This document shows, piece after piece, positions 1 through 64,000 of a stretch of 64,000 bases of DNA; positions within the stretch are counted from its first letter, which is position 1, and the number at the start of each line of letters is the position of its first letter. The stretch covers positions 29,085 through 93,084 of the IMG/VR virus record IMGVR_UViG_3300027710_000017; one strand, given 5' to 3'. Source of the DNA: a virus. The translations under genes and the position numbers were made by a program. Below the pieces are notes generated by a model, which was given only the letters and a program-made list of their open reading frames with translations, was not told the DNA's origin and made no database searches.

Positions 1-1101
1 GGCTGCACGGCCTAGAGCTAGGACCCAGTCGGCATCGTAAGCAATCTGTCTAGACCAGGCTGTCTGGCCAAGAGTTGGAACTGTGTCTAGCTTTGTGACA
101 TCGTCTGGTGTTGCAGAAGAAATTGCCATGATCGGAACCTGCTCAGAAATAGCCATAAGCTTTAGTTCACGAGAAAGGTTTTTCATTCTAACAGTTTCGT
201 TATCTGACTTTTGGTTTGGAGACATTAGCTGTAGGTAGTCAACCACGACAAAGTCTGGCTTATACTGATCTAATTTTCCTCTAAGCACAGATGGGTTTAC
301 ATCGCCACCACTATCATTAGAGATAATGTGAAACTCTGGTTTGCCTTCAAGATTTTTTTCGTGCCACTTAGCTAGATCTTCTAAATCTACCTGACCACTA
401 GAAAGCTTCCTATGAGACCAAAGACCTTCTCCCATGATAGCGTACACACGATTACGAACTTCAGTTTCGCTCATTTCAAGACTGACAATCATTGGGGACT
501 TGCCCTGCTTCCAGGCTTGCACGGCAAAGTAAAGACTTAGCCAAGACTTTCCAATACCTGGATAAGCCAAGAAGACTCCTAGCTGTCCTGGCATAATTCC
601 AGCTGGCAAGTAGTTGTCAAATCCTGGAAGCCCAGTCTTAATGCCAATGAACCCTAGCTCCTGATCTCTCTGAAGCTTTTTGTAATACTCTATAGCAGAG
701 GCTAAATCGGTTGCGTCAATATCTCGGATTGCTGAGGTATTTTTCTTGAGCTCAGAAGTCTTTGTAATTAGAGACTCTAGTGCAGCAACACTACTACCAC
801 CCTGAATTTCTGTAGCTGCAGAAACCAAGATTTCTTTTATGCTGCTCTCAAGGTATTCGCCCTGAAGCTCTTCAAGATGATGCTTCGTAGCCCCGACTCC
901 ATCAACTGGAGAAAAGTCCCTAAACTTTTCAACTACTACGGACTTTGGTGGAACGGATCCATTAATCTCTGCATACTTACGAATAAACTGCCAAATATCG
1001 GTATGGGTACGCAAAAGCTTTTCCACATCTGCCTGAAGCAGAACGTGGAGCTGCTTGTCCTCTAGGACCGCAGATATTAGTTTGTCTTCTACGCTACTCA
1101 C
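1..1101 (-). CDS. dnaB: DnaB-like replicative DNA helicase, C-terminus cut by window edge
   Basis: ATP-driven replicative helicase that unwinds DNA at the phage fork. 367 codons are visible, starting with GTG at 1101; the gene runs off the left edge. A poorly conserved N-terminal region of about 150 residues is followed by a RecA-type core. Walker A reads YPGIGKSW at about residues 180-187, Walker B VVVDYLQLM at about 283-291, and a downstream ISSATPDD segment precedes the edge. The start overlaps the stop of the upstream 102-residue gene by 8 bases, so translation is probably coupled. The family is clear from both Walker motifs. Its loader is unknown; the upstream small gene is a candidate by position only. 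Confidence 0.9.
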   Translation of the reverse strand, partial: MSSVEDKLISAVLEDKQLHVLLQADVEKLLRTHTDIWQFIRKYAEINGSVPPKSVVVEKFRDFSPVDGVGATKHHLEELQGEYLESSIKEILVSAATEIQGGSSVAALESLITKTSELKKNTSAIRDIDATDLASAIEYYKKLQRDQELGFIGIKTGLPGFDNYLPAGIMPGQLGVFLAYPGIGKSWLSLYFAVQAWKQGKSPMIVSLEMSETEVRNRVYAIMGEGLWSHRKLSSGQVDLEDLAKWHEKNLEGKPEFHIISNDSGGDVNPSVLRGKLDQYKPDFVVVDYLQLMSPNQKSDNETVRMKNLSRELKLMAISEQVPIMAISSATPDDVTKLDTVPTLGQTAWSRQIAYDADWVLALGRAA

Positions 1102-1402
1102 TTAGCCACTCTTTCGCTTTCTTTCTTCTTTCAATTCTCTGAGCTGTATCCTCTTCGATACGTGATTTAGACTCAATTAGCTTATCTATGTTGCTTGCAA
1201 AATTCTTCCAATTTGGAGTTGGGTATACATCAAAGTAGTACTCTAGCATTTCGTAGCACACGTGCATTCCATAAGAGTCTATGATTGCGTCTGCTGCCCA
1301 AGCTTCGGCCCACCTATTAAGATTTGGCTTTATGTCATATTTGAACTTGTAGTGCTTTTCAAATTTGCTGAGCAAGGCCATCTGGTCTTTGCGCTCAGCC
1401 AT
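1094..1402 (-). CDS. Hypothetical 102-residue protein upstream of the helicase
   Basis: Not recognised by family. It is a charged, predicted all-helical protein rich in Trp and Tyr in the middle and ending in a strongly basic/acidic helix. It is co-transcribed with and overlaps the DnaB-like helicase, and small helical proteins next to phage helicases are often loaders or regulators. That makes a helicase-loader role a position-based guess only. Confidence 0.75.
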   Translation of the reverse strand: MAERKDQMALLSKFEKHYKFKYDIKPNLNRWAEAWAADAIIDSYGMHVCYEMLEYYFDVYPTPNWKNFASNIDKLIESKSRIEEDTAQRIERRKKAKEWLSE

Positions 1403-1403
1403 T

Positions 1404-1613
1404 CTACTTGGCCTCTACCTCAGCCGATGCCTCTTTAACCTTAGAGGCTAACTTGTCCTCAACAAAAGCATAGACACGCTCAAAGGCATCTCCGATGTTC
1501 TCACCATCACGCTTGTTGTCTTGGATCTCTACGTCAATTCGTAGTGACTGAAAGTTTCCTAGATTAAGAGTATAGCCTAAAGCAACCCTTACCTTAGTTT
1601 CTTCGTTATTCAT
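1404..1613 (-). CDS. Hypothetical 69-residue protein
   Basis: Unknown function. The sequence alternates a beta-like N-terminus (VRVALGYTLNLG) with a charged helical C-terminus. It sits one base from the next gene in the same leftward operon as the helicase, which argues that it is real and links it loosely to replication. No catalytic or metal-binding motif is visible. Confidence 0.65.
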   Translation of the reverse strand: MNNEETKVRVALGYTLNLGNFQSLRIDVEIQDNKRDGENIGDAFERVYAFVEDKLASKVKEASAEVEAK

Positions 1614-1625
1614 ACCCGTTTCTTT

Positions 1626-2156
1626 CTATATAGATTCTGACCAAATCGGAATGAATCTTCCGTCTTCAGTTCTTGTATATGTCAGTATACCATCGCCCAT
1701 CCTTCTTGTCAACTCCTGGATGGATGGAGTTACATCATTTGTAATTAACTTATCTTTCCTAGGTCTTCCCATGTGGTAAGATGCAAGTATATCACGAACT
1801 TCTCTTATTTGCGATTCTGAGTAATAGCTTCTTACCTGCCAGCCAGTTTCTCCGCCTTTTTGTGATCCAGTAGGATATGGAATTATACCACGCTTCATTA
1901 AGTTTGGCAAGTATTTTTTGTGACGATTTACGAGCTCTGCTGTTTGGCCAACAGTATAAGCCCTTTGTCTATTTTTTTTAAAGTCTGATATTAAACAACT
2001 TTCTATCTGATCCTTAATTATATTATAAACAGACATAATTCCATTAGACTTATTTAAGTGATGAATTCTTACCAAGTCTCCATTTAAGAACCAAACCTTT
2101 TTACTTCCAGGAATGACTGGAGCGCTATTGTATAGAGCCATGTCCGTTAGTGGCAT
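1626..2156 (-). CDS. MerR/excisionase-like helix-turn-helix protein
   Basis: Probable DNA-binding protein of 176 residues. At about residues 67-120 it reads like a winged-helix MerR or excisionase domain: a TVGQTAELVNRHKKYLPNLMKRG helix-turn-helix, then a wing with Gly and Trp residues and YYSESQIREVRDIL. A basic segment (GRPRKDK) follows. The N-terminal 60 residues are not recognised. It lies between the last virion gene and the replication genes on the same strand, a place where a late or replication regulator would fit. No partner site can be assigned. Confidence 0.65.
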   Translation of the reverse strand: MPLTDMALYNSAPVIPGSKKVWFLNGDLVRIHHLNKSNGIMSVYNIIKDQIESCLISDFKKNRQRAYTVGQTAELVNRHKKYLPNLMKRGIIPYPTGSQKGGETGWQVRSYYSESQIREVRDILASYHMGRPRKDKLITNDVTPSIQELTRRMGDGILTYTRTEDGRFIPIWSESI

Positions 2157-2163
2157 GAAAAAC

Positions 2164-2616
2164 CTAGCTTGGGATTCCTACTGCAAGAATATTAATACCT
2201 ATAGACGCAGTACCACTTGTTCCAAATTTTACAACGCCTTCAATTCTAGATGTAGTGACCAAAGTTAAAACAACAGAAACGTCACCACCACTTTCAGTTC
2301 CAGATACGTTAATTGGTGTTGCTGTTACAATAGGTGGATATTTAAAATCGGCAGCTGGGAAGTTATATGAAAAGCTCGTCGACGATCCAGCTGTGACATC
2401 AGTATTTGGTGCAAGTTCATAGTACCCTCCGACAACCCTAGTGTCAGCAATACGAACATCCTGCCTACCGATGTTTGCGGCAGGGGTTTCAATTGAGCTA
2501 AACTTATTTGAAGAGTATGAGGCTTGAAGGGAAAGCTGATTTACAGCATTTGCAAGCTGATAGATATACGAAAGGTCAAGTGGTTGCCCTCGCTCTGGTA
2601 CTGGAATGTTTGCCAT
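2164..2616 (-). CDS. Small virion/fibre protein with beta-rich C-terminal domain
   Basis: 150 residues. The N-terminal helix (SYIYQLANAVNQLSLQ) resembles short trimeric coiled coils of phage fibres. The C-terminal about 80 residues are Ser/Thr/Gly/Val-rich beta sequence with a YPPIVTATPIN stretch like H-type-lectin-like tip domains. A clear AGGAG ribosome site precedes ATG. It follows the tail-tip genes in the same operon, so a tail-tip or receptor-binding role is likely, though the family is not certain. Confidence 0.65.
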   Translation of the reverse strand: MANIPVPERGQPLDLSYIYQLANAVNQLSLQASYSSNKFSSIETPAANIGRQDVRIADTRVVGGYYELAPNTDVTAGSSTSFSYNFPAADFKYPPIVTATPINVSGTESGGDVSVVLTLVTTSRIEGVVKFGTSGTASIGINILAVGIPS

Positions 2617-2634
2617 TTTTCTCCTAAACTAATA

Positions 2635-3057
2635 TTATACCAGAGGTATAATCTCCGATTCGTAAATCTCTAAAGCAACGCTGCGGGTCTTAGATATTCC
2701 AGATACCTGAATCGCATACCTAAAAGACTCTGTTGCTTGGTTGATAAAGCTATAGGTGTGAACAGAAGACGATCCATGGTAAAAATAATCATCATTATCA
2801 AACTTAACAAAGATATCATATTCTGGCCTGCTCTCTTCATCTTCCCATACCACAGTTACAATATCTGGGCTTTGAATATACTTAGAATCTACTGGTGTGG
2901 GTGGTTTAGCATTTAAAGAAAAAACTGGAGACCAGGCAGAGACTCTGTTTTTGTCATCCGAAACTATCCTGTATCTAACCAGATACTTATTGTCATTAGT
3001 AACGTTGGTCAGGGATGATTTTGGAATTATTACTTTTTTAATTTCCCTGTCTGCCAC
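2635..3057 (-). CDS. Fibronectin-III-like small tail protein
   Basis: 140 residues starting at GTG, whose first base overlaps the TAG of the upstream gene (TAGTG). The sequence has FN3-like features: NKYLVRYRIVSDDKNRVSAWSPVF, a PPTPV linker, VTVVWEDEE, and a final beta strand. It is probably a single FN3-like beta-sandwich exposed on the tail tip. The overlap with the preceding tail gene supports coupled expression. Confidence 0.65.
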   Translation of the reverse strand: MADREIKKVIIPKSSLTNVTNDNKYLVRYRIVSDDKNRVSAWSPVFSLNAKPPTPVDSKYIQSPDIVTVVWEDEESRPEYDIFVKFDNDDYFYHGSSSVHTYSFINQATESFRYAIQVSGISKTRSVALEIYESEIIPLV

Positions 3058-4229
3058 TAGTCTACCCCAATTGCAATTCTAAATTCAATATAGTTTGATG
3101 TATTTGAAGACTTTACTATTGGCAATGCCCCGTCGGATTTTATAACAGAATAACCAGTAAGGCCGTATAGTGGGTTTGTGGTTGTAAGATTTTCGAGTCT
3201 CATTCCATCTATAGCAATGTAGTAATCTGAAGACCCCTCTCCATCCTTAGAAACTTCGGCATAAACTCTTGCAGTATTTGCAGTGTTCCAGTTAAATCCA
3301 GGTGTGTAGTAAAGATCCTGTATTTGTTTTGAGGACACAAAGTATCTATTCTGAGTAAAGTTTTTTTCTTCTGGAGCAGTTCCAGAGGAAAATGCAGTGT
3401 GATCAATGTTTACAGCAAAGCTTGCATACTGCTGCGGAGTGGTTGATGAGAAAAATCTAACCAATACCTTTAGATTGTCTGGCACGTTAGAATCTTCGCC
3501 ATCCTTATTGATCAAAGAGAAGGCAAGCTTGATTCTGTCTGTTGGTGCATTTTTGCTAAAACTAAAAGATGTTTGAGCTCTTTCTATATAATTTCCAGAA
3601 GCAACCGTCACGCCCTGATTAACATCACTCTGTAGTTCTGAGCTATCTCCAACAATCATAATCATGTTATTGAAGAACCTACATCTTTCGTTCCTGTTAA
3701 CTCTAGTGCTATCTGTAAAAATTCTATTGTCTGCATTGGTATGGAATATTGGAGTTTCCCTCATTGTTCCATTCACAATATACTCACCAGTGATTACGTT
3801 ATTCCCAGCAGTATCTAGTGGTGCATAGACTGAAGGGATCTCGTCTGACCCTAAATACTTCCAGCCTTCTGTTTGATTAAACAAGAAAAAGTTTTTGCTG
3901 TCAAATGCCCCTGCTGATGGGTTTGACTGTGCTGGAAAAATTCCAACCTCTGTAATCTCGTATCGCTCTTCTGTAGGCAATTCAGCAGTTAAGACTAGTT
4001 TAGTCAAATTGTTTTCATTAATATAGCCTTTTGAAATAATGGGAACACGAAACATTTCAAAGTCTAACGACTTCTTCTCTGAATACTCTGCCTTTTGTTC
4101 CTCAGTAAATCCTGAAGTTTCACTATTCAATGCAGAGGGTCCGCAACCAACAGCAATATATGAGGCATAGGCTGGCGTCTGACCAACCAAATATTTGGCT
4201 AGTATGCCTTTTCCTGTATTTGTAATCAC
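3057..4229 (-). CDS. Tail-tip/fibre structural protein, 390 residues
   Basis: Starts at GTG, overlapping the TAG of the upstream gene. The N-terminus (MITNTGKGILAKYLVGQTPAYAS) resembles proteins at phage tail tips that anchor fibres, and the rest is beta-rich with many Asn/Thr/Ser. No enzymatic motif was seen. It is co-directional with and tightly coupled to the hub gene and the small FN3-like gene, consistent with a tail-tip appendage. Confidence 0.65.
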   Translation of the reverse strand: MITNTGKGILAKYLVGQTPAYASYIAVGCGPSALNSETSGFTEEQKAEYSEKKSLDFEMFRVPIISKGYINENNLTKLVLTAELPTEERYEITEVGIFPAQSNPSAGAFDSKNFFLFNQTEGWKYLGSDEIPSVYAPLDTAGNNVITGEYIVNGTMRETPIFHTNADNRIFTDSTRVNRNERCRFFNNMIMIVGDSSELQSDVNQGVTVASGNYIERAQTSFSFSKNAPTDRIKLAFSLINKDGEDSNVPDNLKVLVRFFSSTTPQQYASFAVNIDHTAFSSGTAPEEKNFTQNRYFVSSKQIQDLYYTPGFNWNTANTARVYAEVSKDGEGSSDYYIAIDGMRLENLTTTNPLYGLTGYSVIKSDGALPIVKSSNTSNYIEFRIAIGVD

Positions 4230-4768
4230 TACGAAAGCTCCTCAGAATATATTGTATCATGTAGCTCCCGAATATTGGAGATAATTTGTACCTCAACTTG
4301 CTCTTCTGGCTTTAAGTTAATTAGATCAATCACTATATCGCCAGTATTTGGCTCTACATAAACATACTCACAGGTAGAAATAGACAGCTGTGGCTCGCCT
4401 GGGGCAGTAAAGATGTAGTATCCACTGCCGCACTCTGGAGTTTTATTAGAAAGAGAGATTGCAAAATTCTTAAAGTAGTCCCTGTCTGTTCTTGACAAAG
4501 GAATAATATTGTCTGACCTATACTGATACGACAAGCCAGAAAGATTTTTGATAGGCTGATACGTCACATTTTGACCATTTATAATATCATTTCTAACAAT
4601 GTTAATTATTTCCTGGCCACCGATATCTTCAAATATCAGATCAACCATGACGTCTTCTGTTAGCGTGCTATCAGAGAAGTTTAACAACTCTGGCGTTGCA
4701 ATTTTTACAGAGCTAGATGTGCTTGAGTTATAAACTTTTTTATCTACTGATAATGGCTTAGATTCCAT
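4229..4768 (-). CDS. Hypothetical tail-tip protein, 179 residues
   Basis: Not recognised. The N-terminal 40 residues are Ser/Lys-rich and the C-terminal part is beta-rich and acidic. Its ATG overlaps the stop of the large hub gene (TAATG), and its own TAG overlaps the next start, so it is embedded in the tail-tip operon. A baseplate or tail-tip structural role is inferred from this position alone. Confidence 0.6.
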   Translation of the reverse strand: MESKPLSVDKKVYNSSTSSSVKIATPELLNFSDSTLTEDVMVDLIFEDIGGQEIINIVRNDIINGQNVTYQPIKNLSGLSYQYRSDNIIPLSRTDRDYFKNFAISLSNKTPECGSGYYIFTAPGEPQLSISTCEYVYVEPNTGDIVIDLINLKPEEQVEVQIISNIRELHDTIYSEELS

Positions 4769-7700
4769 TATGCTACCTCACTTAAAAATATAGACATCTC
4801 TGGACCCTCTGTAGTTCCAGAATATTCTATTTGATAAACTACAAACCTGTCAGCCTCTAAAGCTACTTGATCCACATTATCACTGTCCTTATAGTTAATC
4901 TTTACGATATCACCGAGCTGCAATATTGGCATTCCAAACACGGTAAGGCCTACGGATTTTCTTGGCTTCATGATTTTAGAAATCATCCAGGACATTAGAT
5001 TTTCTGCATCGTCATGGGACTGAATGTATGGTGCGTCTAGAGTAAAGTCTTTTTTACCATGAGTTAGTCGGCTAACCTTAATGTCTTGATATTCCTGCTT
5101 AGCTTTTGCTGTATAGCTTACCAGCTGCTGTGAATCAAACTGTGTGCTAGACAAATCACTATTTTTATCGAAGTACTCATCTACCGTTAGCTCGTGTGTC
5201 GACTGTTGGGTAAATGTTACACCCTGAATTCTTAAATAGTTGTTGCTTGTTTCGTCTAGGCTTAAAGCCGTGTCTGTTGCATTAAATATTAAGAACTCTG
5301 CACCATAAGCAGTTGCCATAAATCCAGAAGTTGTGTAGCCCTGCATCTTATTAAAGGTTGGAGAAAGCTTAGCGTACAAAGCTGGATAAGCCTTATCATA
5401 TCTTATATTAAAGTATGCGGCTTCACGCATAATTGTGCCAAACTCTTCAAAATAGATATTATATCTTGGTGGCTCTGAAGAACTGATCCCAGAAAGATAT
5501 GTTGCCTTTATTGCGCCAGTAAGTCCATACTTTCTAAATGACTCATTCATTCCAGCTTCATCTTGTAAAAAGACATCGCTTATTGGGGTGTCTAAAGCAT
5601 AAGACGTGTTTTGAGAATAGTTGTTTGATATTGCATAAACATTTTCAAACATTGCCCTTGCACCACCACGCACAAAAAGACACATATTTTTGTGTATTGG
5701 TAGCGGATCTTCGTCTACAACTGTAGCAATTAGCTTATTATTAATGTACAGGAAGAATTTTCTAGATGCTCCAATGTCCTGGTATTCAACTGCAAGATCA
5801 TATACCGTTGGCTTAGCTTCATTTGCCATCCTGTACTGCCCAGTAAAGTTTCCGTCATCTACTAGGATTTGAGCCAAACCACCATAAAGCTTTACTGGTA
5901 TTGCTTTTGTTGTTGGCCCAGTAGCTGGCTTTGCGACCTTATAAAATAATACGTTATGAATTTCATCTGCATTGTCATATGAGTTTATGTTGTCTTCAGT
6001 CAAAGCAGCGATCTCAAAGAAATATCCATTATTTGTTTCAGGATTTACCAGAATGCCGAGTCCGCCAGACGCCCCTGAAATTATAGAAGGCTGGCTTGGG
6101 TTACTTGCAGAGCCAAGGAAGTATGAAGATGACCCAATTGGAGTCTGAATACTATTAACATTATTTTCAACCTTTCCAATAATTCTCATCCTAGACCCAA
6201 AATGCTTGTACTTATCATCTAAAGGCTTATACACATATGAAATAAAGTCAGTTGGTACGTCAGAGGTGGTGAATGCTGGTCCAGTAAATACAAAAGCAGA
6301 TGACTGCATTGTTCCTGGCGCAATCGAGTCCTCCGAAATATTCTCCAACTCTGGACGATATGTCAAAAGATTTTTCAGAATTCCAGTTCTAGAAGAGTTT
6401 TGAGCTAGGGAATTGTTTATTCCTGCTGCTCCAGAAGTAACAGACTGCGTTGATGGCTTTCCAAATAGCTGAGTTCCGTCCATGACACATCCACGAACAT
6501 TTTGATTATCTGACCAATAAGAAGGCAAGCCTGCTGAGTGAACAACAGCTTTAGTGCCAAACTGCTCCCTACCATGCTTTGCAACTGCACCTTCTGCAAG
6601 CCTGGTTTCGTTATCTGTAATGACATAATTTGGCTCTGCGTATATTCTTACTCTACCAGTTGGATACATTTTTCCATTAAATGGAAGCTTTGCAAAATAT
6701 TTTTGGTAATCTCTTACGCTAGAAATCCACACTCTGCCAATACCACCAGATACAGATGTGTCTGCAGTTATTTCTCCATTAATATTTTCCTGCAATACAG
6801 TTCTTTCTACTCCAGGAATTTCAAACTCTACAGCATCATATTTTATAATTTCGCCATTTGCATAAAAGTATCCGTTATACCTTGTAATCCAATAGACACT
6901 TTCTCCAAGATCCATTGTATTATTTTGGATAGCTCCATTAACAATAACTGGTAGCTGGTCAGTAAGAGTGGTGCTTAGCGGGATTGCCCCAAGCACGAAG
7001 TTTGACTGATTATTTACAACATCATTTACAGACTTTGTATTTTCAGAGCCAGCGACTTCCCAAAGCAGTGCTGGCTTATAGATCCAAACCTTGTCCTTGT
7101 CTATCATGCTTGCCTGCCTGATTGTCCCGTAAGACCTCTGGATATACCTGGTGCTGTAGTTAATCTTACCGCCGTTGAATACCTCATCTTTTTGACTTGC
7201 TATTTCAATGATGTTTGCCAACTTGGTACTTGTTGTTTTATTACTTATTTGTCCGTCTACAGAAAAATCTTTTGACCCATAAAGAGTTAAGTCTAGCTCT
7301 CTTTCGGATTCTGAAGGTAGCATGTACTCTTTTGACATTACGACAAGATTGTTATACTCATCAAAGAACATTGCACTTTGTGTTGACACAGCTATGTCAT
7401 TTAATACTTCTGCTAAAGATTTATCTGGGGCAACAAAAAAGCTTGGAATAATTGGCTCTGAAAGATCACTCACTCTTTTAAATACGTAATTTGAAAAACC
7501 AATAGAGTCTAGTATCATTGATACGGCATAGCTTAGTGATGCATTTTGAATGAATGTCTGAGGGGCAAGCTTTGATTCAAAGTAAAAGAATAGATCCCTA
7601 AGCTCTAGCGTCACAGATCTATCTGCTGATGTTAGGTCTGGAATTTCCTCTGAGTACATAGTTTTAATTGGAATATAATAATCGATACCGCTAACATCCA

Positions 7701-9129
7701 GGATAACCTCATAGAGCTTAAACTGAATTCCCTTATTCAGATAATTTCTAACAATGCTTTTTTGATTATAAGAGCTAAAGGCTAGATCATAGTCAAATAG
7801 CGACAGTGAGCCAACCCCAGCTAAAAGTTGTCCAACTGGCATTCCACTATTTCCTAAGTCTGATGCGGATTTAGTAATCTTAAATGACTCAACCTTATCG
7901 GAAAGGTCAACGGCAAGCCTAGGAGATAGCTCAATTAGATCTAGGGTGGAATCTACCTTGTTCATTGTATCTACGACTATGCGTATTCCAGAAATCTCGT
8001 CGAACTCTCTATACTTGATAAGTCCGTCTACTGGATCTACATAGGATGCTGGATCAGTTAGGTTTGTTGCAAAATTTGTAAGCTTGTCTACCTGAGACTC
8101 TTCTAGGTACCAGCCATATTCTGGAACAAAAACCTCATAGTCTTCAGTAGACTCTATCCAAATATGATACGTACCAATGTCTGTATCTGTTTCTTTAATT
8201 AGATAAGCATAACCATTTGTGGACGTCTCTGGCAAAAAGCTTTCTGTGTAATACTCGTCTGCTTTTACAAAGATATCTCGATAGCCTTCTGGCACCATAA
8301 GGCCATAGGACAACTCAACATATCCGTCAGACTTGATAATTGCAGATCCGTCTTGCCTTGTTGAGCTAAAGTCAAAAGAAGCAGCGTCTACCCAGTCATT
8401 ATCTTTTAGGGTTTGAACCTTCCACTTTACTGGCGTAGTTTTATTTTGATCTCCAAAAAACGGATCGTTAAAAGTTCCGCCATTGCCAGAAAATGTTCCA
8501 AAGTCTATATCTCCAACATTAGTTTGCATCTTTACAACTAGCCTATTTGCTGGCAGGATATTTTTATACACTACAAATGGAGAGGCATCGTCTATGAAGT
8601 ATTGTCCATTAATTAATTTATTTGCAATACCTCGCTCAATTCCATTCTCAGTTCTGTAGGATGACCAGTACTTAAACTGATCTTCTTTATGTGACATGTA
8701 ATATCTAGGTCTTCTAATCATGTCAATGTTAGTGAAATGAGTATACTTTCCAGGAAAATATCTAAGCTTGTTAATTCCAGAGCGTGGCCTGAATTTTCCA
8801 AAACAATCTTCTAAGGAATAAAGTAGTCTTTCTTTTTCTTTTTTAGGAGTAAAAAGAATTGGAGTTTCGTCATCATCCTCAAGTCCGCCGTCTACGACAA
8901 CGTCGGCATCAGTAGCGTTTGTATAAAAATTACCAGAGTCATTTTCGTCAAATGAGGTTACTGCTAGGCCATAATCGCTAGATGGGCCCTCTGATGGACG
9001 ATATCTGTAGTTACCAATCTTTAGAATGTTTTCTGCAATATTCATATTCCATTCTGCAATGACTGCAGAATTGCTTTTAATTGTAGAGGATGTTTCTAAA
9101 TGATTTAATAATTCATCATCTTTAAACAT
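4768..9129 (-). CDS. Large tail hub / minor tail protein, 1453 residues
   Basis: Second gene after the tape measure, the usual place of the tail hub or tail-associated protein. The middle part (SLAEVLNDIAVSTQSAMFFDEY) and the C-terminal about 100 residues (ENLMSWMISKIMKP, QLGDIVKINYK, FVVYQIEYSG) resemble siphovirus hub and baseplate proteins. An inserted beta-rich region near residues 1000-1150 looks like a lectin or LamG-type sandwich. No peptidase motif was recognised. It probably forms the central tail tip, contacts the host and gates DNA passage. Homology at the family level is tentative. Confidence 0.75.
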   Translation of the reverse strand: MFKDDELLNHLETSSTIKSNSAVIAEWNMNIAENILKIGNYRYRPSEGPSSDYGLAVTSFDENDSGNFYTNATDADVVVDGGLEDDDETPILFTPKKEKERLLYSLEDCFGKFRPRSGINKLRYFPGKYTHFTNIDMIRRPRYYMSHKEDQFKYWSSYRTENGIERGIANKLINGQYFIDDASPFVVYKNILPANRLVVKMQTNVGDIDFGTFSGNGGTFNDPFFGDQNKTTPVKWKVQTLKDNDWVDAASFDFSSTRQDGSAIIKSDGYVELSYGLMVPEGYRDIFVKADEYYTESFLPETSTNGYAYLIKETDTDIGTYHIWIESTEDYEVFVPEYGWYLEESQVDKLTNFATNLTDPASYVDPVDGLIKYREFDEISGIRIVVDTMNKVDSTLDLIELSPRLAVDLSDKVESFKITKSASDLGNSGMPVGQLLAGVGSLSLFDYDLAFSSYNQKSIVRNYLNKGIQFKLYEVILDVSGIDYYIPIKTMYSEEIPDLTSADRSVTLELRDLFFYFESKLAPQTFIQNASLSYAVSMILDSIGFSNYVFKRVSDLSEPIIPSFFVAPDKSLAEVLNDIAVSTQSAMFFDEYNNLVVMSKEYMLPSESERELDLTLYGSKDFSVDGQISNKTTSTKLANIIEIASQKDEVFNGGKINYSTRYIQRSYGTIRQASMIDKDKVWIYKPALLWEVAGSENTKSVNDVVNNQSNFVLGAIPLSTTLTDQLPVIVNGAIQNNTMDLGESVYWITRYNGYFYANGEIIKYDAVEFEIPGVERTVLQENINGEITADTSVSGGIGRVWISSVRDYQKYFAKLPFNGKMYPTGRVRIYAEPNYVITDNETRLAEGAVAKHGREQFGTKAVVHSAGLPSYWSDNQNVRGCVMDGTQLFGKPSTQSVTSGAAGINNSLAQNSSRTGILKNLLTYRPELENISEDSIAPGTMQSSAFVFTGPAFTTSDVPTDFISYVYKPLDDKYKHFGSRMRIIGKVENNVNSIQTPIGSSSYFLGSASNPSQPSIISGASGGLGILVNPETNNGYFFEIAALTEDNINSYDNADEIHNVLFYKVAKPATGPTTKAIPVKLYGGLAQILVDDGNFTGQYRMANEAKPTVYDLAVEYQDIGASRKFFLYINNKLIATVVDEDPLPIHKNMCLFVRGGARAMFENVYAISNNYSQNTSYALDTPISDVFLQDEAGMNESFRKYGLTGAIKATYLSGISSSEPPRYNIYFEEFGTIMREAAYFNIRYDKAYPALYAKLSPTFNKMQGYTTSGFMATAYGAEFLIFNATDTALSLDETSNNYLRIQGVTFTQQSTHELTVDEYFDKNSDLSSTQFDSQQLVSYTAKAKQEYQDIKVSRLTHGKKDFTLDAPYIQSHDDAENLMSWMISKIMKPRKSVGLTVFGMPILQLGDIVKINYKDSDNVDQVALEADRFVVYQIEYSGTTEGPEMSIFLSEVA

Positions 9130-9828
9130 TTACACCTCTTCCAGCGTTACCGATATGTTCCAAAAATCATGGGTACTGGATCCACGCTTAACAACAGTAT
9201 AGGAAAAATCTGAAATAAACATTTCAATCAGTTGATTATAGTGTGGCAAATGCGAATATGTTTCACTATTGTTTTCAAAAACAGAATACTTGTCGTATGC
9301 AAGGTACACCCAAAAAGAACCTTTGTAGTTTTCGTACCATCTCAAAATTTCTACTCCACCTGCGCCACCATCTGTTGTATACTGCTCAGAAGAGTTTGTT
9401 GTATTAGGCAAGATTATGAATGATCCATCGTCTCCTGGCTCTCTAGATCCTACAGTATTTAAATCTGACTTACCAGTTGCCTGGTCAAAATTTGGGCTTA
9501 GCTTATGAGACCTAGATGGTAGCATATTCCAAGAAGTAGAAACTGTTAGTTTATCTGCAATATGATAAGACCTCATCCTACCATTTACCATTCTTTTTCT
9601 ATTCTCAATTCTTGTTGGGGTAAACTCTATTGAGGACCTGTTGTCGTCAGATAGAATTAGAAATTGTCCTAGGCTACCTGTTTGAGCATTAAAGCTTGTC
9701 TCAGAGTTAACCTCAAGACCGCTGGGGATGTATAGTCCATCTACAAGCGTGCCAGGGTTTTCAGACCATAGCATAGCTTGTGGTCTTTGATATTTTTTAC
9801 GGCCTAGCATGTAGTCTTCTGTAGCCAT
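9130..9828 (-). CDS. Distal tail protein-like (Dit) minor tail protein
   Basis: 232 residues, lying between the tape measure and the hub, where siphoviruses carry the distal tail protein that caps the tube and joins it to the tip. The sequence is beta-rich with a C-terminus (MFISDFSYTVVKRGSSTHDFWNISVTLEEV) typical of tail-tube-fold proteins that read out structural data in this position. The TAATG overlap at its start couples it to the tape measure. Assignment rests on gene order plus fold-like features. Confidence 0.65.
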   Translation of the reverse strand: MATEDYMLGRKKYQRPQAMLWSENPGTLVDGLYIPSGLEVNSETSFNAQTGSLGQFLILSDDNRSSIEFTPTRIENRKRMVNGRMRSYHIADKLTVSTSWNMLPSRSHKLSPNFDQATGKSDLNTVGSREPGDDGSFIILPNTTNSSEQYTTDGGAGGVEILRWYENYKGSFWVYLAYDKYSVFENNSETYSHLPHYNQLIEMFISDFSYTVVKRGSSTHDFWNISVTLEEV

Positions 9829-12800
9829 TAAAACTTATTCCCCCTAATCCTTTGAGAGTCAATCTGCTTAATTTGTCCAATAACGGATCTAGCAATCTGA
9901 TCTGCATTGGCATCTGTTTTAACATTAACGTTTACCTCATAATTATACACTGAATCGCTGGAATGTGTTCCATTATTTATTGCTTTCATCTTGTCTACAC
10001 CATACTTTTCAACGGCATATTTGCGAACGACAAATTCTCCTGGAGTAAGCATTGCAGGGACGGTATCCGTACCCTTAGGCTCAAATATTCCACCATCACC
10101 CATGTATGGAACAGGGCCTCCCTGAGACATCATTAGCTTAGCTCCCTTGGCATTGTACGGAGTGTTGCCTGTTGGAGAGGTAAACTTATCTCCAGTAAGT
10201 GGATCTCTAAAGACTATTCCAGTATTTACCCTAGCATCTGCCACAGGAACAAAATACCCACGAGTAGGATCGTAAGTTACCGACTCTCTGGTGGATGTGG
10301 CAGGAGCTGGTGGAAGAGCTGCTGACAGAGTCTTTGACCCAAGACTATTCCAGTGAGACACAATGTCTTTAACAATATCTAGGGCTGCTTGCATGGCATC
10401 CTTGAAGGGTTGGCTAGAAGTAACTGCTAAGTCAATGCCGTTTTTTATCTGTGTCCATTCAAGCTTTGTTTTGTTAAGGACTGTTAGGGCTTCGGTAGCT
10501 ACAGCAAGATTTGCCTCAGCAATTCGAACAGCTTCTGCTGCTGGCTCTAACCTTGTTTCTTCAATCTTAAAGATTTCTTTTTCAACTCTTAGAATTTCTG
10601 CTTCTAGCTCTGTTCTAGATTTACCGCCAGAAGACCTAAGGTTGCTTAGGGCTCCTTGCCTTGACGCCTCTAGCATATCTCTCTGAGTTCCAATAGCACC
10701 CTGAGCAGATTGAGCCCTCATCTCCTGGGCTGCTCTTGCTGCTGCTGCAATGTCTCCCTGGCTTAGTGCGTCGGCAAGAGAGATCTGTGTTTTCTGCTGT
10801 GCGGAAATTGCATCGTTTGCCTTTTCAATTTTATCTAGCGCATCTAGTCTCTTGTCGTACTTTTCATTAACAGAATCTTCTTGCCATTCAATTTCTTGGA
10901 TACCAGCCTGAAGGTTATCCATTTGGAATTGTAGTGCAGCTATTTCTCTTTGAGCCTGGGCCAATATTTCTCTAGCACCCTTTTGAGCCACACCAGCAAT
11001 ACTAAAGTCTTTTAGCTTAATTTCCATATCAATCTGAAGCTTTTCTTCTTGCGCAGAGAAGGCTTCCATTGCTTTGTTAAAGCCATCATCAAAAACAGAT
11101 TGCTTAAAGTCAATGTCGTTAATTACTTGCTGCATACGTGTAGCAAATTCTGCTGGCAGTTCTGTTATCATACCGCTCAAGAACTTTTGGTATGTTTCTG
11201 AAAGTGTTGAGTCGAACTCAATTGCTGCTTGCTGTAACTCTGTAAACTTAGTATTGTTTGTGCTAAAAGCATTCTTCATTGCGCTTTCGCCTGAAGCCTG
11301 CTGAATATCTTCAATCAGCTGGAGTCTTGATGCTACTAGGCCTACCTTAGCTGCTGAATCATTAGCATCCTTTCCTAACTGCTTAAGCTCTTTAGAGCTT
11401 ATGTCTTTTGAGGCAATTGCAGCTGCAACGGCTGGGTCCTCTATAGCCTTCAGAGCTTCTGCCACAGACATACCTGCAGCAACTAACTTGTTGAATGCCG
11501 TTGACTGGTTCAGGGCGTCTCTGGAAGCTTCTTTAAGTCCAACCTGGAACTCTCCCAAGGCAATTTCATTAAATACCTTGGCCATGTTTTTGCCAGCCTC
11601 TTTAAGTGTAACGATTCCATTCTTAACTCTTATAAACTTATCTTGAATATCCTTATCAAGTCCTAGTAAGTAATCAATGAAGGTCCTGTTAACTCCTCGG
11701 CCAATTAGCTGCTGCTCAATACCCTTAAACTGCTTCATGTTTTTATTTCCGCCGAGCCACTTATTAAGCTCTGTAATTCCACCAGTTGCTTTTACTGCTG
11801 CTTCACGTATTTCTCTAAGCCTTTGCAACGGCTCTTCGTAAGGGTCTTGCTTCGCTCCGCCTGTAGGTGGAGTTTTAGCATTTGGATCAAAGTCTCCGAG
11901 GGTCATATCTGCATTTCCAGTTTCAGCTTTTTGGAAAGACATAGCTTCTGCATACTCTTTTAAGATTATAGGGTCTGGAGAGTTTGCCCACGCAGCACCT
12001 TCTGATTTTAACCAGGCCTGAACTTTTGGATCGTGAACTGTTTTGACTGAGCTTATTATTGTTGCATACGTTCTCAAGAAGATTTCTTTGCCCTCTTCTG
12101 TGAGTTTTTCAAACTCTGCTATGTCCTGACCAACTAAGTTTAAGTTTTCTGCACCGACTATATCTGCTACAACTTTAACAGTAATAGGGCCCTTTATTTT
12201 ATCTATTTCATCATACATTCCCTGAAGTTTTTTAGCTGCAGTTGGATTTTTAATAAAGAAGTCTACTGCAAAAGCAGCATCTTTTCCAGATGCCTGAGTT
12301 ACCTTTGTATAAAAGTCAATTATATCTGCAGCTTCTTTTGAAGTTTTTGCCCCGTCAACTTGAGCAACAAATGAGGAAACGACGCTATCTATTGGCTTTC
12401 CAGTTACTGGATCTGTAAAAAATTGAGTCATTGCAGATACTTGATTTGCAAAGGCTCCGCCATATTTTGTAATAATATTTACAGTTCTTGTTTGTGTTGA
12501 TTCTGGCATTGAAAGAATATTGACAAGCTGTACTGGGTCAACCTCTTTAGATGCAAGCTGCATTGTAACTAGATACTTTTTCTCTGGTGTCAGATTAGAC
12601 GATTCCAAATTCTTTAATCCAAGAGCTGCAACTGCTGCCATTGGAGTATCTTTATATGCAGCTGTGACAGAAGTTTTTGCACCAGTCATTAAGGCATCTT
12701 GTAATTCTGGACTTGCTGTTTTGTAGCTCTCCATAATTCCAGTAGTTAGTTTTTGATTTTGAGTTAAAATATCTACTCTTGCATCTTCTAATTCTTTGAG

Positions 12801-15800
12801 GAGCTTGGCCTTTTTTACTAAGTCTCCAGCAGATTCAGCATTAGCTATCCTTTGCTCGTATTCTAACTCTAAAGAGTCGGACATCTGCTGTTGCTGTTCT
12901 AATGCCATCTGTTGCATTGCTACAGCAGCGCCAGAAGCTAGCCCAAGATCTTCCTTCCTGCCTGTTGACCCTGCAACATATCCAGTAATTCCGCCGCTGA
13001 CTCCACCAATAATAGTTCCAGCTACAGCACCAATACCAGTTCCGATTCCTGGAAGGATTGCAGTTCCAATAGCTGCACCAATACCAGCACCGATACCAGC
13101 GCCAGCCGCAGCACCCCCAACCATGGTGCCAATCGCATTCCAGTCAGTTCCTTCAATTGATTTTTTAGCAAGGTCCATCGTTGTCTTAACTTGCTCCTGT
13201 TGATCTTCTAGTATTTCAAGCCTTACTTTAAGTGGGTCCTTAGCTAGGTTTTCTCCATTTGGTCCAAGGATATTAATTAATTGTGCGTTTACCTGAATTC
13301 CAAGAGCGTAGTCTCCCATTTCTTTTGAAATATTTGCGACAACAGATCTTGCCTCAGCTGCAGACATAGCTCCAGAGGCTACTGCTGTAGCCATTTGATT
13401 AACTAATTGTGATTGGGTGGCTACACGGCCGTTAGTTGAAAGTGACTTTGTAACATCACCTATCGCTGTCTTTCCCTCTTCAGTTTGAACAAAAGCTTCT
13501 CCAAAAGTTGTCTTTCCTGTTGCAGTCTGGAATTGGCTCAAAGAGCCTGCCCTTCTTTTATCCATAATTTCACTTGCAGTTGCGTTACCAGCAAACTTGG
13601 CAAACTTCTGAAGGGCTGCGTCGCCTGCGCCTAAGCTACCACTTAAATCAAGAGCACTCTTTTGTGCTGCTTTAAATGCTTCATCTAGCTTATAGGCGGC
13701 ATACATAGGCAAAGCTACAGCTGCAACTAATGCCATCAAGGCTGCGCTAACTGGCCCCTGAATAAACATGGCTAAGGTTGATAGACCAAGCAAAACTGGA
13801 GCTATATCTTGAGCAACCTTTCCAGCTTCTCCTGGTAGCATCATAGCCGCACCAGTAGCCATGCTTGCACCCATACCAATCATGCCGATACGCTGGGCGC
13901 CTTGTGCAAACCTTTGCTTTGGATCCATTCCAGATCTGGAAGCCGCTAGCCTGCTTTGGGCCTGTTGTCTGCTTATGCGGTTTCCGTTAGCATCTTTATA
14001 TCCACCCCTTGGACCACGTGTCAGCCCTGCGGCTTCGAGTCTTTTTGCTTCTTTTCTATCTAATGCAGCTTGGTTGATAACCTTTCCATTTTCATCAACG
14101 ACCTGATTTCCAGCCATGGTTCCAATAGCTGACCCTATTGGCTTAGCAATAGCATTTCCTACTGCCCTTAGTCCTGATCCTAGCCCAGTGGCGACTGCAG
14201 ACCCCATCTGCTTTCCGCTAGCAGCAAGAACACGAGGAGCAAACGCTTCTTTGCGGAATATCCTACCTGATTTTTTGGCTTGCTTATTTTCTTCTGAGTC
14301 TGCTTGGGCGGAAGAGCCAAAAGGATCTCCGTCAAATTTGGGAGGAGCAAAAGTATTTGTAGAAGGAGTTCTAAAAGGATCATTAAGTGGATCATAGCCA
14401 TCAAAGTACCCTGGAATATTATCAGAAATCATAGAGCTAATTAGTGGGGAATACTTCTTTGCCATCTTTGTAGGTATGACCGCTTCCCCTGGAGAAAGCA
14501 TAGCTGGAACTACGTCGCCCTTGCCCTTTGGTCCTGGTACTGAAACTACACCAGTCGCAAACTTGTTTCTGCCAAACCTTCTTGCAAGCATCCCCATAAC
14601 CATTTCAGAAAAAGTTTTAGCTGGTGCAACTGCTGGCATTTTTTGAGATCCAGCAATGCTATTTCCAGCACTTAATATTTTGCTTAGTTGACTTATAGTT
14701 TTTTGAGTTGGAGCTATAGGCTTTTCGCTAGTGTTGGACTTTTGAGATCGCCGAGGCTTGGCAACTTCTTTTTCTGCTTTTGAAGATAGTTGACCATAAG
14801 ACTTTTCTTTGAGCAATTTTTCCACAGACTCAAATCTTTCTTTTTGAGCCTTAAGTACATCTGGTCGACCAACCTGATAAATAGAGTTAATTAGTCTGTT
14901 TGAAAATGCAAATTTTTCTTTTTTAGAAAGAGAGTTGTACCTTTCTCTTACACGACTTCTAAGCTCTTCTGGTAACTTTACAGATCCTTGAGACAAGAAG
15001 TTTCTTTCAAATTTATCTACAAAGCTAGCTCCAAAGATTCTTTGAGAATTTCCGCCTCTTCTGGCACCTATTAGCCTATCCCTTACATTTCCAAAAATTG
15101 GGCTGTACTCTTTACCCCTACTGCTAGCCCCTTGACCAGGCTTTGCTACCGATGTTCTTAGCCTACCAAGCAAATTAAGATCTTGAATCATTGTTTTTGC
15201 TGCTGGACTTTTTATTTTTCTAACTGCTTTTGTTTCGGCCCTTTCGTACATATCTTGAAGGTCCGCCTCTGTTACTGTACGATTAAATGAAGACTTGAGC
15301 TCAGACCTCATTGCTTTGTCAAGATTAAGGGCATAGGACTTTATCTGCCTGTCAGATATGCCGTGTCCCTCAGGAAGCCTAGACAATATTCCAGAACCAA
15401 AAAGACCTCTGGGCATACGGCGGAGTGCAGCCAAGTAACCCTTTCCAGTCATTGCTTCTGAACGTATATTAGATGTTGCTCTATTTGCATCGGCCTGCAG
15501 TGGTTCTACCATGTTTGAGAAAAGCTTAAACTCTGTTCCACCTAGCTTGCTGAGTTCAGCTTTAAAGTCTGCCCTCATTTGGTTTGGGTCTAGCCCCATT
15601 CTTGCCAAAGCTCCAGATCTGACACCTTGCTCAATTTCTCTATCGAAGATTTCAGTGACTTGTTTTCTGCTCAACCTGCCTTCTGGAGAAGCCGACATGT
15701 GGGCGCTATCAATAGAGAAGCTTCTGTCAAATTCAAATGATTTAGGAGCTGACGATGTTCCATTTTCATATCCAGGAACTCCCATGCCCCTAAACAATCT

Positions 15801-18749
15801 TGCAACAAATCCAGAGCCAGATACACGTACGCCTGCCAGGCCTGCAGCTCGCAACTCAGCCTTTAGCTGTTTTGCAATAGCTGGATCACGTGCAATAATC
15901 TTGTCTATTTCTTTAAACCCAAACCCGCCTGGAGTGTGTGTTTCTATGTATGGAGATCTTGGGTTTATCGAATACTGATTCTTAGTTCCTGGAACCAAAT
16001 TACTACCAAATGGCATTCCAAGTCTTTCAAATGACCCTAGCTGTTTTGAAGATGCTCCACGCATTGGTGCTGGACGCATTGAACTTTGGATTCTTCCCAA
16101 ACTGAGGCCAGAATTCTTTGCTCTAACATATTCCATCAATGTGTCGTTAGGATATGCAGACGATCTTCTAGCTACAGCAGATTTTGTGATAAGGTCTATA
16201 TTGCCATACCTGCTTAAAGATTTTTCGCTAGGATTAGTAGTAAGAGAGTTAAAGTTCTTTCCCTTAATTCCAAATACTCTATTAATTAAAGATTGCAAAA
16301 TTGAGGTTTTTGCATAGCCGTAAGTTGGTCTTTTTGAAGAAGAGGTTGATTTTGGATCTAGCCCAAACAGATCTCTTTCCATGTCCGATCTAGCCTGCTT
16401 TTGTCTTGGATTCAATATTCCATATTTAGTTAAATAGTCTGCTCCAGACTGGGTATCAAATGCGCTCTGATACTTTCCACCTTTTCCATTAGCTCGTAAA
16501 GCCCGTACAAAGTCTTCAGACCTCATTCTTGTTGCAACGTTAGATCGGCTCAGCATAGATGCAAATGGATTAAACCCAAATCGGAACCCAGGAATATTAT
16601 CCGAAATCATGGATGATACTAGTCCACGATATTTCTTTGCCTGTTTTGCTGGAATAACAGCCTCTCCTGGTGAGAGCATAGCTGGAACAACATCTCCAGC
16701 TCCCTTTGGACCAGGAACAGATAAAACTCCAGATGCATACTTTTTTGGAGTTTTGCCCCTTGGCATAACTGGAGCACCAGTTTCAGGATTTCTTCCAAGA
16801 AGTCTTGACTGCTGAACTACAGCTCTTGCATAAGAAGAAGCCAGTCTGTCAACAGCTCCAGCCTCCACTGCAAAAGTCTGGATTAATCTTGAGTGTGACT
16901 GGTTTAGTGAGGAGGCTACAGCGTTAGCTTCTAGCTGTTGCTGTGTCATGTAGTCTGTTGAAATTCCCAGGCTTCTAGAGGATTGCCCAGTTTTTGAGAA
17001 TACCCCCATAACGTTTGCAAAAAGCTTAATTAAGTTTGCGGCTCCGTTAGCAATAAGACCAAACATCATTAAGAAGACTGGTCCAATACCACCAATTAGT
17101 GTGGTAGCTACAACAGCAAACTGCTTTGCGCCGTCACTTAAGTTATTAAAGTTCTTTAAGACTTCTGCACCAAACTGTACTAGTGGGGTAATCGCCTTTA
17201 AGAATTCTGCTCCGACAGGAGCTAGTGCTGCCTGAAACTTTTCAAGTTGATTTTGAAATTTAAATAGTGGAGACTCTTCAACTCTCTTTAACTCTCGCTC
17301 AGAGATAATTGCAAGCTCCTCAGACGTAGCATTTGCTAGCTTTAGAACTTTTTGTGCCTGAGAGCCATCCTTGATAACGTTCTGGAACAAAGTAGATAGA
17401 CGTGAAAACTGGAATTTTCCAAACAGCTGCTCAATAGCCCTTGCACGATTTAAAGGATCTAGAGTGTCTAGGGCTTGCGCAAAGCCAATTACAATGCCTT
17501 TGACATCTCCCTTATTTGCCTGAACAATACCCTTGACATTTATACCAAAGCCATTGAGCATTTCTGCTGCTTTTCCTGTAGGGTTGATCAAAGCTGCAAG
17601 ACCAGACTTTAGGGCGTTAGCACCTTCGGAGGCATTAATTCCACCTTCCTTCATGGCTGTCAGGAAGAACGCTAGGTCTTCTACATCTCCACCAAGCTGC
17701 TTTACGACAGGACCTGCTTTTGGAATTGCAATAGTCAGGTCGTTGATGGCAGTTACTGTTTCATTTTCTACAGAGTTTAGGAAGTCAATCTTTCCAGCTA
17801 GCTGTTCGGCTGCGACCCCAAATGCATTTGTAACTGATATTGTGGCTCTTAAAGCTTCTTGCTGATCTACTTCACCTAATACTGCAAGCCTTGTGGCTTC
17901 TGTAACCTGAGCTCTAAGAGCAGCACCTGTCAAACCCATCTGAGCTGCATCTGCGGCTAGCTCCAAAGTTTTATTTACTTCAATACCATATTTTGTAAAT
18001 CCATCTGCAAGCCTCTTCATATCCTCTAAGGCTTTATCAGTTGCCTCTTCGGTATCAAAGGCTTCTCCATAAACACGCTTAAAACGTATGGCCTGCTTTT
18101 CAACTTTTTCAAATTCTTTAACGGCCATAGATCCAAAGATAGCCAAAGGTATTGTGAAACCAACCATAAGCTGGCGACCAGCCCACTGAGTATTTTTACC
18201 AAAGTTTAGAAGGTTGGTAGATCCTTGCTTTACAAGCTGATTAAATAACTGTTGCTTCTGAGCAGCGATGGCAGTTTTGGTTGCCAGGTTTTCCATGTCT
18301 AAAGCTAAAGGCCGAACAGCAATGGCCTTCATTGCACCACTGCCGTCACGGCCTAGCTTAACATACTGCGTCTGTAGGGTCTTTACTCTTTCACGAGCGA
18401 CCTTTTCAATTGTGTCAAATTCACTTCTAAATAATCTACCGAAAGTTTTTGTGGATGCTCCAGCATACCTAAAGTACTCTCCCATGGAGAGCTTGTTTCT
18501 TTCAAGTGCAGTAGTAAAAGACTCTGCAGTTGTAGATATATTTTTTACACTAGCGGCAAACTGTCCAGTTGCATTTATATTATTTATTAAATTGCGCTGG
18601 ATGTTTTGTGCGGATGCTGCCTGCTGTGCCCCGCTTTTGAGAAGCTGAGCGTTTAACTGAGATATCTGCCTCTGCAGGTTTTTTATTTCTGCTATACCCA
18701 CAGATGTGTCAACATTAATTATAATGTCTGATCTGATATCATCAGCCAT
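9828..18749 (-). CDS. Tape measure protein, 2973 residues
   Basis: Sets tail length and is released at DNA ejection. After an N-terminal coiled coil, about residues 190-440 match the TP901-1-type phage tail tape measure domain (for example LELAADAAQMGLTG and FLTAMKEGGINASEGANALKSG). Hydrophobic segments lie near residues 200, 535-575 and 1620-1690, with a Gly/Ala-rich stretch near 1870-1930. A motif VPAMLSPGEAVIP occurs near residues 680 and 1410, and as VPAMLTPGEFVVR near 2900. A coiled-coil region occupies about 2650-2800. At the usual ~0.15 nm per residue this predicts a tail around 450 nm, if unprocessed. AGGAGG precedes the start. Confidence 0.93.
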   Translation of the reverse strand: MADDIRSDIIINVDTSVGIAEIKNLQRQISQLNAQLLKSGAQQAASAQNIQRNLINNINATGQFAASVKNISTTAESFTTALERNKLSMGEYFRYAGASTKTFGRLFRSEFDTIEKVARERVKTLQTQYVKLGRDGSGAMKAIAVRPLALDMENLATKTAIAAQKQQLFNQLVKQGSTNLLNFGKNTQWAGRQLMVGFTIPLAIFGSMAVKEFEKVEKQAIRFKRVYGEAFDTEEATDKALEDMKRLADGFTKYGIEVNKTLELAADAAQMGLTGAALRAQVTEATRLAVLGEVDQQEALRATISVTNAFGVAAEQLAGKIDFLNSVENETVTAINDLTIAIPKAGPVVKQLGGDVEDLAFFLTAMKEGGINASEGANALKSGLAALINPTGKAAEMLNGFGINVKGIVQANKGDVKGIVIGFAQALDTLDPLNRARAIEQLFGKFQFSRLSTLFQNVIKDGSQAQKVLKLANATSEELAIISERELKRVEESPLFKFQNQLEKFQAALAPVGAEFLKAITPLVQFGAEVLKNFNNLSDGAKQFAVVATTLIGGIGPVFLMMFGLIANGAANLIKLFANVMGVFSKTGQSSRSLGISTDYMTQQQLEANAVASSLNQSHSRLIQTFAVEAGAVDRLASSYARAVVQQSRLLGRNPETGAPVMPRGKTPKKYASGVLSVPGPKGAGDVVPAMLSPGEAVIPAKQAKKYRGLVSSMISDNIPGFRFGFNPFASMLSRSNVATRMRSEDFVRALRANGKGGKYQSAFDTQSGADYLTKYGILNPRQKQARSDMERDLFGLDPKSTSSSKRPTYGYAKTSILQSLINRVFGIKGKNFNSLTTNPSEKSLSRYGNIDLITKSAVARRSSAYPNDTLMEYVRAKNSGLSLGRIQSSMRPAPMRGASSKQLGSFERLGMPFGSNLVPGTKNQYSINPRSPYIETHTPGGFGFKEIDKIIARDPAIAKQLKAELRAAGLAGVRVSGSGFVARLFRGMGVPGYENGTSSAPKSFEFDRSFSIDSAHMSASPEGRLSRKQVTEIFDREIEQGVRSGALARMGLDPNQMRADFKAELSKLGGTEFKLFSNMVEPLQADANRATSNIRSEAMTGKGYLAALRRMPRGLFGSGILSRLPEGHGISDRQIKSYALNLDKAMRSELKSSFNRTVTEADLQDMYERAETKAVRKIKSPAAKTMIQDLNLLGRLRTSVAKPGQGASSRGKEYSPIFGNVRDRLIGARRGGNSQRIFGASFVDKFERNFLSQGSVKLPEELRSRVRERYNSLSKKEKFAFSNRLINSIYQVGRPDVLKAQKERFESVEKLLKEKSYGQLSSKAEKEVAKPRRSQKSNTSEKPIAPTQKTISQLSKILSAGNSIAGSQKMPAVAPAKTFSEMVMGMLARRFGRNKFATGVVSVPGPKGKGDVVPAMLSPGEAVIPTKMAKKYSPLISSMISDNIPGYFDGYDPLNDPFRTPSTNTFAPPKFDGDPFGSSAQADSEENKQAKKSGRIFRKEAFAPRVLAASGKQMGSAVATGLGSGLRAVGNAIAKPIGSAIGTMAGNQVVDENGKVINQAALDRKEAKRLEAAGLTRGPRGGYKDANGNRISRQQAQSRLAASRSGMDPKQRFAQGAQRIGMIGMGASMATGAAMMLPGEAGKVAQDIAPVLLGLSTLAMFIQGPVSAALMALVAAVALPMYAAYKLDEAFKAAQKSALDLSGSLGAGDAALQKFAKFAGNATASEIMDKRRAGSLSQFQTATGKTTFGEAFVQTEEGKTAIGDVTKSLSTNGRVATQSQLVNQMATAVASGAMSAAEARSVVANISKEMGDYALGIQVNAQLINILGPNGENLAKDPLKVRLEILEDQQEQVKTTMDLAKKSIEGTDWNAIGTMVGGAAAGAGIGAGIGAAIGTAILPGIGTGIGAVAGTIIGGVSGGITGYVAGSTGRKEDLGLASGAAVAMQQMALEQQQQMSDSLELEYEQRIANAESAGDLVKKAKLLKELEDARVDILTQNQKLTTGIMESYKTASPELQDALMTGAKTSVTAAYKDTPMAAVAALGLKNLESSNLTPEKKYLVTMQLASKEVDPVQLVNILSMPESTQTRTVNIITKYGGAFANQVSAMTQFFTDPVTGKPIDSVVSSFVAQVDGAKTSKEAADIIDFYTKVTQASGKDAAFAVDFFIKNPTAAKKLQGMYDEIDKIKGPITVKVVADIVGAENLNLVGQDIAEFEKLTEEGKEIFLRTYATIISSVKTVHDPKVQAWLKSEGAAWANSPDPIILKEYAEAMSFQKAETGNADMTLGDFDPNAKTPPTGGAKQDPYEEPLQRLREIREAAVKATGGITELNKWLGGNKNMKQFKGIEQQLIGRGVNRTFIDYLLGLDKDIQDKFIRVKNGIVTLKEAGKNMAKVFNEIALGEFQVGLKEASRDALNQSTAFNKLVAAGMSVAEALKAIEDPAVAAAIASKDISSKELKQLGKDANDSAAKVGLVASRLQLIEDIQQASGESAMKNAFSTNNTKFTELQQAAIEFDSTLSETYQKFLSGMITELPAEFATRMQQVINDIDFKQSVFDDGFNKAMEAFSAQEEKLQIDMEIKLKDFSIAGVAQKGAREILAQAQREIAALQFQMDNLQAGIQEIEWQEDSVNEKYDKRLDALDKIEKANDAISAQQKTQISLADALSQGDIAAAARAAQEMRAQSAQGAIGTQRDMLEASRQGALSNLRSSGGKSRTELEAEILRVEKEIFKIEETRLEPAAEAVRIAEANLAVATEALTVLNKTKLEWTQIKNGIDLAVTSSQPFKDAMQAALDIVKDIVSHWNSLGSKTLSAALPPAPATSTRESVTYDPTRGYFVPVADARVNTGIVFRDPLTGDKFTSPTGNTPYNAKGAKLMMSQGGPVPYMGDGGIFEPKGTDTVPAMLTPGEFVVRKYAVEKYGVDKMKAINNGTHSSDSVYNYEVNVNVKTDANADQIARSVIGQIKQIDSQRIRGNKF

Positions 18750-18780
18750 GCATTAGCACCTCCTAGCCGCTAGTCCATAT

Positions 18781-19092
18781 TTAGTTGTTTATTCTACCGA
18801 AGATACTTGAGTTCCCCGATGCTTCTTCAACAATCTTGTACACTGTTGGAAGGTCTAGTAGATCTTCCAAAACTTTTACATCCCCTGCTAGCTCTGGCTT
18901 AAACTGCTGCATAGCAATCTGAACACACTCGATAAGGAGATTCATAGACTTCTCGTTGTCTTCTGAAACTTCCTGAATTTCCTGAAACTTCTTCAAGAAT
19001 GGTCTCAAAAGAGAAATCTTTAGAGGCCTGATCTGGATCTCCTGACCATCTAGCAATGTTACCTTTTTTTCTTCGTTTACTGTAGTTGCCAT
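18781..19092 (-). CDS. Tail assembly chaperone, short paralog
   Basis: 103 residues. It aligns along its whole length with the N-terminal ~95 residues of the next upstream gene: LxDGxxIxIxPLKIxxLRxF near the start, then a LxECxxIxMQQ motif and LDLxxxYKI. It lies directly before the tape measure, as in lambda G/GT and the actinophage equivalents, where such proteins coat the tape measure during tail assembly. It has its own ribosome site (AAGGAA) and an extended -10 upstream, so it can be made without frameshifting. Confidence 0.8.
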   Translation of the reverse strand: MATTVNEEKKVTLLDGQEIQIRPLKISLLRPFLKKFQEIQEVSEDNEKSMNLLIECVQIAMQQFKPELAGDVKVLEDLLDLPTVYKIVEEASGNSSIFGRINN

Positions 19093-19130
19093 AGTAATAG
19101 TTCCTTCCTAGGTTTTTTGTGGCTTTGATA

Positions 19131-19136
19131 ATTATA
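19131..19136 (-). promoter_or_regulatory. Extended -10 before short chaperone
   Basis: TGA-TATAAT with a ~39-base leader carrying AAGGAA; lets the short chaperone and tape measure be made separately from the long chaperone. Confidence 0.5.
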
Positions 19137-19148
19137 TCACAAAGAGGG

Positions 19149-19841
19149 CTATTTTTTAGTTAAATCTTCGTAACCCAAGCCCATGCCTATTCCAAATCCT
19201 GCCTTCTGTGCATTGTACCCCTGAAGTGCAGTAATGTCATTTGAGTCTTTAGCCTTGCCTTTACTAAATACTCTAGCTTTCATTTCTTCCCAAGCATTGC
19301 TGTTTTGTCTTCCAGTTTGCTTATCTAAATCTACTCCCTGAATTGCCGCAAAAAACTTTTTCTCTTGATAGTCTAGCTCTCTTTTAGTCTCTAGCATTGA
19401 CGTTAGCTCTGGCATAGATATATTGGATTCCATCTCTTCATAATTTTTCCAGATGCCCGTCAAGAAGGCCTCGGCTTCTAGCTTTACAAGATCTAATCCA
19501 GACCAGTCTGCACCGCTTGAAACAGCCTGTTCCTTTACTTCTTTGTCGCTTTCCTTTTTTATTTTAATACCTGCGGCTACGTCTATAATTTTATATATTG
19601 AGTTTAGGTCAAGGCTTTCTTCTAGGTCAGACATGGTCTTTATTGGTGGGTAATATTGTTGCATGCATATCCTGGCACACTCAGAAAGAAAGAATATGGC
19701 GTCATCATCAGTTTTTGCTGTTTTGACAAACTCAAAAGCATCCATAAACTGACGCAAATATTTTATCTTAAGTGGGGATATTTCAATGGTATTACCATCG
19801 AATAGCTCAATAACAGATGTCTCGTATACTCTAGTTGCCAT
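19149..19841 (-). CDS. Tail assembly chaperone, long paralog
   Basis: 230 residues. The N-terminal domain is paralogous to the short chaperone; residues ~100-230 form an extra C-terminal domain (LVKLEAEAFLTGIWKNYEEMESNISMPELTSML) like the T part of GT fusion proteins. Unusually, the long form is read in one frame. At codons ~94-96, right at the domain border, the coding strand carries the slippery heptamer A-AAA-AAG (plus-strand 19554-19560). A -1 slip would end after 38 more codons, giving a ~134-residue form. The -10 TATAAT lies 6 bases before the ATG, so the mRNA is probably leaderless. Confidence 0.8.
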   Translation of the reverse strand: MATRVYETSVIELFDGNTIEISPLKIKYLRQFMDAFEFVKTAKTDDDAIFFLSECARICMQQYYPPIKTMSDLEESLDLNSIYKIIDVAAGIKIKKESDKEVKEQAVSSGADWSGLDLVKLEAEAFLTGIWKNYEEMESNISMPELTSMLETKRELDYQEKKFFAAIQGVDLDKQTGRQNSNAWEEMKARVFSKGKAKDSNDITALQGYNAQKAGFGIGMGLGYEDLTKK

Positions 19842-19847
19842 GGCTCT

Positions 19848-19853
19848 ATTATA
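19848..19853 (-). promoter_or_regulatory. Extended -10, leaderless (tail chaperone)
   Basis: TGG-TATAAT, then 6 bases to ATG. Confidence 0.6.
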
Positions 19854-19862
19854 CCAAAAGCA

Positions 19863-19894
19863 AACTGCCCCAGCAACTTAATGCCAGGGCAGTT
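19863..19894 (-). terminator. Terminator after tail tube gene
   Basis: 12-base arms (AACTGCCCTGGC / GCTGGGGCAGTT on the minus strand) with two G-U pairs and an 8-base loop, then TGCTTTTGG. It would cap the highly expressed tube mRNA. Confidence 0.65.
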
Positions 19895-19916
19895 CTATTT
19901 AATTATATTTAAGCTA

Positions 19917-20540
19917 TTAGCTTGCTGGGATTGTACGGTCCACGATCTTTCCGTATGACGCTGAGTCATTTGGAAGCAAACGGAACGAAACTTCAAACAT
20001 TGTTGCTTCGTCACGCTTAGCGCCTACAGTAACACTCTCAATAGAAAGTGCACGGTAAGCAACGTAAATACGTTCAATCTGGTCAGATGCTGCACAGTCA
20101 CCAGTTCCTGGGCCGACAGCTACTAGACCACGCTCTACTGGACACTCTCCAATGTCACCTGCGGACAGGTTCATTGTTGGGTTTCCAGCAACAGTAGTTA
20201 GGTCATCATCCTTTGCAGCTAGTGCAAATAGAAGATTCTCTAGTGTAGCTTCAGCAAAAGCAGTATTCAGGTTAACCTGCATACCCTGCTTGTATAGCTT
20301 AGCAACATCTAGAACCTGGTCAACCTGGACTTCTCCGAAGTCAGGCTGGAATACGATCTCAAGACCATTCATTGTGTAACCAACGTTACGGAAGTCAGCA
20401 TCGTCAGACAAGGTTGTCTTGTACGATACGTCGTCTGTATATGCTGGTAGATCACCGTCTGTCAAAAGACCGTTTTCGTAAGTAAATAGAGCAGCTGCAC
20501 CAACAATAATTTGTGAGCTATTACCACGTGTATATGCCAT
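19917..20540 (-). CDS. Major tail tube protein
   Basis: 207 residues. It lies between the connector genes and the tail chaperones, the standard place of the major tail subunit. The sequence is acidic and beta-rich, with a DVSYKTTLSDDADFRNVGYTMNGLEIVFQPDFGEVQVDQ segment resembling actinophage tail tube proteins. It has its own extended -10 promoter, a strong ribosome site (AGAGGTGA) and a terminator-like hairpin immediately after its stop, as expected for a highly expressed gene. Confidence 0.8.
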   Translation of the reverse strand: MAYTRGNSSQIIVGAAALFTYENGLLTDGDLPAYTDDVSYKTTLSDDADFRNVGYTMNGLEIVFQPDFGEVQVDQVLDVAKLYKQGMQVNLNTAFAEATLENLLFALAAKDDDLTTVAGNPTMNLSAGDIGECPVERGLVAVGPGTGDCAASDQIERIYVAYRALSIESVTVGAKRDEATMFEVSFRLLPNDSASYGKIVDRTIPAS

Positions 20541-20595
20541 AATTTTTCACCTCTTTTTCGTTTTATGGATAAGAGGGCTTTGTTTCCTCAAGCTA

Positions 20596-20601
20596 ATTAT
20601 A
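20596..20601 (-). promoter_or_regulatory. Extended -10 of tail tube gene
   Basis: TGC-TATAAT with a ~55-base leader and AGAGGTGA site. Confidence 0.5.
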
Positions 20602-20609
20602 GCACCCTT

Positions 20610-21185
20610 TTATAGATTGGTAGTATTGTAGGAGACGTTTCCCTGAGAATATCCCTTGGTGTGATAGCAATAATCTATGATAATCTTGTTTCCAGCATAG
20701 GTCCTGGCAGTACCAAAGTCAATAATATCCCTGGTTTCCTCTAGTTGATAGATTTTGATGTCGTGAAAATATACTGGTAAAAACTCACCTTTATAAAGCT
20801 TGGTTACTGGGTTATAATTTGGACTATTTACGATCCAAGCATTAAGATCTTCTGCTGATTCATCGCCACGATCTAGAAGATCCTGAACAACCTGGGTTGC
20901 AAAAACAAGTGCCTCAGAGTCGCTATGCATCTTATAGAAGTAGTAAAGTAGCTGCTCATCCTTAATGTGTGGGAAGGCACGCCTTCTCATCTTAAACATT
21001 CTGTCATATACCGCAAAAACATCAGCCGATGCGTCTGGGAAATTCTCAGTTAGTGCCTGAAGGTCTGTTGGGGCTGTAGGGAAAAACCTCATTATACTAC
21101 CATTAAATCTTTCTGGACCCAAAATTTCTGGGATCTTTTCCGAGAGATAGTCATTAATAAATATTGGTGGGTAAGAGTATGCCAT
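20610..21185 (-). CDS. Head-tail joining / tail terminator candidate, 191 residues
   Basis: Not recognised by sequence. Its mixed alpha/beta sequence includes IKIYQLEETRDIIDFGTART and it lies just before the tail tube gene in a TAATG-coupled connector operon. In siphoviruses this slot usually holds the tail terminator, so that role is suggested by order only. Confidence 0.6.
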   Translation of the reverse strand: MAYSYPPIFINDYLSEKIPEILGPERFNGSIMRFFPTAPTDLQALTENFPDASADVFAVYDRMFKMRRRAFPHIKDEQLLYYFYKMHSDSEALVFATQVVQDLLDRGDESAEDLNAWIVNSPNYNPVTKLYKGEFLPVYFHDIKIYQLEETRDIIDFGTARTYAGNKIIIDYCYHTKGYSQGNVSYNTTNL

Positions 21186-21853
21186 TATAAGACACCCGCC
21201 TTTCTAATCCAATTAAGCCCAACAGCAATGCCACGAGATCTACCGCCACGCTTAGCAGAGCTAAAATTAGTTTTAAAATCAACTGGGTTGCGAAGATAGT
21301 TTGCTATACCAGTTGACTCTAGAAAAGACTGCCTAAAGTATCTAGAGAAAAATGAATCAAACACTCTTTCATATTCTCCCTGTACCATACCACCTGGATT
21401 ATCTACTGTAACTGGAGCAGATGTAAAAACCTCTTCGCCATCATCCTCAAACGCAAGCACCTTTTGTTTAGGAACTATTGTTACTGGTATGCCATTCTCC
21501 ATTATTTCTGCCTTGTTGTAAAATGGAACAGTAGATCCATCTTTTATAGCTCTCGACTGCTTAAACTTAGAATTGAAAGAAAGGCCATTTCCTTTGACTG
21601 TATAAGTTAGATTAAATAATCTTGCATCTGGGGAACCCGTCTGGTTCCATTCGTATACGTGGTGTAGCAACTGAGGGTTTACCCTAGCGTTCGAATCTAT
21701 ATATTGCTTTAATGCTACCAAGGATGTTTCTCCAAATGATTTTAAAAAAGATGGTAGGCCTCTTTTTACACCATCTAAAAACCCAAAAGTATAGTCAACC
21801 ATATTATCCATATCACGCATAAACTTTTTATTATTAACTTTTAGCCTAATCAT
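21185..21853 (-). CDS. HK97 gp10-like head-tail connector candidate, 222 residues
   Basis: Basic protein with an N-terminal helix (KKFMRDMDNMVDYTFGFLDGVKRGLPSFLKSFGETSLVALKQYID) resembling the HK97-gp10-like or minor capsid/tail-completion family. The extended middle and C-terminus (GRSRGIAVGLNWIRK) are Arg-rich. It is translationally coupled on both sides to connector genes. The family call is moderate; a role in the head-tail joint is consistent with the order. Confidence 0.6.
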   Translation of the reverse strand: MIRLKVNNKKFMRDMDNMVDYTFGFLDGVKRGLPSFLKSFGETSLVALKQYIDSNARVNPQLLHHVYEWNQTGSPDARLFNLTYTVKGNGLSFNSKFKQSRAIKDGSTVPFYNKAEIMENGIPVTIVPKQKVLAFEDDGEEVFTSAPVTVDNPGGMVQGEYERVFDSFFSRYFRQSFLESTGIANYLRNPVDFKTNFSSAKRGGRSRGIAVGLNWIRKAGVL

Positions 21854-22302
21854 TATACGTCAGCCCCCTGGTTTTCTGACCTACGAATAATAATCTTATA
21901 ATATTCAGCATTTCCAAAAGGACCAACGAATGGCTGGTTTGTTGCCACTTCAAAAATAGTAGACTTTCCCTTTCTTGGTCCAGCTGTTTCTGTGTATAAA
22001 GGGTTGCAGTTCTTGTCACGGATATTTGTGATAATTACATTTGTAATTGCATTCTCAGACTTCCTGCTTGATATTCTTATGTCTTCTCTGGCTCTTCCAA
22101 TTAGAACATTGTCCTGAGTTATATCAACGTTTGGCTTAATTTCTTCTTTCCATGCTGTACCAGCAGTATTAAAATTACAGGCAATAGTCCTGTCTAGGAT
22201 CCAACTTTTCTTAACATTTCCTAAAGCTGTCTGCTCAACTATTGGGTAAAAAATGTCTGCTTCCATGGGAAACATGAAGTCTGTCTTGTCTCCGCATGCC
22301 AT
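21853..22302 (-). CDS. Head closure / connector candidate, 149 residues
   Basis: Small beta-rich protein (DVNITQ-like strands, ICI-type core, KSTIFEVATNQPFVGPFGNAEYYKIIIRR) between the adaptor-like and gp10-like genes. In siphoviruses the head-closure (stopper) protein has this size and place. Start and stop overlap neighbours (TAATG). No motif is decisive. Confidence 0.6.
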   Translation of the reverse strand: MACGDKTDFMFPMEADIFYPIVEQTALGNVKKSWILDRTIACNFNTAGTAWKEEIKPNVDITQDNVLIGRAREDIRISSRKSENAITNVIITNIRDKNCNPLYTETAGPRKGKSTIFEVATNQPFVGPFGNAEYYKIIIRRSENQGADV

Positions 22303-23180
22303 TAAAAAACTCCTAATGACTTAATGGGCCTGTGATACTTAGAAAGTATCTTGTCCACTAAAATGTTCCCCGTTCCATCAAAAACGCCTGCATCAAATTT
22401 GATCTTAAACTGATCTGTGCTATAGTCAGAAATGTATCTCTTGTAATAGTCTAATTTTCCACAATCAATGTCTTCTACTAGAAGCTCCGTTGCTCTTACA
22501 ATGTCTGATGGAATTTTTGCATAACCAAATTCAGCAATAATGGTATAGTCAAATCCTTTGGGGAAGCCCCTAAAGGAAAAATTAAGATCTAGCATGTCGG
22601 AGCCACCAGCTGGAAGGATGTTCGGGGCAGACTCATTTCTATTAATAATTTCAGTAGTGGACTCTTGGACTCCAAGCCTACTCTTATCTATCTCGTACTT
22701 AACGGTATAGATATCTGGATTCGAGGAATCAAACACCAAGATATTATTTTCATATAGCTTCAAAAGCTTTTTTACGTCATCCCAGATTGGCAAAAGATCG
22801 GCACCGAGACCGACTGTGGAATAAGACTTTTTCCTATAGTAAAACCCATCTGAGACTACAGAATCAATGATTGCTCTGGCTAGCTCTTCATTTTTTGCAT
22901 ACTTCTCTATCTCGGTAGCTGTCTCGCCTTTTGTGTTTGGGTCGACATACGGCCTAACGACTTCAACAATGTATTCTTCGTCGTCGATATTAATTGTGTA
23001 AGTGTTGTCATATCTTGATGGCAAGGACAGAGTTACATTTGAAGATGAGTTTGATGTTGCAGTTCCAGAAATAGTTGAGGAGTCCGCCATATCCAAAATG
23101 GTGTATTCGTAGCTAGTTCCAGTTGAACTAACAGAAATTGTGACATCTGTATTATATGGCGGAACTCTCAAAATTTGCAT
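22302..23180 (-). CDS. Head-tail adaptor-like protein with N-terminal beta domain, 292 residues
   Basis: The N-terminal ~70 residues look like an Ig/beta-sandwich (NVTLSLPSRYDNTYTINIDDEEYIVEVVRP). The C-terminal part is helical near ATEIEKYAKNEELARAIIDSV and carries SDIVRATELLVEDIDCGKLDYYKRYISDYS, a pattern like gp6-type head-tail adaptors. It sits between the small capsid-associated protein and the closure candidate. The two-part architecture suggests a connector with a surface domain, an inference. Confidence 0.6.
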   Translation of the reverse strand: MQILRVPPYNTDVTISVSSTGTSYEYTILDMADSSTISGTATSNSSSNVTLSLPSRYDNTYTINIDDEEYIVEVVRPYVDPNTKGETATEIEKYAKNEELARAIIDSVVSDGFYYRKKSYSTVGLGADLLPIWDDVKKLLKLYENNILVFDSSNPDIYTVKYEIDKSRLGVQESTTEIINRNESAPNILPAGGSDMLDLNFSFRGFPKGFDYTIIAEFGYAKIPSDIVRATELLVEDIDCGKLDYYKRYISDYSTDQFKIKFDAGVFDGTGNILVDKILSKYHRPIKSLGVF

Positions 23181-23639
23181 TTACTTGCCAAACTCCCTTG
23201 CAACCTCTTCTGGAGTTGCTGTTCTAACATGGCTACGAGATAGCCAAGATTCAGCCTGTTCTGGTGTAACAAGATTATAGCCCTTATAAACTTTTCCGAC
23301 TGAGCTCCAGGTTACATTTTTTGTTGAATAGATTGCAACCTTTTCAACCTTTGGCTTGGTATTTACAGGCTCAGCCTTTGGCTTTCTTGCAACCTTGCCT
23401 GTTCCAATTACTCCGTTAGCAACAGAGGTAATTCCAGCAACGGTGCCATCCCCCAAAGAAGTGCTCTGCTTTTCATTGGTAATAACATTATCTGTATTTG
23501 GCTTAACTTCTACAGCCTGCTTGACTTCAACCTTTTCGGAAAGGTCTTCTTTAACTTCAGGCTTTTCTTCTAGAACTAGCTCATCTTCAGTTTCTAAAAT
23601 TTCAGAAGCAAGCTCTTCGCTGTTATTTTCTTCGGACAT
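23181..23639 (-). CDS. Small capsid-operon protein, 152 residues
   Basis: Very acidic, Glu/Val/Lys-rich N-terminus of low complexity (~100 residues), then a conserved-looking C-terminal domain (NVTWSSVGKVYKGYNLVTPEQAESWLSRSHVRTATPEEVAREFG). That domain resembles short proteins often found just after actinophage major capsid genes; their function is unknown. It has its own TATAAT, an AAGGAG ribosome site and a preceding terminator, so its dose can be set apart from the capsid gene. Confidence 0.65.
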   Translation of the reverse strand: MSEENNSEELASEILETEDELVLEEKPEVKEDLSEKVEVKQAVEVKPNTDNVITNEKQSTSLGDGTVAGITSVANGVIGTGKVARKPKAEPVNTKPKVEKVAIYSTKNVTWSSVGKVYKGYNLVTPEQAESWLSRSHVRTATPEEVAREFGK

Positions 23640-23661
23640 AGTGTCTCCTTCTATTTATTTA

Positions 23662-23667
23662 ATTATA
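23662..23667 (-). promoter_or_regulatory. Extended -10 after capsid terminator
   Basis: TGA-TATAAT upstream of the 152-residue gene. Confidence 0.5.
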
Positions 23668-23684
23668 TCAGATTAATGAATAAA

Positions 23685-23711
23685 GGGGCAGGAGCTAGAT
23701 GCCCCTGCCCC
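23685..23711 (-). terminator. Terminator after major capsid gene
   Basis: Minus strand GGGGCAGG ... CCTGCCCC, 11-base loop, then TTTATT. Confidence 0.7.
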
Positions 23712-23730
23712 CTCAATTTGTTTCTATGGT

Positions 23731-24861
23731 TTAGCTGTCAGCAGCTGCGTCAGCGAACGCAATTGCGTCCTCTTCTTCCCACTGTACACCAAAGCGAATG
23801 AACACAGTGTATTCAATTGTGTCCTTCTTTGGCTGGTACTGACGGTTAACTGTGATGTCCCTCTGGAATCCCCACACACGGTTCTGTGGGAATGTAAGGT
23901 CTACGTAACCATCTGGGTAGTAAGGAACTTCCTGAACGTCAATTCCTAGAACACGGGTAGTGCGAGCACCACCAAATGTCTGACCCTGTCCATCTAGGTA
24001 AGCCTGGGTGTTAGCCGCAGTGTTACCGTTCTTTCCAAGAGCCTCAGCAATTGCGTCAGATAGTGTTCCGTTGTTCTTTACGATACCCTGGAACGCATCG
24101 GTACCTGCATAGAACTTCAAGTTAGACTTGATTGCACGGTACTTACGTGGCAGAGCTAGAACAATCTGCTGCATAACCTCTGGAGTCCATGCATTGTCTG
24201 CTACTGTTACCAGCGCTTCGTGTGCATCTCCGTTAGTCTTTACCTTGTTGACAAAACCGTTCATGATTGAAAGGAATGGGTCTGAACCCGCTCCTGTACC
24301 ATTAATGGCTAGGTCTTCGATGTCATTGGCAAAGGCATTTGTCATTAGACGGACCAAGTGATCCTCTAGTGCAGCCCCCTCAATACCATCTTCGAGAGCT
24401 TCCGCTGAGACTTCCCAGTCTAGGCGGATCTTCTTTGTTGTTAGTTCTACCTTTGAGAACTGAGCGCCAGCGTTTGTGTAGTCACCTACAGCCTGAGCTG
24501 CGGCACGAATTACACGCTCACCAACGTTAACCTTTTCAAGTTCCATGGTGTTGGCTCGCATAGTTACACGACGACCATCCTTGGCGAGTACAGTTGCATC
24601 CCATACGTAGTCAATAAAACGACGTGCCTGTTCAGGGCGTAGAATACCACTGCCTGCATCACCCGAAGGATTTACAGCGTTTGGTCCAGTAGTTAGACCA
24701 TATTCAGCGTTTGGGATGTTACCCAGTGTGTTAGCACCTGGATCTGTTACTCCACCAATACCACCAGATGCAAACGCACCCTGACCTTGGAAAGTACCAG
24801 AGGCTGTGCCACCTAGTTCACCAGTTTCTCCTGGCTGATTCTTAATAATCTCTTCCGACAT
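23731..24861 (-). CDS. Major capsid protein (HK97-fold)
   Basis: 376 residues from ATG at 24861. This start is chosen because AGGAGGTGA lies just upstream and because a longer reading would overlap the previous gene. Gly-rich N-terminus, then HK97-fold-like features: EVSAEALEDGIEGAALEDHLVRLMTNAFANDIEDLAINGTG, PRKYRAIKSNLKFYAGTDAF, and a C-terminal strand IEYTVFIRFGVQWEEEDAIAF. It directly follows the protease/scaffold gene and is followed by a strong hairpin terminator. It assembles the icosahedral shell. Confidence 0.88.
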   Translation of the reverse strand: MSEEIIKNQPGETGELGGTASGTFQGQGAFASGGIGGVTDPGANTLGNIPNAEYGLTTGPNAVNPSGDAGSGILRPEQARRFIDYVWDATVLAKDGRRVTMRANTMELEKVNVGERVIRAAAQAVGDYTNAGAQFSKVELTTKKIRLDWEVSAEALEDGIEGAALEDHLVRLMTNAFANDIEDLAINGTGAGSDPFLSIMNGFVNKVKTNGDAHEALVTVADNAWTPEVMQQIVLALPRKYRAIKSNLKFYAGTDAFQGIVKNNGTLSDAIAEALGKNGNTAANTQAYLDGQGQTFGGARTTRVLGIDVQEVPYYPDGYVDLTFPQNRVWGFQRDITVNRQYQPKKDTIEYTVFIRFGVQWEEEDAIAFADAAADS

Positions 24862-24886
24862 ATTGTCACCTCCTAAGTGATTTTGT

Positions 24887-26230
24887 TTATTTGAATAAAT
24901 CGGCAGTTTTGAGGAAACGTCCGCCCCATAGGGATTTCTCAACCTTTTCTGGTTGAAACTGTACGATCTCGCCTAGATCGCCAGACTTACGAAAAGCAGT
25001 ATCTGCCTCAACGGCGTCAACTCGCTTTCCAAAATTGTCAAACTCTGATGCTGCCTGCGCAAGTTCACCCTTTACGGATGAAAGCTCGCCCTTGACAAGA
25101 CCAAGAGATTTGTTTAGTTCCGAAACCTGTTCGTGCAAAGACTTTACAGTTTCGGCTAGATCGCTAAAGGCTGATGTTAGAGTACTCTGGATTTCAGTAA
25201 CTGCATTAGCAATTACTTCTTCCGACTTAGATACCTCATCGACTTCTGGTGCAGATTCAGACTTCATTTCGTCCTCAGACTTCATCTCGTCTTCATCCAT
25301 ATCAGCGGACTTGACTTCTTCTTCATCCATAGATTTCTCTTCAGATTTGGTCTCGTCGTTGTCCATAGACTTTTCTACTGCATCTTCAGTTGTGGCATCT
25401 GCCTCTGGAGCGACCTGTGCTTCTTCAACTACCTCGTCGTTTTTTACGACATCTTCAGTTGTTTCATTCATAGGATTTCCCTCCCTGTTAATCTTAGAAG
25501 TATTAATGCCTTTAGCACTATCAACTAAGAACTTTATCATTTCTGTTTTTTCGCTGTCGTTTTTTTCAACGAAACCTATGTTCTTCATTGCAGATCCATC
25601 TATTGGACTCTCTTCAGACTCTTCAGATGAAACCTTTACGATTCCGTTCGACACGTCCCAAAAAACATTTTCAAATTCTACGTCAAGGTTCTCTCCCTTG
25701 ATCATGTCTACTCCGTCTACCTTTTCAATAGAAAGGATATTAGCAAACTGGTTGGCTGGATTGTCTACAAGAGAAAGCTCTACAAGATCGTAGTCTTTGA
25801 TGATTCTGATTGATTTATCTATTGACTCATCGTATCCGTCATCCCACTTATTCATCTTGCCACCGATTGAAAATCCAGAAAGAGTTCCGTCCAAAACCTT
25901 TTCCCAAGTATTTTGTGCACCCTTAGAAATATACGCAGAAACAAAAACTCCAGAATAGAATTTTTTGGTGTCTGCATCGAAGAACTTCTCTTCTTTAAAA
26001 TTAACCATTTTGCCAACAGATAGTGGCTGGTGCATCTCACGGATATTTCCACGGAATTTCTTAAAAGCCTTTACACTAGCTTCTGTAGTAACTATGTCTG
26101 CCTGCTTGTCAACATTGTCAAGTGTGGCAAATCCTGAAACGATCCTTCGTTCCTGGTCAACCTTACTAAATGGCATAGACAGTCTTACACTGTCGCCATC
26201 CATATCCCATTGCGCTTTTGACATAGTCAT
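24887..26230 (-). CDS. Prohead protease fused to scaffold-like domain
   Basis: 447 residues from ATG at 26230 (upstream TTG is possible). The N-terminal ~170 residues match the XkdF/U35-type prohead protease: RRIVSGFATLDNVDKQADIV, REMHQP with a candidate catalytic His, and LSGFSIGG with a candidate catalytic Ser. Next come an acidic low-complexity linker (runs of EE, KS and DE near 265-350) and a coiled coil near 360-430, as in scaffolding proteins. Protease and scaffold in one chain would let the enzyme act on its own scaffold during maturation. Placement between portal and capsid is typical. Confidence 0.82.
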   Translation of the reverse strand: MTMSKAQWDMDGDSVRLSMPFSKVDQERRIVSGFATLDNVDKQADIVTTEASVKAFKKFRGNIREMHQPLSVGKMVNFKEEKFFDADTKKFYSGVFVSAYISKGAQNTWEKVLDGTLSGFSIGGKMNKWDDGYDESIDKSIRIIKDYDLVELSLVDNPANQFANILSIEKVDGVDMIKGENLDVEFENVFWDVSNGIVKVSSEESEESPIDGSAMKNIGFVEKNDSEKTEMIKFLVDSAKGINTSKINREGNPMNETTEDVVKNDEVVEEAQVAPEADATTEDAVEKSMDNDETKSEEKSMDEEEVKSADMDEDEMKSEDEMKSESAPEVDEVSKSEEVIANAVTEIQSTLTSAFSDLAETVKSLHEQVSELNKSLGLVKGELSSVKGELAQAASEFDNFGKRVDAVEADTAFRKSGDLGEIVQFQPEKVEKSLWGGRFLKTADLFK

Positions 26231-26287
26231 TCTATTCCAATTATATCGCTTTTTTATCAAATTGTTATATTTTATAGATAAAGGACC

Positions 26288-26293
26288 ATTATA
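26288..26293 (-). promoter_or_regulatory. Extended -10 of protease/capsid operon
   Basis: TGA-TATAAT between the portal stop and the protease start. Confidence 0.5.
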
Positions 26294-26300
26294 TCAGATT

Positions 26301-27929
26301 TTATTCTGAAGAGCGGCCCTCTCCTTGAGCATTTCTACCTGATATGGTAGCCGTGCTGTCGGATTGGTTATTTGTTCTCTCGGCGTCCCTCTGGCGGTTA
26401 CCAGCCAAGTTTGCCCTAGAGTCTGCAGTCTGTCTGGCAGACATCTCAAAAGGATCGTCTCCGTCTGGCCTTTGAGGCAAACCAAGAACCTCTCTAGCTT
26501 CGTTCGGAACCATAATCTGAGTCTTAACATAACGCTCTAGAATCTGAGACTGGGCTATTTCGTCTGTCAAAGTTAGCTCGTTAAACTTTAATTCTAGAAC
26601 ATCCGTTTTTTCTTTTACTATTCTATTAATAAGCTTTTCGACAGTTCTTTGTAAAGGTCTTGCTACCTGCTCTTTGAATGTGCGATCTTGAGAAAGAGCA
26701 GCAGCTATGTTAGATGCATCGGATCCACCTATCTTAGATAGTGGCACCTGATGTGCAACAAGGATGTCGTCACGGTTTCTTAGTCTATAGTCATTAAAGG
26801 ATGCCTCTTGAACATTGTTTTCGACTGGCTTCATCTCAAACTCTACCTTGTTTTGGTCAGTGTCACCTGGCAATGGGATGTAGAGGGTTCTGTGAGACTG
26901 CCCTTTAAGATTAGTCTGCATAAATCTAAATAGCTTGTCCTCTGCCTCAGAAGAAAGCTTGGCACCCTTTAGGGTAAAGATATATCTAGGAACAGCCTTA
27001 TTGCTGAAGTAATCGATATTGTACTGAGACGCAAGCTGGTCTCCATGCAAAGAAGAAACTGCAGACATAATGTCTGGAATTCCGTAGTATGTGTTTAATG
27101 GAGAGTACTGCTTGAAGTGGATGATCTCATTTGGTCTTGGATCTTCTGTAATTGGGTTAGCATTGGTTGCTTCAAAGTTTCTAAAGTAAACAACCTTATT
27201 TCCTATAATCTGAACAAAGCCATCCTTTAGTCTACGGACACGCATTGTAGTTGCTGGAATGTGTCCGATGTACCCGATTTCCCCACGGGTAGTTCTTCCA
27301 ATTTCAAGATAGCCATTTCCAGTAGATTCATAATCGGTGAGAACCTTCATCATAATATTTGTAAAAGCTTCTTCGTCATTAAGATTTTCTATCCAGTCAC
27401 GCATCTCCATCTTTATTCTTTCGATGCGCTTTCTTGCCTTTTCTCTTGCAGAGTCATTTTCGTTAGACTCTAACAGCATCAGAGTTCTGTCAGATACGTG
27501 AAAGTCATAGCCGAGGCCTACAGTATTCTGCACCTTTGCATCAATTGCCGCATGGTTGGCAAAAGAGGTGTCGTAAAAGTTTGCTAGCTCATATAGATTC
27601 CATGGAGGGGTAATTACGTCAAACATGCCGTAACCATTACGATAGACAGTTCCTGGATTTATCTCTTTCGAGGTAGCTCCATTTACTCCAGAATTAATAG
27701 CTAGGGCACTGTCCAAATAAACAGGACTAGACGTATCTAGACTTTTAGGAACCTGAGTTTCGTATGCCTTAGACATTCTATCTGTTCTACGCTTAAAGTT
27801 TTTTTCTAAGCCAGTTAACCCTTTAAGTTCATTCCAGGCTTTATCAAATGGGTCTTTCGACTTAAACTCATTCTCAACATCGCCAGTCTCTGGAAGTCCA
27901 AGATCTCTAATGTAGTGTTCTTCTGACAT
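26301..27929 (-). CDS. Portal protein (PBSX-type)
   Basis: 542 residues. Forms the dodecameric DNA gate at one capsid vertex. It has the portal-family hallmarks NHAAIDAKVQNTVGLGYDF, a LEIGRTTRGEIGYIGHIPATTMR core, a HFKQYSPLNTYYGIPDIMSA motif and a long C-terminal helix with SNIAAALSQDRTFKEQVARPLQR. The C-terminal tail is polar and disordered. The gene is followed by the protease and capsid genes, as in PBSX-like modules, and coupled by TAATG to the gene before it. Confidence 0.88.
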   Translation of the reverse strand: MSEEHYIRDLGLPETGDVENEFKSKDPFDKAWNELKGLTGLEKNFKRRTDRMSKAYETQVPKSLDTSSPVYLDSALAINSGVNGATSKEINPGTVYRNGYGMFDVITPPWNLYELANFYDTSFANHAAIDAKVQNTVGLGYDFHVSDRTLMLLESNENDSAREKARKRIERIKMEMRDWIENLNDEEAFTNIMMKVLTDYESTGNGYLEIGRTTRGEIGYIGHIPATTMRVRRLKDGFVQIIGNKVVYFRNFEATNANPITEDPRPNEIIHFKQYSPLNTYYGIPDIMSAVSSLHGDQLASQYNIDYFSNKAVPRYIFTLKGAKLSSEAEDKLFRFMQTNLKGQSHRTLYIPLPGDTDQNKVEFEMKPVENNVQEASFNDYRLRNRDDILVAHQVPLSKIGGSDASNIAAALSQDRTFKEQVARPLQRTVEKLINRIVKEKTDVLELKFNELTLTDEIAQSQILERYVKTQIMVPNEAREVLGLPQRPDGDDPFEMSARQTADSRANLAGNRQRDAERTNNQSDSTATISGRNAQGEGRSSE

Positions 27930-28300
27930 TACTCTTCATCTCCATAAAGCTCTAAAGTCTTCTTGGCAGCAATAACGGCACCAAGGTCATTCATGGATGG
28001 GATAAGCCCCTGCTTCATCCTGTCCATTTGCTCAGAGTATTCCTCATCGCTGATTCTGGCAGTTCCTGGGAAAAATATTGGAGTTCCGTCTGGCTCACCG
28101 TGGTAAGTAGCAGCTTGCTTTAGTTTGGCGATCTGATTTTCGTCACCCTTATTTGCTGGAACGTTTAGAACGTTACCGTTACCGTCGGTAAACCACTTTC
28201 CATTAGACTTTTTCCAGACGTAAACGCCCCACGCATACCCAGTTGGCTCTACCAGTGTTAGCTTTGCTTTACCAAGAGCCTCTGCAAATTTATCTTCCAT
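27929..28300 (-). CDS. Hypothetical 123-residue protein before portal
   Basis: Unknown function. ATG at 28300 is chosen over the ATG two codons upstream because the -10 TATACT ends 7 bases before it, giving a leaderless mRNA like other genes here. The sequence begins MEDKFAEALGKAKLTLVEPTGYAWGVYVWK and has a C-terminal helical part. It is coupled to the portal gene (TAATG), which suggests a packaging- or head-related role. Confidence 0.65.
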   Translation of the reverse strand: MEDKFAEALGKAKLTLVEPTGYAWGVYVWKKSNGKWFTDGNGNVLNVPANKGDENQIAKLKQAATYHGEPDGTPIFFPGTARISDEEYSEQMDRMKQGLIPSMNDLGAVIAAKKTLELYGDEE

Positions 28301-28307
28301 AACCATA

Positions 28308-28313
28308 AGTATA
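28308..28313 (-). promoter_or_regulatory. Extended -10, leaderless (pre-portal gene)
   Basis: TGG-TATACT, then 7 bases to ATG. Confidence 0.55.
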
Positions 28314-28318
28314 CCACA

Positions 28319-31300
28319 TTATACTGCCTGGTATACTTGTGAACGCCAAGAAATATCCTCAGCAACCGTATATGAGTAATCTCCGAACCTAGTCTCGACC
28401 TCATCATCGATGATTATCTTATTTGTTCCAGTATATATCTTATATATGTCGGATGGATTGACTCCATAATAGCTAGTTGTTGCAATTACTAAGACATTTT
28501 CCCATAAAAATGGGAATTTCCAGTAATCCCACTCTAGTTCTATAGTTTCTGCTAACTTTACCTTAAACCATGGTCTCTCAATAACTGTCTGAACCTCTTG
28601 CAGGTTTGTTGATTTGTAATAAGATATGTTATTGTATGTCAATGGTGCTGTTAACCTGAGTGCACCAGCATAGTTCCCAAACTCTTGAGTATTTGAAAAC
28701 CTAATGCCGATCATAGCCCATTCTTTTATAGTTAGGATAGGGTCTTTAACAAGCTTTCCATTTAAGAAAAAGGACAGGCCATTTTCTAACTTTCCCTCAT
28801 CACTAATTGCGTAAACCTTAGCACGCTTACCAGCAGAGTCTACAGCAACCATGTAAAACTTTATGTATGAGTTTTTGCTCTGTATTTCAAATATCTTGGT
28901 AGGGGCATATGGAAAGAAGTCCTGGTCAAATCTCATGGCAAGCTGCATAGCAATAACTTTATAGTTGTCAGACTTTGCTTCATTTATAGGCACCGAGATT
29001 CCCCTATTTACCAGTGGGTCATAAGATCCACGCATGGTTATACCGCTATTTCTGGTCAGGTAAAGGTAGGGGGTGCTTCCCTTATATATAGAAAATGGAT
29101 TCTTTTCTTTATAGGTAAAGTAAAATCCATCTTTTCTGTATGGATAAATATCATTTCCAAACCTTGTTCCTATCGACGTTGGAGCAGTTTCAGATAGGGA
29201 CATTGATGCATACTCCAAAGCTTTTATAGATATTGGATTATCTGAAATACTGTTTGATGACATTTCTATGTGAGTTACTATAGCTATGTCTTCAAAAGCT
29301 ATAGACTGTGGAGGATAAATGATCATATTGTCAACTACCTCATACCTAGTGCTTAGCCAGTCATCTCCTGGAGATATAACCCCATCCTTAGGAGCAAGCT
29401 CTGTATTTGGAAAATTATCAGCTGACGTGTTTGCACCGTTTTCTAAAAGTTGAAAAGTTATGTAGGTTTTTACAACTGAGTTAGACGTGTCATATTTATA
29501 GGAGCTTACAGACTTATTTTTTAAATCTTCATAATTCTCATAGCCAGTGACCAACTGATTATCTAAGGAGTCGTATCCTCTTTGAACTGGATTCGAATAC
29601 TGATCCTGAAGCTCTTGGTACGTCCAGCTTCCTGCAGTTTCATCTTGCACAAACAGGGATGGTGATGGGTAATTGATATTAAACTGTATAAAGTCTAGAT
29701 CAAGCTTTTCATCGCCCCTAGGATCTAGAACATTTTTTGCAAAGAATGAAAGTGGCACATAGTCTTGCCAAGAAGAGTCTGCAGCTACAAGGAGTCCAAA
29801 TCCTGAAAGGTTTTCTCCAGGAGCTATCCCATAGCTAGGTGTGTGACTACTGATAACTGACTCCGAGTATCCCTTAAGTGTTCCACCATCGTATAAAAAT
29901 TCAAAAATAGAGTTATTGTACAAACCAGCATCGGCCACACTTAAATGTGGTAGAGCTCCATCGACAAAGTCATCAGTTAGTGGTAAACCATCCTGACCAA
30001 AAACAGATGATATTTTGCTTAGGTTTTTTGCTGAGCAAAAGCCAATGCTATAAATCTTGCCGCCGAACGGCTGCGAGAAGTCTTTTCTGCTTCCAACATA
30101 AACAGATGGAGATGATAGCTTTCCAAAAAATTGAGCAGCCTTACCGCCATAGTAATCTGAAAACTTTCTTATATCTAATGCGATAGCTCCCTTTTCTCCG
30201 ATTCCAGCCATAGATGGTCTAGATACGAATGCTATTAAGTTAGACTCTCCCCTTTCATTAATAACATAGCTTATTCCGCTGGCACTAAGTTTAATCTCAA
30301 AAGTTGTTTCTGATGATCGGTCTTCAATAACTAGCAAGGTTTGTTCTGAAGATGGCAAGGACCCTTCTTTGCATACAACGTATATACCACGAATTTCTTC
30401 ATTTGCAAGATTTGCATTTTCAAAAAATAAGTGCCCGCTTGAAGAGCTCCAAGAAGAGTTAGGTCTTATTTTAATAAAATAGTCAGATTCGTTTTGGGCC
30501 TCTTCTAAGTCTAAAAGCCACTCACTTTCTGTTTTATTGTTAAATTTAGCCACTGGAGCACTGTATGATGGAAAAGAAATAGAGTTTCCATCAATCAACA
30601 GGTTGTCGTAAGCCCCCTGCCTCCACTTTCCTAAGCTAGGATAGTTGTAGTTTTTAGAATATTTGGAAAATGGATAGTCAATAAAAACAGAGCTACCGCT
30701 GTAAGCATTATTTATGTTTTCTGGGAACTCTACCCCCTGGCCATACACAAATCTTCTTTTTGCCATTTGGTTTGGAACTTTGTAGCCATAGATTGCCACA
30801 CCATCTAGGTCTATTGGAGAAACGTCTTCGTAAGACCAAAACCCAACCCAATCATTGTCTAACATTACTTCTTCTGAAAGAAAGGTAGTTGATTCTGGAA
30901 AATCTAATTCTTCAACATTTATAGAGATCTCTCCTACCTGCTCTCCATTTATTACTAAACTTACAGATGATGCCGAATACCTTATTTGAATTAGCATTGG
31001 CCTATACCACTGTCCGACATAATGTCTAACAATATACTTGCCAACCTTTAGCGATAGGCTTGCCCCCTTAACATACAGACCATCTAAACCACGAATATTT
31101 CCAAAAATTCTTTTTTCTTCTGTTGTATCGGAATTTATTCTTGCCCAAAACTCAAATGTGTAGTCTTTATATTGACCAGACTTATTTAAAAACCCTTGTC
31201 CTGGAACAATTAAAGATGGGACTATACCACCACTCTGCTGAACAATAGTGCTATTGGTTGCACCGTATACCAAGGGTATTCCAGAATTTTTTGCAGAAAG

Positions 31301-32017
31301 CGCATTCTTTCTAATTAAATAATATCCATCTAATTCTTCTAGGCCATATGCTTTAGCTGGAATACCTTGTATATTGTCGGCACCAAAAATCTGCACAGGA
31401 AGCTCTACTGGAACCACACCCAAAGAGCTGGCGGTAAACTCTTCAGACCATTGCCCCAGGGAAACTCCATTTACCAAAAATGACAGATCTTCTAATGTCC
31501 CTCCGTCGAAGAAGTTTGCCCTGATTACTATTCGAATTGATGAATTGTCTGAAGGCAATGAAAATGTTTCTGAAAGAAATATCCAGCTATCGGCAATTTG
31601 AGATGTAAAAAGCTTTAAATTTTGAACTAAGGATCCACTGACAGAATCAAAGTACTCATACCCAATCTCAAATCCAGAAATATATGGGGTTTTACTGTAT
31701 AGCATAGCAGAAATAGCAAACGTTGAAAGATCTTCGTTTAAATCTGAAATATTTACCATGTCTGGGCTAACGGCAGTAACACTTAGGCTTTCAGATAGGC
31801 TTTCTGCTGCAACTTCTGTTGTAAAACTTTCTGGAAATGGCTCATCTAGTATGCTGCCAACTGTTGTGGCCACGCCATTATCAATATTCCAAAGAGTCAA
31901 GTCCCTATTTTGCTCAGAAATAAGTGATACGTAATCAGCTTTATCGTCAAGGGGCCAGAAAGCTACTGGATGCTCTGCAAAGATTTTTTCAGCATATAAA
32001 CTAGAAGGAGTAGACAT
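28319..32017 (-). CDS. Large virion protein with laminin-G-like sandwiches, 1232 residues
   Basis: Structural protein rich in Ser, Tyr, Asn and Phe. Segments such as YKDYTFEFWARINSDTTEEKRIFGN, SVSLVINGEQVG and FDQDFFPYAPTKIFEIQSKNSYIKFYMV resemble repeated LamG/concanavalin-A-like jelly rolls, each about 200 residues. It is placed after the oxygenase cluster and before the portal. A carbohydrate-binding appendage on head or neck is a reasonable guess. It has an extended -10 (TGGTAAACT) and an AGAAGGTGA ribosome site. Confidence 0.7.
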   Translation of the reverse strand: MSTPSSLYAEKIFAEHPVAFWPLDDKADYVSLISEQNRDLTLWNIDNGVATTVGSILDEPFPESFTTEVAAESLSESLSVTAVSPDMVNISDLNEDLSTFAISAMLYSKTPYISGFEIGYEYFDSVSGSLVQNLKLFTSQIADSWIFLSETFSLPSDNSSIRIVIRANFFDGGTLEDLSFLVNGVSLGQWSEEFTASSLGVVPVELPVQIFGADNIQGIPAKAYGLEELDGYYLIRKNALSAKNSGIPLVYGATNSTIVQQSGGIVPSLIVPGQGFLNKSGQYKDYTFEFWARINSDTTEEKRIFGNIRGLDGLYVKGASLSLKVGKYIVRHYVGQWYRPMLIQIRYSASSVSLVINGEQVGEISINVEELDFPESTTFLSEEVMLDNDWVGFWSYEDVSPIDLDGVAIYGYKVPNQMAKRRFVYGQGVEFPENINNAYSGSSVFIDYPFSKYSKNYNYPSLGKWRQGAYDNLLIDGNSISFPSYSAPVAKFNNKTESEWLLDLEEAQNESDYFIKIRPNSSWSSSSGHLFFENANLANEEIRGIYVVCKEGSLPSSEQTLLVIEDRSSETTFEIKLSASGISYVINERGESNLIAFVSRPSMAGIGEKGAIALDIRKFSDYYGGKAAQFFGKLSSPSVYVGSRKDFSQPFGGKIYSIGFCSAKNLSKISSVFGQDGLPLTDDFVDGALPHLSVADAGLYNNSIFEFLYDGGTLKGYSESVISSHTPSYGIAPGENLSGFGLLVAADSSWQDYVPLSFFAKNVLDPRGDEKLDLDFIQFNINYPSPSLFVQDETAGSWTYQELQDQYSNPVQRGYDSLDNQLVTGYENYEDLKNKSVSSYKYDTSNSVVKTYITFQLLENGANTSADNFPNTELAPKDGVISPGDDWLSTRYEVVDNMIIYPPQSIAFEDIAIVTHIEMSSNSISDNPISIKALEYASMSLSETAPTSIGTRFGNDIYPYRKDGFYFTYKEKNPFSIYKGSTPYLYLTRNSGITMRGSYDPLVNRGISVPINEAKSDNYKVIAMQLAMRFDQDFFPYAPTKIFEIQSKNSYIKFYMVAVDSAGKRAKVYAISDEGKLENGLSFFLNGKLVKDPILTIKEWAMIGIRFSNTQEFGNYAGALRLTAPLTYNNISYYKSTNLQEVQTVIERPWFKVKLAETIELEWDYWKFPFLWENVLVIATTSYYGVNPSDIYKIYTGTNKIIIDDEVETRFGDYSYTVAEDISWRSQVYQAV

Positions 32018-32031
32018 AAATCACCTTCTCT

Positions 32032-32037
32032 AGTTTA
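32032..32037 (-). promoter_or_regulatory. Extended -10 of the 1232-residue gene
   Basis: TGG-TAAACT followed by an AGAAGGTGA site. Confidence 0.45.
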
Positions 32038-32049
32038 CCACACAAAAAT

Positions 32050-32664
32050 CTAGAATCCTCTGATCTCCCAGCTGTCCCACTCTACTTTGTCGTAGTCAAC
32101 AGATGGGAACCAGGACTGACCCTTAAGTCCCATCCAAGCTTGAGAAAGATACATCGTTCCGTCTGTTACTGGAGTGATTTTTCTCATATCTTCCATGTTA
32201 CCTTCTTCAAAGATAACCAAGTCTCCAGGAGAATAATCTATTTCTGACTCTTCTTGAGTGTTTCCGTTTACAGCCATAAGCTTTCCGCCAGAGAAGTTGT
32301 TATTCCAAATAACATAGCCAACAAGGGTATGTGCTGGCCTGTTGATATCTGTTTGGGCTGGCTCCCCAAATTCAGGAATATACCTTGCGATGTAGTGCTT
32401 TGAAAACATTGGTGGCAAATATTCTAAATTTTTGTTGTTTTCTTTAACTGACTCATAAAATCTTTTAGAATACTTAGAAAAAATTTCTAGCATCTCATCA
32501 GAAAACTCTCCCCTTGTCCTAATGTGGAAGCTTACTGAATCTTGACTAAAAAGGTTGTCGTGAAGTGGTGGATGATTTTCTTTTGTATGAAAGTGAGAAG
32601 ACTTTGCATACTCATATACAGCCTGAGCATCTTTAGAAGAAATAAAATTCTTTATTAATATCAT
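32050..32664 (-). CDS. 2OG-Fe(II) oxygenase-like protein with degenerate active site
   Basis: 204 residues with the overall pattern of the prolyl-4-hydroxylase-type double-stranded beta helix (ARYIPEFGEPA, LVGYVIWNNNFSGGKLM, YSPGDLVIFEE). The expected H-x-D iron ligands appear as Q-T-D (in PAQTDIN), the distal His is replaced in DMRKITPV, and the 2-oxoglutarate-binding Arg position reads GTMYLSQAW. So catalysis by the standard route is unlikely. It may act as a binding protein or use other chemistry. The start ATG overlaps the TGA of the tiny gene before it. Compare intact copies at 41 kb and 48 kb. Confidence 0.7.
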   Translation of the reverse strand: MILIKNFISSKDAQAVYEYAKSSHFHTKENHPPLHDNLFSQDSVSFHIRTRGEFSDEMLEIFSKYSKRFYESVKENNKNLEYLPPMFSKHYIARYIPEFGEPAQTDINRPAHTLVGYVIWNNNFSGGKLMAVNGNTQEESEIDYSPGDLVIFEEGNMEDMRKITPVTDGTMYLSQAWMGLKGQSWFPSVDYDKVEWDSWEIRGF

Positions 32665-32798
32665 TTAAACGACATCCTTGAGTGAGAGTTGTTGCTTGGG
32701 CATCTAGAGCAAGTTTCTTGTTTAGCCTTTGTTACGGGACACTCTTGCACCATTAGGTTATGTCCAAAAATAAAGCATTTTATCTTATTAAAGATCAA
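32661..32798 (-). CDS. Tiny Cys/His protein, DUF1660-like, TTG start
   Basis: 45 residues read from TTG at 32798, chosen because GGAGGA lies 8 bases upstream. The sequence opens IKCFIFGHN after the start and continues with CPVTKAKQETCSRC, the layout of short phage zinc-ribbon proteins of the DUF1660 type (…FGH…CxxC). It overlaps the stop of the oxygenase-like gene before it and the start of the one after it (ATGA). Function unknown; the metal-binding pattern is visible. Confidence 0.55.
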   Translation of the reverse strand: MIFNKIKCFIFGHNLMVQECPVTKAKQETCSRCPSNNSHSRMSFK

Positions 32799-33438
32799 TC
32801 CAGGTTCCTCCAAAAAAGTTAGGAGTAATGTCATAAGCGATTGTGATTCTTGGCTTTTCTTCAAACCAATCATCCCTTCCGTGAGGGTGGCCAGTTTCTG
32901 ACAATATTGCACGATTGTTCTTGTTAATGTTTTCAAATATCTGACCAGATTTATCTATGTCATAGAATGTTTTTGATGGTTCTGCATTAACACAGTAATA
33001 TCCATGAAACACTGGGCTACCCTGACCACCCATGTGATCATGAAAAAACTGTTCATTTTTTAATGGATTTACTCCAAAATTAGCATCGTCAGTCTTTGGA
33101 TCTAGATTAAACCAGCCATTAAGATAAAACTTTGTGCCTTTGTCTATTGAGTAATACTCTGAAGCTTCTGCGACCATGTTACGAAGGGCATCTTGTAGTT
33201 TTTGGATGCCATCATACTCAAATGAGAAAATGTTGTAGTACTTACCTAGCTGTGTAGGGGCGCCAGTCTCCCTAGAAAAATTAGAAAGCTCTTCTGCTGG
33301 CATATTTAAAATATTATCGTTTAAGAAACTAGACAGTAGATTGTCTAAATAATTATAGAAATCTTCTAGGTCATTATCCAGATAGGCATCAAAGAACTTG
33401 TGGGCTGGCTTTGCATCGTTCAATTTAGTGGTATCCAA
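32788..33438 (-). CDS. 2OG-Fe(II) oxygenase-like protein (HDH type), paralog B
   Basis: About 216 residues if read from TTG at 33438; TTG at 33423 (overlapping the upstream TGA) is the other option, so the start is uncertain. It is clearly paralogous to the gene just before it: HKFFDAYLDNDLEDF, then WFNLDPKTDD, FFHDHMGG, FHGYYCVNAEPS, NRAILSETGHPHG and RITIAYD. The pattern H-D-H, a distal His in GHPHG and Arg in RITIAYD fits the putative dioxygenase family that includes 2OG-FeII_Oxy_5. Target unknown; hydroxylation of a protein is possible. Confidence 0.72.
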   Translation of the reverse strand: MDTTKLNDAKPAHKFFDAYLDNDLEDFYNYLDNLLSSFLNDNILNMPAEELSNFSRETGAPTQLGKYYNIFSFEYDGIQKLQDALRNMVAEASEYYSIDKGTKFYLNGWFNLDPKTDDANFGVNPLKNEQFFHDHMGGQGSPVFHGYYCVNAEPSKTFYDIDKSGQIFENINKNNRAILSETGHPHGRDDWFEEKPRITIAYDITPNFFGGTWIDL

Positions 33439-34073
33439 TGCTGTTCTTCGTTTAAGCCAAACTTTTGAATTTCTGATAACGGCAGAAGGTCGTAAGCTAT
33501 AGTTATTCGATCTCCGTCCCAATCCCAATCTCCCATAGCATGAGGATGCCCCATTTCAGAAAGAATTGCACGATTATCTTTATTTATGTTTTGGACCTCT
33601 TTGTCAAAAACAAGGTAATGGGTGGTTGATGGCTCTGCCTTTACTGAATAATATCCATGAAAAAATGGAGCTCCTCCTGGGCCGTGGTCATGCCAATTAA
33701 GCTTTCCGCCATTCTTTTTATTATTTATATTAAACCAACCCTGCATTAAGAATTGCTGGCTATCGAAATCTATTCCATAATACTCGCATGCCTCTTTAGC
33801 CATTTCTTTTATGGCTAACCCAAGCTTATAGATTTCTGGAGTGTGAAACTGAAAAACATTATACTGACGCCACTTCATTGTAGAAACGCTTTTTGATTCC
33901 TGCCAAGACTCATACTCTGTTAATGGTGTGACACCAATTAGCTCTGCGTTTTTAATTTTTTCATATCTGAGCCTTAGGTCTTGAGACAAGGTGTCTAGAT
34001 CATTGTCTAAATATCTCTCAAAGAATTTATGTGGCTGTGCAGATTTACTTAAACTGGGTAATGGGCTTTTCAT
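33420..34073 (-). CDS. 2OG-Fe(II) oxygenase-like protein (HDH type), paralog A
   Basis: 217 residues. Shared motifs with its downstream paralog: HKFFERYLDNDLD, WFNINNKKNGGKL followed by WHDHGPGG (candidate iron ligands), FFHGYYSVKAEPS, NRAILSEMGHPHA (distal His) and DRITIAYDLLP (Arg). It is preceded by an extended -10 (TGCTATAAT) 27 bases before the start. The pair suggests a recent tandem duplication, though the proteins differ in their middle segment. Confidence 0.75.
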   Translation of the reverse strand: MKSPLPSLSKSAQPHKFFERYLDNDLDTLSQDLRLRYEKIKNAELIGVTPLTEYESWQESKSVSTMKWRQYNVFQFHTPEIYKLGLAIKEMAKEACEYYGIDFDSQQFLMQGWFNINNKKNGGKLNWHDHGPGGAPFFHGYYSVKAEPSTTHYLVFDKEVQNINKDNRAILSEMGHPHAMGDWDWDGDRITIAYDLLPLSEIQKFGLNEEQHWIPLN

Positions 34074-34100
34074 AACAACTCTTTTCTATAACTTAATTAA

Positions 34101-34106
34101 ATTATA
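34101..34106 (-). promoter_or_regulatory. Extended -10 of oxygenase pair
   Basis: TGC-TATAAT with a ~27-base leader. Confidence 0.5.
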
Positions 34107-34118
34107 GCATAAAGGCTG

Positions 34119-34826
34119 TTAGATTGGATATCTTCCGCCACCCCAAGGGGCGAATCCGAATGGTGAGAATCCGAATGGTGAGAACCCGAATGGTGAAAAC
34201 CCGAATGCACCAAAGGGGGCAAATGAGAATGTTGTGGTAATGCTATTAGAAGCAGCTGAAGTTCCAGAGTTTCCATTAGCATTAGTTGCAATAACAGTAT
34301 ATGTCTGAGCTGTTCCCTGCTCTTGAGTAACATCAACAGTCGTGCTTGCGGTTGTGCCAGTTTTGCTGTCATCAGATGCCCAGGTGTAGCCAGTAATAGC
34401 CTTTCCACCATTTGCTGGGGCTGTCCATTCAACTCTATCGACACCTGCTGATGGGGAAGATGCAGTTGGTGCTGAAGGAGTCGCAGGAACAGTAGTAGCT
34501 GTAACGGATGCTGAAGCTGAAGAAGCTGGGCTTGTTCCATCAGCATTAGCTGCTGTTACAGTAAATGTATAGGCAGTATCTGACTGCAGTCCCTCTACTG
34601 TAAGTGGAGACGATGATCCAGTTGCTGTAAATCCGCCTGGAGATGATGTTACGGTAAACGAAGTGGCAGCATTTGGACCCTGAGCAGTAAAGGTTACTGT
34701 TGCAGCACCATTGTTAAATGCCCTAGAGGTTCCAACATCTGTAGCGGTTCCAATTAAAGGAGCCGCTGGTGCCAGATGGTCGTTCTGTGCAAGAGATTTC
34801 TTTCCCGCTCTTTTATTTGCTGCCAT
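34119..34826 (-). CDS. Double FN3 virion protein with FGFSP repeat tail
   Basis: 235 residues. Two fibronectin-III domains: residues ~25-110 (PLTVEGLQSDTAYTFTVTAANADG) and ~115-200 (TVDVTQEQGTAQTYTVIATNANG). The C-terminus is a four-fold FGFSP-type repeat ending in a Gly-rich APWGGG. FN3 domains on phage virions usually bind surface carbohydrates weakly, and the aromatic-Gly-Pro tail may drive oligomer or particle attachment (inference). AGGAG precedes the start. Confidence 0.75.
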   Translation of the reverse strand: MAANKRAGKKSLAQNDHLAPAAPLIGTATDVGTSRAFNNGAATVTFTAQGPNAATSFTVTSSPGGFTATGSSSPLTVEGLQSDTAYTFTVTAANADGTSPASSASASVTATTVPATPSAPTASSPSAGVDRVEWTAPANGGKAITGYTWASDDSKTGTTASTTVDVTQEQGTAQTYTVIATNANGNSGTSAASNSITTTFSFAPFGAFGFSPFGFSPFGFSPFGFAPWGGGRYPI

Positions 34827-34850
34827 TTATATATCTCCTAAATTTGTTAA

Positions 34851-36428
34851 TTATGCGGACAAGTCTCCGAAGACTACCCAAGTATTTTCTGCTCTCTTAA
34901 ACATTGTAGCAGATGACCACTGGGTACGTAGCTTAAGTCCAGGAGTAGAATTAACTGTAACTCCTGCTGCTCCAGCAATAGTAACCTGACCAGCACCTGT
35001 CTGTAGGATATCGATAGATGTTCCCACTGGATATGCAACAGATGCATTTGTAGGGATGGTTACAGTCACACCAGTAGCTGAAGAGACCTCTACGAGCTTG
35101 TCACGGTCTGTGAGAACCGTTGTGTAGGCACTAGTCTGTGCATTGATTTCAGTAAGTGATGGAACACCCTGCTTTACCTGAACTCCATCAGAGAATTCTA
35201 CTCCTCCGAGTCTTAGAGTATCATATCCAGCGTTTGTCAAATCTACAGTGTTAGATACTGGGTGTGGAACGTTTGATACAAGCTTCCACTTTTTGCCATC
35301 GCTTACGTCACGGAATAAACCAGAGTGCTTGTGGTCTCCCTCAGTTCCTCCAGCTTCACCTGTAGCAGCAAGGAATCCAACATCGACAGTGTCTGTTGTC
35401 CAGTTTCCGCTAGACATGTAAATTAGTGGGTCTGATATAGCAAGATCAGTTGCGTTTACGGTTGTAGTGGTTCCACCAACAACCAAGTTTCCAGTAATTT
35501 CAAGATTTGCAGTAGTGGTAGTTCCTGTAAATGTTGGATCTGCCAAAGGAGCCTTAGCGTCTAGCTGAGTCTGAATATTAGAGGTTACGCCATCTACATG
35601 GTTTAGCTCTGCAGTTGAAAGGGTTGCTCCGTCAAGAATGTTTACTTCTGCAACTGATGCAGTTACATCAATAACATCTGCTAGATTAACTGTTACATTG
35701 TTATCGGCTGCAGAAATAGTCTTGTTGGTTAGGGTTTCAGTTCCAGTTTTGGTTGCAAGAGCTGTAGTATCTGCAATTCCATGAACGTTAGTTGTATCTG
35801 AGTTGTGGGTGCTAAGATTACCATCTAGAGTAGTGTAGTTTGAGCCAACAGTGCTGGTTAGTGTTGAAAGGTCGCCCTCTAGGTCACCAACGGCGGTCTC
35901 TAGATCTCCAGCTCTTGTCTCTAGTAATCCAATGTCAGTGGTATTAGCTGTAGATGCTGTTTCTACAACACCAAGTCTTGTTTCGTGATCCTGAGCTTGA
36001 TCTCCTAGACCTTCGATGGAATCATTAACTAGTCCAATGTCATAGTTAACACTGGTAAAGTAGTCTGGATTATTATTAATTGCTGCTGCAATATCGTTTA
36101 TGGTTGGGACAGATCCCCAGGTAGTCCATGCCCCTGCAGAGTCATCGATGATGTTTCCTAGTTGATTTAATGGAACGTTTACAGTGCCATCTAGAGTAGC
36201 AACACCATTTGCAGCGGCCCTCTGGGTTAGTGGAATGTAGTCATCGATGGTTCCACCAAGTTCGGTTATTGTTAGGAAGTACTCTAGGTCTGACCAAGGG
36301 TTAGCTCCATCACCAATCTTAAATCTTCCAGTGTCGGTTTCAAAACCGATTTCACCAGCTTCAAGAGTTGGGTCTGCCGATGTCCACTGTTCCGCAGTTC
36401 CTCTGCGCTGTTGCATTCTAGTTGCCAT
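34851..36428 (-). CDS. Tail fibre protein with Mtd-type N-terminal domain
   Basis: 525 residues. The first ~50 residues (RMQQRRGTAEQW, EAGEIGFETDTGRFKIGDG) match the N-terminal domain of Mtd-like phage tropism and fibre proteins, which attaches the fibre. The middle has repeated Thr/Asn/Leu helices and beta turns of a trimeric shaft. The C-terminal ~90 residues (VTIPTNASVAYPVGTSIDI, GAGQVTIAG, NTWVVFGDL) are shared with the 43.4 kb protein. It is probably the distal receptor-binding part. Confidence 0.78.
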   Translation of the reverse strand: MATRMQQRRGTAEQWTSADPTLEAGEIGFETDTGRFKIGDGANPWSDLEYFLTITELGGTIDDYIPLTQRAAANGVATLDGTVNVPLNQLGNIIDDSAGAWTTWGSVPTINDIAAAINNNPDYFTSVNYDIGLVNDSIEGLGDQAQDHETRLGVVETASTANTTDIGLLETRAGDLETAVGDLEGDLSTLTSTVGSNYTTLDGNLSTHNSDTTNVHGIADTTALATKTGTETLTNKTISAADNNVTVNLADVIDVTASVAEVNILDGATLSTAELNHVDGVTSNIQTQLDAKAPLADPTFTGTTTTANLEITGNLVVGGTTTTVNATDLAISDPLIYMSSGNWTTDTVDVGFLAATGEAGGTEGDHKHSGLFRDVSDGKKWKLVSNVPHPVSNTVDLTNAGYDTLRLGGVEFSDGVQVKQGVPSLTEINAQTSAYTTVLTDRDKLVEVSSATGVTVTIPTNASVAYPVGTSIDILQTGAGQVTIAGAAGVTVNSTPGLKLRTQWSSATMFKRAENTWVVFGDLSA

Positions 36429-36468
36429 TTATAATAATCTCCTCATGGGTTCTTCCCATACTATTTTA

Positions 36469-36474
36469 ATTATA
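36469..36474 (-). promoter_or_regulatory. -10 of Mtd-type fibre gene
   Basis: TATAAT with a ~40-base leader containing a GGGAAGAACCC hairpin. Confidence 0.45.
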
Positions 36475-36481
36475 CAGCTTT

Positions 36482-36937
36482 TTAATTAAAATTATCCACT
36501 GGGCTTCCTCCGTCAAGTACGACAGACCATTCTGTTGTGGATGGTCCTCCGCCGTCTATTGGAGATCCCTGAGGATCATTAAAACTTCCACCGCTTGTAA
36601 AGGTGGTTACGATAAATCCTGTTCCGTCAATAGAAGTATCGTGGATGTGTTGTGGGATATTTAGGGTATCATCGATTGTTGCAACGGTCATCCACGATTG
36701 TCCATAGTAGACGTTAACTCTTTGAGTCAAAGTATCGAACCATAGACTACCGTTGACTGGTGATTCTGGAGCTGTAGATCCTACTGGCATACTACCAGCA
36801 AGTGCATCAACATATGACTTAGTTGCTGCATGAGTAGCTTCTGTTGGGTCAGAAACAACAACGGTACCGCCAAAGGTACCTCCAGCTGCAACGTTTAATC
36901 CGTTTTTGACCTTAAAGTCTTTGCTTGCAGTTGCCAT
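36482..36937 (-). CDS. Small fibre-related protein, 151 residues
   Basis: The N-terminus (SKDFKVKNGLNVAAGG, THAATKSYVDALAG) resembles the start and an internal repeat of the 762-residue fibre. The middle has SPVNGSLWFDTLTQRVNVYYGQSWM, a common fibre-tip pattern. Probably a short trimeric fibre component. AGGAG ribosome site. Confidence 0.65.
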   Translation of the reverse strand: MATASKDFKVKNGLNVAAGGTFGGTVVVSDPTEATHAATKSYVDALAGSMPVGSTAPESPVNGSLWFDTLTQRVNVYYGQSWMTVATIDDTLNIPQHIHDTSIDGTGFIVTTFTSGGSFNDPQGSPIDGGGPSTTEWSVVLDGGSPVDNFN

Positions 36938-36965
36938 CTAGTTCTCCTAATTAAAACTCTTTTGT

Positions 36966-36988
36966 GGGGGGTTTTTAAGGAACCCCCC
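36966..36988 (-). terminator. Strong hairpin between fibre genes
   Basis: GGGGGGTT/AACCCCCC with a 7-base loop, but no T-tract on either side; it may be a weak terminator or a leader structure. Confidence 0.45.
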
Positions 36989-37004
36989 GTAAACCCTTAA
37001 TTCA

Positions 37005-37010
37005 ATTATA
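37005..37010 (-). promoter_or_regulatory. -10 at end of long fibre gene
   Basis: TATAAT overlapping the fibre stop; reads towards the small fibre gene through the 36,966-36,988 hairpin. Confidence 0.42.
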
Positions 37011-39294
37011 CTAGCAATGTTCCAACAACAGTGATTGTAGAATCATTGTTGGCAGTTGTTACTAATAATCTTACGTTTGTTCCAGAAATATCTGCTGAAA
37101 CTGTTGATGCTGAACCATTGGTTCCAACAATTCCATATTCTGTAATTGCAATGTTGTCTGAAGTATCTAGGGTCAAAAGAACCTTAGAGATTTCAGTGTG
37201 TGTTCCATAGGCAACCTTTACAAGAAATTCTGCTGAACGATAGTCTGCCTTAGCAAATGCATATCCAGTGTGAATGCCTGCTGTTGTTGCATCTGATGTT
37301 GCTGCAACCTGTTTTGCAACTAAGTCAATCTCAACTGCAGCGAAGTTCGGAGTGGTTTCATTAAGAGCACCAATTGCACGAGCATCTGTGAAGTAGAGAT
37401 TTGTACTACCCTCGTCAAGGTCATCAGTTGTTGCATCACCAACGCCGCCTTCAGCGGTAATAGTAAGGCCTGAACCATTTCCTGTAATTGTAATGTTTGT
37501 AAGAGTTGCACCTGTCAAAAGATCTGCAGCTGAATTCTTAGCACGAGAATCTGTAAAGTACTGGTTTGTAGTACCTTCCTCAATGTCATCTGTGTCAAGA
37601 TTGCCAATTGCAGTATCTGTATATCCATTAGCATTTGTTTCTGCAGTTGCGGCTGAGCCTGCTGCATCGTAGTTAACAGCTAGGCCATCTGCATAGCTTT
37701 GTGCTGCAGTCTGTGCTGAAGAAGCAGAACCTGCTGGGTCATAGTTTGATGCAAGACCATCTGCATAAGCTTCAGCATTGCTTTCAGCGGTGTCAGCGTA
37801 GCCCTGTGCGGTTGTAAGAGCAGTTGTGATCTCTCCGTCAGTGTAGCTGTTTGCTGCAGTCTCTGCTGCAGAAGCTTCGTCAGAAGCAAATGTCCTGGTA
37901 GCTGTAATGGTGTCATCAATCTCGAAAGTATTGCCATCAAGAATTAGACCATTTCCAGCAAGGAAAGTTCCAGCACCAGAGAACTGGCTAAAGGAGAGTG
38001 CATCTGTACCAATGGTTGCTGGCTTTAGAGTCTGAACCCATCCAGTATTTGCATAAGTTCCAGCTGTTACAAAGACAAAGTCTCCGCTGTCTATTTCAGT
38101 TGCAGTATCAAAGTCAGTTGCACGTAATGCCTGGCCTGAAGCCTGAACAACATAGATACCATTTTCTGAAGCAGTTGTCTGATCCTTTACTAGAACACGG
38201 TCGCCAGTTACAAGAGTAACTCCCCCAGCAGTATCTCCATTCTCAAGACCAGTGGCAATTGAGATGTTTCCATTTGTTGCTACCCTTGCTGCCTCGTGAA
38301 CGTGAAGTCCTTCTGCAACTGCGTCAACATATGCCTTTGTTGCTGCGTGGTCTGCCTGAGTTGGTGTTCCAAGTCCAGAAACCTGGTAACCATCCATAAG
38401 TAAGTCGTCACCCATTGTCTTGTTTGTAAGAGTCTGAGCATCAGAAGTTCCTACAACATCTCCAGTTACCCCGTGAACTCCAGTAGTTAAGCCTGAGTGT
38501 GTACTTACAGCACCACTAGTCTCGTAGTCTCCTGCAAGATTATCTGCGTAGTCCTTAGCGTTCTGCTCAGCTGTAGCTGCTGCACCGTTTGCATCGTACC
38601 AACCATCTACTATTGTACGATCTACAATAACCTGCCCAGCACTATTCTTTAGGCCTTGTCCTGTATCTACAGAAATATCTCCTGCTGAATATGTAATTCC
38701 GTCTCCACCAGATAGGTGTGAGTCTACTCTTGCGTCTGTGTAGTAAAGGTTTGTAGTTCCTTCTGTGATTTCATCTGAGTTGAATGTAAGGTCAATGTTG
38801 TTAATTGCATCGTCTACATAACCCTGTGATGCAACTCTTTCGGAATCTAGGTTGTCAATATTTTCACCAACATAGACGTTTGCACTTGTTAGTTTGATGC
38901 TTCCACTAGTTGCATTAATGAAGACATCTCCGCCTACGCCTGCATTTAAGCGAACATCATCCTGTGCATTAAGTCTAATGTCTTCACCGTTTAGGACAAC
39001 ATCGTTACCGTCAACGTTAGAGATAACGATATCGTCATCATTAACAATAGTACCTACTGAGCCAATATTAAGTTGATTTACTGTAACTGTACCTGCAGCA
39101 AAGTCTCCATTGCCGTCACGAAGGACTAGAGTGTTTGGGGTATTGGTAGACTCTCCAGAACCACCAACTTGATCAATAATGTAATCAATGTCAGCCTGAG
39201 CTTTGGTAAGGATGTCCTCACCATTAATGGTACCTGTGGTACCTTCTACAACAAGACCGCTTTTGATCTTGAAGTTTTTATTTACTGTTGCCAT
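37006..39294 (-). CDS. Long tail fibre protein, 762 residues
   Basis: Starts with NKNFKIKSGLVVEG like its small neighbour. Three copies of an EGTTNLYYTDAR-type motif (also EGTTNQYFTDSR and EGSTNLYFTDAR) and Ala-rich YADGLASNYD repeats give the shaft periodicity expected of trimeric fibres. The C-terminal ~100 residues (SAEFLVKVAYGTHTEI, DNIAITEYGIVGTNG, VRLLVTTANND) are a known fibre tip pattern, shared weakly with the adjacent 148-residue protein. A receptor-binding role is likely. Confidence 0.8.
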   Translation of the reverse strand: MATVNKNFKIKSGLVVEGTTGTINGEDILTKAQADIDYIIDQVGGSGESTNTPNTLVLRDGNGDFAAGTVTVNQLNIGSVGTIVNDDDIVISNVDGNDVVLNGEDIRLNAQDDVRLNAGVGGDVFINATSGSIKLTSANVYVGENIDNLDSERVASQGYVDDAINNIDLTFNSDEITEGTTNLYYTDARVDSHLSGGDGITYSAGDISVDTGQGLKNSAGQVIVDRTIVDGWYDANGAAATAEQNAKDYADNLAGDYETSGAVSTHSGLTTGVHGVTGDVVGTSDAQTLTNKTMGDDLLMDGYQVSGLGTPTQADHAATKAYVDAVAEGLHVHEAARVATNGNISIATGLENGDTAGGVTLVTGDRVLVKDQTTASENGIYVVQASGQALRATDFDTATEIDSGDFVFVTAGTYANTGWVQTLKPATIGTDALSFSQFSGAGTFLAGNGLILDGNTFEIDDTITATRTFASDEASAAETAANSYTDGEITTALTTAQGYADTAESNAEAYADGLASNYDPAGSASSAQTAAQSYADGLAVNYDAAGSAATAETNANGYTDTAIGNLDTDDIEEGTTNQYFTDSRAKNSAADLLTGATLTNITITGNGSGLTITAEGGVGDATTDDLDEGSTNLYFTDARAIGALNETTPNFAAVEIDLVAKQVAATSDATTAGIHTGYAFAKADYRSAEFLVKVAYGTHTEISKVLLTLDTSDNIAITEYGIVGTNGSASTVSADISGTNVRLLVTTANNDSTITVVGTLLV

Positions 39295-39314
39295 TTTTAT
39301 CTCCTAGGGGTTAG

Positions 39315-39761
39315 CTAAGCCTTTAGACCCATGCGAGCATATCGCACGGTTACAGGCTTGATTGACGGATCTGGGGTAACAGTTAAAGCAACTGTATTTC
39401 CAGTCCTAGAGACACTAATGGTGCCAATATTCCCATCGTTGTCTATTGTTCCATACTCAGAAACGTTCACATCTGTTCCGTCTACAAGTATGGTAAGTTC
39501 TGTTGCATAGAAATAATTATCTCCTGCAGAAGTCTTTGCTATTGATACTAAATATTTGACCATTCTCCATACCGTGGCATCAAAGCTATCTACTACGGTT
39601 GGATTCTGAATATCGTTAATGGTATTTTCATTGTTACCAAATGTTCCAAGGTCAGTAGCCTGACCAGAAACGGTATCGATTAAATCAACGTAGTCTTCTT
39701 GAGATGGACGGTCTCCTGTCTCAAAGCGTGTTTTTACATAGGGTATAGAGGTTCTTGCCAT
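39315..39761 (-). CDS. Fibre-tip-like protein, 148 residues
   Basis: The C-terminal ~90 residues align by pattern with the end of the 762-residue fibre (YATELTILVDGTDVNVSEYGTIDNDG, VTPD). The N-terminus MARTSIPYVKTRFETGDRPSQEDYVDLIDTV is like short attachment segments of phage fibres. The -10 TATAAT ends 6 bases before the ATG, so it is probably leaderless and separately expressed. Confidence 0.68.
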   Translation of the reverse strand: MARTSIPYVKTRFETGDRPSQEDYVDLIDTVSGQATDLGTFGNNENTINDIQNPTVVDSFDATVWRMVKYLVSIAKTSAGDNYFYATELTILVDGTDVNVSEYGTIDNDGNIGTISVSRTGNTVALTVTPDPSIKPVTVRYARMGLKA

Positions 39762-39767
39762 GTTTTA

Positions 39768-39773
39768 ATTATA
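39768..39773 (-). promoter_or_regulatory. -10 for leaderless 148-residue fibre gene
   Basis: TATAAT 6 bases before ATG; no TGn extension. Confidence 0.5.
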
Positions 39774-39795
39774 CTAGCATTTATGATAATTTATT

Positions 39796-40017
39796 TTATA
39801 ATATGTAGTTGCTATAGCCAATAATCTGTATTCCAATTCCAGGAATGTTGTTTGCTCCATAGCTCGGAACGGTAATATTTGTTAATCGAATTCTAAAAGG
39901 AACAGTCTCTTCAATACGTACAAGTTGTCTTGAAGGTTTAATAAAAAATCTAGGATATTTTTTTGCTTCTACTTTTCTTGCTATGTTTGATTTGTTTATA
40001 ATGACTGCTGTTGCCAT
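39796..40017 (-). CDS. Hypothetical 73-residue protein
   Basis: Basic N-terminus (NKSNIARKVEAKKYPRFFIKPSRQLVRIEE), then a short beta segment. Overlaps the stop of the next gene (TAATG). No family recognised; the surrounding fibre genes suggest a small virion or assembly protein. Confidence 0.6.
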   Translation of the reverse strand: MATAVIINKSNIARKVEAKKYPRFFIKPSRQLVRIEETVPFRIRLTNITVPSYGANNIPGIGIQIIGYSNYIL

Positions 40018-40427
40018 TAGTCAGTTACATCCTCAAGAATTATCATTGCACCCTGAGCTACCGTCCAAACAATCTCATCATTTGGTAGCGAAAGCTGAAT
40101 GTCAAAAATATCTCCAGTTTCAAGCGTTTCTGTTTCCGATGCAGCAAGAGATACTGTAAACTCTCCAGGCTCATCATCTAAGTCTGCTGCTGGTGTTAGG
40201 GTAAGTAGAGTTGTAGCAGCGTCTGTCATCACTGGTGGAATCACTGGGCTATTTGGACGCTTCATTTTCATTGTAATTGTCCAGTCTGCAATAGTTAATG
40301 GTTGCCTGTCGTCATCTGTAACGTAGACCCTAAAAGCAGCGGTATCTCCACGGACAACTGTCCATGTAACAAGTGGTGGATTGTTTCCAACGGAATAGGA
40401 TGAAGCGGATCCTCTAGTAGTTGTCAT
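40017..40427 (-). CDS. LtfC-like beta-sandwich protein, copy 1
   Basis: 136 residues. WTVVRGDTAAFRVYVTDDDRQPL, then DWTITMKMKRP and VWTVAQGAMIILED read as an LtfC/BppU-type N-terminal Ig-like domain, often the anchor of fibres. The 46.6 kb protein shares the same order of motifs; the 45.4 kb one is more distant. The -10 TATAAT lies 7 bases before ATG. Confidence 0.7.
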   Translation of the reverse strand: MTTTRGSASSYSVGNNPPLVTWTVVRGDTAAFRVYVTDDDRQPLTIADWTITMKMKRPNSPVIPPVMTDAATTLLTLTPAADLDDEPGEFTVSLAASETETLETGDIFDIQLSLPNDEIVWTVAQGAMIILEDVTD

Positions 40428-40434
40428 AATTTTT

Positions 40435-40440
40435 ATTATA
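40435..40440 (-). promoter_or_regulatory. Extended -10 (LtfC-like copy 1)
   Basis: TGG-TATAAT 7 bases before ATG. Confidence 0.55.
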
Positions 40441-40445
40441 CCACA

Positions 40446-40949
40446 CTAAGCTAGTCCAGCTTTAAGAGCACCCCAAGTTCCATTACCCTTTGCCTCTACA
40501 ATAACAAGTCCCTGCTCAGCTGCATGAGCAACAATGCCAACGGCTCCGCCAGCATCTTGAGAAGCTGTTAGGCCACCAGTTGTTCCAGTATAAAGGATAT
40601 CTCCAGCAGTAAAGCCAGAGGTATTGATATTTTCTAAAATTCCAGAAACTACAATAATTCCATTAGCACCATTTGCAATGCTAGTCTTTGCCAAACCTAG
40701 AATTGGCTGTGTTGTAGAAGATGTTGCTCTGCTCACAGTGGTGGCACTCGTATATCCTGTAACGAATACTGGATCTCCTGCAGAAATGGCAGAGCCACTA
40801 TTATTTAGTACTCTAATCTGAGAATAGGATGCTAGGGGAAGAACAGCTTCAAGCTTTTCTACAAGCTCTTTTATATCTCCATGAACATTAACGGGGTCGT
40901 CAAGTAATGGATAGGGTAGGTCGTAAGCCGATGATTCTCCAGTTGCCAT
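40446..40949 (-). CDS. Beta-rich virion protein, 167 residues
   Basis: Gly/Thr/Ala-rich with a long beta segment (RVLNNSGSAISAGDPVFVTGYT, LGLAKTSIANGANGIIVVSG) like fibre or decoration proteins of the capsid-stabilising type. No clear family. The -10 TATAAT lies 7 bases before ATG, with a TGA extension. Confidence 0.65.
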   Translation of the reverse strand: MATGESSAYDLPYPLLDDPVNVHGDIKELVEKLEAVLPLASYSQIRVLNNSGSAISAGDPVFVTGYTSATTVSRATSSTTQPILGLAKTSIANGANGIIVVSGILENINTSGFTAGDILYTGTTGGLTASQDAGGAVGIVAHAAEQGLVIVEAKGNGTWGALKAGLA

Positions 40950-40956
40950 AAAAATA

Positions 40957-40962
40957 ATTATA
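40957..40962 (-). promoter_or_regulatory. Extended -10 (167-residue virion gene)
   Basis: TGA-TATAAT 7 bases before ATG. Confidence 0.55.
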
Positions 40963-40988
40963 TCATGCCAAAGGGCACAAACGTTGAT

Positions 40989-41558
40989 TTACCAATCTAG
41001 CATTGCTCTAGCTTTGTCAAATGTGAGAAAGCTTGTTAGCGTGTATCGAATGTTTCCTTCTATTTTGGTTACCCCATGCATATGATCAGTGCTTGCTGGG
41101 TGAATGGCTAGCTTTCCTGGTTCGGGATTGATATAAAAATTATGCTGGGGATAAAAAGTATTGCCGCCCTTAAAATCATCATTTAAATAAATAACTATTC
41201 CATATTCTCTGTGCTTATGAAACTCAGAATGGCTGGTATTCTCCATATTATCTGAATGGGGGGGCTGCTCCATTCCTGGGAACCACCTAGTTAACTGAAG
41301 AAGATCTGCATAGATATCTTCGTTAATGGAGTAAGCCTCTTTTGCTATTTTTAAAATTTTTTCTTTAGTATTTTTTAAAACAATTCCCAAGGCTGTACTT
41401 TTTTGATTAATGTTATAAGCATTTATTACTCTGCCATCCCAAAAGCCTTCTCCTGGGCTTCCCCAAAGATCTGTGTTCTTGGCAAAACTTAAAATATCTG
41501 AAACTTCTTCTTTACTTAAGAAATTTGAAAACTCTTTTGCGTTTATCATTTCTACCAT
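40989..41558 (-). CDS. 2OG-Fe(II) oxygenase, intact active site
   Basis: 189 residues if started at ATG 41558, which overlaps the stop of the zinc-finger gene; ATG at 41549 is an alternative. It has the complete triad: H-x-D in PPHSDN, the distal His in DHMHGVTKI, and the Arg in IRYTLTSFL. LTRWFPGMEQ, YGIVIYLNDDFKGGNTFYP and PEPGKLAIHPAS match prolyl-4-hydroxylase-like phage dioxygenases. Expected to use O2 and 2-oxoglutarate to hydroxylate a protein or small substrate; the target is unknown. Confidence 0.82.
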   Translation of the reverse strand: MVEMINAKEFSNFLSKEEVSDILSFAKNTDLWGSPGEGFWDGRVINAYNINQKSTALGIVLKNTKEKILKIAKEAYSINEDIYADLLQLTRWFPGMEQPPHSDNMENTSHSEFHKHREYGIVIYLNDDFKGGNTFYPQHNFYINPEPGKLAIHPASTDHMHGVTKIEGNIRYTLTSFLTFDKARAMLDW

Positions 41559-41788
41559 TTGTGTATTGGGCACACTGCTTTTTCTAGTTTTGTTTTAAGT
41601 TCCATAAAACACCCACACTTTTTGCATTGCTTTGTGGCATTGATCAATTCTGGACATGATTTACAGATAGAAAATCTCTCGTCAGAAATAGCCTTATCTA
41701 CATATTCGGTTTGTGGATTAATTAAATCCCACGGCCTAGTCTCTCCAAGATTTTGCTTCCATCTTGCCCAAGGTGATAAATCAGACAT
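41552..41788 (-). CDS. Cys-rich zinc-finger protein, copy 1
   Basis: 78 residues with ICKSCPELINATKQCKKCGCFMELKTKLEKAVCPIHKW, a CxxC...CxxCxC...C pattern expected to bind zinc. It is paralogous to the 48.5 kb protein (CNTC...CRKCGCFMKLKSTLKQAECPIGKW). Coupled by TAATG to the gene before it and by overlap to the oxygenase after it. Function unknown; the repeated association with oxygenases is notable. Confidence 0.7.
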   Translation of the reverse strand: MSDLSPWARWKQNLGETRPWDLINPQTEYVDKAISDERFSICKSCPELINATKQCKKCGCFMELKTKLEKAVCPIHKW

Positions 41789-41994
41789 TATTCGCTCGGA
41801 GCTACAAAATTTTGACCATCATAGGTCCAGCCAAAATCGACACCTGGAACGTTTGTAGCCTCTACAACAGTTGGATTTGAGGATAGCCCAGCCCAAAATC
41901 TTTCATGATTTGCTGCAATTGATGGAACGTGAATAGTAGCAACCACATCTCCATCGACAACAAATGCAAAACTTCTTACTTCAGATTCACTCAT
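41788..41994 (-). CDS. Hypothetical 68-residue protein
   Basis: Short protein (SFAFVVDGDVVATIHVP, HERFWAGLSSNPTVVEA) with a beta-turn pattern seen in small capsid or fibre accessory proteins; not recognised. It leads the small operon with the zinc-finger and oxygenase genes, with its own extended -10 (TGATATAAT) and an AAGGAG site. Confidence 0.6.
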   Translation of the reverse strand: MSESEVRSFAFVVDGDVVATIHVPSIAANHERFWAGLSSNPTVVEATNVPGVDFGWTYDGQNFVAPSE

Positions 41995-42012
41995 AATACT
42001 CTCCTTATAAAA

Positions 42013-42018
42013 ATTATA
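42013..42018 (-). promoter_or_regulatory. Extended -10 of the zinc-finger/oxygenase operon
   Basis: TGA-TATAAT followed by AAGGAG. Confidence 0.52.
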
Positions 42019-42045
42019 TCATAACGGCGTGCTTGTCGCTACAAA

Positions 42046-42774
42046 CTATTCCACTACTAAGTTCTTCTTTATTTCTGAAAGAACGAGTTCCCGTATTCCA
42101 GACTTTTTGGCAAGGTCATATTTTTTACCCATTGCCCACCTTTTCCCGTATTTAATATGAGACTTAGAAAGCTCATCTGCAATAGCCGAAAGCCTTGGGC
42201 TGACAACATACCTTTGAAACTTAATTTTTTTATCTGTTTTAAACTCAAGATAGGCAAGTTCTTGATCCTCTTTAATAGAAATCAGCTCTGTGCTTTCTGG
42301 AATATGCCAATCAAGATTGGTTTGCCTATACCATTTCCCTATGTCAAAGGACCCAGGGGAAAATAGGGATCCGTCACAAATTCCCTTGGCTGGAAAATAT
42401 GGAGCTATAAGCTTCATTTCAACTGGCTCAGAAGCAAAAAACAACCAGCTCATGTTGTAGGTTACATTAATATGCTCTGGAAAACTTGTTTCTCTAGGTT
42501 GTGAAAAAAATATTTTAGACTCACCAAGGCTAGTATTTAGTTCTGAAAAGGCTGCACTGTTTATTTCAAACTCATCGTCAATATTGCTTTGGAGTGCAAA
42601 AGTATTACTCAATAAGCCACGTGTAGCTGGGCACATTGCAATACCTGCACCAGAAGTCTTGCTTTTTAAAAGTTTGTCCAAAATTGAAATTGGCTCAGAG
42701 TAGAGCAAGTCTGAAGACAGAGAAAAACTATTAAATGATCCTGGTGCCCAATAAATAGTTATTTCATCTGCCAT
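42046..42774 (-). CDS. Unrecognised 242-residue protein
   Basis: No family recognised. The N-terminal half is beta/aromatic-rich (ITIYWAPGSFNSFSLSSDLLYSEP, CPATRGLLSNTF, FFSQPRE) and the C-terminal 40 residues are basic and helical (KRWAMGKKYDLAKKSG). It lies in the fibre/oxygenase region with its own promoter (TGCTATAAT) and a GGAG site. It may be a modification enzyme or an accessory virion protein; no motif decides. Confidence 0.6.
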   Translation of the reverse strand: MADEITIYWAPGSFNSFSLSSDLLYSEPISILDKLLKSKTSGAGIAMCPATRGLLSNTFALQSNIDDEFEINSAAFSELNTSLGESKIFFSQPRETSFPEHINVTYNMSWLFFASEPVEMKLIAPYFPAKGICDGSLFSPGSFDIGKWYRQTNLDWHIPESTELISIKEDQELAYLEFKTDKKIKFQRYVVSPRLSAIADELSKSHIKYGKRWAMGKKYDLAKKSGIRELVLSEIKKNLVVE

Positions 42775-42790
42775 GCTATCTCCTTGAGAA

Positions 42791-42796
42791 ATTATA
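42791..42796 (-). promoter_or_regulatory. Extended -10 of the 242-residue gene
   Basis: TGC-TATAAT followed by a GGAG site. Confidence 0.52.
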
Positions 42797-42801
42797 GCAC
42801 A

Positions 42802-43437
<636 letters not shown>

Positions 43438-43445
43438 TGCATCAC

Positions 43446-44093
43446 CTAGGCCTTAAGATCACCGATTAAGTGCCACTCATTTGTGCCAATTTTTGTTAGC
43501 ATTGCTCCAGAATATTGTGTAGAGATTCTTGCATTATTGTTCTTGCTTCTAATTGTTACACCAGATCCAGAAACAATTACAATGCTAACTTCTCCAGAGC
43601 CATACCTAACAACCTCAAGTCTTGATCCTACAGGAAGGGCTGCTGCAGAGTTAGCTGGAATAATTAGCTCTAAGTCTGAAGAGCTATTCATTTTAATCAT
43701 TTTGTTAGCGTCAGCAGCTGTGATTGTGTAGGACGAAGTCTTTTCATCTATGGAAATGTTTTTATAGTCTACCCAGGCTCCGCTGTGATAATACTGTATT
43801 TGATTAATTACATTACCATTAGCATCTTGACGAACAAATGCAACAATTCCGTTTGTCGGAGATGCTATTGCTGCATCTCTTGCTGTTGGATTTTGAAAAT
43901 TATTTACGCCTGCTTTTGCAGCTATCACAGAGTCGAAAGATACGCTTGTTGAAAAGGTGTGATCTCCAGTCCAATTATAGTCTGCCGATGTGCTAGCAAG
44001 TCCTGCTGTTGGATACCAGGTATCAGTTCCAGAATCATATATGTAAGCTACCTTTGAGGCAGAAGAAAAAGTTGTCATGCCTGATAACTCCAA
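43446..44093 (-). CDS. Fibre protein, 215 residues
   Basis: The C-terminal ~90 residues (LIIPANSAAALPVGSRLEV, GSGEVSIVIVSGSGVTIRS, NEWHLIGDLKA) align by pattern with the end of the 525-residue Mtd-type fibre, so this tip domain is reused. The N-terminus has VAYIYDSGTDTWYP and ends of short shaft segments. It overlaps the upstream gene by 19 bases. Confidence 0.7.
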   Translation of the reverse strand: MELSGMTTFSSASKVAYIYDSGTDTWYPTAGLASTSADYNWTGDHTFSTSVSFDSVIAAKAGVNNFQNPTARDAAIASPTNGIVAFVRQDANGNVINQIQYYHSGAWVDYKNISIDEKTSSYTITAADANKMIKMNSSSDLELIIPANSAAALPVGSRLEVVRYGSGEVSIVIVSGSGVTIRSKNNNARISTQYSGAMLTKIGTNEWHLIGDLKA

Positions 44094-44800
44094 ACCTGGT
44101 AATCTCCAGTATCAAAGTTTCCTGTATCAGATAGGGTTAGCTGCACCGAAGTGATTGCGTTCGTATTTTTGTAATATCCAAAGTATGGACCGTCAGAAGT
44201 ATCTGCGATAGTAGCTACTGGCTTTAAGAAAGCGGCAGTGCTTGCAAGATCAACTTCAATAGTTAAATCTTGGGTTGCTGTATTAGGAAAAGTTGGGGAA
44301 GCTAATGCTGAAGCAGAAATTAATCCTCCAGTATTGGTGTAGTTAGGACCTGAGTCAGAATTAAATCTGACAAGCAATCCTAGTTCGGTCCCAGTATTTG
44401 AGTGACCCCAGTCCTTTAAAACAACATAAAATTTTTCTCCAGAGATTCCAGAAACAGAGACAGATGAGCCAGACAATGACCCAGAACTAATTAGCTTCCA
44501 TGTTGGATTTTCAATAATTGGGACTACGCTGTCGGAGTCTACCCAGATGAAGCCATCTTCTGGAGATGTTGGCTCTGTGGAAGAGTATTCTGATCCAATA
44601 CCAGTAGTCTCTACAGAATCTAGTCTTGTGTCTAAAGCCTTAATGTGTCCAGCAACAGAATTTGCAATTAATGCGCTTTCATTTGTTGGAACAGTTGTAG
44701 TACCATAATGGTAGAGCTTTAAAGCTGCCTGTATGTCGGCAGCATCGTCATACCCTGGAATTTGTGTTGGGTATACAGAGCCAATACTCTCAGAAGCCAT
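44075..44800 (-). CDS. Fibre protein, 241 residues
   Basis: N-terminal coiled-coil segment (VAGHIKALDTRLDSVETTG) followed by EDGFIWVDSDSV, a fibre pattern, and a long beta-rich C-terminus (GEKFYVVLKDWGHSNTGTELGLLVRFNSD). It is coupled to the next fibre gene by overlap and has a TGGTATAAT -10 with an 18-base leader. Confidence 0.68.
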   Translation of the reverse strand: MASESIGSVYPTQIPGYDDAADIQAALKLYHYGTTTVPTNESALIANSVAGHIKALDTRLDSVETTGIGSEYSSTEPTSPEDGFIWVDSDSVVPIIENPTWKLISSGSLSGSSVSVSGISGEKFYVVLKDWGHSNTGTELGLLVRFNSDSGPNYTNTGGLISASALASPTFPNTATQDLTIEVDLASTAAFLKPVATIADTSDGPYFGYYKNTNAITSVQLTLSDTGNFDTGDYQVWSYQA

Positions 44801-44818
44801 AAACTATCACCAATTCAA

Positions 44819-44824
44819 ATTATA
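44819..44824 (-). promoter_or_regulatory. Extended -10 of 44.8 kb fibre gene
   Basis: TGG-TATAAT with an 18-base leader. Confidence 0.5.
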
Positions 44825-45398
44825 CCACAGTAATCAGAAGGTGAATTGTTTTTTGCCCAGAGAGGGTTCCCCAAGATTCTGAACTATATTCAATTGCTTC
44901 AATTGATATTGGCAGAACTGACTCGTCTCCTGATACTACAACCTCAGAAACAGTTGTAGCGACAGAAACTGGGTTTTCGTTAATAACATTTACCTGGACA
45001 TTAAAGTTTTCTGCTGGAATGTCTCCAACAAGTCCTTCTGGAACAATAAGAGAAACTGGAACGTTTATAGACGCACTCCCATCGACAAACGTCCTTGCAA
45101 AATTTTGACTATAAGTATTAGTGGTCAATTTAAAAATTTTAACCCAAGATGGAACACCGCCGTCTGCCGAGATATACTGGTATAAAAACTGATACTCATC
45201 GTCTGAGGCTAAGGCATTTATGTATGTGTCATATGGCTTTAGGTCTTCTGGAAGTGTTGAGTTTTCGTCTGGCTTGCCTAGACCATAAAATATTAAACTT
45301 CCACGGTCGCCCTTTGGGCCAAGGTCAACATCCACACTTATCTCAGCTGGGCCACCAAGCACCACTAGATCATCCGAAGATAGCAGGACCTCAGCCAT
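44820..45398 (-). CDS. Virion protein with short collagen-like N-terminus
   Basis: 192 residues. Residues ~22-32 contain DLGPKGDRG, a short collagen-like tract as in the next upstream protein, and the C-terminal half is beta-rich (VNVINENPVSVATTVSEVVVSG). Its ATG overlaps the upstream stop (ATTAG on the plus strand). Likely a fibre or baseplate appendage. Confidence 0.65.
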   Translation of the reverse strand: MAEVLLSSDDLVVLGGPAEISVDVDLGPKGDRGSLIFYGLGKPDENSTLPEDLKPYDTYINALASDDEYQFLYQYISADGGVPSWVKIFKLTTNTYSQNFARTFVDGSASINVPVSLIVPEGLVGDIPAENFNVQVNVINENPVSVATTVSEVVVSGDESVLPISIEAIEYSSESWGTLSGQKTIHLLITVV

Positions 45399-45757
45399 TA
45401 GTCGCCAGACATCCTAGTAACATCTGCACGAACAGTAACGTCACCCGTCAAAAGTGTATAAATTTTATCTGCTGATCCAGCTACTGGCTTCTTAATTTGA
45501 ACATCGTAAACGTAGCTGGTGCCTGCGGTAAGAGTTTTTCCTACACCACCAGGAATTTTGCAAACAATTGCATTATCTACAATTTCAGCAAGGCACTCAA
45601 ATTGAGTAGCGCCTGACCCACGTGCAGTTGCAATAAAAAACTTAGTGGAATAGCCAGTCAGATCAAAGGCTGAGCCATTGGTTGTTTTGGGGTAGATGTT
45701 AAACTCATACAGGTCACCCTGATAGTATCGAATATTGTAATTTCCTGGAAATGCCAT
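45398..45757 (-). CDS. BppU/LtfC-like beta-sandwich protein, copy 2
   Basis: 119 residues from ATG at 45757. This start is chosen because TATAAT sits exactly 6 bases upstream and the alternative ATG six bases earlier would lie inside the promoter. FNIYPKTTNGSAFDLTGYSTKFFIATARG, CLAEIVDNAIVCKIPGGVGKTLTAGTSYVYDVQIKKP matches the BppU-type N-terminal Ig-like domain. Related by layout to the 40.0 and 46.6 kb proteins. Confidence 0.7.
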   Translation of the reverse strand: MAFPGNYNIRYYQGDLYEFNIYPKTTNGSAFDLTGYSTKFFIATARGSGATQFECLAEIVDNAIVCKIPGGVGKTLTAGTSYVYDVQIKKPVAGSADKIYTLLTGDVTVRADVTRMSGD

Positions 45758-45763
45758 ATCCAT

Positions 45764-45769
45764 ATTATA
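45764..45769 (-). promoter_or_regulatory. Extended -10 (BppU-like copy 2)
   Basis: TGC-TATAAT 6 bases before ATG; decides the start codon of that gene. Confidence 0.6.
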
Positions 45770-45775
45770 GCATGA

Positions 45776-46480
45776 CTAAGAGACGGAAATGCCAATTGAT
45801 TGCATCTCAACTAAGGCATCAAGGTCTGTTCTAATTTGTGGCACGGCACCACCAAGTCGAATAAGGTCATTCTCTATATAAAATTTTTGAGTGATTGACA
45901 TGTCGTACTCAAACTGATACTTTAGCGTTCCAGCAAAAGTTATTACAGATGTCTCTGAATTTGGGAAATATGTCCTGACCCATAGCTCAGTATTACTAGA
46001 CAATGTCTCAATTGAAAAGTTATAAGTCACACTAACCTGGGACCCTATGGCTAAGCCCCTGAGGTTTATCCTTTTGGATTCATTATTATAAAAACTAGCA
46101 GTATTTCTTGGCATATAAGCCTCTAGGTCTTTTGTCTTGTCTGAGTTTATAGAAACCTGAACCCAACCGTCTATTCCCCTATCGCCGCCAAGTTTGATTT
46201 GCTGCGGACTCTTGCTAAAGTATTTAGCCCAGCCTGCGTCTTGTTCATAAACTGGAAGATAGGTCTTTCCATCTTTTCCAGGAGCACCCTTTGGACCTGG
46301 CTCTCCACGATCACCCTTTTCACCACGCTCGCCTATTGGCCCTCTGTCGCCTTTGAGGCCTTGGGGACCTGGCACTGCGATATAAAAAGATTCGACTTCC
46401 TGCTTTTGAACTTGCTCTGCTAATTTAGCGTAGTTGGGCTTTTTATTAGATGGGAAGTCCATGCTTTTACTGATGGCCAC
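45776..46480 (-). CDS. Collagen-like virion protein
   Basis: 234 residues from GTG at 46480, chosen because AGGAG lies 5 bases upstream. Residues ~36-70 contain about eleven uninterrupted Gly-X-Y triplets (for example GLKGDRGPIGERGEKGDRG and GEPGPKGAPGKDGK), which should form a triple helix, followed by a beta-rich domain (GRVWISS-like strands, LWVRTYFPNSETSVITFAG). Triple-helical spikes occur on several Gram-positive phages. Five X/Y prolines are in positions a prolyl hydroxylase could act on, which ties it to the oxygenase genes nearby (inference). Confidence 0.75.
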   Translation of the reverse strand: MAISKSMDFPSNKKPNYAKLAEQVQKQEVESFYIAVPGPQGLKGDRGPIGERGEKGDRGEPGPKGAPGKDGKTYLPVYEQDAGWAKYFSKSPQQIKLGGDRGIDGWVQVSINSDKTKDLEAYMPRNTASFYNNESKRINLRGLAIGSQVSVTYNFSIETLSSNTELWVRTYFPNSETSVITFAGTLKYQFEYDMSITQKFYIENDLIRLGGAVPQIRTDLDALVEMQSIGISVS

Positions 46481-46488
46481 TAAGACTC

Positions 46489-46575
46489 CTACTTTGTTGT
46501 TTTAAAAATCTTTCCAGCAACCTTGATTACTGGAGGTATTACAGGAATATTGTTAGAAATTTTTATAACTGGCAT
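46489..46575 (-). CDS. 28-residue peptide gene
   Basis: Begins MPVIKISNNIPVIPPVIKVA and ends in KTTK. ATG at 46575 overlaps the stop of the upstream gene (TAATG) and the stop lies 9 bases before the next GTG start, which is how the whole operon is packed. Small, Pro/Ile-rich and hydrophobic; function unknown. Similar tiny genes fill gaps between tail genes of many phages. Confidence 0.4.
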   Translation of the reverse strand: MPVIKISNNIPVIPPVIKVAGKIFKTTK

Positions 46576-46949
46576 TATAGACTTCCCGACACGTCACCGA
46601 ATACGGTTATTGTTCCAATTAGCGGTGTCCATACCAGACCATCTACAACAACCTGTAGATCGAAAGCAAGCTCTGCCACTGTAGAAGTATAGCCAGCTCC
46701 CCAGAATTCAGTAATCTCAGATGGTGCAGTAATGACCACATAGCCATTTCCAGCCTCTACTTGCAGCTCATCAAGAATATCGCCACGGAAGTCGTAGCTG
46801 GTAGCGGTAAATTCCCAATCGGAAGTATCGAATGAAGTAGATTCGTCGTTTTCGTAGAAATCTACCCTAAGTGAGGCGGTATCGCCTCTAACTACCTGCC
46901 ATTTAACATTTGCAGGATTAGCACCAAAAATTTCAGGAGAGCAAGACAT
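46575..46949 (-). CDS. LtfC-like beta-sandwich protein, copy 3
   Basis: 124 residues from ATG at 46949; the upstream in-frame ATG lies inside the -10 TATAAT, which ends exactly 6 bases before the chosen codon. WQVVRGDTASLRVDFYENDESTSFDTSDWEFTATS and VWTPLIGTITVFGDV follow the motif order of the 40.0 kb paralog. Probable anchor domain of a fibre. Confidence 0.7.
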   Translation of the reverse strand: MSCSPEIFGANPANVKWQVVRGDTASLRVDFYENDESTSFDTSDWEFTATSYDFRGDILDELQVEAGNGYVVITAPSEITEFWGAGYTSTVAELAFDLQVVVDGLVWTPLIGTITVFGDVSGSL

Positions 46950-46955
46950 ATTAAT

Positions 46956-46961
46956 ATTATA
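46956..46961 (-). promoter_or_regulatory. -10 for leaderless LtfC-like copy 3
   Basis: TATAAT 6 bases before ATG 46949; the earlier in-frame ATG lies partly inside it. Confidence 0.6.
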
Positions 46962-46969
46962 CATACCAA

Positions 46970-47266
46970 TATAAACAAAAAGCTAGTACCTGAAGCGGTG
47001 GGTATGAGAGACTCACTTCAAGTACTAGCCTAATTATTATATCAAAGAAAATAAATTAAATTGTAAAAGTCAGGAAAGTAAAGGGTTGTTATACAAAGTT
47101 TATAAAATCGTTATATAAGAGTTATAGAAATTTGCCTACTTTACGAACAAAAATCTGGTAGGATGTATATATTAATATATTACTTTATATCTTTAATTCT
47201 TATATATATTATATATATTAGCTTTATATCTAGATATCTTATATATTATATATAGTAGATTATAGA
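46970..47266. other. AT-rich non-coding region
   Basis: Apart from the terminator at 46,982-47,029, about 240 bases are almost only A and T, with runs of TATATA near 47,165-47,260 and no supported gene. It could be an easily melted site or a scar of rearrangement; nothing else is recognisable. Confidence 0.5.
46982..47029 (-). terminator. Hairpin terminator after the small membrane protein gene
   Basis: 16-base arms and a 16-base loop. The two mismatches become G-U pairs only in minus-strand RNA. A TTTTTGTTT tract follows on that strand, so it terminates leftward RNA before the LtfC-like gene. Confidence 0.65.
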
Positions 47267-47533
47267 TTATTTGCTATTAGAAGACAAGTGATCAATTAAC
47301 GTGTCAAATATCTTGTCTATCTTGGTTTCAAGCTTATTGTGTTGAGAATCCATTTTTTTCTCAAGCTCGCCCTGTTTTGATTCAAGTCTGGTTATTTGAT
47401 CTTTCATACTAGATCCACTATTTGGTCTTAGCTCATCGAGATAGTGTTTTACGAGCCAACGGATAAACATCGCTACTGATGTTATGATTGTTATAATTCC
47501 TACTGCTACAGCAACCCAAGATTCTACTGACAT
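47267..47533 (-). CDS. Small membrane protein with coiled coil (holin-like candidate)
   Basis: 88 residues from ATG at 47533. The first ~30 residues contain one clear transmembrane helix (SWVAVAVGIITIITSVAMFIRWLV). The rest is a charged coiled coil (ITRLESKQGELEKKMDSQHNKLETKIDKIFDTLIDHL). This matches short BhlA/XhlA-type holin-associated proteins, but the lysin lies far away at 63 kb, so the role is open. TATAAT lies 9 bases before the ATG. A terminator follows. Confidence 0.6.
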   Translation of the reverse strand: MSVESWVAVAVGIITIITSVAMFIRWLVKHYLDELRPNSGSSMKDQITRLESKQGELEKKMDSQHNKLETKIDKIFDTLIDHLSSNSK

Positions 47534-47565
47534 AATAGAATAATTATACATATATTTTTTTACAT

Positions 47566-48162
47566 TTATAGCTTCCAGAACGGATATTCTGTTACCCAAA
47601 CTGGCAATGAGTAGCGATCTTCAGAAATTTCATTTACGGTATGTAAATACTGTGGTGGTCTTGATGGAAATACAACTAAGTCACCTGGCTCTGGAGTATA
47701 TTTATGACCTAATTTGGTAAACTTTAGTTCTCCACCACTCTTCATTTTATTAAGATAGATTACTCCACCATATTTTAATTGCATGTTTGCACCGCCGTCG
47801 TTATCTACATGCTCTTCTATTTTGCCACCAGCGACTTGTTTTGCAAGATAAAACGCACAGACCATTAAGTCTTTTTTATTTTTATAAACTTCTTTTACAC
47901 TTGCTTCAATTCTTGGGAAGAGGTCGGATCTAAGCATTGGCTCAATATCCTTGATTTTTTCTAACGTCAGATCTGACTTTTCTTTACGATATCCATCTTT
48001 TCCAAACATAAGGACTTTGCGCTCAAACTTAGCGCCATTCCACTCTTTAAGCATGTCGTCAATATTATCTATATAATCAATAAAAAATTTAGTTTCTTCT
48101 GGAGACAGAAAGTTTTTAATAACTTTTATCTCTTCGATTCCCATATCTTCTTCAAATTTCAT
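47566..48162 (-). CDS. 2OG-Fe(II) oxygenase, intact active site
   Basis: 198 residues. All ligands are visible: H-x-D in EEHVDND, distal His in PPQYLHTV and Arg in EDRYSLPVWV, with YGGVIYLNKMKSGGELKF and EPGDLVVFPSR. This is the prolyl-4-hydroxylase type. First gene of the leftward block, with its start codon 6 bases after TATACT. It is divergent from the 48.2 kb operon, and both promoters sit in a 45-base gap. Confidence 0.82.
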   Translation of the reverse strand: MKFEEDMGIEEIKVIKNFLSPEETKFFIDYIDNIDDMLKEWNGAKFERKVLMFGKDGYRKEKSDLTLEKIKDIEPMLRSDLFPRIEASVKEVYKNKKDLMVCAFYLAKQVAGGKIEEHVDNDGGANMQLKYGGVIYLNKMKSGGELKFTKLGHKYTPEPGDLVVFPSRPPQYLHTVNEISEDRYSLPVWVTEYPFWKL

Positions 48163-48168
48163 ATAATT

Positions 48169-48174
48169 AGTATA
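48169..48174 (-). promoter_or_regulatory. Extended -10 (oxygenase at 47.6 kb)
   Basis: TGG-TATACT 6 bases before ATG. Confidence 0.6.
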
Positions 48175-48195
48175 CCACAGCAGCCTATTTAGTGA

Positions 48196-48201
48196 TATAA
48201 T
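48196..48201 (+). promoter_or_regulatory. Extended -10 (48.2 kb gene)
   Basis: TGA-TATAAT 6 bases before ATG; divergent from the oxygenase promoter. Confidence 0.6.
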
Positions 48202-48207
48202 TGAAAA

Positions 48208-48399
48208 ATGACAAAAGATGAGCTTGTTGAGATTATGTCCAATTCAGTCGAAGAAACAAATAAAAAGCTCATAACCAATATAAAGACTCCGCCCGAAGTT
48301 TATGAAGAGTCGCTAAAATGGAACAGACCCAGCCTGGACTATATAAACGAAATGATAGTTGAAGAGCTAGTTCGACGAAAAATAGTTTCGGTCGAATAA
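48208..48399 (+). CDS. Small helical protein, paralog A of the 48.7 kb gene
   Basis: 63 residues. It aligns with the 48.7 kb protein: KDExVxxMxNxVxExN near the start and LVxxxxV at the end (LVEIMSNSVEETNKK and MIVEELVRRKIVSVE). Unknown function; small charged helical protein. Its ATG is 6 bases after TATAAT. Confidence 0.62.
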   Translation: MTKDELVEIMSNSVEETNKKLITNIKTPPEVYEESLKWNRPSLDYINEMIVEELVRRKIVSVE

Positions 48400-48495
48400 A
48401 GCTCGATTTTAAATTCGGCGGAATATAGAGATACCAATGCACCCAAACCCACAATATGTGATATATGTGCAATATTTCTAATAACCGAAATATGG

Positions 48496-48501
48496 TATAA
48501 T
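48496..48501 (+). promoter_or_regulatory. Extended -10 (zinc-finger copy 2)
   Basis: TGG-TATAAT 6 bases before ATG. Confidence 0.6.
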
Positions 48502-48507
48502 TTTCCT

Positions 48508-48705
48508 ATGGGAGACGTCACTTTCTTTGATCTTTTTGATCCAAACCAGCCTAGGTCTGATAAGGAACTTATCGAATCCCGCCTAGCCATATGCAATACA
48601 TGTGAGTGGTTTGATAAGCGCATGGTTAAATGTCGCAAATGTGGCTGTTTTATGAAATTAAAAAGTACGCTTAAACAGGCGGAATGTCCGATTGGTAAAT
48701 GGTAA
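48508..48705 (+). CDS. Cys-rich zinc-finger protein, copy 2
   Basis: 65 residues with CNTCEWFDKRMVKCRKCGCFMKLKSTLKQAECPIGKW, the same spacing of Cys as copy 1 at 41.6 kb. Expected zinc-binding fold. Its -10 TATAAT is 6 bases before ATG. The next gene overlaps its stop, as copy 1 overlaps an oxygenase. Confidence 0.68.
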   Translation: MGDVTFFDLFDPNQPRSDKELIESRLAICNTCEWFDKRMVKCRKCGCFMKLKSTLKQAECPIGKW

Positions 48706-48893
48706 TGTATAAAGATGAAGTAGTGGCATTAATGACAAATGCTGTCAACGAGATGAATAGACTAAGAGCTATTCAAATGGGTATTCATTCTGCTGGCATT
48801 GAAGATAGTATTCAGGGTATGCAGGAAGAACTAAATCATGTCAATAGTATGTTATATGACACACTAGTAGACAATGGAGTTATAAGGACTTAA
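48705..48893 (+). CDS. Small helical protein, paralog B of the 48.2 kb gene
   Basis: 62 residues (YKDEVVALMTNAVNEMNRLRAIQMG, ELNHVNSMLYDTLVDNGVI) like paralog A. ATG at 48705 is chosen because it overlaps TAA of the zinc-finger gene (TAATG); an ATG two codons upstream also exists. Unknown role. Confidence 0.62.
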   Translation: MYKDEVVALMTNAVNEMNRLRAIQMGIHSAGIEDSIQGMQEELNHVNSMLYDTLVDNGVIRT

Positions 48894-48959
48894 AGTCTTT
48901 ATTCAGGCTGTGGAGTTTGTTTTCCACATGTACAATTACCGTTACACATGGTTATATGA

Positions 48960-48965
48960 TACACT
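48960..48965 (+). promoter_or_regulatory. -10 of 49.0 kb oxygenase pair
   Basis: TACACT 6 bases before ATG; a TGTGGA/TCCACA hairpin lies at 48,909-48,928. Confidence 0.5.
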
Positions 48966-48971
48966 ATAATT

Positions 48972-49631
48972 ATGAGTGATGTTATTGATTTTAAACCCTT
49001 TGTAACCAAAGACTTTCTACCCCAAGAAATTTACGATGTAGTATATGATGCTGTAAATTCTCAAATTTCTAAGAATCTAGCAGAAGGAAAAGAGGCCTAT
49101 GCTGAACCTTTTGTAAAGGCTGGATCTAATGGATTTATTATCCTTTTTGAGTGTGTTCCAGATAGTGTATATGCCTTTTTAAAAGAAAAGATCTCAGAAG
49201 CTGTTGGATTTGAGATAGCTACTCCTGGATTGCTTTTTGCTAGATATACACACGATTCAGGATATGCCCCTAGATTATTACCACATGCAGATAGGGCTGT
49301 AAAAACTCAAGCCATTACTATGACAGTTGAGCTAGATTCTACTCTAGATTGGGATATTTATATTGAACATGACAGATACCAGCTAGAAAAGAATGATGCA
49401 ATATTCTTCTCTGGATCTCATCAAACACACTTTAGGCCATACCAAAAATTTGAAAAAGATGATTACTACGATATTTTACTGATTCAGACAGCAATCGATT
49501 TACCAGATCAGGATGAGATTACAGAAGAAAACCACTTCCAGTATATGGACAAGAGAGCTGGAGACTTTATCGTAAAGTATAAGGACCTTCTAGAACAGTC
49601 TTTAGATGATAGAGGAGACTTGCGTAATTGA
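48972..49631 (+). CDS. 2OG-Fe(II) oxygenase-like protein, paralog C
   Basis: 219 residues. FARYTHDSGYAPRLLPHADRA has candidate H-x-D ligands (HAD), then a beta-strand run ITMTVELDSTLDWDIYIE, and FFSGSHQTHFRPY supplies a distal His. No Arg like that of the classic type is obvious, so catalysis needs proof. Paralogous to the following gene throughout. -10 TACACT sits 6 bases before ATG; a TGTGGA/TCCACA hairpin lies just upstream. Confidence 0.68.
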   Translation: MSDVIDFKPFVTKDFLPQEIYDVVYDAVNSQISKNLAEGKEAYAEPFVKAGSNGFIILFECVPDSVYAFLKEKISEAVGFEIATPGLLFARYTHDSGYAPRLLPHADRAVKTQAITMTVELDSTLDWDIYIEHDRYQLEKNDAIFFSGSHQTHFRPYQKFEKDDYYDILLIQTAIDLPDQDEITEENHFQYMDKRAGDFIVKYKDLLEQSLDDRGDLRN

Positions 49632-50251
49632 TTAACTTATTAGAGCTAAAGCCTTTTGTTATCAAGAACGTTCTTTCTGAAGAAGAGTATTCCTATGTCT
49701 ATGATTGTGTTAATAAGGGCTTTCCAGAAGAGATCAAACCTGATCTACCCTCAGATAATAGAGAATATCCAGAATACTTGAATGTTCCAGATCTTGGATA
49801 CCTGGCTTATATTAAAGGTTTTAGTGAAGACTTTAAAAAATCTATAAAAAATACTTTAGAAAATAGCTTAGGAATTCCACTATCTTTACCAGATATCCAC
49901 TTTGCCAGATACACTAGCAAAACTGGACATAAGCCAACTTTAAAACCACATTATGACATAGGCGTTAGACATCCATCAGTAACTATCTCTATTCAAATGG
50001 ACACTACTCTGGATTGGGATTTACATGCATACGATGGGTCTGCTACCCTTTCAAAAAATGAAGCTATGGTGTTTTCAGGATCACACCAAGTCCATTGGAG
50101 ACCTCCAAAAGACTTCTCTGAGGATGACTACTTTGACATTATGGTGTGCCAGCTAGCAGTTAGCGATGAGATCTTGTCTGAAGATCATGCAGAATATATG
50201 TCTATTATTAATGCAGCTGCAGGTGCTGACTATTCCGCTAGATATATGTAA
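49628..50251 (+). CDS. 2OG-Fe(II) oxygenase-like protein, paralog D
   Basis: 207 residues from TTG at 49628, which overlaps the TGA of the previous gene (ATTGA). Motifs match paralog C: FARYTSKTGHKPTLKPHYDIG (H-x-D as HYD), ITISIQMDTTLDWDLHAY-type strand and FSGSHQVHWRPPKD with a distal His. Two adjacent copies suggest tandem duplication. A terminator region follows at 50.3 kb. Confidence 0.68.
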   Translation: MINLLELKPFVIKNVLSEEEYSYVYDCVNKGFPEEIKPDLPSDNREYPEYLNVPDLGYLAYIKGFSEDFKKSIKNTLENSLGIPLSLPDIHFARYTSKTGHKPTLKPHYDIGVRHPSVTISIQMDTTLDWDLHAYDGSATLSKNEAMVFSGSHQVHWRPPKDFSEDDYFDIMVCQLAVSDEILSEDHAEYMSIINAAAGADYSARYM

Positions 50252-50335
50252 ATCTGAAAAAATTTTTAAAATAGCCAAAATCTGAATATTTTACAATTAT
50301 GTATGATACATAAAAGAAATAAAAAAACAACTTTA

Positions 50336-50361
50336 TTTTAGTGAGCACACACTCGCTAAAA
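50336..50361. terminator. Bidirectional terminator between convergent operons
   Basis: TTTTAGTGAG/CTCGCTAAAA with a 6-base loop, flanked by A and T runs on both sides. Lies between the rightward oxygenase pair and the leftward 50.4 kb gene. Confidence 0.6.
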
Positions 50362-50367
50362 AAAATA

Positions 50368-50411
50368 AACACTAGTGCCAGCTTTTTACTGAACACTAGT
50401 GCCACCTTTTT
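50368..50411. repeat. Two direct copies of a CACTAGTG-containing 20-base repeat
   Basis: AACACTAGTGCCA(G/C)CTTTTT at 50,368-50,387 and 50,392-50,411, period 24. Each has a palindromic CACTAGTG and a T-run, so it may be an operator or a second terminator for rightward RNA. Confidence 0.6.
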
Positions 50412-50630
50412 CTATGCGACTACGCCGACAGTTGCCCAAAATTCTTTTGAGCTAGGGTCATAGCTATTGCCAGATACTCTAACCGCATACACGAATCCAC
50501 TTGGAAAGTGAACATCACCTCTAGGCTTAGCCTCTAGAATAGTTCCCCAACCTGTTCTAGCAGTTGAGTGATACTCCTTGCCCAATAGCAATTCTCCAAT
50601 AGTGTTGATTTCCATTTTTAGTTTATACAT
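50412..50630 (-). CDS. Hypothetical 72-residue protein
   Basis: Short beta-rich protein (RGDVHFPSGFVYAVRVSGNSYDPSSKEFWATVGVVA). Unknown family. Last gene of a small leftward operon; its stop abuts the 50.37-50.41 kb CACTAGTG repeats. The start could also be the internal Met five codons later. Confidence 0.55.
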   Translation of the reverse strand: MYKLKMEINTIGELLLGKEYHSTARTGWGTILEAKPRGDVHFPSGFVYAVRVSGNSYDPSSKEFWATVGVVA

Positions 50631-50632
50631 TT

Positions 50633-50812
50633 CTATCTTGCCTTTCTAATAACATTTTCATTGTAGTAATTCATAACCTCTTGGACTGCCTCAACGCCGT
50701 GAACAAGTTTCATTAGTTCGTATTCTTGTTCCGCATCTTCTATCTCTTGGCGGTCGTCGCCTTGATTAGCTATGTGATAAGCGGATACCGCTTTATAGAT
50801 TTCTGGATTCAT
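50633..50812 (-). CDS. Hypothetical 59-residue protein
   Basis: Reads MNPEIYKAVSAYHIANQGDD near the start and is mostly helical and acidic. AAAGGA lies upstream of the ATG. Two bases separate its stop from the next gene, so the operon is continuous. Function unknown. Confidence 0.55.
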   Translation of the reverse strand: MNPEIYKAVSAYHIANQGDDRQEIEDAEQEYELMKLVHGVEAVQEVMNYYNENVIRKAR

Positions 50813-50825
50813 AATCTATTCCTTT

Positions 50826-51035
50826 CTACTTGATAATGCTTAGTTTGTTTAGTGATTCTAGTGTTCCTGCGAACAATTCATCAAAACTGTTTTTAGACTT
50901 TCTAATCTCGCCACACTTGACTAGGTCGTGATTAGCTTTCCACGCTTTAGCATCAAGGTAGTAGCTAACAAAAGTTTCCTGTTCATACTCGCAATTTGAG
51001 CAACGGGTCTTGCGATACATTGTTGTTTTAGTCAT
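50826..51035 (-). CDS. Zinc-finger-like small protein, 69 residues
   Basis: CSNC near residue 12 and a Cys (VKCGEI) near residue 41 suggest a partial zinc knuckle or metal-bound fold; the rest is helical. It belongs to the leftward early-type operon whose promoter lies at 51,063-51,091. Unknown function. Confidence 0.55.
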   Translation of the reverse strand: MTKTTMYRKTRCSNCEYEQETFVSYYLDAKAWKANHDLVKCGEIRKSKNSFDELFAGTLESLNKLSIIK

Positions 51036-51062
51036 AATTTATCTTCCTTTTCTAATAATCTA

Positions 51063-51091
51063 AACTTAGCATAACCTACCGACATTTATAC
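51063..51091 (-). promoter_or_regulatory. Leftward early-type promoter 1
   Basis: On the minus strand: GTATAA, 17-base spacer with ATGTCGGTAG, TAAGTT preceded by TGC. Reads into the 50.8 kb gene. Confidence 0.6.
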
Positions 51092-51211
51092 ACGGTAGAC
51101 GCTTACAACATCTAGCATTGAGATACCTTCCTTAGCTAGGTAGAATCCCCAGTTATCTCCTGGGTAAATCTCAACTTTTCCATTTGTAAAGGTAATCTGG
51201 ACTTTTTCCAT
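51086..51211 (-). CDS. Hypothetical 41-residue protein
   Basis: Starts EKVQITFTNGKVEIYPGDN and ends VVSVYRV: a small beta-rich protein of the kind seen in phage early regions. Its stop overlaps the -35 region of the next leftward promoter, an arrangement repeated at 51.63 kb on the other strand. Confidence 0.5.
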   Translation of the reverse strand: MEKVQITFTNGKVEIYPGDNWGFYLAKEGISMLDVVSVYRV

Positions 51212-51254
51212 TTTACACTTCCTTTCTATTTATCTAATCTTTCTTTATACCTTT

Positions 51255-51283
51255 AGCCTACCATCAACTACCGACATTTATGC
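51255..51283 (-). promoter_or_regulatory. Leftward early-type promoter 2
   Basis: On the minus strand: GCATAA, 17-base spacer with ATGTCGGTAG, TAGGCT preceded by TGG. Drives the 41-residue gene; divergent from the 51.43 kb promoter. Confidence 0.58.
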
Positions 51284-51350
51284 CACTTTTACAAGGTATT
51301 TCTATACAAACTTTTACCCTGTTTTTTGTAGGTATTTACAGTAATTGCGA

Positions 51351-51371
51351 CACGCCCGACGCCGTGCGCCA
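51351..51371 (+). repeat. Hairpin + GGYGCRCCA element, copy 1
   Basis: CACG/CGTG stem then CGTGCGCCA; 67 bases before the ATGTC element of the 51.43 kb promoter. Very similar to copy 2. Confidence 0.6.
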
Positions 51372-51372
51372 C

Positions 51373-51392
51373 TGTGGATAACCTGTGGATAA
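51373..51392. other. Two DnaA boxes in the early control region
   Basis: TGTGGATAA twice, 11 bases apart, immediately after cassette copy 1 and before the divergent early promoters. May bind host DnaA or be a secondary origin. Confidence 0.5.
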
Positions 51393-51431
51393 CTCCGTTA
51401 TGATAATGTTATGAAACGCCCCGATCAGCCT

Positions 51432-51460
51432 CCCCAAATGTCGGTGGTTTGTGATAGGGT
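51432..51460 (+). promoter_or_regulatory. Early-type promoter with ATGTCGGTGG spacer element
   Basis: Conserved ATGTCGGTGG starts right after the weak -35 (CCCCAA) and TAGGGT follows at 17 bases; extended TGA. Drives the 51.5 kb zinc-ribbon gene. Confidence 0.6.
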
Positions 51461-51490
51461 TTTAGTAAGCCAAAAGAAAGGAAACAACAA

Positions 51491-51631
51491 ATGGACAAGA
51501 TGTGTGTTTACTGTGAGAGCGTATTCTCACCTGATACTATTGTTTGCCACAACTGTAATGAGTATGATGGGATGATGCCCCTAGAGTCTGCCATCGACTA
51601 CCTCAACCTTGACCCTAACGACTTCCTATAA
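51491..51631 (+). CDS. 46-residue zinc-ribbon protein
   Basis: CVYCESVF...VCHNCNE forms two CxxC knuckles (residues ~5-8 and ~19-22), followed by an acidic helical end (LESAIDYLNLDPNDF). First gene after promoter 51,432-51,460. AAAGGAA precedes ATG. Role unknown. Confidence 0.55.
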   Translation: MDKMCVYCESVFSPDTIVCHNCNEYDGMMPLESAIDYLNLDPNDFL

Positions 51632-51654
51632 ATGTCAGAGGGTTATGCTAGGTT
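51626..51654 (+). promoter_or_regulatory. Early-type promoter with ATGTCAGAGG
   Basis: CTATAA, then ATGTCAGAGG in a 17-base spacer and TAGGTT preceded by TGC. Overlaps the stop of the previous gene. Confidence 0.55.
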
Positions 51655-51676
51655 GGAACTAACGAAAGGAAATCAA

Positions 51677-51772
51677 ATGATAACACTAACATTCGAAACT
51701 TGGGAAGAGTTTGATAACGCTATCGCTGGGATAGTATTATTGGAAACAGAACTAACAAAGGAGAGCAACTAA
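51677..51772 (+). CDS. 31-residue peptide gene
   Basis: ITLTFETWEEFDNAIAGIVL, acidic and helical. GAAAGGAAA upstream, stop overlapping the next start (TAATG). First of a chain of coupled tiny genes after the promoter at 51,626-51,654. Function unknown. Confidence 0.45.
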   Translation: MITLTFETWEEFDNAIAGIVLLETELTKESN

Positions 51773-51906
51773 TGACAGTAGAGGTAATGTTCAAAGATGG
51801 TTCAGCAATTTACCCTAGCTATGACCCAGAGCACCGCAAAAGTGTCCTAGAGTTTTATGCTAATCTTTTTGACAAGGGTGAAATTATTTCTTGGAAGGTA
51901 ATCTAA
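51772..51906 (+). CDS. 44-residue protein
   Basis: TVEVMFKDGSAIYPSYDPEH, then a helical end (VLEFYANLFDKGEIISWKV). Coupled by TAATG to both neighbours, which supports it as real. Unknown. Confidence 0.5.
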   Translation: MTVEVMFKDGSAIYPSYDPEHRKSVLEFYANLFDKGEIISWKVI

Positions 51907-52019
51907 TGATGTTTTATAACGGATTCAACTTGCTAATTGACCTAATCTTGGTTATAGTAGCCTATGAGGTTGGTATGTATTTCGGAACTAAGCGTGTGAT
52001 TGAAAGGAATAGCAAATGA
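51906..52019 (+). CDS. 37-residue single-TM protein
   Basis: Central hydrophobic helix (LLIDLILVIVAYEVGMYFG) with a basic tail (TKRVIERNSK). Small single-pass membrane protein, possibly acting on the host envelope. Overlaps its neighbour (ATGATG). Confidence 0.5.
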   Translation: MMFYNGFNLLIDLILVIVAYEVGMYFGTKRVIERNSK

Positions 52020-52198
52020 TGACAGAAGAAGAATTTGATGATTGGCTAGATGATGTTTATCCAACTTACCAAATTGCTGGGGTGACTCTTTACCCCTCGC
52101 AAATGCTAAAGAACTGCGACCCTATCGCATACAGAATTGCGTTGTCAGAGTGTGAAGAAAGAGAAGAAGAGTGGGAGGGTTATTTTGACAATAAGTGA
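52016..52198 (+). CDS. Acidic 60-residue protein
   Basis: EEEFDDWLDDVYPTYQIAGVTLYPSQML, highly acidic, with a CEEREEEWEGY end. Unknown; overlapped by the next gene's TTG start. Confidence 0.55.
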   Translation: MMTEEEFDDWLDDVYPTYQIAGVTLYPSQMLKNCDPIAYRIALSECEEREEEWEGYFDNK

Positions 52199-52280
52199 AT
52201 TAGAACAACTGATTTTCCAAATTGACCTAATGCTAACTGAAGATGTTGGCGAATTATTTACAACACCAGAGGAGAACTAA
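52185..52280 (+). CDS. 31-residue peptide gene, TTG start
   Basis: TISELEQLIFQIDLMLTEDVG from TTG at 52185. GGAGGG lies 5 bases upstream, which supports the non-ATG start. Helical and acidic. Unknown. Confidence 0.45.
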   Translation: MTISELEQLIFQIDLMLTEDVGELFTTPEEN

Positions 52281-52415
52281 ATGGAATTGTTTTTGATTTT
52301 TGTAATCGTTGGTATTGCTATTTTTGTTGGAACTTCTTTAGCTGCTGTTTTGTTTTTGCTACAAGAAAATAACAGACTTGGCGAAGAGCTAGAAAAGAAT
52401 CAGCCACCCTTCTAA
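52281..52415 (+). CDS. 44-residue single-TM protein
   Basis: LFLIFVIVGIAIFVGTSLAAVLF hydrophobic N-terminus then a charged coiled segment (LQENNRLGEELEKNQ). GGAG lies upstream. Likely a small inner-membrane protein; function unknown. Confidence 0.55.
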   Translation: MELFLIFVIVGIAIFVGTSLAAVLFLLQENNRLGEELEKNQPPF

Positions 52416-52420
52416 AACGA

Positions 52421-52441
52421 CACGCCCGAGAGGGTGCGCCA
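52421..52441 (+). repeat. Hairpin + GGYGCRCCA element, copy 2
   Basis: CCC-GAGA-GGG stem then GGTGCGCCA; 65 bases before the next ATGTC. Confidence 0.62.
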
Positions 52442-52499
52442 CATCCTGGGACAGATGTCAAATGTTTACGAAGAGTTTTATGATCGCCCCAAATTCTGT

Positions 52500-52528
52500 C
52501 CAGAAATGTCAGTGGTTTATGCTAAGAT
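52500..52528 (+). promoter_or_regulatory. Early-type promoter with ATGTCAGTGG, leaderless
   Basis: ATGTCAGTGG in a 17-base spacer, then TGC-TAAGAT; ATG begins 6 bases after the -10. Confidence 0.6.
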
Positions 52529-52534
52529 TATTTT

Positions 52535-52687
52535 ATGTTGAACAGAACTAATGAGGCAAGACGCAAGGCAGAGAGCCAGGCGTTGTTTCAGTCTATGCTA
52601 AAAGCTCCTCACTTGGTTCAGACCCCAAAGAAATACAAAGGTAGCCGTCAGTCTAACAAGACTAAGGCAATAAAGGAGAGCGAATGA
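52535..52687 (+). CDS. 50-residue basic protein
   Basis: Basic and Ser/Gln/Lys-rich (NEARRKAESQALFQ, KKYKGSRQSNKTKA); may bind nucleic acid. Its ATG is 6 bases after -10 TAAGAT of the promoter at 52,500-52,528, so it is both early-type and leaderless. Unknown. Confidence 0.52.
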   Translation: MLNRTNEARRKAESQALFQSMLKAPHLVQTPKKYKGSRQSNKTKAIKESE

Positions 52688-52836
52688 TTCTACAAGGCTT
52701 GATTCACTATGTATGTGAAGACTGTAATAGGTTTGTTCACTCTAACACAGTCTATTCCTATGACCTCAAAAATGTCTGTGGCAGATGTTATGCTGTTCAG
52801 GCAGGCCATCCATCAACAAGAAAGGTAAGTAAATGA
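52684..52836 (+). CDS. 50-residue zinc-ribbon protein
   Basis: CEDCNRF and CGRCYAVQAGHPSTRK make two CxxC knuckles in a 50-residue chain. Overlaps both neighbours (ATGA-type). Small zinc-ribbon proteins often act in transcription or replication, but no role can be assigned here. Confidence 0.52.
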   Translation: MILQGLIHYVCEDCNRFVHSNTVYSYDLKNVCGRCYAVQAGHPSTRKVSK

Positions 52837-52934
52837 TAGATTGGGAGCCAACAATAAATGAAGAAGCTATCCTAGCCCTAACTGGCGAAGAGGTAGTAGC
52901 AATTATGGAACTACTAGAGAAAGCAGGATACTAA
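52833..52934 (+). CDS. 33-residue protein
   Basis: IDWEPTINEEAILALTGEEVVAIM, acidic helix; coupled to both neighbours by ATGA/TAATG. Unknown. Confidence 0.45.
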   Translation: MIDWEPTINEEAILALTGEEVVAIMELLEKAGY

Positions 52935-53200
52935 TGGGATTCGCAACTGCAGTTGGACTTACAGATACAGACCTAACCCTATCAGACCAAATTAGCATTC
53001 ACTTTAGTAGCAACTGTTATCCACCTATCCCCAAGGTAATGATTCCAGTTGCAGTTGCAGCTATTGACGCTTATTGGGAAGAAGACTATGACAGACTAAT
53101 TACCCTGCCAGAAGGCGTAGAGTTTAGGACAGGTGCAACAAGCGTGTCTGCCTCACAAGCTATTGAGTCTCTTAGGCTTGACGCTTGGTGTATGGAATAG
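52934..53200 (+). CDS. Hypothetical 88-residue protein
   Basis: Reads ATAVGLTDTDLTLSDQISIHFSSNCYPPIPK and ends helical (AIESLRLDAWCME). Alternating helices, not recognised. Last gene of its operon; a hairpin with GGCGCACCA follows 10 bases after the stop. Confidence 0.55.
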   Translation: MGFATAVGLTDTDLTLSDQISIHFSSNCYPPIPKVMIPVAVAAIDAYWEEDYDRLITLPEGVEFRTGATSVSASQAIESLRLDAWCME

Positions 53201-53211
53201 ACTTGACAAGT

Positions 53212-53233
53212 CCACCGAAAGGTGGGCGCACCA
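53212..53233 (+). repeat. Hairpin + GGYGCRCCA element, copy 3
   Basis: CCACC-GAAA-GGTGG, a GNRA tetraloop stem, then GGCGCACCA; 51 bases before ATGTC. Confidence 0.65.
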
Positions 53234-53277
53234 GATCTTGATCCATAAGTCAAATTAAGAAACGTTTAAGAATGCCC

Positions 53278-53306
53278 TTGAAAATGTCCTAGGGTAATGG
53301 TATAGT
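53278..53306 (+). promoter_or_regulatory. Early-type promoter of GP88 gene
   Basis: TTGAAA, 17-base spacer with ATGTCCTAGG, then TGG-TATAGT. Confidence 0.65.
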
Positions 53307-53333
53307 TTTACCATACAAAGAAAGCAGGCCCCT

Positions 53334-54050
53334 ATGCTAATTCGTTCCAAAGACCGAAAGGTTACTAATGCAGTATCTCCAAATGGTAAAACGCCAACTA
53401 TTGCGAATACTTTTGGCCTTCCTTCTGGGAAAAGTTATTCCTGTCCTGGAGCAACAAGTGTATGCGAGAAAATCTGTTATGCAGGCAAGCTCGAAAAAGT
53501 ATTCAAGGGAGTAAAAGCTGTACTGTTGACAAACTGGGAGCAACTAAAAGACGCCAATCAACAACAAATGGAAGCGCTTATCTACCAAATGATAGATGAG
53601 TTTGAAAAGGACTGTGATAAAAAGAATGCTAAAAAACTATTTCGTATCCATTGGGACGGTGACTTTTTTAGTGATACTTACACAATGGCTTGGAAGAATG
53701 TAATCCTTGCATTCCCTCAAATTCAGTTCTGGGTATACACGAGGTCAGACTTTGCAGTTCCAATTCTTACTGGTATTGATAACTTAGCGCTTTACTTCTC
53801 TACCGATGACGACAACTGGCAACTGGCCAGTGAATTAAAAAAGACTAACGGTGTGAAGCTTGCTTATCTTGCTAACAACTTTGCAATGGGTAAAGAGCGC
53901 ATGTTGTCTATCACTGTCAAGTCCGCCATCCCATGTCCTGAAAATAATAAAAAGATTCCGCTCATTAGCGAAAAGGGTTCCGCTTGTGTTACCTGTTCGC
54001 AATGTGTCTTTGCTCGTAATGACATCCTGTTCAGTGCAAGTAAAACATAA
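53334..54050 (+). CDS. Gene product 88 family protein (GP88)
   Basis: 238 residues. SCPGATSVCEKICYAGKLEKVFKG near residues 37-60 and CVTCSQCVFARND near 215-228 are the Cys-rich hallmarks of the mycobacteriophage gp88 family (Cys/His motif and a C-terminal CxxCxxC). Middle blocks KLFRIHWDGDFFSDTYTMAWKNVILAFPQIQFWVYTRS and LALYFSTDDDN are conserved-looking. The biochemical role is unknown; a metal centre is likely from the Cys pattern. First gene of its operon after promoter 53,278-53,306. Confidence 0.8.
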   Translation: MLIRSKDRKVTNAVSPNGKTPTIANTFGLPSGKSYSCPGATSVCEKICYAGKLEKVFKGVKAVLLTNWEQLKDANQQQMEALIYQMIDEFEKDCDKKNAKKLFRIHWDGDFFSDTYTMAWKNVILAFPQIQFWVYTRSDFAVPILTGIDNLALYFSTDDDNWQLASELKKTNGVKLAYLANNFAMGKERMLSITVKSAIPCPENNKKIPLISEKGSACVTCSQCVFARNDILFSASKT

Positions 54051-54076
54051 TCTCATGCTATAGGGGCATGTAAACT

Positions 54077-54112
54077 GTAGGTCCCTTGTTATATCCTTTC
54101 TTAGGGATCTAC
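54077..54112 (+). terminator. Hairpin after GP88 gene
   Basis: GTAGGTCCCT/AGGGATCTAC arms with one G-U pair and a 16-base loop; no T-tract, so weak. Confidence 0.4.
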
Positions 54113-54118
54113 ACGTCC

Positions 54119-54157
54119 TGGCCACGACGTCAAACTGGCCACAAAAGCGGCGCACCA
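54119..54157 (+). repeat. Hairpin + GGYGCRCCA element, copy 4
   Basis: Two TGGCCA sites can pair; then GGCGCACCA, 75 bases before ATGTC. Confidence 0.6.
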
Positions 54158-54189
54158 GATTTGCCAGGGAAAGTAAAGCTTATGAAGAT

Positions 54190-54213
54190 AACGATTTCCC
54201 CCCCCGAATCGTT
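54190..54213. repeat. Inverted repeat around a C-run
   Basis: AACGATT ... AATCGTT flank a run of eight C. Adjacent to the 54.2 kb promoter; possible operator. Confidence 0.5.
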
Positions 54214-54225
54214 ATAAAAAGATGG

Positions 54226-54254
54226 TTGATAATGTCGGTGGTATAGGCTACAAT
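54226..54254 (+). promoter_or_regulatory. Early-type promoter at 54.2 kb
   Basis: TTGATA, 17-base spacer starting ATGTCGGTGG, TACAAT. An AACGATT/AATCGTT inverted repeat lies just upstream. Confidence 0.68.
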
Positions 54255-54320
54255 GGTGGTATCAACAAAAGTTGGTAATCAAATAGACAAATCCTAGCTC
54301 TGCTAGGTGATAGGAAGCAA

Positions 54321-54473
54321 ATGTCAAACGCAACCCTAACTGTTGGCTCACAGTTCACTACTCTAAAGAGTGGTGTATCAGGCACAATTCAGGAAGTAGT
54401 AGAAAACAAGAACGGCTCTTTCCGAGTCCGTCTTGATGTAAACGGACAGCCACGCTGGACTACTGTAAAGTAA
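54321..54473 (+). CDS. 50-residue small beta-barrel-like protein
   Basis: Contains SQFTTLKSGVSGTIQEVVENKNGSFRVRLDVNGQPRWTTVK, which looks like a small SH3/KOW-type barrel. The leader carries a perfect CCTAGC-GCTAGG hairpin just upstream of a GATAGGAAG ribosome site, so access to the ribosome site could be modulated. Function unknown. Confidence 0.55.
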   Translation: MSNATLTVGSQFTTLKSGVSGTIQEVVENKNGSFRVRLDVNGQPRWTTVK

Positions 54474-54545
54474 TCTAGTTAGTGTTAGTGGCGTTAGACT
54501 ACATAAAAGGGTGAATCAGAGTCTATTAGAAATACCCTGCCACTT

Positions 54546-54574
54546 TCACAAATGTCATACCCCACCCCTATAAT
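54546..54574 (+). promoter_or_regulatory. Promoter at 54.55 kb, weak spacer match
   Basis: TCACAA, 17 bases beginning ATGTCATACC, then TATAAT. Only the ATGTC part of the element is kept. Confidence 0.5.
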
Positions 54575-54607
54575 AGTAATACCCTAACAAGAAAAGGAAA
54601 ACAAACT

Positions 54608-55051
54608 ATGGCAAGAAGCCTGTCAGTAAAAATCCCAACCGCAAAACTAATCGCAGATGTAGAGCAGTCTATCGCTAAGATAGATACCGCTATTGCTGAG
54701 TATGCTGATAAGCGTAAGCAGTATGAAACAGAAATCAAGCAGTATGACCTAGACATTGTTGCTCACGCTATCAAGGCTATGTCAGACCCAAGTAATGTTG
54801 GAACAGAACACGGCTCTCTAGTTCGTGTATCAAGAGGATACAACGGAAACATTTCTGTTGATTTTGATGTTGAGGCACTTGGACTACCAGCAAAGCCAGT
54901 AGAGCCAGCAAGACCAAATGAGAAAAGTTATTTTGGTCGTGAGTATGCTACACGCAAAGAAATCCTAGAGCGTAATCTTCGTATCCTAAAGATGACAACT
55001 CAAGAGGAGATTTCAGCAAGTTCTTACTCTGCTGTTATTGACCTTATCTAA
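54608..55051 (+). CDS. Hypothetical 147-residue coiled-coil protein
   Basis: N-terminal ~70 residues form a coiled coil (LIADVEQSIAKIDTAIAEYADKRKQYETEIKQYD), then a Pro-rich linker (LPAKPVEPARPNEKS) and a basic C-terminal helix. Unknown family. Preceded by AAAAGGAAA. Single-gene operon with its own promoter. Confidence 0.6.
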   Translation: MARSLSVKIPTAKLIADVEQSIAKIDTAIAEYADKRKQYETEIKQYDLDIVAHAIKAMSDPSNVGTEHGSLVRVSRGYNGNISVDFDVEALGLPAKPVEPARPNEKSYFGREYATRKEILERNLRILKMTTQEEISASSYSAVIDLI

Positions 55052-55119
55052 CTTAGGGAAAGACCCCTGCCTAGCAGGTATAACGCCCGAAGCAACCTAA
55101 GCAAGTTGTAAAACTGCTT

Positions 55120-55188
55120 CCACTCCCCTCCAAAAGCTGAAGGATCTTTGATCCACAAATACTGTGAGGGGAAAAAGTGGGCGCACCG
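55120..55188 (+). repeat. Hairpin + GGYGCRCCA element, copy 5
   Basis: CCACT-CCCCTC pairs with GAGGGG-AGTGG over a long loop, then GGCGCACCG; 61 bases before ATGTC. Confidence 0.58.
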
Positions 55189-55242
55189 CATTTTCGTTAC
55201 CAAACTGTTATTTATGATGACTAATTATTTTGCCCCGAATCG

Positions 55243-55271
55243 TTGACAATGTCGGAGGGTAGCCCTATAAT
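55243..55271 (+). promoter_or_regulatory. Early-type promoter of the DUF932 gene
   Basis: Perfect -35 TTGACA, 17-base spacer with ATGTCGGAGG, perfect -10 TATAAT. Confidence 0.75.
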
Positions 55272-55310
55272 TAGACTATTAGTAATCCAACCCTAAAGAA
55301 AGTAGATAAC

Positions 55311-56321
55311 ATGGCACATTTGCTAGAATCCGTAAACGGAGAAACCGCATTTGCTTCACTCAGAGAGCCAGCTTGGCATGGTCTAGGAACTGTATTCACT
55401 GAGGAAGTTTCAACAGCCGAGATGTTGAAGAAAGCTAAACTAAATAACTGGAATGTTCGCTTGGAAGATGTAGAGATTCCTACTGGCATGGATTCAGACA
55501 AGGGCTACTCTTTCGTAGTTCGTGATAACCCATTCACTAAGGGCAACAAGGACATTCTTGGTGTTGTTGGTGAGCGTTATGTTCCGCTTCAGAATGAGGA
55601 CTTGTTTGATTTTGCTGATAACATTCTAGACGCTGGTGGACGCTGGGAAACCGCTGGTTCCATCAAGGGTGGTCGAGTTGTATTCGGTTCTCTAGCTCTT
55701 GAGCGTGAAACAGTTCTTGACCCTAACGGCGTATCAGATAAGGTAAACAGTTATCTTCTAGTAAACACTAGCCATGACGGCTCTATCGCAATTCAGGCAA
55801 GCATTACACCTGTCCGAGTTGTATGTGCCAACACTCTAAACTTGGCACTTGGTAATCGTGGTCGTGGTGGTTCGGTAAAGCAGTCGTTCAAGATTCGCCA
55901 CACCCAAACTGCTAACGGCAAAGTTCAAGCAGCTCGTGAGGCTCTTGGCTTGGCTAATGCTTACTTAGATGAGTTCGACAAGATGGCAAACGAGATGATT
56001 CAGAATGAAGTTAGCAAGGCTAAGTTTGATGAAATTGTTTTGGCATTGTATCCAAAGCCTGAGAAAGATTCTAAGGGTGCTGTCAAGAAGTGGGAAACTA
56101 AACTAGACATCATCAACGGCATTTATGTTGGACAGTATAACGACACTATTGCTGGAACAGCTTGGGGTGTTGCTAACGCTCTAACTGAAAGACTAGACTG
56201 GTATCGTTCGGCAAGGGGTGGCAACAACGAATCCATTCTTGCTTCCGCTTCTGGGTTTGACCCAATGATAAACGCTGAGAAGAATAGAATCTTCAAGGCA
56301 GTTCAACTGGCAACAGCATAA
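55311..56321 (+). CDS. TIGR03299/DUF932 phage-plasmid protein
   Basis: 336 residues. The opening AHLLESVNGETAFASLREPAWHGLGT is the hallmark of the TIGR03299 (LGT) branch of DUF932 proteins. Further family pieces are LGVVGERYVPLQNEDLFDFAD, VFGSLALERE, YLLVNTSHDGS and TPVRVVCANTLN. Members occur on phages, plasmids and integrative elements. The molecular role is not known, though they are often expressed early. Alone in its operon after promoter 55,243-55,271, followed by a hairpin + GGCGCACC cassette. Confidence 0.82.
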   Translation: MAHLLESVNGETAFASLREPAWHGLGTVFTEEVSTAEMLKKAKLNNWNVRLEDVEIPTGMDSDKGYSFVVRDNPFTKGNKDILGVVGERYVPLQNEDLFDFADNILDAGGRWETAGSIKGGRVVFGSLALERETVLDPNGVSDKVNSYLLVNTSHDGSIAIQASITPVRVVCANTLNLALGNRGRGGSVKQSFKIRHTQTANGKVQAAREALGLANAYLDEFDKMANEMIQNEVSKAKFDEIVLALYPKPEKDSKGAVKKWETKLDIINGIYVGQYNDTIAGTAWGVANALTERLDWYRSARGGNNESILASASGFDPMINAEKNRIFKAVQLATA

Positions 56322-56331
56322 GCAAAAGTCC

Positions 56332-56394
56332 TGGGCATGACTAAAAACTGCCCATCACCTATACTTGACACAGGATCAAAAACGTGGCGCACCT
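56332..56394 (+). repeat. Hairpin + GGYGCRCCA element, copy 6
   Basis: TGGGCA/TGCCCA stem, then GGCGCACCT further on; 52 bases before ATGTC. Confidence 0.58.
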
Positions 56395-56439
56395 GGATAA
56401 CGAAACTATAACAAGTTTACGATACAGTTTAAGAATCCC

Positions 56440-56468
56440 TTGAAAATGTCGGTGGCTACTGGTAAAAT
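56440..56468 (+). promoter_or_regulatory. Early-type promoter at 56.45 kb
   Basis: TTGAAA, 17-base spacer with ATGTCGGTGG, TGG-TAAAAT. Confidence 0.7.
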
Positions 56469-56492
56469 CTAGGTATAAAGAAAGGAATTCAA

Positions 56493-56615
56493 ATGGACGA
56501 GCAAGCAGAAGAAATTCGTGAGGCATTAGCTGAGTACTATGCCAACCCAGAAGACTACACCCTAGAAGACTTCGAAGAAATCTTTCAGGATAGGGACCCA
56601 TTCGAATTTCTATAA
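56493..56615 (+). CDS. 40-residue acidic protein
   Basis: DEQAEEIREALAEYYANPEDY: highly acidic helical protein, perhaps a nucleic-acid mimic, though only charge supports this. AAAGGAA lies upstream of ATG and its stop abuts the -35 of the next promoter. Confidence 0.5.
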   Translation: MDEQAEEIREALAEYYANPEDYTLEDFEEIFQDRDPFEFL

Positions 56616-56637
56616 TGTCGGTGGTTCATGGTAAAAT
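56609..56637 (+). promoter_or_regulatory. Early-type promoter at 56.6 kb
   Basis: TCTATA, 17-base spacer with ATGTCGGTGG, TGG-TAAAAT. The element overlaps the previous stop codon. Confidence 0.62.
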
Positions 56638-56661
56638 CCAAATAGACAACGAAAGGAAAAC

Positions 56662-56859
56662 ATGTCGCATTTACTAAATAACATTGGATACGTTTCTTAT
56701 GATGGAAACTATGGAGCAGAAGCGGACGTACTTGTGTTCGATACTGATTCACTTACCCTGCAGCAATGGGAAACCCTAGGTGAGCTAGATGACAACTCTA
56801 GGTATGACTATGTCGAAGCTATTTTTGCAGGTAAAGACCTATCTGAATGGGAGGGCTAA
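56662..56859 (+). CDS. Hypothetical 65-residue protein
   Basis: SHLLNNIGYVSYDGNYGAEADVLVFDTDSL, then an acidic helix; not recognised. Own promoter at 56,609-56,637, AAAGGAAAA site, TAATG coupling to the next gene. Confidence 0.58.
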   Translation: MSHLLNNIGYVSYDGNYGAEADVLVFDTDSLTLQQWETLGELDDNSRYDYVEAIFAGKDLSEWEG

Positions 56860-57212
56860 TGTTAGACGTATTGGAAATGGATTACAGGATTGATGAGTAT
56901 ACCAATGAGGCAAAGGGCATTGCTTGGGATACATGTCATAAAATCTATGTACTCATGGACGAGGAGCAAGTAGCGCTTCAAAGAAGTTATGGCTATGGTG
57001 ATGAGAATGACCCAGATAGCCTAATCACAAGTGAGCAGATGACTGGTGATGAAATGAGAAAGCAAGTCATGGACTGGTATCAGAAGTCTTGTGGCCTAAG
57101 ATTTATTTCAGCTGTTTCAACCGACACCAGGTTTGGTGATGACGGCTGGGTTCACATCATTAGTCAGTTTGAAGATACTGATGAAGATGAAGATGAGGAT
57201 GAAGACCTGTAG
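56859..57212 (+). CDS. Hypothetical 117-residue protein with Asp/Glu tail
   Basis: ATG at 56859 chosen because GGAGG precedes it and it overlaps the upstream stop. Globular part (DYRIDEYTNEAKGIAWDTCHKIYVLMDEEQV), then an acidic run of Asp/Glu at the C-terminus. Unknown. Confidence 0.6.
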   Translation: MLDVLEMDYRIDEYTNEAKGIAWDTCHKIYVLMDEEQVALQRSYGYGDENDPDSLITSEQMTGDEMRKQVMDWYQKSCGLRFISAVSTDTRFGDDGWVHIISQFEDTDEDEDEDEDL

Positions 57213-57267
57213 CGCATTCCCTTACTTCCTTTCTGGAATGTGCTACCGTCCTAGCTATGACGTAAAA

Positions 57268-57290
57268 CTGGCTTTCCAGCAGGCGCACCA
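57268..57290 (+). repeat. Hairpin + GGYGCRCCA element, copy 7
   Basis: CTGG-CTTT-CCAG then GGCGCACCA; 64 bases before ATGTC. Confidence 0.6.
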
Positions 57291-57347
57291 CAATAATGGA
57301 TCAGTGTCAACAGTTTAAGAAGAATTAAGATTACTCCCCGAAACCCC

Positions 57348-57376
57348 TTGATAATGTCAGTGGGTAGTAGTAAAAT
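57348..57376 (+). promoter_or_regulatory. Early-type promoter at 57.35 kb
   Basis: TTGATA, 17-base spacer with ATGTCAGTGG, TAAAAT. Drives the GTRNLT operon. Confidence 0.7.
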
Positions 57377-57404
57377 GATACTACCCGAAAGAAAGGAACC
57401 CCCA

Positions 57405-57905
57405 ATGGGAACCAGAAACCTAACAGTAGTAAAGAACAAAGCAGGACAAACCAAGATTGCTCAATACGGACAATGGGACGGATACCCAAGCTATTCAGGT
57501 ATTCAAGCTCTAGAGTTTCTAAGAGATGAAGGCAACCAAGCCTTACTACAAGCTAAGCTAGACCTTGTCCAGTTTGTTGGTGATGAGGAAGTAGATACGC
57601 TGTATAAGCAGTATGAGTCTACTGATTGGGAGAATAAGGAATTCCTAAACGCATACCCTGGCCTACACAGAGATACTGGTATTGACATCCTAAAGGTAGT
57701 TGCCAATGCTACTGCCACTATCAAGAGTGTAGATAATACAGAGTTTGCTAAGGATGAACTATTTTGTGAGGGTGTCTATGAGGTAGACTTCTCTACTAAT
57801 AAGTTTATTACTGTCTATGACAACAAGGTTGTTGAGTATGACTTGGATTCCTTGCCTAGTGATTCGGATTACCTAGCAGCGTTTGAGGTGGAACAGCTTG
57901 TTTGA
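57405..57905 (+). CDS. GTRNLT-type conserved phage protein, 166 residues
   Basis: Opens GTRNLTVVKNKAGQTKIAQYGQWDGYPS, a widely conserved phage and plasmid N-terminus (GTRxLTxV...AQYGQWDGYP). Function unknown. ATG at 57405 chosen: AAAGGAA is upstream and the leader begins after -10 TAAAAT at 57,371-57,376. First of about eight overlapping genes in the operon. Confidence 0.72.
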   Translation: MGTRNLTVVKNKAGQTKIAQYGQWDGYPSYSGIQALEFLRDEGNQALLQAKLDLVQFVGDEEVDTLYKQYESTDWENKEFLNAYPGLHRDTGIDILKVVANATATIKSVDNTEFAKDELFCEGVYEVDFSTNKFITVYDNKVVEYDLDSLPSDSDYLAAFEVEQLV

Positions 57906-58077
57906 TAATCTAGATACCAAGTATGCCACAGGAAACATCGCAAAGGATGTTGAGTTTATCAAAGATAACCTTAGTATTGATGACAAAGAGTTCTTTAGAA
58001 GGGCTATGGCTAACATAATGTCTGAGGGTAATGCTAGAATTGACCTACTTACTGGAGAGGAACTGGAACAGCTATGA
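57898..58077 (+). CDS. 59-residue helical protein, TTG start
   Basis: From TTG at 57898, preceded by GAGGTGG. The product FDNLDTKYATGNIAKDVEFIKDNLS is helical. Overlaps the previous stop by 8 bases. The start is uncertain (an upstream TTG at 57883 also fits). Function unknown. Confidence 0.48.
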   Translation: MFDNLDTKYATGNIAKDVEFIKDNLSIDDKEFFRRAMANIMSEGNARIDLLTGEELEQL

Positions 58078-58268
58078 TGAAACTAACAAGCACAGACCTA
58101 AAGACTTGGCAGGTAGAGTATTCTGCAGCCTACTGGGTAGAAGCTACAAGTGAAGATGAAGCTATTGAAAAGGCTATGGAACAACACGCTGATTTGCCTG
58201 ACGGTAGCTGGGAAGCAATGATTGACCCCTATGATAGCAACAACTTCAATACCCTAGGAGAAAAGTAA
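58074..58268 (+). CDS. Hypothetical 64-residue protein
   Basis: KLTSTDLKTWQVEYSAAYWVEATSEDEAIEKAMEQH resembles short phage proteins with a Tyr/Trp-rich beta core and an acidic helix. It shares the beta-then-SEDEAIEKA layout with the 58.7 kb protein. Unknown role. Two ATGs are possible (58074, 58077). Confidence 0.55.
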   Translation: MMKLTSTDLKTWQVEYSAAYWVEATSEDEAIEKAMEQHADLPDGSWEAMIDPYDSNNFNTLGEK

Positions 58269-58462
58269 TGGCAATGGCAAAGATAAGTATTGTCCTAGAG
58301 TATGACCTAGAAAACCATTTTCAAGAATTAGCGTATAAGCACCTAAAGACCGATACTATTATTGACGAACTAGAAGATAATGTGTATGAGGATTTACTAG
58401 ACCTAATGCGTGGAGATAGATTGCGTTCTTGGTCTTACTATGAGATAGTAGATGGGAAATAA
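58268..58462 (+). CDS. Hypothetical 64-residue protein
   Basis: AKISIVLEYDLENHFQELAYKHLKTD with an Arg/Trp-rich end (RGDRLRSWSYYEI). Helical; unknown. Coupled by overlap to both neighbours. Confidence 0.55.
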   Translation: MAMAKISIVLEYDLENHFQELAYKHLKTDTIIDELEDNVYEDLLDLMRGDRLRSWSYYEIVDGK

Positions 58463-58533
58463 TGGAACACGAATGCGTCCCACTTCTTGAAGGAGATGCC
58501 TGGTGTCTATGTGGAAAGGACCTGGACACCTAA
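58462..58533 (+). CDS. 23-residue Cys peptide gene
   Basis: Contains HECVPLLEGDAWCLCGKD, a small Cys-rich piece like fragments found at ends of early operons. TAATG coupling to the previous gene. It ends just before the hairpin cassette copy 8. Possibly real, low confidence. Confidence 0.35.
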   Translation: MEHECVPLLEGDAWCLCGKDLDT

Positions 58534-58540
58534 CCAGATC

Positions 58541-58559
58541 CCCCGAAAGGGGTGCGCCG
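58541..58559 (+). repeat. Hairpin + GGYGCRCCA element, copy 8
   Basis: CCCC-GAAA-GGGG, then GGTGCGCCG; the promoter at 58,610 follows without an ATGTC element. Confidence 0.6.
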
Positions 58560-58609
58560 ATTCTTTTATAGATAATCTTATTAAACATAAAAATGTAATT
58601 AAGAAGCTC

Positions 58610-58638
58610 TTGACTTTTTCCCCAGATTGTGGGACAAT
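58610..58638 (+). promoter_or_regulatory. Promoter without spacer element
   Basis: TTGACT, 17 bases, GACAAT; no ATGTC element. Precedes the TTG-start gene at 58,673. Confidence 0.5.
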
Positions 58639-58672
58639 TGAGTATCAAAGCCCCAACCCCATAGGAGATAAA

Positions 58673-58849
58673 TTGCCTTTATACAAAGTTCAAAGAGAAT
58701 ACACCAACTGGGAAGAGATTACAGTTGAAGCAGAATCAGAAGCGGAAGCCCTAGACCTCATGGAAGATGAAAGTATGTGGGAATACGCAACTGATGCCAG
58801 TACGTACAACTACACTGGTGAGACTTGGATTGGAGACTACGATGAGTAA
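58673..58849 (+). CDS. 58-residue protein, TTG start
   Basis: PLYKVQREYTNWEEITVEAESEAEALDLMEDE, acidic. TTG at 58673 lies 5 bases after GGAG and shortly after the promoter at 58,610-58,638, which excludes longer readings. Unknown. Confidence 0.52.
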   Translation: MPLYKVQREYTNWEEITVEAESEAEALDLMEDESMWEYATDASTYNYTGETWIGDYDE

Positions 58850-58946
58850 ACACATGCACTACTTTAGTTATGGAGCCTGCATTCATTGTGGCAAGGTAGT
58901 CAATAAAGGATTGGGCGTAGACCTATTAAGAGGGAAGAGAGTATGA
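58842..58946 (+). CDS. 34-residue zinc-knuckle-like protein
   Basis: SKHMHYFSYGACIHCGKVVNKG: His and CxxC could bind metal. Overlaps the previous gene by 8 bases and the next by 4. Unknown. Confidence 0.48.
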   Translation: MSKHMHYFSYGACIHCGKVVNKGLGVDLLRGKRV

Positions 58947-59176
58947 GCCAGATTTATGTAGACAAGAAGCCTAGTGTAAAGGATACTACTTGGACCAGGA
59001 TCTTTCATTACAATACCGCCCAGGTTATGGAATCGGATCGCTACTATGACTTCTATAAGGCTGTAGTTGAAGGAGAGCGACCAAAGTATTTCTTTGGAGA
59101 ATCTGCATGGATGAATTGCCAACGATATGTAGTTGACAAAATTGGCATGCAGGGCTATAATGTATTTAGAAGATAA
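58943..59176 (+). CDS. Hypothetical 77-residue protein
   Basis: SQIYVDKKPSVKDTTWTRIFHYNTAQVMES, basic and aromatic, with FGESAWMNCQRYVVDKIG at the end. ATGA overlap with the previous gene, GGGAAGAG upstream. Not recognised. Confidence 0.56.
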   Translation: MSQIYVDKKPSVKDTTWTRIFHYNTAQVMESDRYYDFYKAVVEGERPKYFFGESAWMNCQRYVVDKIGMQGYNVFRR

Positions 59177-59197
59177 CCCCGATAGAAAGCAGACCCC

Positions 59198-59740
59198 ATG
59201 CATGTATTACAATGGATAGCTACAGAAGCTGATAATAAAGATGAGGCCTATCGTAGAGTAGAAGATACTCTGCAGGAAATGCTAGGCGACTTTGAATTAC
59301 CAACCCTTACTTGGTATGACTGGTTTGTCGTAGGTGGCGGACGTTGGAATACTAAGGATGATGAAAGCGCTACTGCTGCCTACACTGAAGGTAAAACTAA
59401 TCTAATTATCTCCTATGATGAAAGTCCAGAACCTTTTCTAACTGGTATCCTAAGAGCATTGGAAGACCGTAAAGCTGAGTTTGATAACTATGCCAAAGAC
59501 GTAGACAGCAGTGTAATAGATAAGATAATCAAAGACTATAACCCTAAAGAGTTTGACTTCCCTGCATTTCAGTCTCTTTATGTTATCAAGAAGGTTATTG
59601 ACATGGCCTATGGCACATGGGATTTCAATGCATACTTTTATGACATGGTCAATGATACAACTACCCCAAAGTATTTGTATGAATCTATTGACAAAGGCAA
59701 CAAAAACTGGTATCTTGTACCTGTAGACTTTCATTTCTAA
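59198..59740 (+). CDS. Hypothetical 180-residue protein with WYDWFVVGGGRW motif
   Basis: TLTWYDWFVVGGGRWNTKDD near residues 43-62 is a conserved phage motif of unknown function, and the C-terminus reads YLVPVDFHF. Mixed alpha/beta; no known enzyme signature. Part of the 58.7-60.5 kb operon. Confidence 0.62.
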   Translation: MHVLQWIATEADNKDEAYRRVEDTLQEMLGDFELPTLTWYDWFVVGGGRWNTKDDESATAAYTEGKTNLIISYDESPEPFLTGILRALEDRKAEFDNYAKDVDSSVIDKIIKDYNPKEFDFPAFQSLYVIKKVIDMAYGTWDFNAYFYDMVNDTTTPKYLYESIDKGNKNWYLVPVDFHF

Positions 59741-59752
59741 GAGAGGACCCCA

Positions 59753-60160
59753 ATGCTAAAGTTTCCAGAAGTAAAGTATGTTGAGCTAACTTGGAAAGAG
59801 TTTGAGCAACAGTTTAGACCTATCAAAAATCACTTCCGTAAAGACCCAGACGAGATTATGTTTGAGACCTATGGTGAGGAGCTAGACTTTGTTGTATCTA
59901 AAGTAGAGGACAATGTTGTTTGGACCTATGCTGATGGTGATTACTGTTCCTATGTTAGTGGAGGCTATCACTATGTAAACAGGATTGGCTATTACATTAC
60001 CGAGGTCCCTATGGAGAAAGACACAGAGTATCAGATTATCGTAAGCACCGAAGAAGAGTGTGAGTGTTACAACGAGGAAGGTTATGAAGATGGAGAAATG
60101 GGCAGAGCCGATTGTGAAAAATGCGAGGGGTATGGACTTGTCACTAACTACGTCGACTAG
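59753..60160 (+). CDS. Hypothetical 135-residue protein with C-terminal Cys cluster
   Basis: Beta-rich N-terminal part (KYVELTWKEFEQQFRP) and an acidic Cys end (EECECYNEEGYEDGEMGRADCEKCEGYG), a DnaJ-like CxC...CxxC spacing likely to bind zinc. Overlapped by the next gene. Unknown. Confidence 0.58.
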   Translation: MLKFPEVKYVELTWKEFEQQFRPIKNHFRKDPDEIMFETYGEELDFVVSKVEDNVVWTYADGDYCSYVSGGYHYVNRIGYYITEVPMEKDTEYQIIVSTEEECECYNEEGYEDGEMGRADCEKCEGYGLVTNYVD

Positions 60161-60497
60161 AAACCAAAACAAAGATAAGACGCATATTGTCTATGACCTA
60201 AACATCTACCAGCTAGAGCAGTTGGACTCAGATGGTGAGTACAGACATTTTGGCCCATGGTATATACATGTCTATGAATATGAAAACAGTAACATCGAAG
60301 AAGTTACAGCTCCAATAGAGTTAACTCAGGAGGAGTACGATAGTCTTATTGCTAATGACCCATACTTTGACGAGCCAGACGTATGGTATGGCCTAGAAGG
60401 ATTTCTATTTGAAAAGTGGGACCAGCTGGACGATCGTTTAAAGATGGTATTTGAATGTCTACCCAAGTACAAGGAAGATGCATTAGTAGATAACTAA
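60138..60497 (+). CDS. Hypothetical 119-residue protein
   Basis: TTG at 60138 preceded by GAGGGG is preferred over upstream in-frame ATGs that lack a ribosome site. The product (THIVYDLNIYQLEQLDSDGEYRHFGPWYIHVYEYEN) is beta-rich with an acidic end. Start uncertain. Operon end; three hairpins follow. Confidence 0.55.
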   Translation: MSLTTSTRNQNKDKTHIVYDLNIYQLEQLDSDGEYRHFGPWYIHVYEYENSNIEEVTAPIELTQEEYDSLIANDPYFDEPDVWYGLEGFLFEKWDQLDDRLKMVFECLPKYKEDALVDN

Positions 60498-60505
60498 ATA
60501 AGGAT

Positions 60506-60532
60506 TGATACGTCGAGCCTAGCTCCGTATCA
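60506..60532 (+). other. Intergenic hairpin I
   Basis: TGATACG/CGTATCA outer stem with inner GAGC/GCTC; first of three consecutive stem-loops after the 60.5 kb gene. Confidence 0.55.
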
Positions 60533-60533
60533 T

Positions 60534-60564
60534 GGATAACTGGTTAGGGGTAGCCAGGGTATCC
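60534..60564 (+). other. Intergenic hairpin II
   Basis: GGATA/TATCC and CTGG/CCAG stems separated by small bulges. Confidence 0.5.
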
Positions 60565-60568
60565 GAAC

Positions 60569-60609
60569 GGGGTGTCAGGACTCTTTCCTACTTTCAGTCT
60601 TGACACCCC
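60569..60609 (+). terminator. Intergenic hairpin III, terminator-like
   Basis: GGGGTGTCAGGACT/AGTCTTGACACCCC, 14 pairs with one G-U, followed shortly by ATTTTT. The end of its right arm is the -35 of the next promoter. Confidence 0.6.
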
Positions 60610-60628
60610 AACTAATTTTTGATACAAT
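60600..60628 (+). promoter_or_regulatory. Promoter of the 60.65 kb operon
   Basis: TTGACA, 17 bases, TACAAT with TGA extension. The -35 overlaps the right arm of the hairpin ending at 60,609, so termination and initiation are linked. Confidence 0.65.
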
Positions 60629-60647
60629 GTCATAGGAGAATAATACA

Positions 60648-60857
60648 ATGAGGCACTTGAAACCAACGAAAGAACTAAGGGTAGCTGTAAAAATGTCAGA
60701 CCTTGTCAATGACCTAACGCTAGACCTAGACCAAGTTGGAACATACATAGCAACTAACAACGCTACCACTTACAGACGAATTATGGAAGTTGCTGATTCG
60801 GCTAGGTATGAAAAAGAGCAAATGTGGAAGGACAATAATGACGACAACCTTTTCTAA
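60648..60857 (+). CDS. Hypothetical 69-residue protein
   Basis: RHLKPTKELRVAVKMSDLVNDLTLDLDQVGT, basic N-terminus, acidic helix after. AGGAG lies 9 bases before ATG and a full TTGACA-N17-TACAAT promoter lies upstream. Overlaps the next gene. Unknown. Confidence 0.6.
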   Translation: MRHLKPTKELRVAVKMSDLVNDLTLDLDQVGTYIATNNATTYRRIMEVADSARYEKEQMWKDNNDDNLF

Positions 60858-61113
60858 CAAGTGTGAAATACTTGGAGAACTTTGGATGGACTACAGAGAA
60901 GACGAAGAGTTCCAAGACTTTGTGGAATACAATGACTTGGGATTGCCATTAGCATATATGGTTGCTAGTGGAATCATAGCTACACCAACAGAGAAGGCAG
61001 AGGACATTGTAAACGAAACCTTTGACCTATTCCTAGGCTCTATGAGTATCAAAGACATTGGCTTCGAAACTTTGCCAGATGTGTTTGATGTAGCAGCGAA
61101 CCCACCAGAGTAA
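60838..61113 (+). CDS. Hypothetical 91-residue protein
   Basis: TTTFSNKCEILGELWMDYREDEEFQDFVEYNDLGLPLAYMVASGI, acidic and helical. ATG at 60838 chosen: AAGGA upstream, and no promoter precedes longer readings. Ends just before cassette copy 9. Confidence 0.6.
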   Translation: MTTTFSNKCEILGELWMDYREDEEFQDFVEYNDLGLPLAYMVASGIIATPTEKAEDIVNETFDLFLGSMSIKDIGFETLPDVFDVAANPPE

Positions 61114-61123
61114 AACCAGGGAT

Positions 61124-61152
61124 CTGGCTTCGGCCAGAAACTTGGCGCACCA
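61124..61152 (+). repeat. Hairpin + GGYGCRCCA element, copy 9
   Basis: CTGGC-TTCG-GCCAG, a UUCG tetraloop stem, then GGCGCACCA. No early promoter follows; it closes the last early operon before the origin. Confidence 0.62.
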
Positions 61153-61242
61153 CATCTTTGTCCATTTGTCAAGGGTATTACGATAACAATTTGATTACGA
61201 TGGATCATATTTTTCCCCAGAATATACAAACCTTTCTATCTT

Positions 61243-61370
61243 ATAGACATTACGAACATGTCCAAAAAATCCCAGAAAGTTAGATAGGTATCAAACCTTA
61301 TATAAATAGACATTAAGAACCCAAGTGAAAAAATCCCAGAAAGTTGGATATAAGGTTTGGGGGTATCAAT
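61243..61370. repeat. Two-copy 64-base tandem repeat
   Basis: ATAGACATTA(C/A)GAAC at 61,243 and 61,306, and the core AAAAAATCCCAGAAAGTT at 61,264 and 61,328. A third partial ATAGACATTACGA lies at 61,585. Confidence 0.65.
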
Positions 61371-61381
61371 GAATACACTGC

Positions 61382-61387
61382 TATACT
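61382..61387 (+). promoter_or_regulatory. -10 for the gene in the origin region
   Basis: TATACT 6 bases before ATG. Confidence 0.55.
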
Positions 61388-61393
61388 TGATAT

Positions 61394-61588
61394 ATGAGTC
61401 CAAGAAGGTATTTCCAAGCATTCAGTAATATGCCTATACCTGACTATGGTAAAGATCTAGGTACTACACTATGGTCTGCCTTTACTGTTATCAGTGGTTT
61501 GGATAAGTTATTTAGATTTACCCCGCCTACAATCACTAATGGTTTGGATAATGATAAGGCATCTACAGATCAAACCGTAGATAAATAG
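61394..61588 (+). CDS. Hypothetical 64-residue protein within the origin region
   Basis: Reads SPRRYFQAFSNMPIPDYGKDLGTTLWSAFTVISGLDKL. Two GGTTTGGATAA iteron-like repeats lie inside its coding sequence. -10 TATACT lies exactly 6 bases before ATG. It may be an origin-linked protein or a chance ORF; the promoter fit favours a gene. Confidence 0.52.
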   Translation: MSPRRYFQAFSNMPIPDYGKDLGTTLWSAFTVISGLDKLFRFTPPTITNGLDNDKASTDQTVDK

Positions 61589-61745
61589 ACATTACGATAG
61601 TCTTAAAAATTTCGGGGAATAACCAAATCATTCTGACAAATATCCCCTATATATATAACAATAACAAACCATTTATCCCTGATATCTGCATATTTTTATA
61701 GGGGTTTTTAGGCTATAAAGGTTTGATATTTATGTGGTTTGGCTA

Positions 61746-61774
61746 TTGACATTATAAAGGTTTGAGTGTATAAT
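61746..61774 (+). promoter_or_regulatory. Consensus promoter inside the origin region
   Basis: Perfect TTGACA, 17 bases, TATAAT. Two iteron cores overlap or flank it. No clear ORF follows, so it may make a leader or primer RNA for replication. Confidence 0.6.
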
Positions 61775-62070
61775 GGTTTGAGAAAGATTACGATCCAAGG
61801 TTTTATAGGTTCCATTACACAATACTAATATCAAAACCTCTCTTCACTATCTAAACCAATACAATCAGTAAGATCTATATGTGGATAACTCTGTGTATAA
61901 CTATCTAAAACTGTGTATAACTTATCATAAAAATGGGGGTATCCAAACCTCTGTATGGGGACTATGGGGCTATGGGGTTATCGTCTATAATGGTTTATTA
62001 GGTATGCTGCTATGAAGCAAGCCAAGCCTATCAGGATGTTATCCATAGGGTGTTATTCTTTCTATAGGTA

Positions 62071-62301
62071 TTACGAAGGCTTCGATTTATTCCCCGAAAA
62101 TTTAGTGCTACCCCATTTGACTCTAAGCCAGAGTCTCTCATGGATGTAGTATAGAATAAAGTTAATTCCATTTGATACCAAAGCAAGAGATGCTGAGAAG
62201 GCTAGGCTACCTGTCATAATTAGACCTACTAAGAATGTGGTTATGATTGCTATGACTCTCCAGCTAATGGACTTAGCTAAGGATCTTTTCTTGCTAACCA
62301 T
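62071..62301 (-). CDS. DUF2061 membrane protein, copy 1
   Basis: 76 residues: KKRSLAKSISWRVIAIITTFLVGLIMTGS and LYYIHERLWLRVKWG give the DUF2061 signature (basic N-terminus, KxxSWR, two hydrophobic helices, HERxW). Predicted small membrane protein; function unknown. Co-transcribed leftward with copy 2. Overlaps the upstream gene by 8 bases. Confidence 0.72.
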   Translation of the reverse strand: MVSKKRSLAKSISWRVIAIITTFLVGLIMTGSLAFSASLALVSNGINFILYYIHERLWLRVKWGSTKFSGNKSKPS

Positions 62302-62500
62302 CTATTTCCCAGTCTCCTGCATATCCAAAACATACCCCACCAGTAGACTTATCCCAGAGAGCAATCTCTCCTAGCTGTAGGTATTTAATCTGACTAGGCG
62401 ATGTGATATGGAACATCCAGCTACCCTCTGATATTGCAAACTCAGTGTCTACATCACTCATGAGGTTGATGTGGGTGTCTCTCTTTGCTGTAGCAAACAT
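62294..62500 (-). CDS. Hypothetical 68-residue protein
   Basis: FATAKRDTHINLMSDVDTEF, beta-like, ending CFGYAGDWEIDG. Unknown; located between the two DUF2061 genes, so it could be part of a functional trio. Confidence 0.55.
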   Translation of the reverse strand: MFATAKRDTHINLMSDVDTEFAISEGSWMFHITSPSQIKYLQLGEIALWDKSTGGVCFGYAGDWEIDG

Positions 62501-62501
62501 G

Positions 62502-62699
62502 CTACTTGATCTTTACAAACTTAGCCCAGACACGTTCATGAATGAAGTATCCGACAGCTTCCCAAGCGATGTATAGTAATGCTCCCAGAGTAGCATATTC
62601 CCATTCTCCTGTGAATAGGTAAATTACTCCAGCTACTCCGACTAGGTGAAAGATCTCCCAGCTGAGTGTTTTGATTAAGCTTCTCTTTGTGCTTTCCAT
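62502..62699 (-). CDS. DUF2061-like membrane protein, copy 2
   Basis: 65 residues: TKRSLIKTLSWEIFHLVGVAGVIYLFTG, LLYIAWEAVGYFIHERVWAKF, the same signature as copy 1 (KxxSW, HERxW). One base from the stop of the next gene. Unknown function. Confidence 0.68.
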   Translation of the reverse strand: MESTKRSLIKTLSWEIFHLVGVAGVIYLFTGEWEYATLGALLYIAWEAVGYFIHERVWAKFVKIK

Positions 62700-62707
62700 A
62701 GCTATCC

Positions 62708-63058
62708 TTATTCTGCTATTAGCCAGTCCAGAAGTTCTGGATTGTCTCTCATGAACATTAGCAAAGCATTCTCATAGATGCCGATAAAGTAGTGCTCCCA
62801 CTTCTCATACTCCGACTCTTTCTCTGGCAAACCATTCTCAAAGATCATACGCATAGCATGAAGAATCTCATGCATTAGAACTACCTTTTGTTTGCTTAAT
62901 GCTATATCGTTTGCTACGACAATTAGATTACCCTGGTCAAGAGTATACCCCTGGGAACCATCGTTTAGCATACCATCTAGATTGGTATCACGATATTCTA
63001 CCTCATACGTCTGTGGCCCAACCTTAACAGACTTGGGTCTTGGATCCTTTACGACCAT
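62708..63058 (-). CDS. HExxH zinc metallopeptidase-like protein
   Basis: 116 residues. LMHEILHAM supplies the HExxH zinc site in a short protein with VVANDIALSKQKVV before it and a Glu-rich helix after (ENGLPEKESEYEKWEHYF), like ImmA/IrrE-type phage proteins. Such peptidases cleave repressors or stay inactive as zinc proteins; the target is unknown. First gene of the leftward 62-63 kb operon; promoter at 63,085-63,114. Confidence 0.68.
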   Translation of the reverse strand: MVVKDPRPKSVKVGPQTYEVEYRDTNLDGMLNDGSQGYTLDQGNLIVVANDIALSKQKVVLMHEILHAMRMIFENGLPEKESEYEKWEHYFIGIYENALLMFMRDNPELLDWLIAE

Positions 63059-63084
63059 GTTTTTCCTTAGCTCAATTTACTACA

Positions 63085-63114
63085 ATTATACCCCATTTGG
63101 GGGGTCCATGTCAA
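63085..63114 (-). promoter_or_regulatory. Promoter with inverted repeat in spacer
   Basis: Minus strand TTGACA, 18 bases including CCCC-AAAT-GGGG, TATAAT. The symmetric spacer is a likely operator. Drives the metallopeptidase and DUF2061 genes. Confidence 0.65.
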
Positions 63115-63176
63115 GCAGGAATACCAGAGAATGTCAAGACGGAGTCTTGTATGTATCTCTTATTTTCCGCCGAACT

Positions 63177-63935
63177 TTAATTATTAGTCTCTATAATGCG
63201 AGTATAGGTAATTTCGCTGTTACCGTTGCCCTTAGCCCAGCCCTTAATAGAGCGTATCTCAGTCCTGTCTCCTGGCTTACCACCTGCGTGAATCATCTCG
63301 TCAGGGCCTATGTAGATACCGATGTGATAGGCACTACCGTAGCTTTGGTAATTAAAGGATACAAGGTCTCCGATCTTTGGCTCAGTTACGATAGCCCCAG
63401 AAACTCTTTGAACAGAAGCTCTGTGCTCAAGGTCAACGCCAAGGTGAGCGTATGTCCACTTGACAAGTCCTGAGCAATCCCATGCAGCTGGAGTAGATCC
63501 ACTAAAGACCCAAGGGGTTTTTCCAATTTGCTTCTTGACTAAAACCAAGGTCTCGTTTAGTGTCTTGGTGTCACTGGCAACCTTTTCCAGTCTGGCAATC
63601 TCTGCCTCTAGCTCATCCTGCTTTTTTTCAGCATCGGACTTGAGCTTATCCTTTGCTGCCTTTTCCTGGGCCATCCAATCGACTGAGCCGATGAGGGGTG
63701 GGTCTGAAGCCAGGACTGGCCCAACTGCCAGCTCCAAGGCCTTCACTGGCCCTGAGAAGATAACTTCTGTTGTTACTGGGGAATCAATTACTGGTGTTGG
63801 CTTTGTTACTTGTGTTACTGGTTGTTCTTTGTTCGATAATTCTGTGGTCTCTATCATAGCTCCGAATGCTACTCCAGTACCACTTGTAAGTAGCAATGCA
63901 ATCATACCAATTGCGATGAACCTTTTTCTTTCCAT
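63177..63935 (-). CDS. Secreted NlpC/P60 endolysin or cell-wall hydrolase
   Basis: 252 residues. An N-terminal signal or anchor (RFIAIGMIALLLTSGTGVAFGAM) is followed by a Thr/Pro-rich linker, a coiled coil near residues 90-130 (DAEKKQDELEAEIARLEKVASD) and an NlpC/P60 domain from ~140. The catalytic Cys is in WDCSGLVKWTY, the His in AYHIGIYIG and a third polar position in HAGGKPGD. It cleaves peptide bonds in peptidoglycan, as RipA-like actinobacterial hydrolases do. AAGGAGG precedes ATG. Export by the signal would avoid a classic holin. Confidence 0.85.
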   Translation of the reverse strand: MERKRFIAIGMIALLLTSGTGVAFGAMIETTELSNKEQPVTQVTKPTPVIDSPVTTEVIFSGPVKALELAVGPVLASDPPLIGSVDWMAQEKAAKDKLKSDAEKKQDELEAEIARLEKVASDTKTLNETLVLVKKQIGKTPWVFSGSTPAAWDCSGLVKWTYAHLGVDLEHRASVQRVSGAIVTEPKIGDLVSFNYQSYGSAYHIGIYIGPDEMIHAGGKPGDRTEIRSIKGWAKGNGNSEITYTRIIETNN

Positions 63936-64000
63936 TTGGCGACCTCCTTATTTATTTCTTGGTCGTTTATTGTTAGTGGGGGGTTCCCCTATTAAATTAT

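What the first reader, a model, noticed from the sequence alone, without database searches (positions are those of the whole stretch)
32050..50251. Seven 2OG-Fe(II) dioxygenase-like genes near collagen-like and polyproline virion genes
Genes at 32.05, 32.79, 33.42, 40.99, 47.57, 48.97 and 49.63 kb have the dioxygenase pattern, three or more with probable full ligand sets. The same region encodes a collagen-like protein (eleven Gly-X-Y triplets), 13- and 11-residue proline runs, and FGFSP repeats. A phage hydroxylating its own appendages, as prolyl hydroxylases do for collagen, would explain the cluster. The link is inferred from proximity.
Basis: partly seen in the sequence, partly recalled or inferred. 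Interest (0 to 1): 0.85.

Follow-up and report, generated by a model that had tools for sequence, protein, structure and literature searches.

The report
Phage prolyl-hydroxylase arrays beside tail repeats
A bacterial virus carries a set of iron-dependent oxygenase genes, most like protein prolyl hydroxylases; across its relatives these genes sit beside, and change together with, tail proteins ending in long phenylalanine- and proline-rich repeats, which suggests that the virus chemically modifies its own tail.

Summary
The seven genes exist, but they are three families and not all equal. O4 and O5 (family A, PF13640) are P4H-like with full ligands. O2 and O3 (family B) are tandem paralogs; the O3 model has the oxygenase fold. 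O6 and O7 (family C) have the fold, but lie on the opposite strand, and their family recurs beside RecA. O1 belongs to a subclade with eroded ligands. The 93-kb record holds at least eleven such genes.

I tested it with scans of IMG/VR seeded from the portal protein and from repeat DNA, so not biased towards oxygenases. Tail proteins ending in FGFSP-type repeats are followed by family B. Those ending in FFPPFFP repeats adjoin arrays of 5-10 family-A genes. Slots without such repeats have none. Repeat presence and type agree with oxygenase presence and family in all 79 distinct portals. FFP repeats are almost pure Phe and Pro, so Pro is the likely target.

Collagen-like genes show no such association. 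Best reading: phage hydroxylases modify proline in low-complexity tail repeats, sometimes followed by glycosyl- or sulfotransfer. No chemistry was tested, and joint transfer of neighbouring genes remains a rival.

The parts
34119..34826 (-). Tail-region protein with fibronectin type III domains, ending in FGFSP-type Phe/Pro repeats; proposed substrate
   Evidence: fn3 PF00041 40 bits; C-terminal FGFSP repeats; a homolog is present in 79 of the O3-seeded loci
33420..34073 (-). O3, family B 2OG oxygenase directly downstream of the repeat gene; proposed repeat hydroxylase
   Evidence: phrog_2696 1.5e-8; invariant HxH..H..R; AF2 pLDDT 86.5 and DSBH fold; at least 199 relatives
32788..33423 (-). 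O2, family B paralog of O3, TTG start overlapping the O3 stop
   Evidence: ORF listed as 32788-33528
32050..32664 (-). O1, family A relative with lost Fe ligands (probable pseudo-oxygenase)
   Evidence: PF13640 17 bits, sub-threshold; groups with A by profile; ligands eroded across the O1 subclade
42802..43437 (-). PASTA-domain protein with 13- and 11-residue proline runs; second proposed substrate
   Evidence: PASTA PF03793 28.8 bits; relatives at this site carry polyP, PTPTP or FGF repeats
41552..41788 (-). DUF6171 zinc-ribbon-like small protein between the repeat gene and O4
   Evidence: PF19668 41.4 bits; recurs between FFP gene and oxygenases in relatives
40989..41573 (-). O4, family A, P4H-like 2OG oxygenase
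   Evidence: PF13640 35.6 bits; nearest solved structure Bacillus P4H; HxD..H..R complete
47566..48162 (-). O5, family A, P4H-like 2OG oxygenase; target uncertain
   Evidence: PF13640 42.1 bits; HxD..H..R complete
45776..46480 (-). Collagen-like protein, 11 Gly-X-Y triplets; association with oxygenases not supported
   Evidence: PF01391 30.5 bits; GXY genes 0 of 10 outside the FFP scan
48972..49631 (+). O6, family C 2OG oxygenase, opposite strand; substrate unknown
   Evidence: phrog_2954; invariant HxD..H
49628..50251 (+). O7, family C 2OG oxygenase, paralog of O6
   Evidence: AF2 pLDDT 87.6; PDB matches to AlkB homologs and PHD2
28319..32017 (-). LamG-like 1232-aa protein that bounds the oxygenase slot downstream
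   Evidence: PF13385 sub-threshold 15.4 bits; conserved next to the portal

Best explanation
The late-strand oxygenases of families A and B (O2, O3 and O4; perhaps O5) are protein hydroxylases that this phage uses to hydroxylate residues, most likely proline, in the low-complexity C-terminal repeats of its own tail proteins (FGFSP repeats at 34119-34826, polyproline at 42802-43437). They would act in the infected cell before or during assembly, using host 2-oxoglutarate, O2 and Fe(II). The hydroxyl groups would make a Phe/Pro-rich tail tip more polar or fix its shape, and in some relatives would serve as attachment points for sugars or sulfate added by neighbouring glycosyl- and sulfotransferases. 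Shown: genes, fold, ligands, and physical and type-specific coupling of oxygenase and repeat. Inferred: activity, substrate, residue and purpose.
For: (1) Portal-seeded scan, not biased towards oxygenases: slots with FGF or FFP repeats have oxygenases in 13 of 14 cases, slots without in 1 of 21; Fisher p=1.3e-7. L185 and L239 were left out of the tree because their slots could not be labelled with confidence. (2) On a portal tree of 79 distinct rows (O3-seeded and portal-seeded loci together, three rows relabelled by hand), repeat and oxygenase presence each change 9 times with no discordant row. Repeat type (FGF/FFP) and family (B/A only) each change 4 times with none. The window's own close relatives include FGF/BBA and FFP/AAAAAA phages. 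(3) Scan seeded only with FFPFFPxFPP DNA: 448 oxygenases downstream in 617 kb against 5 upstream in 389 kb. Dereplicated, 45-fold, and 67 of 69 loci with over 2.5 kb downstream. Arrays follow the repeat at two different genomic sites, 38 and 8 of those assigned. (4) Seven other intervals between conserved late genes hold 0-2 oxygenases each, against 222 in the repeat slot; at least one B gene per locus there is by selection. (5) Family A as a profile matches only protein hydroxylases and the PKHD type in the PDB: P4H, P3H1, PHD, LH3. 428 of 431 A members in FFP loci have the full motif. (6) FFP repeats are 53% Phe and 43% Pro, and Pro is in every FGF and FFP region. (7) Sulfotransferases, GT61, an epimerase and a PF11397 GlcNAc transferase sit in the same slots of relatives.
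Against: No biochemistry or proteomics. Neighbouring genes can be transferred together without acting on each other. Restricted to starred branches the independent-pair tests have only 4 and 3 pairs and cannot reach significance. RNR-II also sits in this slot in relatives, so it accepts unrelated cargo. Exceptions exist: L259 and L314 have long FFP repeats without an array. In some cyanophages A-type oxygenases sit next to the gp41 primase-helicase. Some B-linked repeats are only 4-6% Pro. Why one tail needs 5-10 paralogs is unexplained.
Confidence: 0.6

Rival explanations
1. Hitchhiking host-range cassette: tail-tip repeats and oxygenases recombine together as one variable module, but the oxygenases act on something else (host surface polymers, small molecules, nucleotides).
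For: The slot lies between tail and head modules and also takes up RNR-II; glycosyl- and sulfotransferases there could act on host or phage polymers; gene content is mosaic on the portal tree.
Against: Arrays follow FFP repeats at two separate sites; slots with RNR-II but no repeats have no oxygenase (L192, L206, L219); loci with only 5 copies of the motif lack arrays (L266, L272, L356); family A is nearest to protein hydroxylases.
Confidence: 0.25
2. Metabolic role as usually proposed for cyanophage 2OG oxygenases: drawing down 2-oxoglutarate to steer nitrogen metabolism, or nucleic acid repair.
For: Proposed for cyanophages (PMC3037559); family C models resemble AlkB homologs about as well as PHD2 and three C copies lie beside an exonuclease and RecA at 19546-21521 of the record.
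Against: Does not explain the repeat-type matching of families A and B or the 45-fold enrichment downstream of FFP genes.
Confidence: 0.1
3. Collagen-type hydroxylation: the oxygenases act on the Gly-X-Y protein at 45776-46480.
For: Family A resembles collagen P4H; O5 is about 1.1 kb from the collagen-like gene.
Against: Gly-X-Y genes have no oxygenase within 3 kb downstream in 10 of 10 cases outside the FFP scan; in the FFP scan the collagen-like gene sits beside the FFP gene.
Confidence: 0.05

Closest known systems
Prolyl 4-hydroxylases of the single-domain type (Bacillus P4H 3ITQ/5HV0; algal P4H 2JIG/3GZE)
   Same: Family A has the HxD...H...basic motif and its profile scores Bacillus P4H best among solved structures; from general knowledge, algal P4H acts on proline-rich repeats
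   Different: The basic residue is Arg in O4/O5, whereas P4Hs use Lys (from memory); here the enzymes are viral, in tandem arrays, next to a Phe/Pro repeat tail protein
Cyanophage 2OG-Fe(II) oxygenase clusters (S-RSM4; S-SCSM1 with 24 genes, PMC9602691)
   Same: Several divergent 2OG oxygenases in one phage; in S-RSM4 they lie between a tail fibre gene and gp13, flanked by glycine-rich tail-type proteins
   Different: T4-like cyanophages; no FGF/FFP repeats seen in the S-RSM4 stretch read; explained in the literature as metabolic (PMC3037559)
PF13759-like 2OG oxygenases (structural-genomics entries 3BVC, 2RG4)
   Same: Best PDB fold matches of O3; HxH motif
   Different: 12-14% identity, no Pfam hit of O2/O3; that these entries belong to PF13759 is from memory
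Hydroxyproline glycosylation (plant extensins; Skp1 prolyl hydroxylase with PF11397-type GlcNAc transferase)
   Same: Hydroxylase, repeat or target protein and glycosyltransferase acting in sequence; a PF11397 gene lies beside oxygenases in L153 (over the cut-off) and L084 (below it)
   Different: The glycosyltransferase link is seen in relatives, not beside the window's repeat genes; chemistry untested

Membership tests
2OG-Fe(II) oxygenase superfamily (DSBH fold) | Double-stranded beta-helix fold | tested here: met
   O3 and O7 AF2 models match 2OG oxygenases; O4/O5 by PF13640
2OG-Fe(II) oxygenase superfamily (DSBH fold) | HxD/E...H iron triad | tested here: met
   O4-O7 met; O2/O3 as HxH...H (ligand role inferred); O1 NOT met
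2OG-Fe(II) oxygenase superfamily (DSBH fold) | Arg/Lys that binds 2OG | tested here: inconclusive
   Present in O2-O5; in O6/O7 the conserved Arg is two residues after the distal His; absent in O1
Prolyl 4-hydroxylase | Sequence closest to P4H among solved structures | tested here: met
   O4 alone 2.5e-4; profile A4 1.1e-14 to Bacillus P4H
Prolyl 4-hydroxylase | Lys as the 2OG-binding residue | tested here: not met
   Arg in O4 and O5; Lys as the defining residue is from memory
Prolyl 4-hydroxylase | Hydroxylation of peptidyl proline | not testable with these tools
   needs an enzyme assay or mass spectrometry
Collagen hydroxylation system | Enzyme gene coupled to a Gly-X-Y substrate | tested here: not met
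   0 of 10 Gly-X-Y genes outside the FFP scan

The most novel reading that the evidence does not exclude
A virus-encoded post-translational modification system dedicated to its own tail: arrays of up to 10 prolyl-hydroxylase-like enzymes, matched in family to the repeat type, hydroxylate a tail tip of almost pure phenylalanine and proline, with sugars or sulfate added afterwards, giving a variable and chemically diversified tail surface.
Probability: 0.4. Interest if true: 0.92.

Novelty: new variant of a known kind. Interest (0 to 1): 0.8.

Why it matters
Phage 2OG oxygenases are among the commonest unexplained auxiliary genes in aquatic viruses and are usually called metabolic. A substrate written next door, whose type predicts the enzyme family, turns a vague label into a testable enzyme-substrate pair. 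It would also be a virion hydroxylation system not found in the literature searched here, and a source of enzymes for modifying Phe/Pro polymers.

Tried and rejected
Collagen as the substrate: rejected on association. 'Seven active enzymes': rejected for O1. 'One cluster': rejected, because O6/O7 are on the + strand and their family recurs beside RecA. Direct tblastn of O3 and O6 against isolated phages found nothing at 1e-5, and O5 likewise. No relative of O3 in bacterial genomes. The FFP DNA pattern in bacterial genomes gives 18 chance-like single hits, not repeats, so no host was found that way. Literature searches for virion proline hydroxylation by phages returned no report; library limited to open-licence PMC papers. 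Module-boundary hotspot alone was considered; rejected as sufficient because arrays follow FFP at two sites.
Full report
WHAT IS THERE. The window is 29085-93084 of a 93,084-base IMG/VR virus record. Its portal is about 47% identical to Streptomyces phages such as Yaboi (Stanwilliamsviridae), so it is probably a phage of an actinobacterium; this host assignment is inference. It is a tailed phage with a 2973-residue ORF that I read as the tape measure protein. Pfam passes only O4 and O5, both PF13640. Iterated profiles made from relatives give three families: A (O1, O4, O5), B (O2, O3) and C (O6, O7). Four more members lie outside the window in the same record: one A at 756-1358 and three C in tandem at 19546-21521 beside an exonuclease-like gene and a RecA-like gene.

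ARE THEY OXYGENASES. AlphaFold models of O3 (pLDDT 86.5) and O7 (87.6) have the double-stranded beta-helix and match solved 2OG oxygenases: O3 best to 3BVC and 2RG4, then others including PHDs; O7 about equally to AlkB homologs and PHD2. Iron ligands are complete in O4 and O5, invariant as HxH...H in B and HxD...H in C. O1 has lost them, and its 23 aligned subclade members show the same erosion. A profile of family A retrieves from the PDB only protein hydroxylases and the PKHD type: Bacillus P4H first (1.1e-14), then prolyl 3-hydroxylase 1, PHD2, algal P4H and lysyl hydroxylase LH3.

IS THE LINK TO VIRION PROTEINS MORE THAN PROXIMITY. O3 has at least 199 relatives in viral contigs. In the loci kept, the fibronectin-III gene is adjacent upstream, and its C-terminus carries FGFSP, VFSFTPF or similar repeats, in many relatives followed by what looks by eye like an intein/Hint-type domain ending in His-Asn. 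Because that scan started from O3, I made scans that did not start from an oxygenase.

First, the portal. Slots between the tail genes and the LamG gene that hold FGF or FFP repeats have oxygenases in 13 of 14 cases; slots without have them in 1 of 21 (Fisher p=1.3e-7). L239 is cut off before the repeat gene, and L185 has family A and C genes just beyond the slot as defined; both were left out of the tree. FGF-type repeats go with family B. FFP-type repeats (FFPPFFPFFP...) go with arrays of family A and no B. On a tree of 79 distinct portals, which pools the O3-seeded and portal-seeded loci and in which three rows were relabelled by hand after inspection, repeat presence and oxygenase presence each change nine times, and type and family each change four times, with no discordant row. 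On well-supported branches only, 4 and 3 independent pairs remain, all concordant but too few for significance.

Of 120 loci, 118 have the repeat in frame. 448 oxygenases lie downstream in 617 kb against 5 upstream in 389 kb. After dereplication the enrichment is 45-fold, 67 of 69 loci with more than 2.5 kb downstream have them, and loci with over 9 kb have 5 to 10. 428 of 431 of these A members keep the full motif. Arrays follow the repeat at two different places in the genome. Loci with only five scattered copies of the motif have no array in the sequence held (L266, L272, L356), while two with long repeats lack one (L259, L314).

Third, DNA of the FGF repeat: 23 of 30 such genes have an oxygenase within 3 kb downstream, against 63 of 253 other genes in the same loci. 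In two loci (L087, L132) the FGF repeat has moved to another tail gene, and there it is followed by the DUF6171 protein, a family-A oxygenase and sugar-modifying enzymes. Intervals between other conserved late genes hold almost no oxygenases.

WHICH RESIDUE. FFP repeats are 52.6% Phe and 42.8% Pro with little else. FGF repeats always contain Pro, Phe and Ser, though some are only 4-6% Pro. Of these, proline is the residue that known protein 2OG oxygenases hydroxylate (general knowledge). The sequences thus point to proline, by elimination and not by assay.

WHAT ELSE ACTS THERE. In relatives the same slots hold sulfotransferases (PF03567, PF00685), GT61, a GDP-mannose-dehydratase/epimerase-type gene, and PF11397 GlcNAc transferase in L153. 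A sub-threshold PF11397 gene lies beside the family-A oxygenase at the left end of this record. This would fit hydroxylation followed by glycosylation or sulfation.

LIMITS. Co-transfer of neighbours could produce the same pattern; RNR-II in the same slot shows that unrelated cargo is accepted. In some cyanophages A-type oxygenases sit beside gp41, so the family alone does not prove a virion target. Collagen is not supported as substrate. O6/O7 and the other C genes may do something different, nucleic acids included. Literature held here explains phage 2OG oxygenases as metabolic or as DNA repair (PMC3037559, PMC9602691); I found no report of virion hydroxylation by phages.

Noticed in passing
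L183:1833-3188, L298:3619-5094 and many others: Repeat tail proteins of relatives continue after the repeats into a domain that looks like an intein/Hint autoprocessing domain (starts with Cys, ends in His-Asn); absent in the window's copy. Pfam gave no Hint hit for L183, so this is by eye.
   Followed up: partly
L020:10792-12822 and equivalents in many relatives: B12-type ribonucleotide reductase (PF17975, PF21995) inserted between oxygenases O2 and O1.
   Followed up: partly
L016:2721-3437, L020:8529-9254, L076:11387-11986: Sulfotransferase-type genes in the oxygenase slot of relatives (Pfam run on the L016 and L076 genes; L020 by likeness).
   Followed up: partly
G000 19546-21521 (L164:2047-4022): Three tandem family-C oxygenases beside exonuclease- and RecA-like genes, outside the window.
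   Followed up: partly
G000 756-4323 (L084): Cassette of a family-A oxygenase, a PF11397-like glycosyltransferase, DUF6065-like genes and an unknown gene at the left end of the record; the same kind of gene set follows FGF genes in L153.
   Followed up: partly
L210:2474-3906 and FFP arrays: DUF6065 (PF19541) and a phrog_7084 protein alternate with oxygenases in FFP arrays; function unknown.
   Followed up: no
window 34851-36428: Tail gene with an Mtd_N (major tropism determinant) domain; no search for a diversity-generating retroelement was made.
   Followed up: no
PHROGs 2297, 274, 2954, 3531: Families named 'DNA endonuclease', 'DNA endonuclease V' and 'ferrochelatase' match these 2OG oxygenases; the names look like mis-annotations.
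   Followed up: partly

Follow-up and report, generated by a model that had tools for sequence, protein, structure and literature searches.

Clustered promoters in an environmental virus share the layout of actinobacterial DNA-damage promoters

About 13 promoters clustered in one block of an environmental virus genome have the layout of DNA-damage promoters of the host, which means that the virus probably switches on a gene block with the damage alarm of the cell it infects. We put the probability that these are promoters of the RecA-NDp type, dependent on PafBC and used by an actinophage, at about 0.78, a reading that draws on sequence comparison. The promoter type is already known in bacteria, as RecA-NDp denotes a LexA/RecA-independent damage promoter whose regulator is PafBC (PMC8223512; PMC6789036). 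At the level of titles and abstracts, with subscription journals thinly covered, we found no phage promoter of the PafBC type in the literature; at that level, the literature on PafBC in connection with phages concerns WYL regulators of defense systems and the bacterial damage response.

Results

The virus and its promoter block

The window (the whole stretch of DNA analyzed, 64,000 nucleotides) comprises bases 29,085-93,084 of a 93,084-base virus record and has a GC content of 40.5%. Its leftward genes encode the large and small chains of ribonucleotide reductase, a RecA-like protein, DNA polymerase III alpha and a DnaG-like primase, and the portal and head maturation protease genes are leftward as well. 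The motif block is located near the right end among mostly small rightward genes, including those for a GP88-family and a DUF932 protein; its position and gene types suggest that it is early. Most of the small early proteins had no family match, no known phage gave a nucleotide match to 48-60 kb, and no integrase or repressor was recognized among the part of the virus proteins that was scanned. The nearest cultured relatives of the protease, at about 41-42% identity, are those of the Streptomyces phages Faust, BillNye, Evy and Jay2Jay; BillNye, like the related Bmoc, is assigned to the Stanwilliamsviridae, and the GP88 and DUF932 families are found mainly in actinobacterial phages. WhiB genes, of which the virus itself has none, were present in 14 of 24 relatives and, together with the nearest cultured phages, indicate actinobacterial hosts, so that the exact host of this virus is presumably an actinobacterium as well.

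The initial annotation had listed 12 promoter sites in this block, all of which were present on re-reading and stand; a thirteenth, at 58018, had been missed. Promoters and the two genes with family matches are as follows (element-gap-(-10); starts are predicted):

51056..51085, minus strand: promoter ATGTCGGTAG-gttatgc-TAAGTT; start A 51056; ORF 51035-50826 (minus strand)
51248..51277, minus strand: promoter ATGTCGGTAG-ttgatgg-TAGGCT; start 51248; ORF 51211-51086 (minus strand)
51438..51467, plus strand: promoter ATGTCGGTGG-tttgtga-TAGGGT; start 51467; ORF 51491-51631
51632..51661, plus strand: promoter ATGTCAGAGG-gttatgc-TAGGTT; start 51661; ORF 51677-51772
52506..52535, plus strand: promoter ATGTCAGTGG-tttatgc-TAAGAT; start 52535 on ATG; predicted leaderless ORF 52535-52687
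53284..53313, plus strand: promoter with weaker -26 element ATGTCCTAGG and -35 TTGAAA; start 53313; upstream of the GP88 gene
53334..54050, plus strand: GP88-family protein (PF17338), downstream of the 53284 promoter
54232..54261, plus strand: promoter TTGATA-ATGTCGGTGG-tataggc-TACAAT; start 54261; ORF 54321-54473
54552..54581, plus strand: promoter resembling the CC class (see below), ATGTCATACC-ccacccc-TATAAT; start 54581; ORF 54608-55051
55249..55278, plus strand: promoter TTGACA-ATGTCGGAGG-gtagccc-TATAAT; start 55278; upstream of the DUF932 gene
55311..56321, plus strand: DUF932 protein (PF06067), downstream of the 55249 promoter
56446..56475, plus strand: promoter TTGAAA-ATGTCGGTGG-ctactgg-TAAAAT; start 56475; ORF 56493-56615
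56615..56644, plus strand: promoter without -35, ATGTCGGTGG-ttcatgg-TAAAAT; start 56644; ORF 56662-56859
57354..57383, plus strand: promoter TTGATA-ATGTCAGTGG-gtagtag-TAAAAT; start 57383; ORF 57405-57905
58018..58047, plus strand: thirteenth promoter, ATGTCTGAGG-gtaatgc-TAGAAT (TGTCTGAGG gtaatgc TAGAAT tgacct A), within the preceding ORF; start 58047; ORF 58074-58268

This is a genuine promoter family. The exact composite TGTCRGWGG-N7-TANNNT matches the 93,084-base record eight times, always on the plus strand and within 51.4-57.4 kb of the window, versus 0 matches for the reversed-pattern control in the same record and a mean of 0.04 (maximum 1) in 300 dinucleotide shuffles. Relaxing the motif to ATGTC-N12-TANNNT-N5-YA gives 17 matches genome-wide, where shuffles yield 0.56 (maximum 3), and 13 of the 17 fall between 51085 and 58018. 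Random scatter at similar density elsewhere, named at the outset as speaking against the family, was not seen, the exact composite being absent outside the claimed region; likewise, the expected absence from late genes was borne out at the sequence level, with no motif in the rest of the genome that holds the structural and replication genes. Five matches to the looser pattern beyond the block, at window coordinates -7618, 26765 and 47302 and, in reverse, 49958 and -6141, have no RG[AT]GG half and are probably due to chance. Two more sites were dropped, 60627 (ATGTCATAGG..TACAAT) on account of a +1 that is not A, and 52772 (ATGTCTGTGG..TATGCT), which is located within an ORF and departs from the start-site pattern.

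For start prediction, the last T of the -10 was taken as -7, placing +1 seven bases past the -10. A pyrimidine at -1 followed by A at +1 was found at 12 of 12 listed sites, against a background of 0.136 per site (0.136^12 = 4e-11); as this feature had not been used in defining the sites, it provides an independent test of the family. Each predicted start is positioned 0-60 bases ahead of an ORF.

The architecture is that of a -26 element combined with a -10 hexamer. The distance from the 10-mer to TAnnnT is exactly 7 bases at all 12 listed sites, confirming the fixed phase that had been claimed, although the -10 consensus is TAnnnT and not TAnaaT; a TGn often preceding the -10 was found again (8/12 sites). 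The 10-mer ATGTCRGWGG, described as common to the 12 sites, is exact in eight, but the leftward pair has one mismatch (ATGTCGGTAG) and sites 53284 and 54552 read ATGTCCTAGG and ATGTCATACC; in terms of the TGTCRgtg element, eight sites are exact TGTCRGWGG, two have one change and further ones are degenerate. Both 53284 and 54552 had been called weaker, which holds for the -26 element of the former, whereas the latter is no mere weak copy and resembles a second class. That the element directly follows a -35 hexamer is true for only 5 of the 12 sites (53284, 54232, 55249, 56446, 57354), the others carrying CCCCAA, CTATAA, CCAGAA and similar sequences instead. Since the -35 hexamer is unconserved, the promoter consists of the -26 element and the (often extended) -10, the former taking the place of the -35 rather than being part of the spacer in an ordinary two-hexamer promoter. 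Sequences between and around the elements vary from site to site.

Related viruses and a second promoter class

The initial annotation had proposed a motif search in related genomes, and there the element is indeed conserved at a fixed distance to the -10 and the predicted start. In 80 related IMG/VR loci, found with the GP88 protein, 214 composite sites were counted versus 0 for the reversed pattern, and the gap of 7 prevails (214 versus at most 38 for any other gap). Among 31 long contigs, 27 had the motif, in a single region per contig and mostly on one strand. A profile of 172 unique sites, selected by TGTCRGWGG-N7-TANNNT with all other positions free, revealed A at -2 and A/T at -1 in the flank of the element, a TG separated by one base from the -10, and A at +1, while the -35 positions were near background apart from the A at -2. 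YA at -1/+1 was present in 130 of 175 sites of the relatives, the maximum over all offsets tested.

When the right half of the element was left free, a CC class, TGTCAGACCC, emerged that shares gap, extended -10 and start with the GG class. In relatives, 274 CC-class sites are on the gp88 strand versus 12 on the other, compared with 207 versus 7 for the GG class. Contigs differ in class use: one (L043) has almost only GG, two (L075, L080) have only CC, and many have both, interspersed. It is this second class (TGTCAGACC and variants such as ATACC), common in relatives, that site 54552 resembles. An upstream element, GGCGCACC, was considered as a part of the system and left out because it was seen at only 5 of the 175 sites. 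Nor did better -35 hexamers offset degenerate -26 elements, as the classes were no different (Fisher p 0.46). No motif cluster of either class was detected in the parts of the genomes analyzed for the phages Bmoc and BillNye (Streptomyces), Vanisoa (Mycobacterium), NiceHouse (Rhodococcus), Bumble (Arthrobacter) and Pickles13 (Microbacterium).

Match to host damage promoters

The motif and gap of the virus equal the published RecA-NDp consensus, tTGTCRgtg - 8 nt - TAnnnT (PMC5656591); counted from TGTCRgtg, the gap to TAnnnT is 8 nt at 12/12 sites, as in this promoter type. In 40 actinobacterial genomes not selected for the motif, except for one (G001), there were 131 motif matches versus 5 for the control. 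Twenty actinobacterial genomes selected for one copy gave 96 versus 1, and 10 non-actinobacteria likewise selected for one copy gave 12 versus 3. GG-class copies directly precede recA (L313), uvrA (L324, L325), xseA (L320) and radA (L359), and also DUF222 genes (L353, L360) and a DUF6504 gene (L311). The CC class had 15 matches in 39 genomes versus 2 in the control, with copies before radA (L366), a DEDD exonuclease gene (L373), a DUF6504 gene (L362) and DUF222/HNH genes. Since radA is preceded by a GG copy in one genome and by a CC copy in another, a single regulon may read both classes.

Of 60 genomes from the class to which a motif-bearing 1.3-Mb Micrococcales MAG belongs, 57 had a PafC domain scoring above the cut-off. 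The motif was absent from two genomes in which PafC had no match, which is a weak hint only, and several host genomes with the PafC domain had no exact motif match. A WYL domain (PF13280) was found neither in the 93-kb record at E<=1 nor in 31 relatives at E<=0.1, with known-genome controls detected.

Discussion

Fixed phase, confinement to one block and conservation across related viruses support the idea of a dedicated recognizer that the initial annotation had put forward. Its candidates for this role, a phage activator or repressor or a modified polymerase, have become unlikely, as the motif matches the actinobacterial RecA-NDp/PafBC consensus and precedes host DNA-repair genes. PafBC inserts between promoter DNA and domain 4 of sigma-A, with PafB reading the -26 motif, and is activated by ssDNA (PMC11804915). 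On the viral promoters, the DNA-binding domain of PafB would read aaTGTCRGTGG as the -26 element while the PafC HTH would hold region 4 of the housekeeping sigma factor, making a -35 hexamer dispensable; ordinary host RNA polymerase with sigma-A would then open the DNA at the -10 (often TGnTAnnnT) and begin transcription on A, 7 bases downstream. PafBC is constantly present in the host and becomes active with ssDNA, and the phage block may thus respond to ssDNA in the cell: the rightward block and the two leftward genes would be activated or enhanced once ssDNA appears, be it from damage, from host DNA breakdown or from the phage's own replication. Some sites with a good -35 and an extended -10 might fire with sigma-A alone. 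More tentatively, and with the odds somewhat against it, this actinophage lineage may have put an early or delayed-early block under the ssDNA-sensing damage activator of its host, using infection ssDNA as a timing signal, in which case a cell that mounts its damage response to counter the infection would feed the phage program.

It seems improbable to us that the 10-mer is bound by an activator (MotA-like) or repressor encoded by the phage itself, with the likeness to RecA-NDp arising by convergence. There is a precedent in T4, where AsiA and MotA replace the -35 contact by sigma appropriation (PMC6755090); the many small early proteins without family match leave room for an unknown DNA-binding protein, and the cultured relatives are without the motif. 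However, sequence, gap and start class are the same as in host promoters before recA, uvrA, radA and xseA, the second class (TGTCAGACC) is likewise common to host repair genes, and neither the virus nor the 31 relatives have a WYL protein. A different host factor reading the element, for example ClgR or another WYL protein such as SiwR, is very unlikely in our view: ClgR has been reported to recognize the RecA-independent promoter (as cited in PMC5656591) and other WYL activators are reported to function in mycobacteria (PMC10693628), but P1-driven recA transcription is abolished by pafBC deletion (PMC5656591) and the sites that PafBC binds are very similar to RecA-NDp (PMC8223512).

We likewise give little credence to ordinary sigma-A promoters spread by recent copying, their spacer conserved by descent without any recognizer. 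The TGn before the -10 at many sites and the -35 hexamer at 5/12 would fit such an origin, yet the sequences between and around the elements differ among sites, the 172 unique sites from diverse contigs share element, TGn, -10 and +1 A despite variable flanks and -35, and host repair genes are preceded by the same motif.

The PafBC-dependent reading ties the control of actinophage genes, in a concrete and testable way, to a host damage activator whose mechanism became clear only recently. If it is true, actinophage infection may be sensed through, and aided by, PafBC, and pafBC status should alter phage growth. Apart from this, the many virus copies sharpen the motif (AA before TGTC, TGn, +1 A) and reveal the second class, TGTCAGACCC, which is also found ahead of host repair genes.

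Among known systems, the RecA-NDp or recA P1 promoters share the element, the gap to TAnnnT and a weak or missing -35, with host copies before recA, uvrA and radA; the likeness, which is at the level of sequence, does not extend to the many copies in one block, the A-rich flank (aaTGTC versus tTGTC in the host) or the second CC class of the virus. T4 middle promoters, served by AsiA/MotA sigma appropriation, likewise have an element near -30/-26 in place of the -35 contact of sigma, but the activator is phage-encoded in T4 and here apparently that of the host; no AsiA or MotA homologues were among the virus proteins scanned for families. In LexA/SOS-coupled temperate phages, the host damage response controls phage genes by repressor release, an alike damage control that differs from the activator-type promoter considered here, and L5-type stoperators differ in sequence from the virus element. 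The early block of Samistivirus (Streptomyces phage Bmoc) is alike in having one promoter per small early gene, an extended -10 (TGcTAGACT in Bmoc) with a GC-rich element upstream, and a related DUF932 gene; its early promoters, unlike those of the virus, are without a conserved TGTC -26 element. Together with the cultured relatives without the motif, these promoters of Bmoc's own make the use of damage promoters look particular to this environmental lineage.

Sequence Elements Upstream of the Promoters

Seven of the probable RecA-NDp-type promoters of this virus, which carry the -26 element TGTCRGWGG or a variant of it, are each preceded by a short G+C-rich element about 50–80 bases upstream on the + strand, in one of two forms, and a DnaA-box-like pair lies between divergent promoters of the same region:

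51364 and 52434, +: G+C-rich element, GTGCGCC form, preceded by CGACACGCCCGA
53225, 54149, 55180, 56386 and 57282, +: G+C-rich element, GGCGCACC form
51372–51394, +: two DnaA-box-like sequences in tandem, TGTGGATAAC CTGTGGATAAC

Within the window, the G+C-rich element is almost exclusive to the promoter region, where it may serve as a terminator, a binding site or a folding element. Related viruses show an enrichment of GC-rich words, among them GACACGC and GGCGCC, upstream of promoters. The tandem pair at 51372–51394 possibly marks a replication origin or a DnaA-controlled region; in related viruses, TTATCCACA is found upstream of 33 of 175 promoter sites.

A similarly placed GC-rich sequence, GGCCGCCCCGGCC, stands upstream of the early promoters of the cultured relative Streptomyces phage Bmoc (L211, 937–9992), where every early gene has a separate promoter; these promoters are of a different kind (TGcTAGACT, with the start at ...CATCGAA), and the conserved TGTC element was not found at them.

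A Second Class of -26 Element

TGTCAGACCC constitutes a second -26 class, with spacing and start identical to those of the first, and predominates in some related viruses (class noted in loci L021, L022, L025, L064, L075 and L080). In actinobacteria it precedes radA, DEDD exonuclease, DUF6504 and DUF222/HNH genes (host loci L366, L373, L362, L364, L365 and L367).

Elsewhere in the window, the protein encoded at 34851–36428 (- strand) matches the N-terminal domain of Major tropism determinant (Mtd_N; E 3.5e-14).
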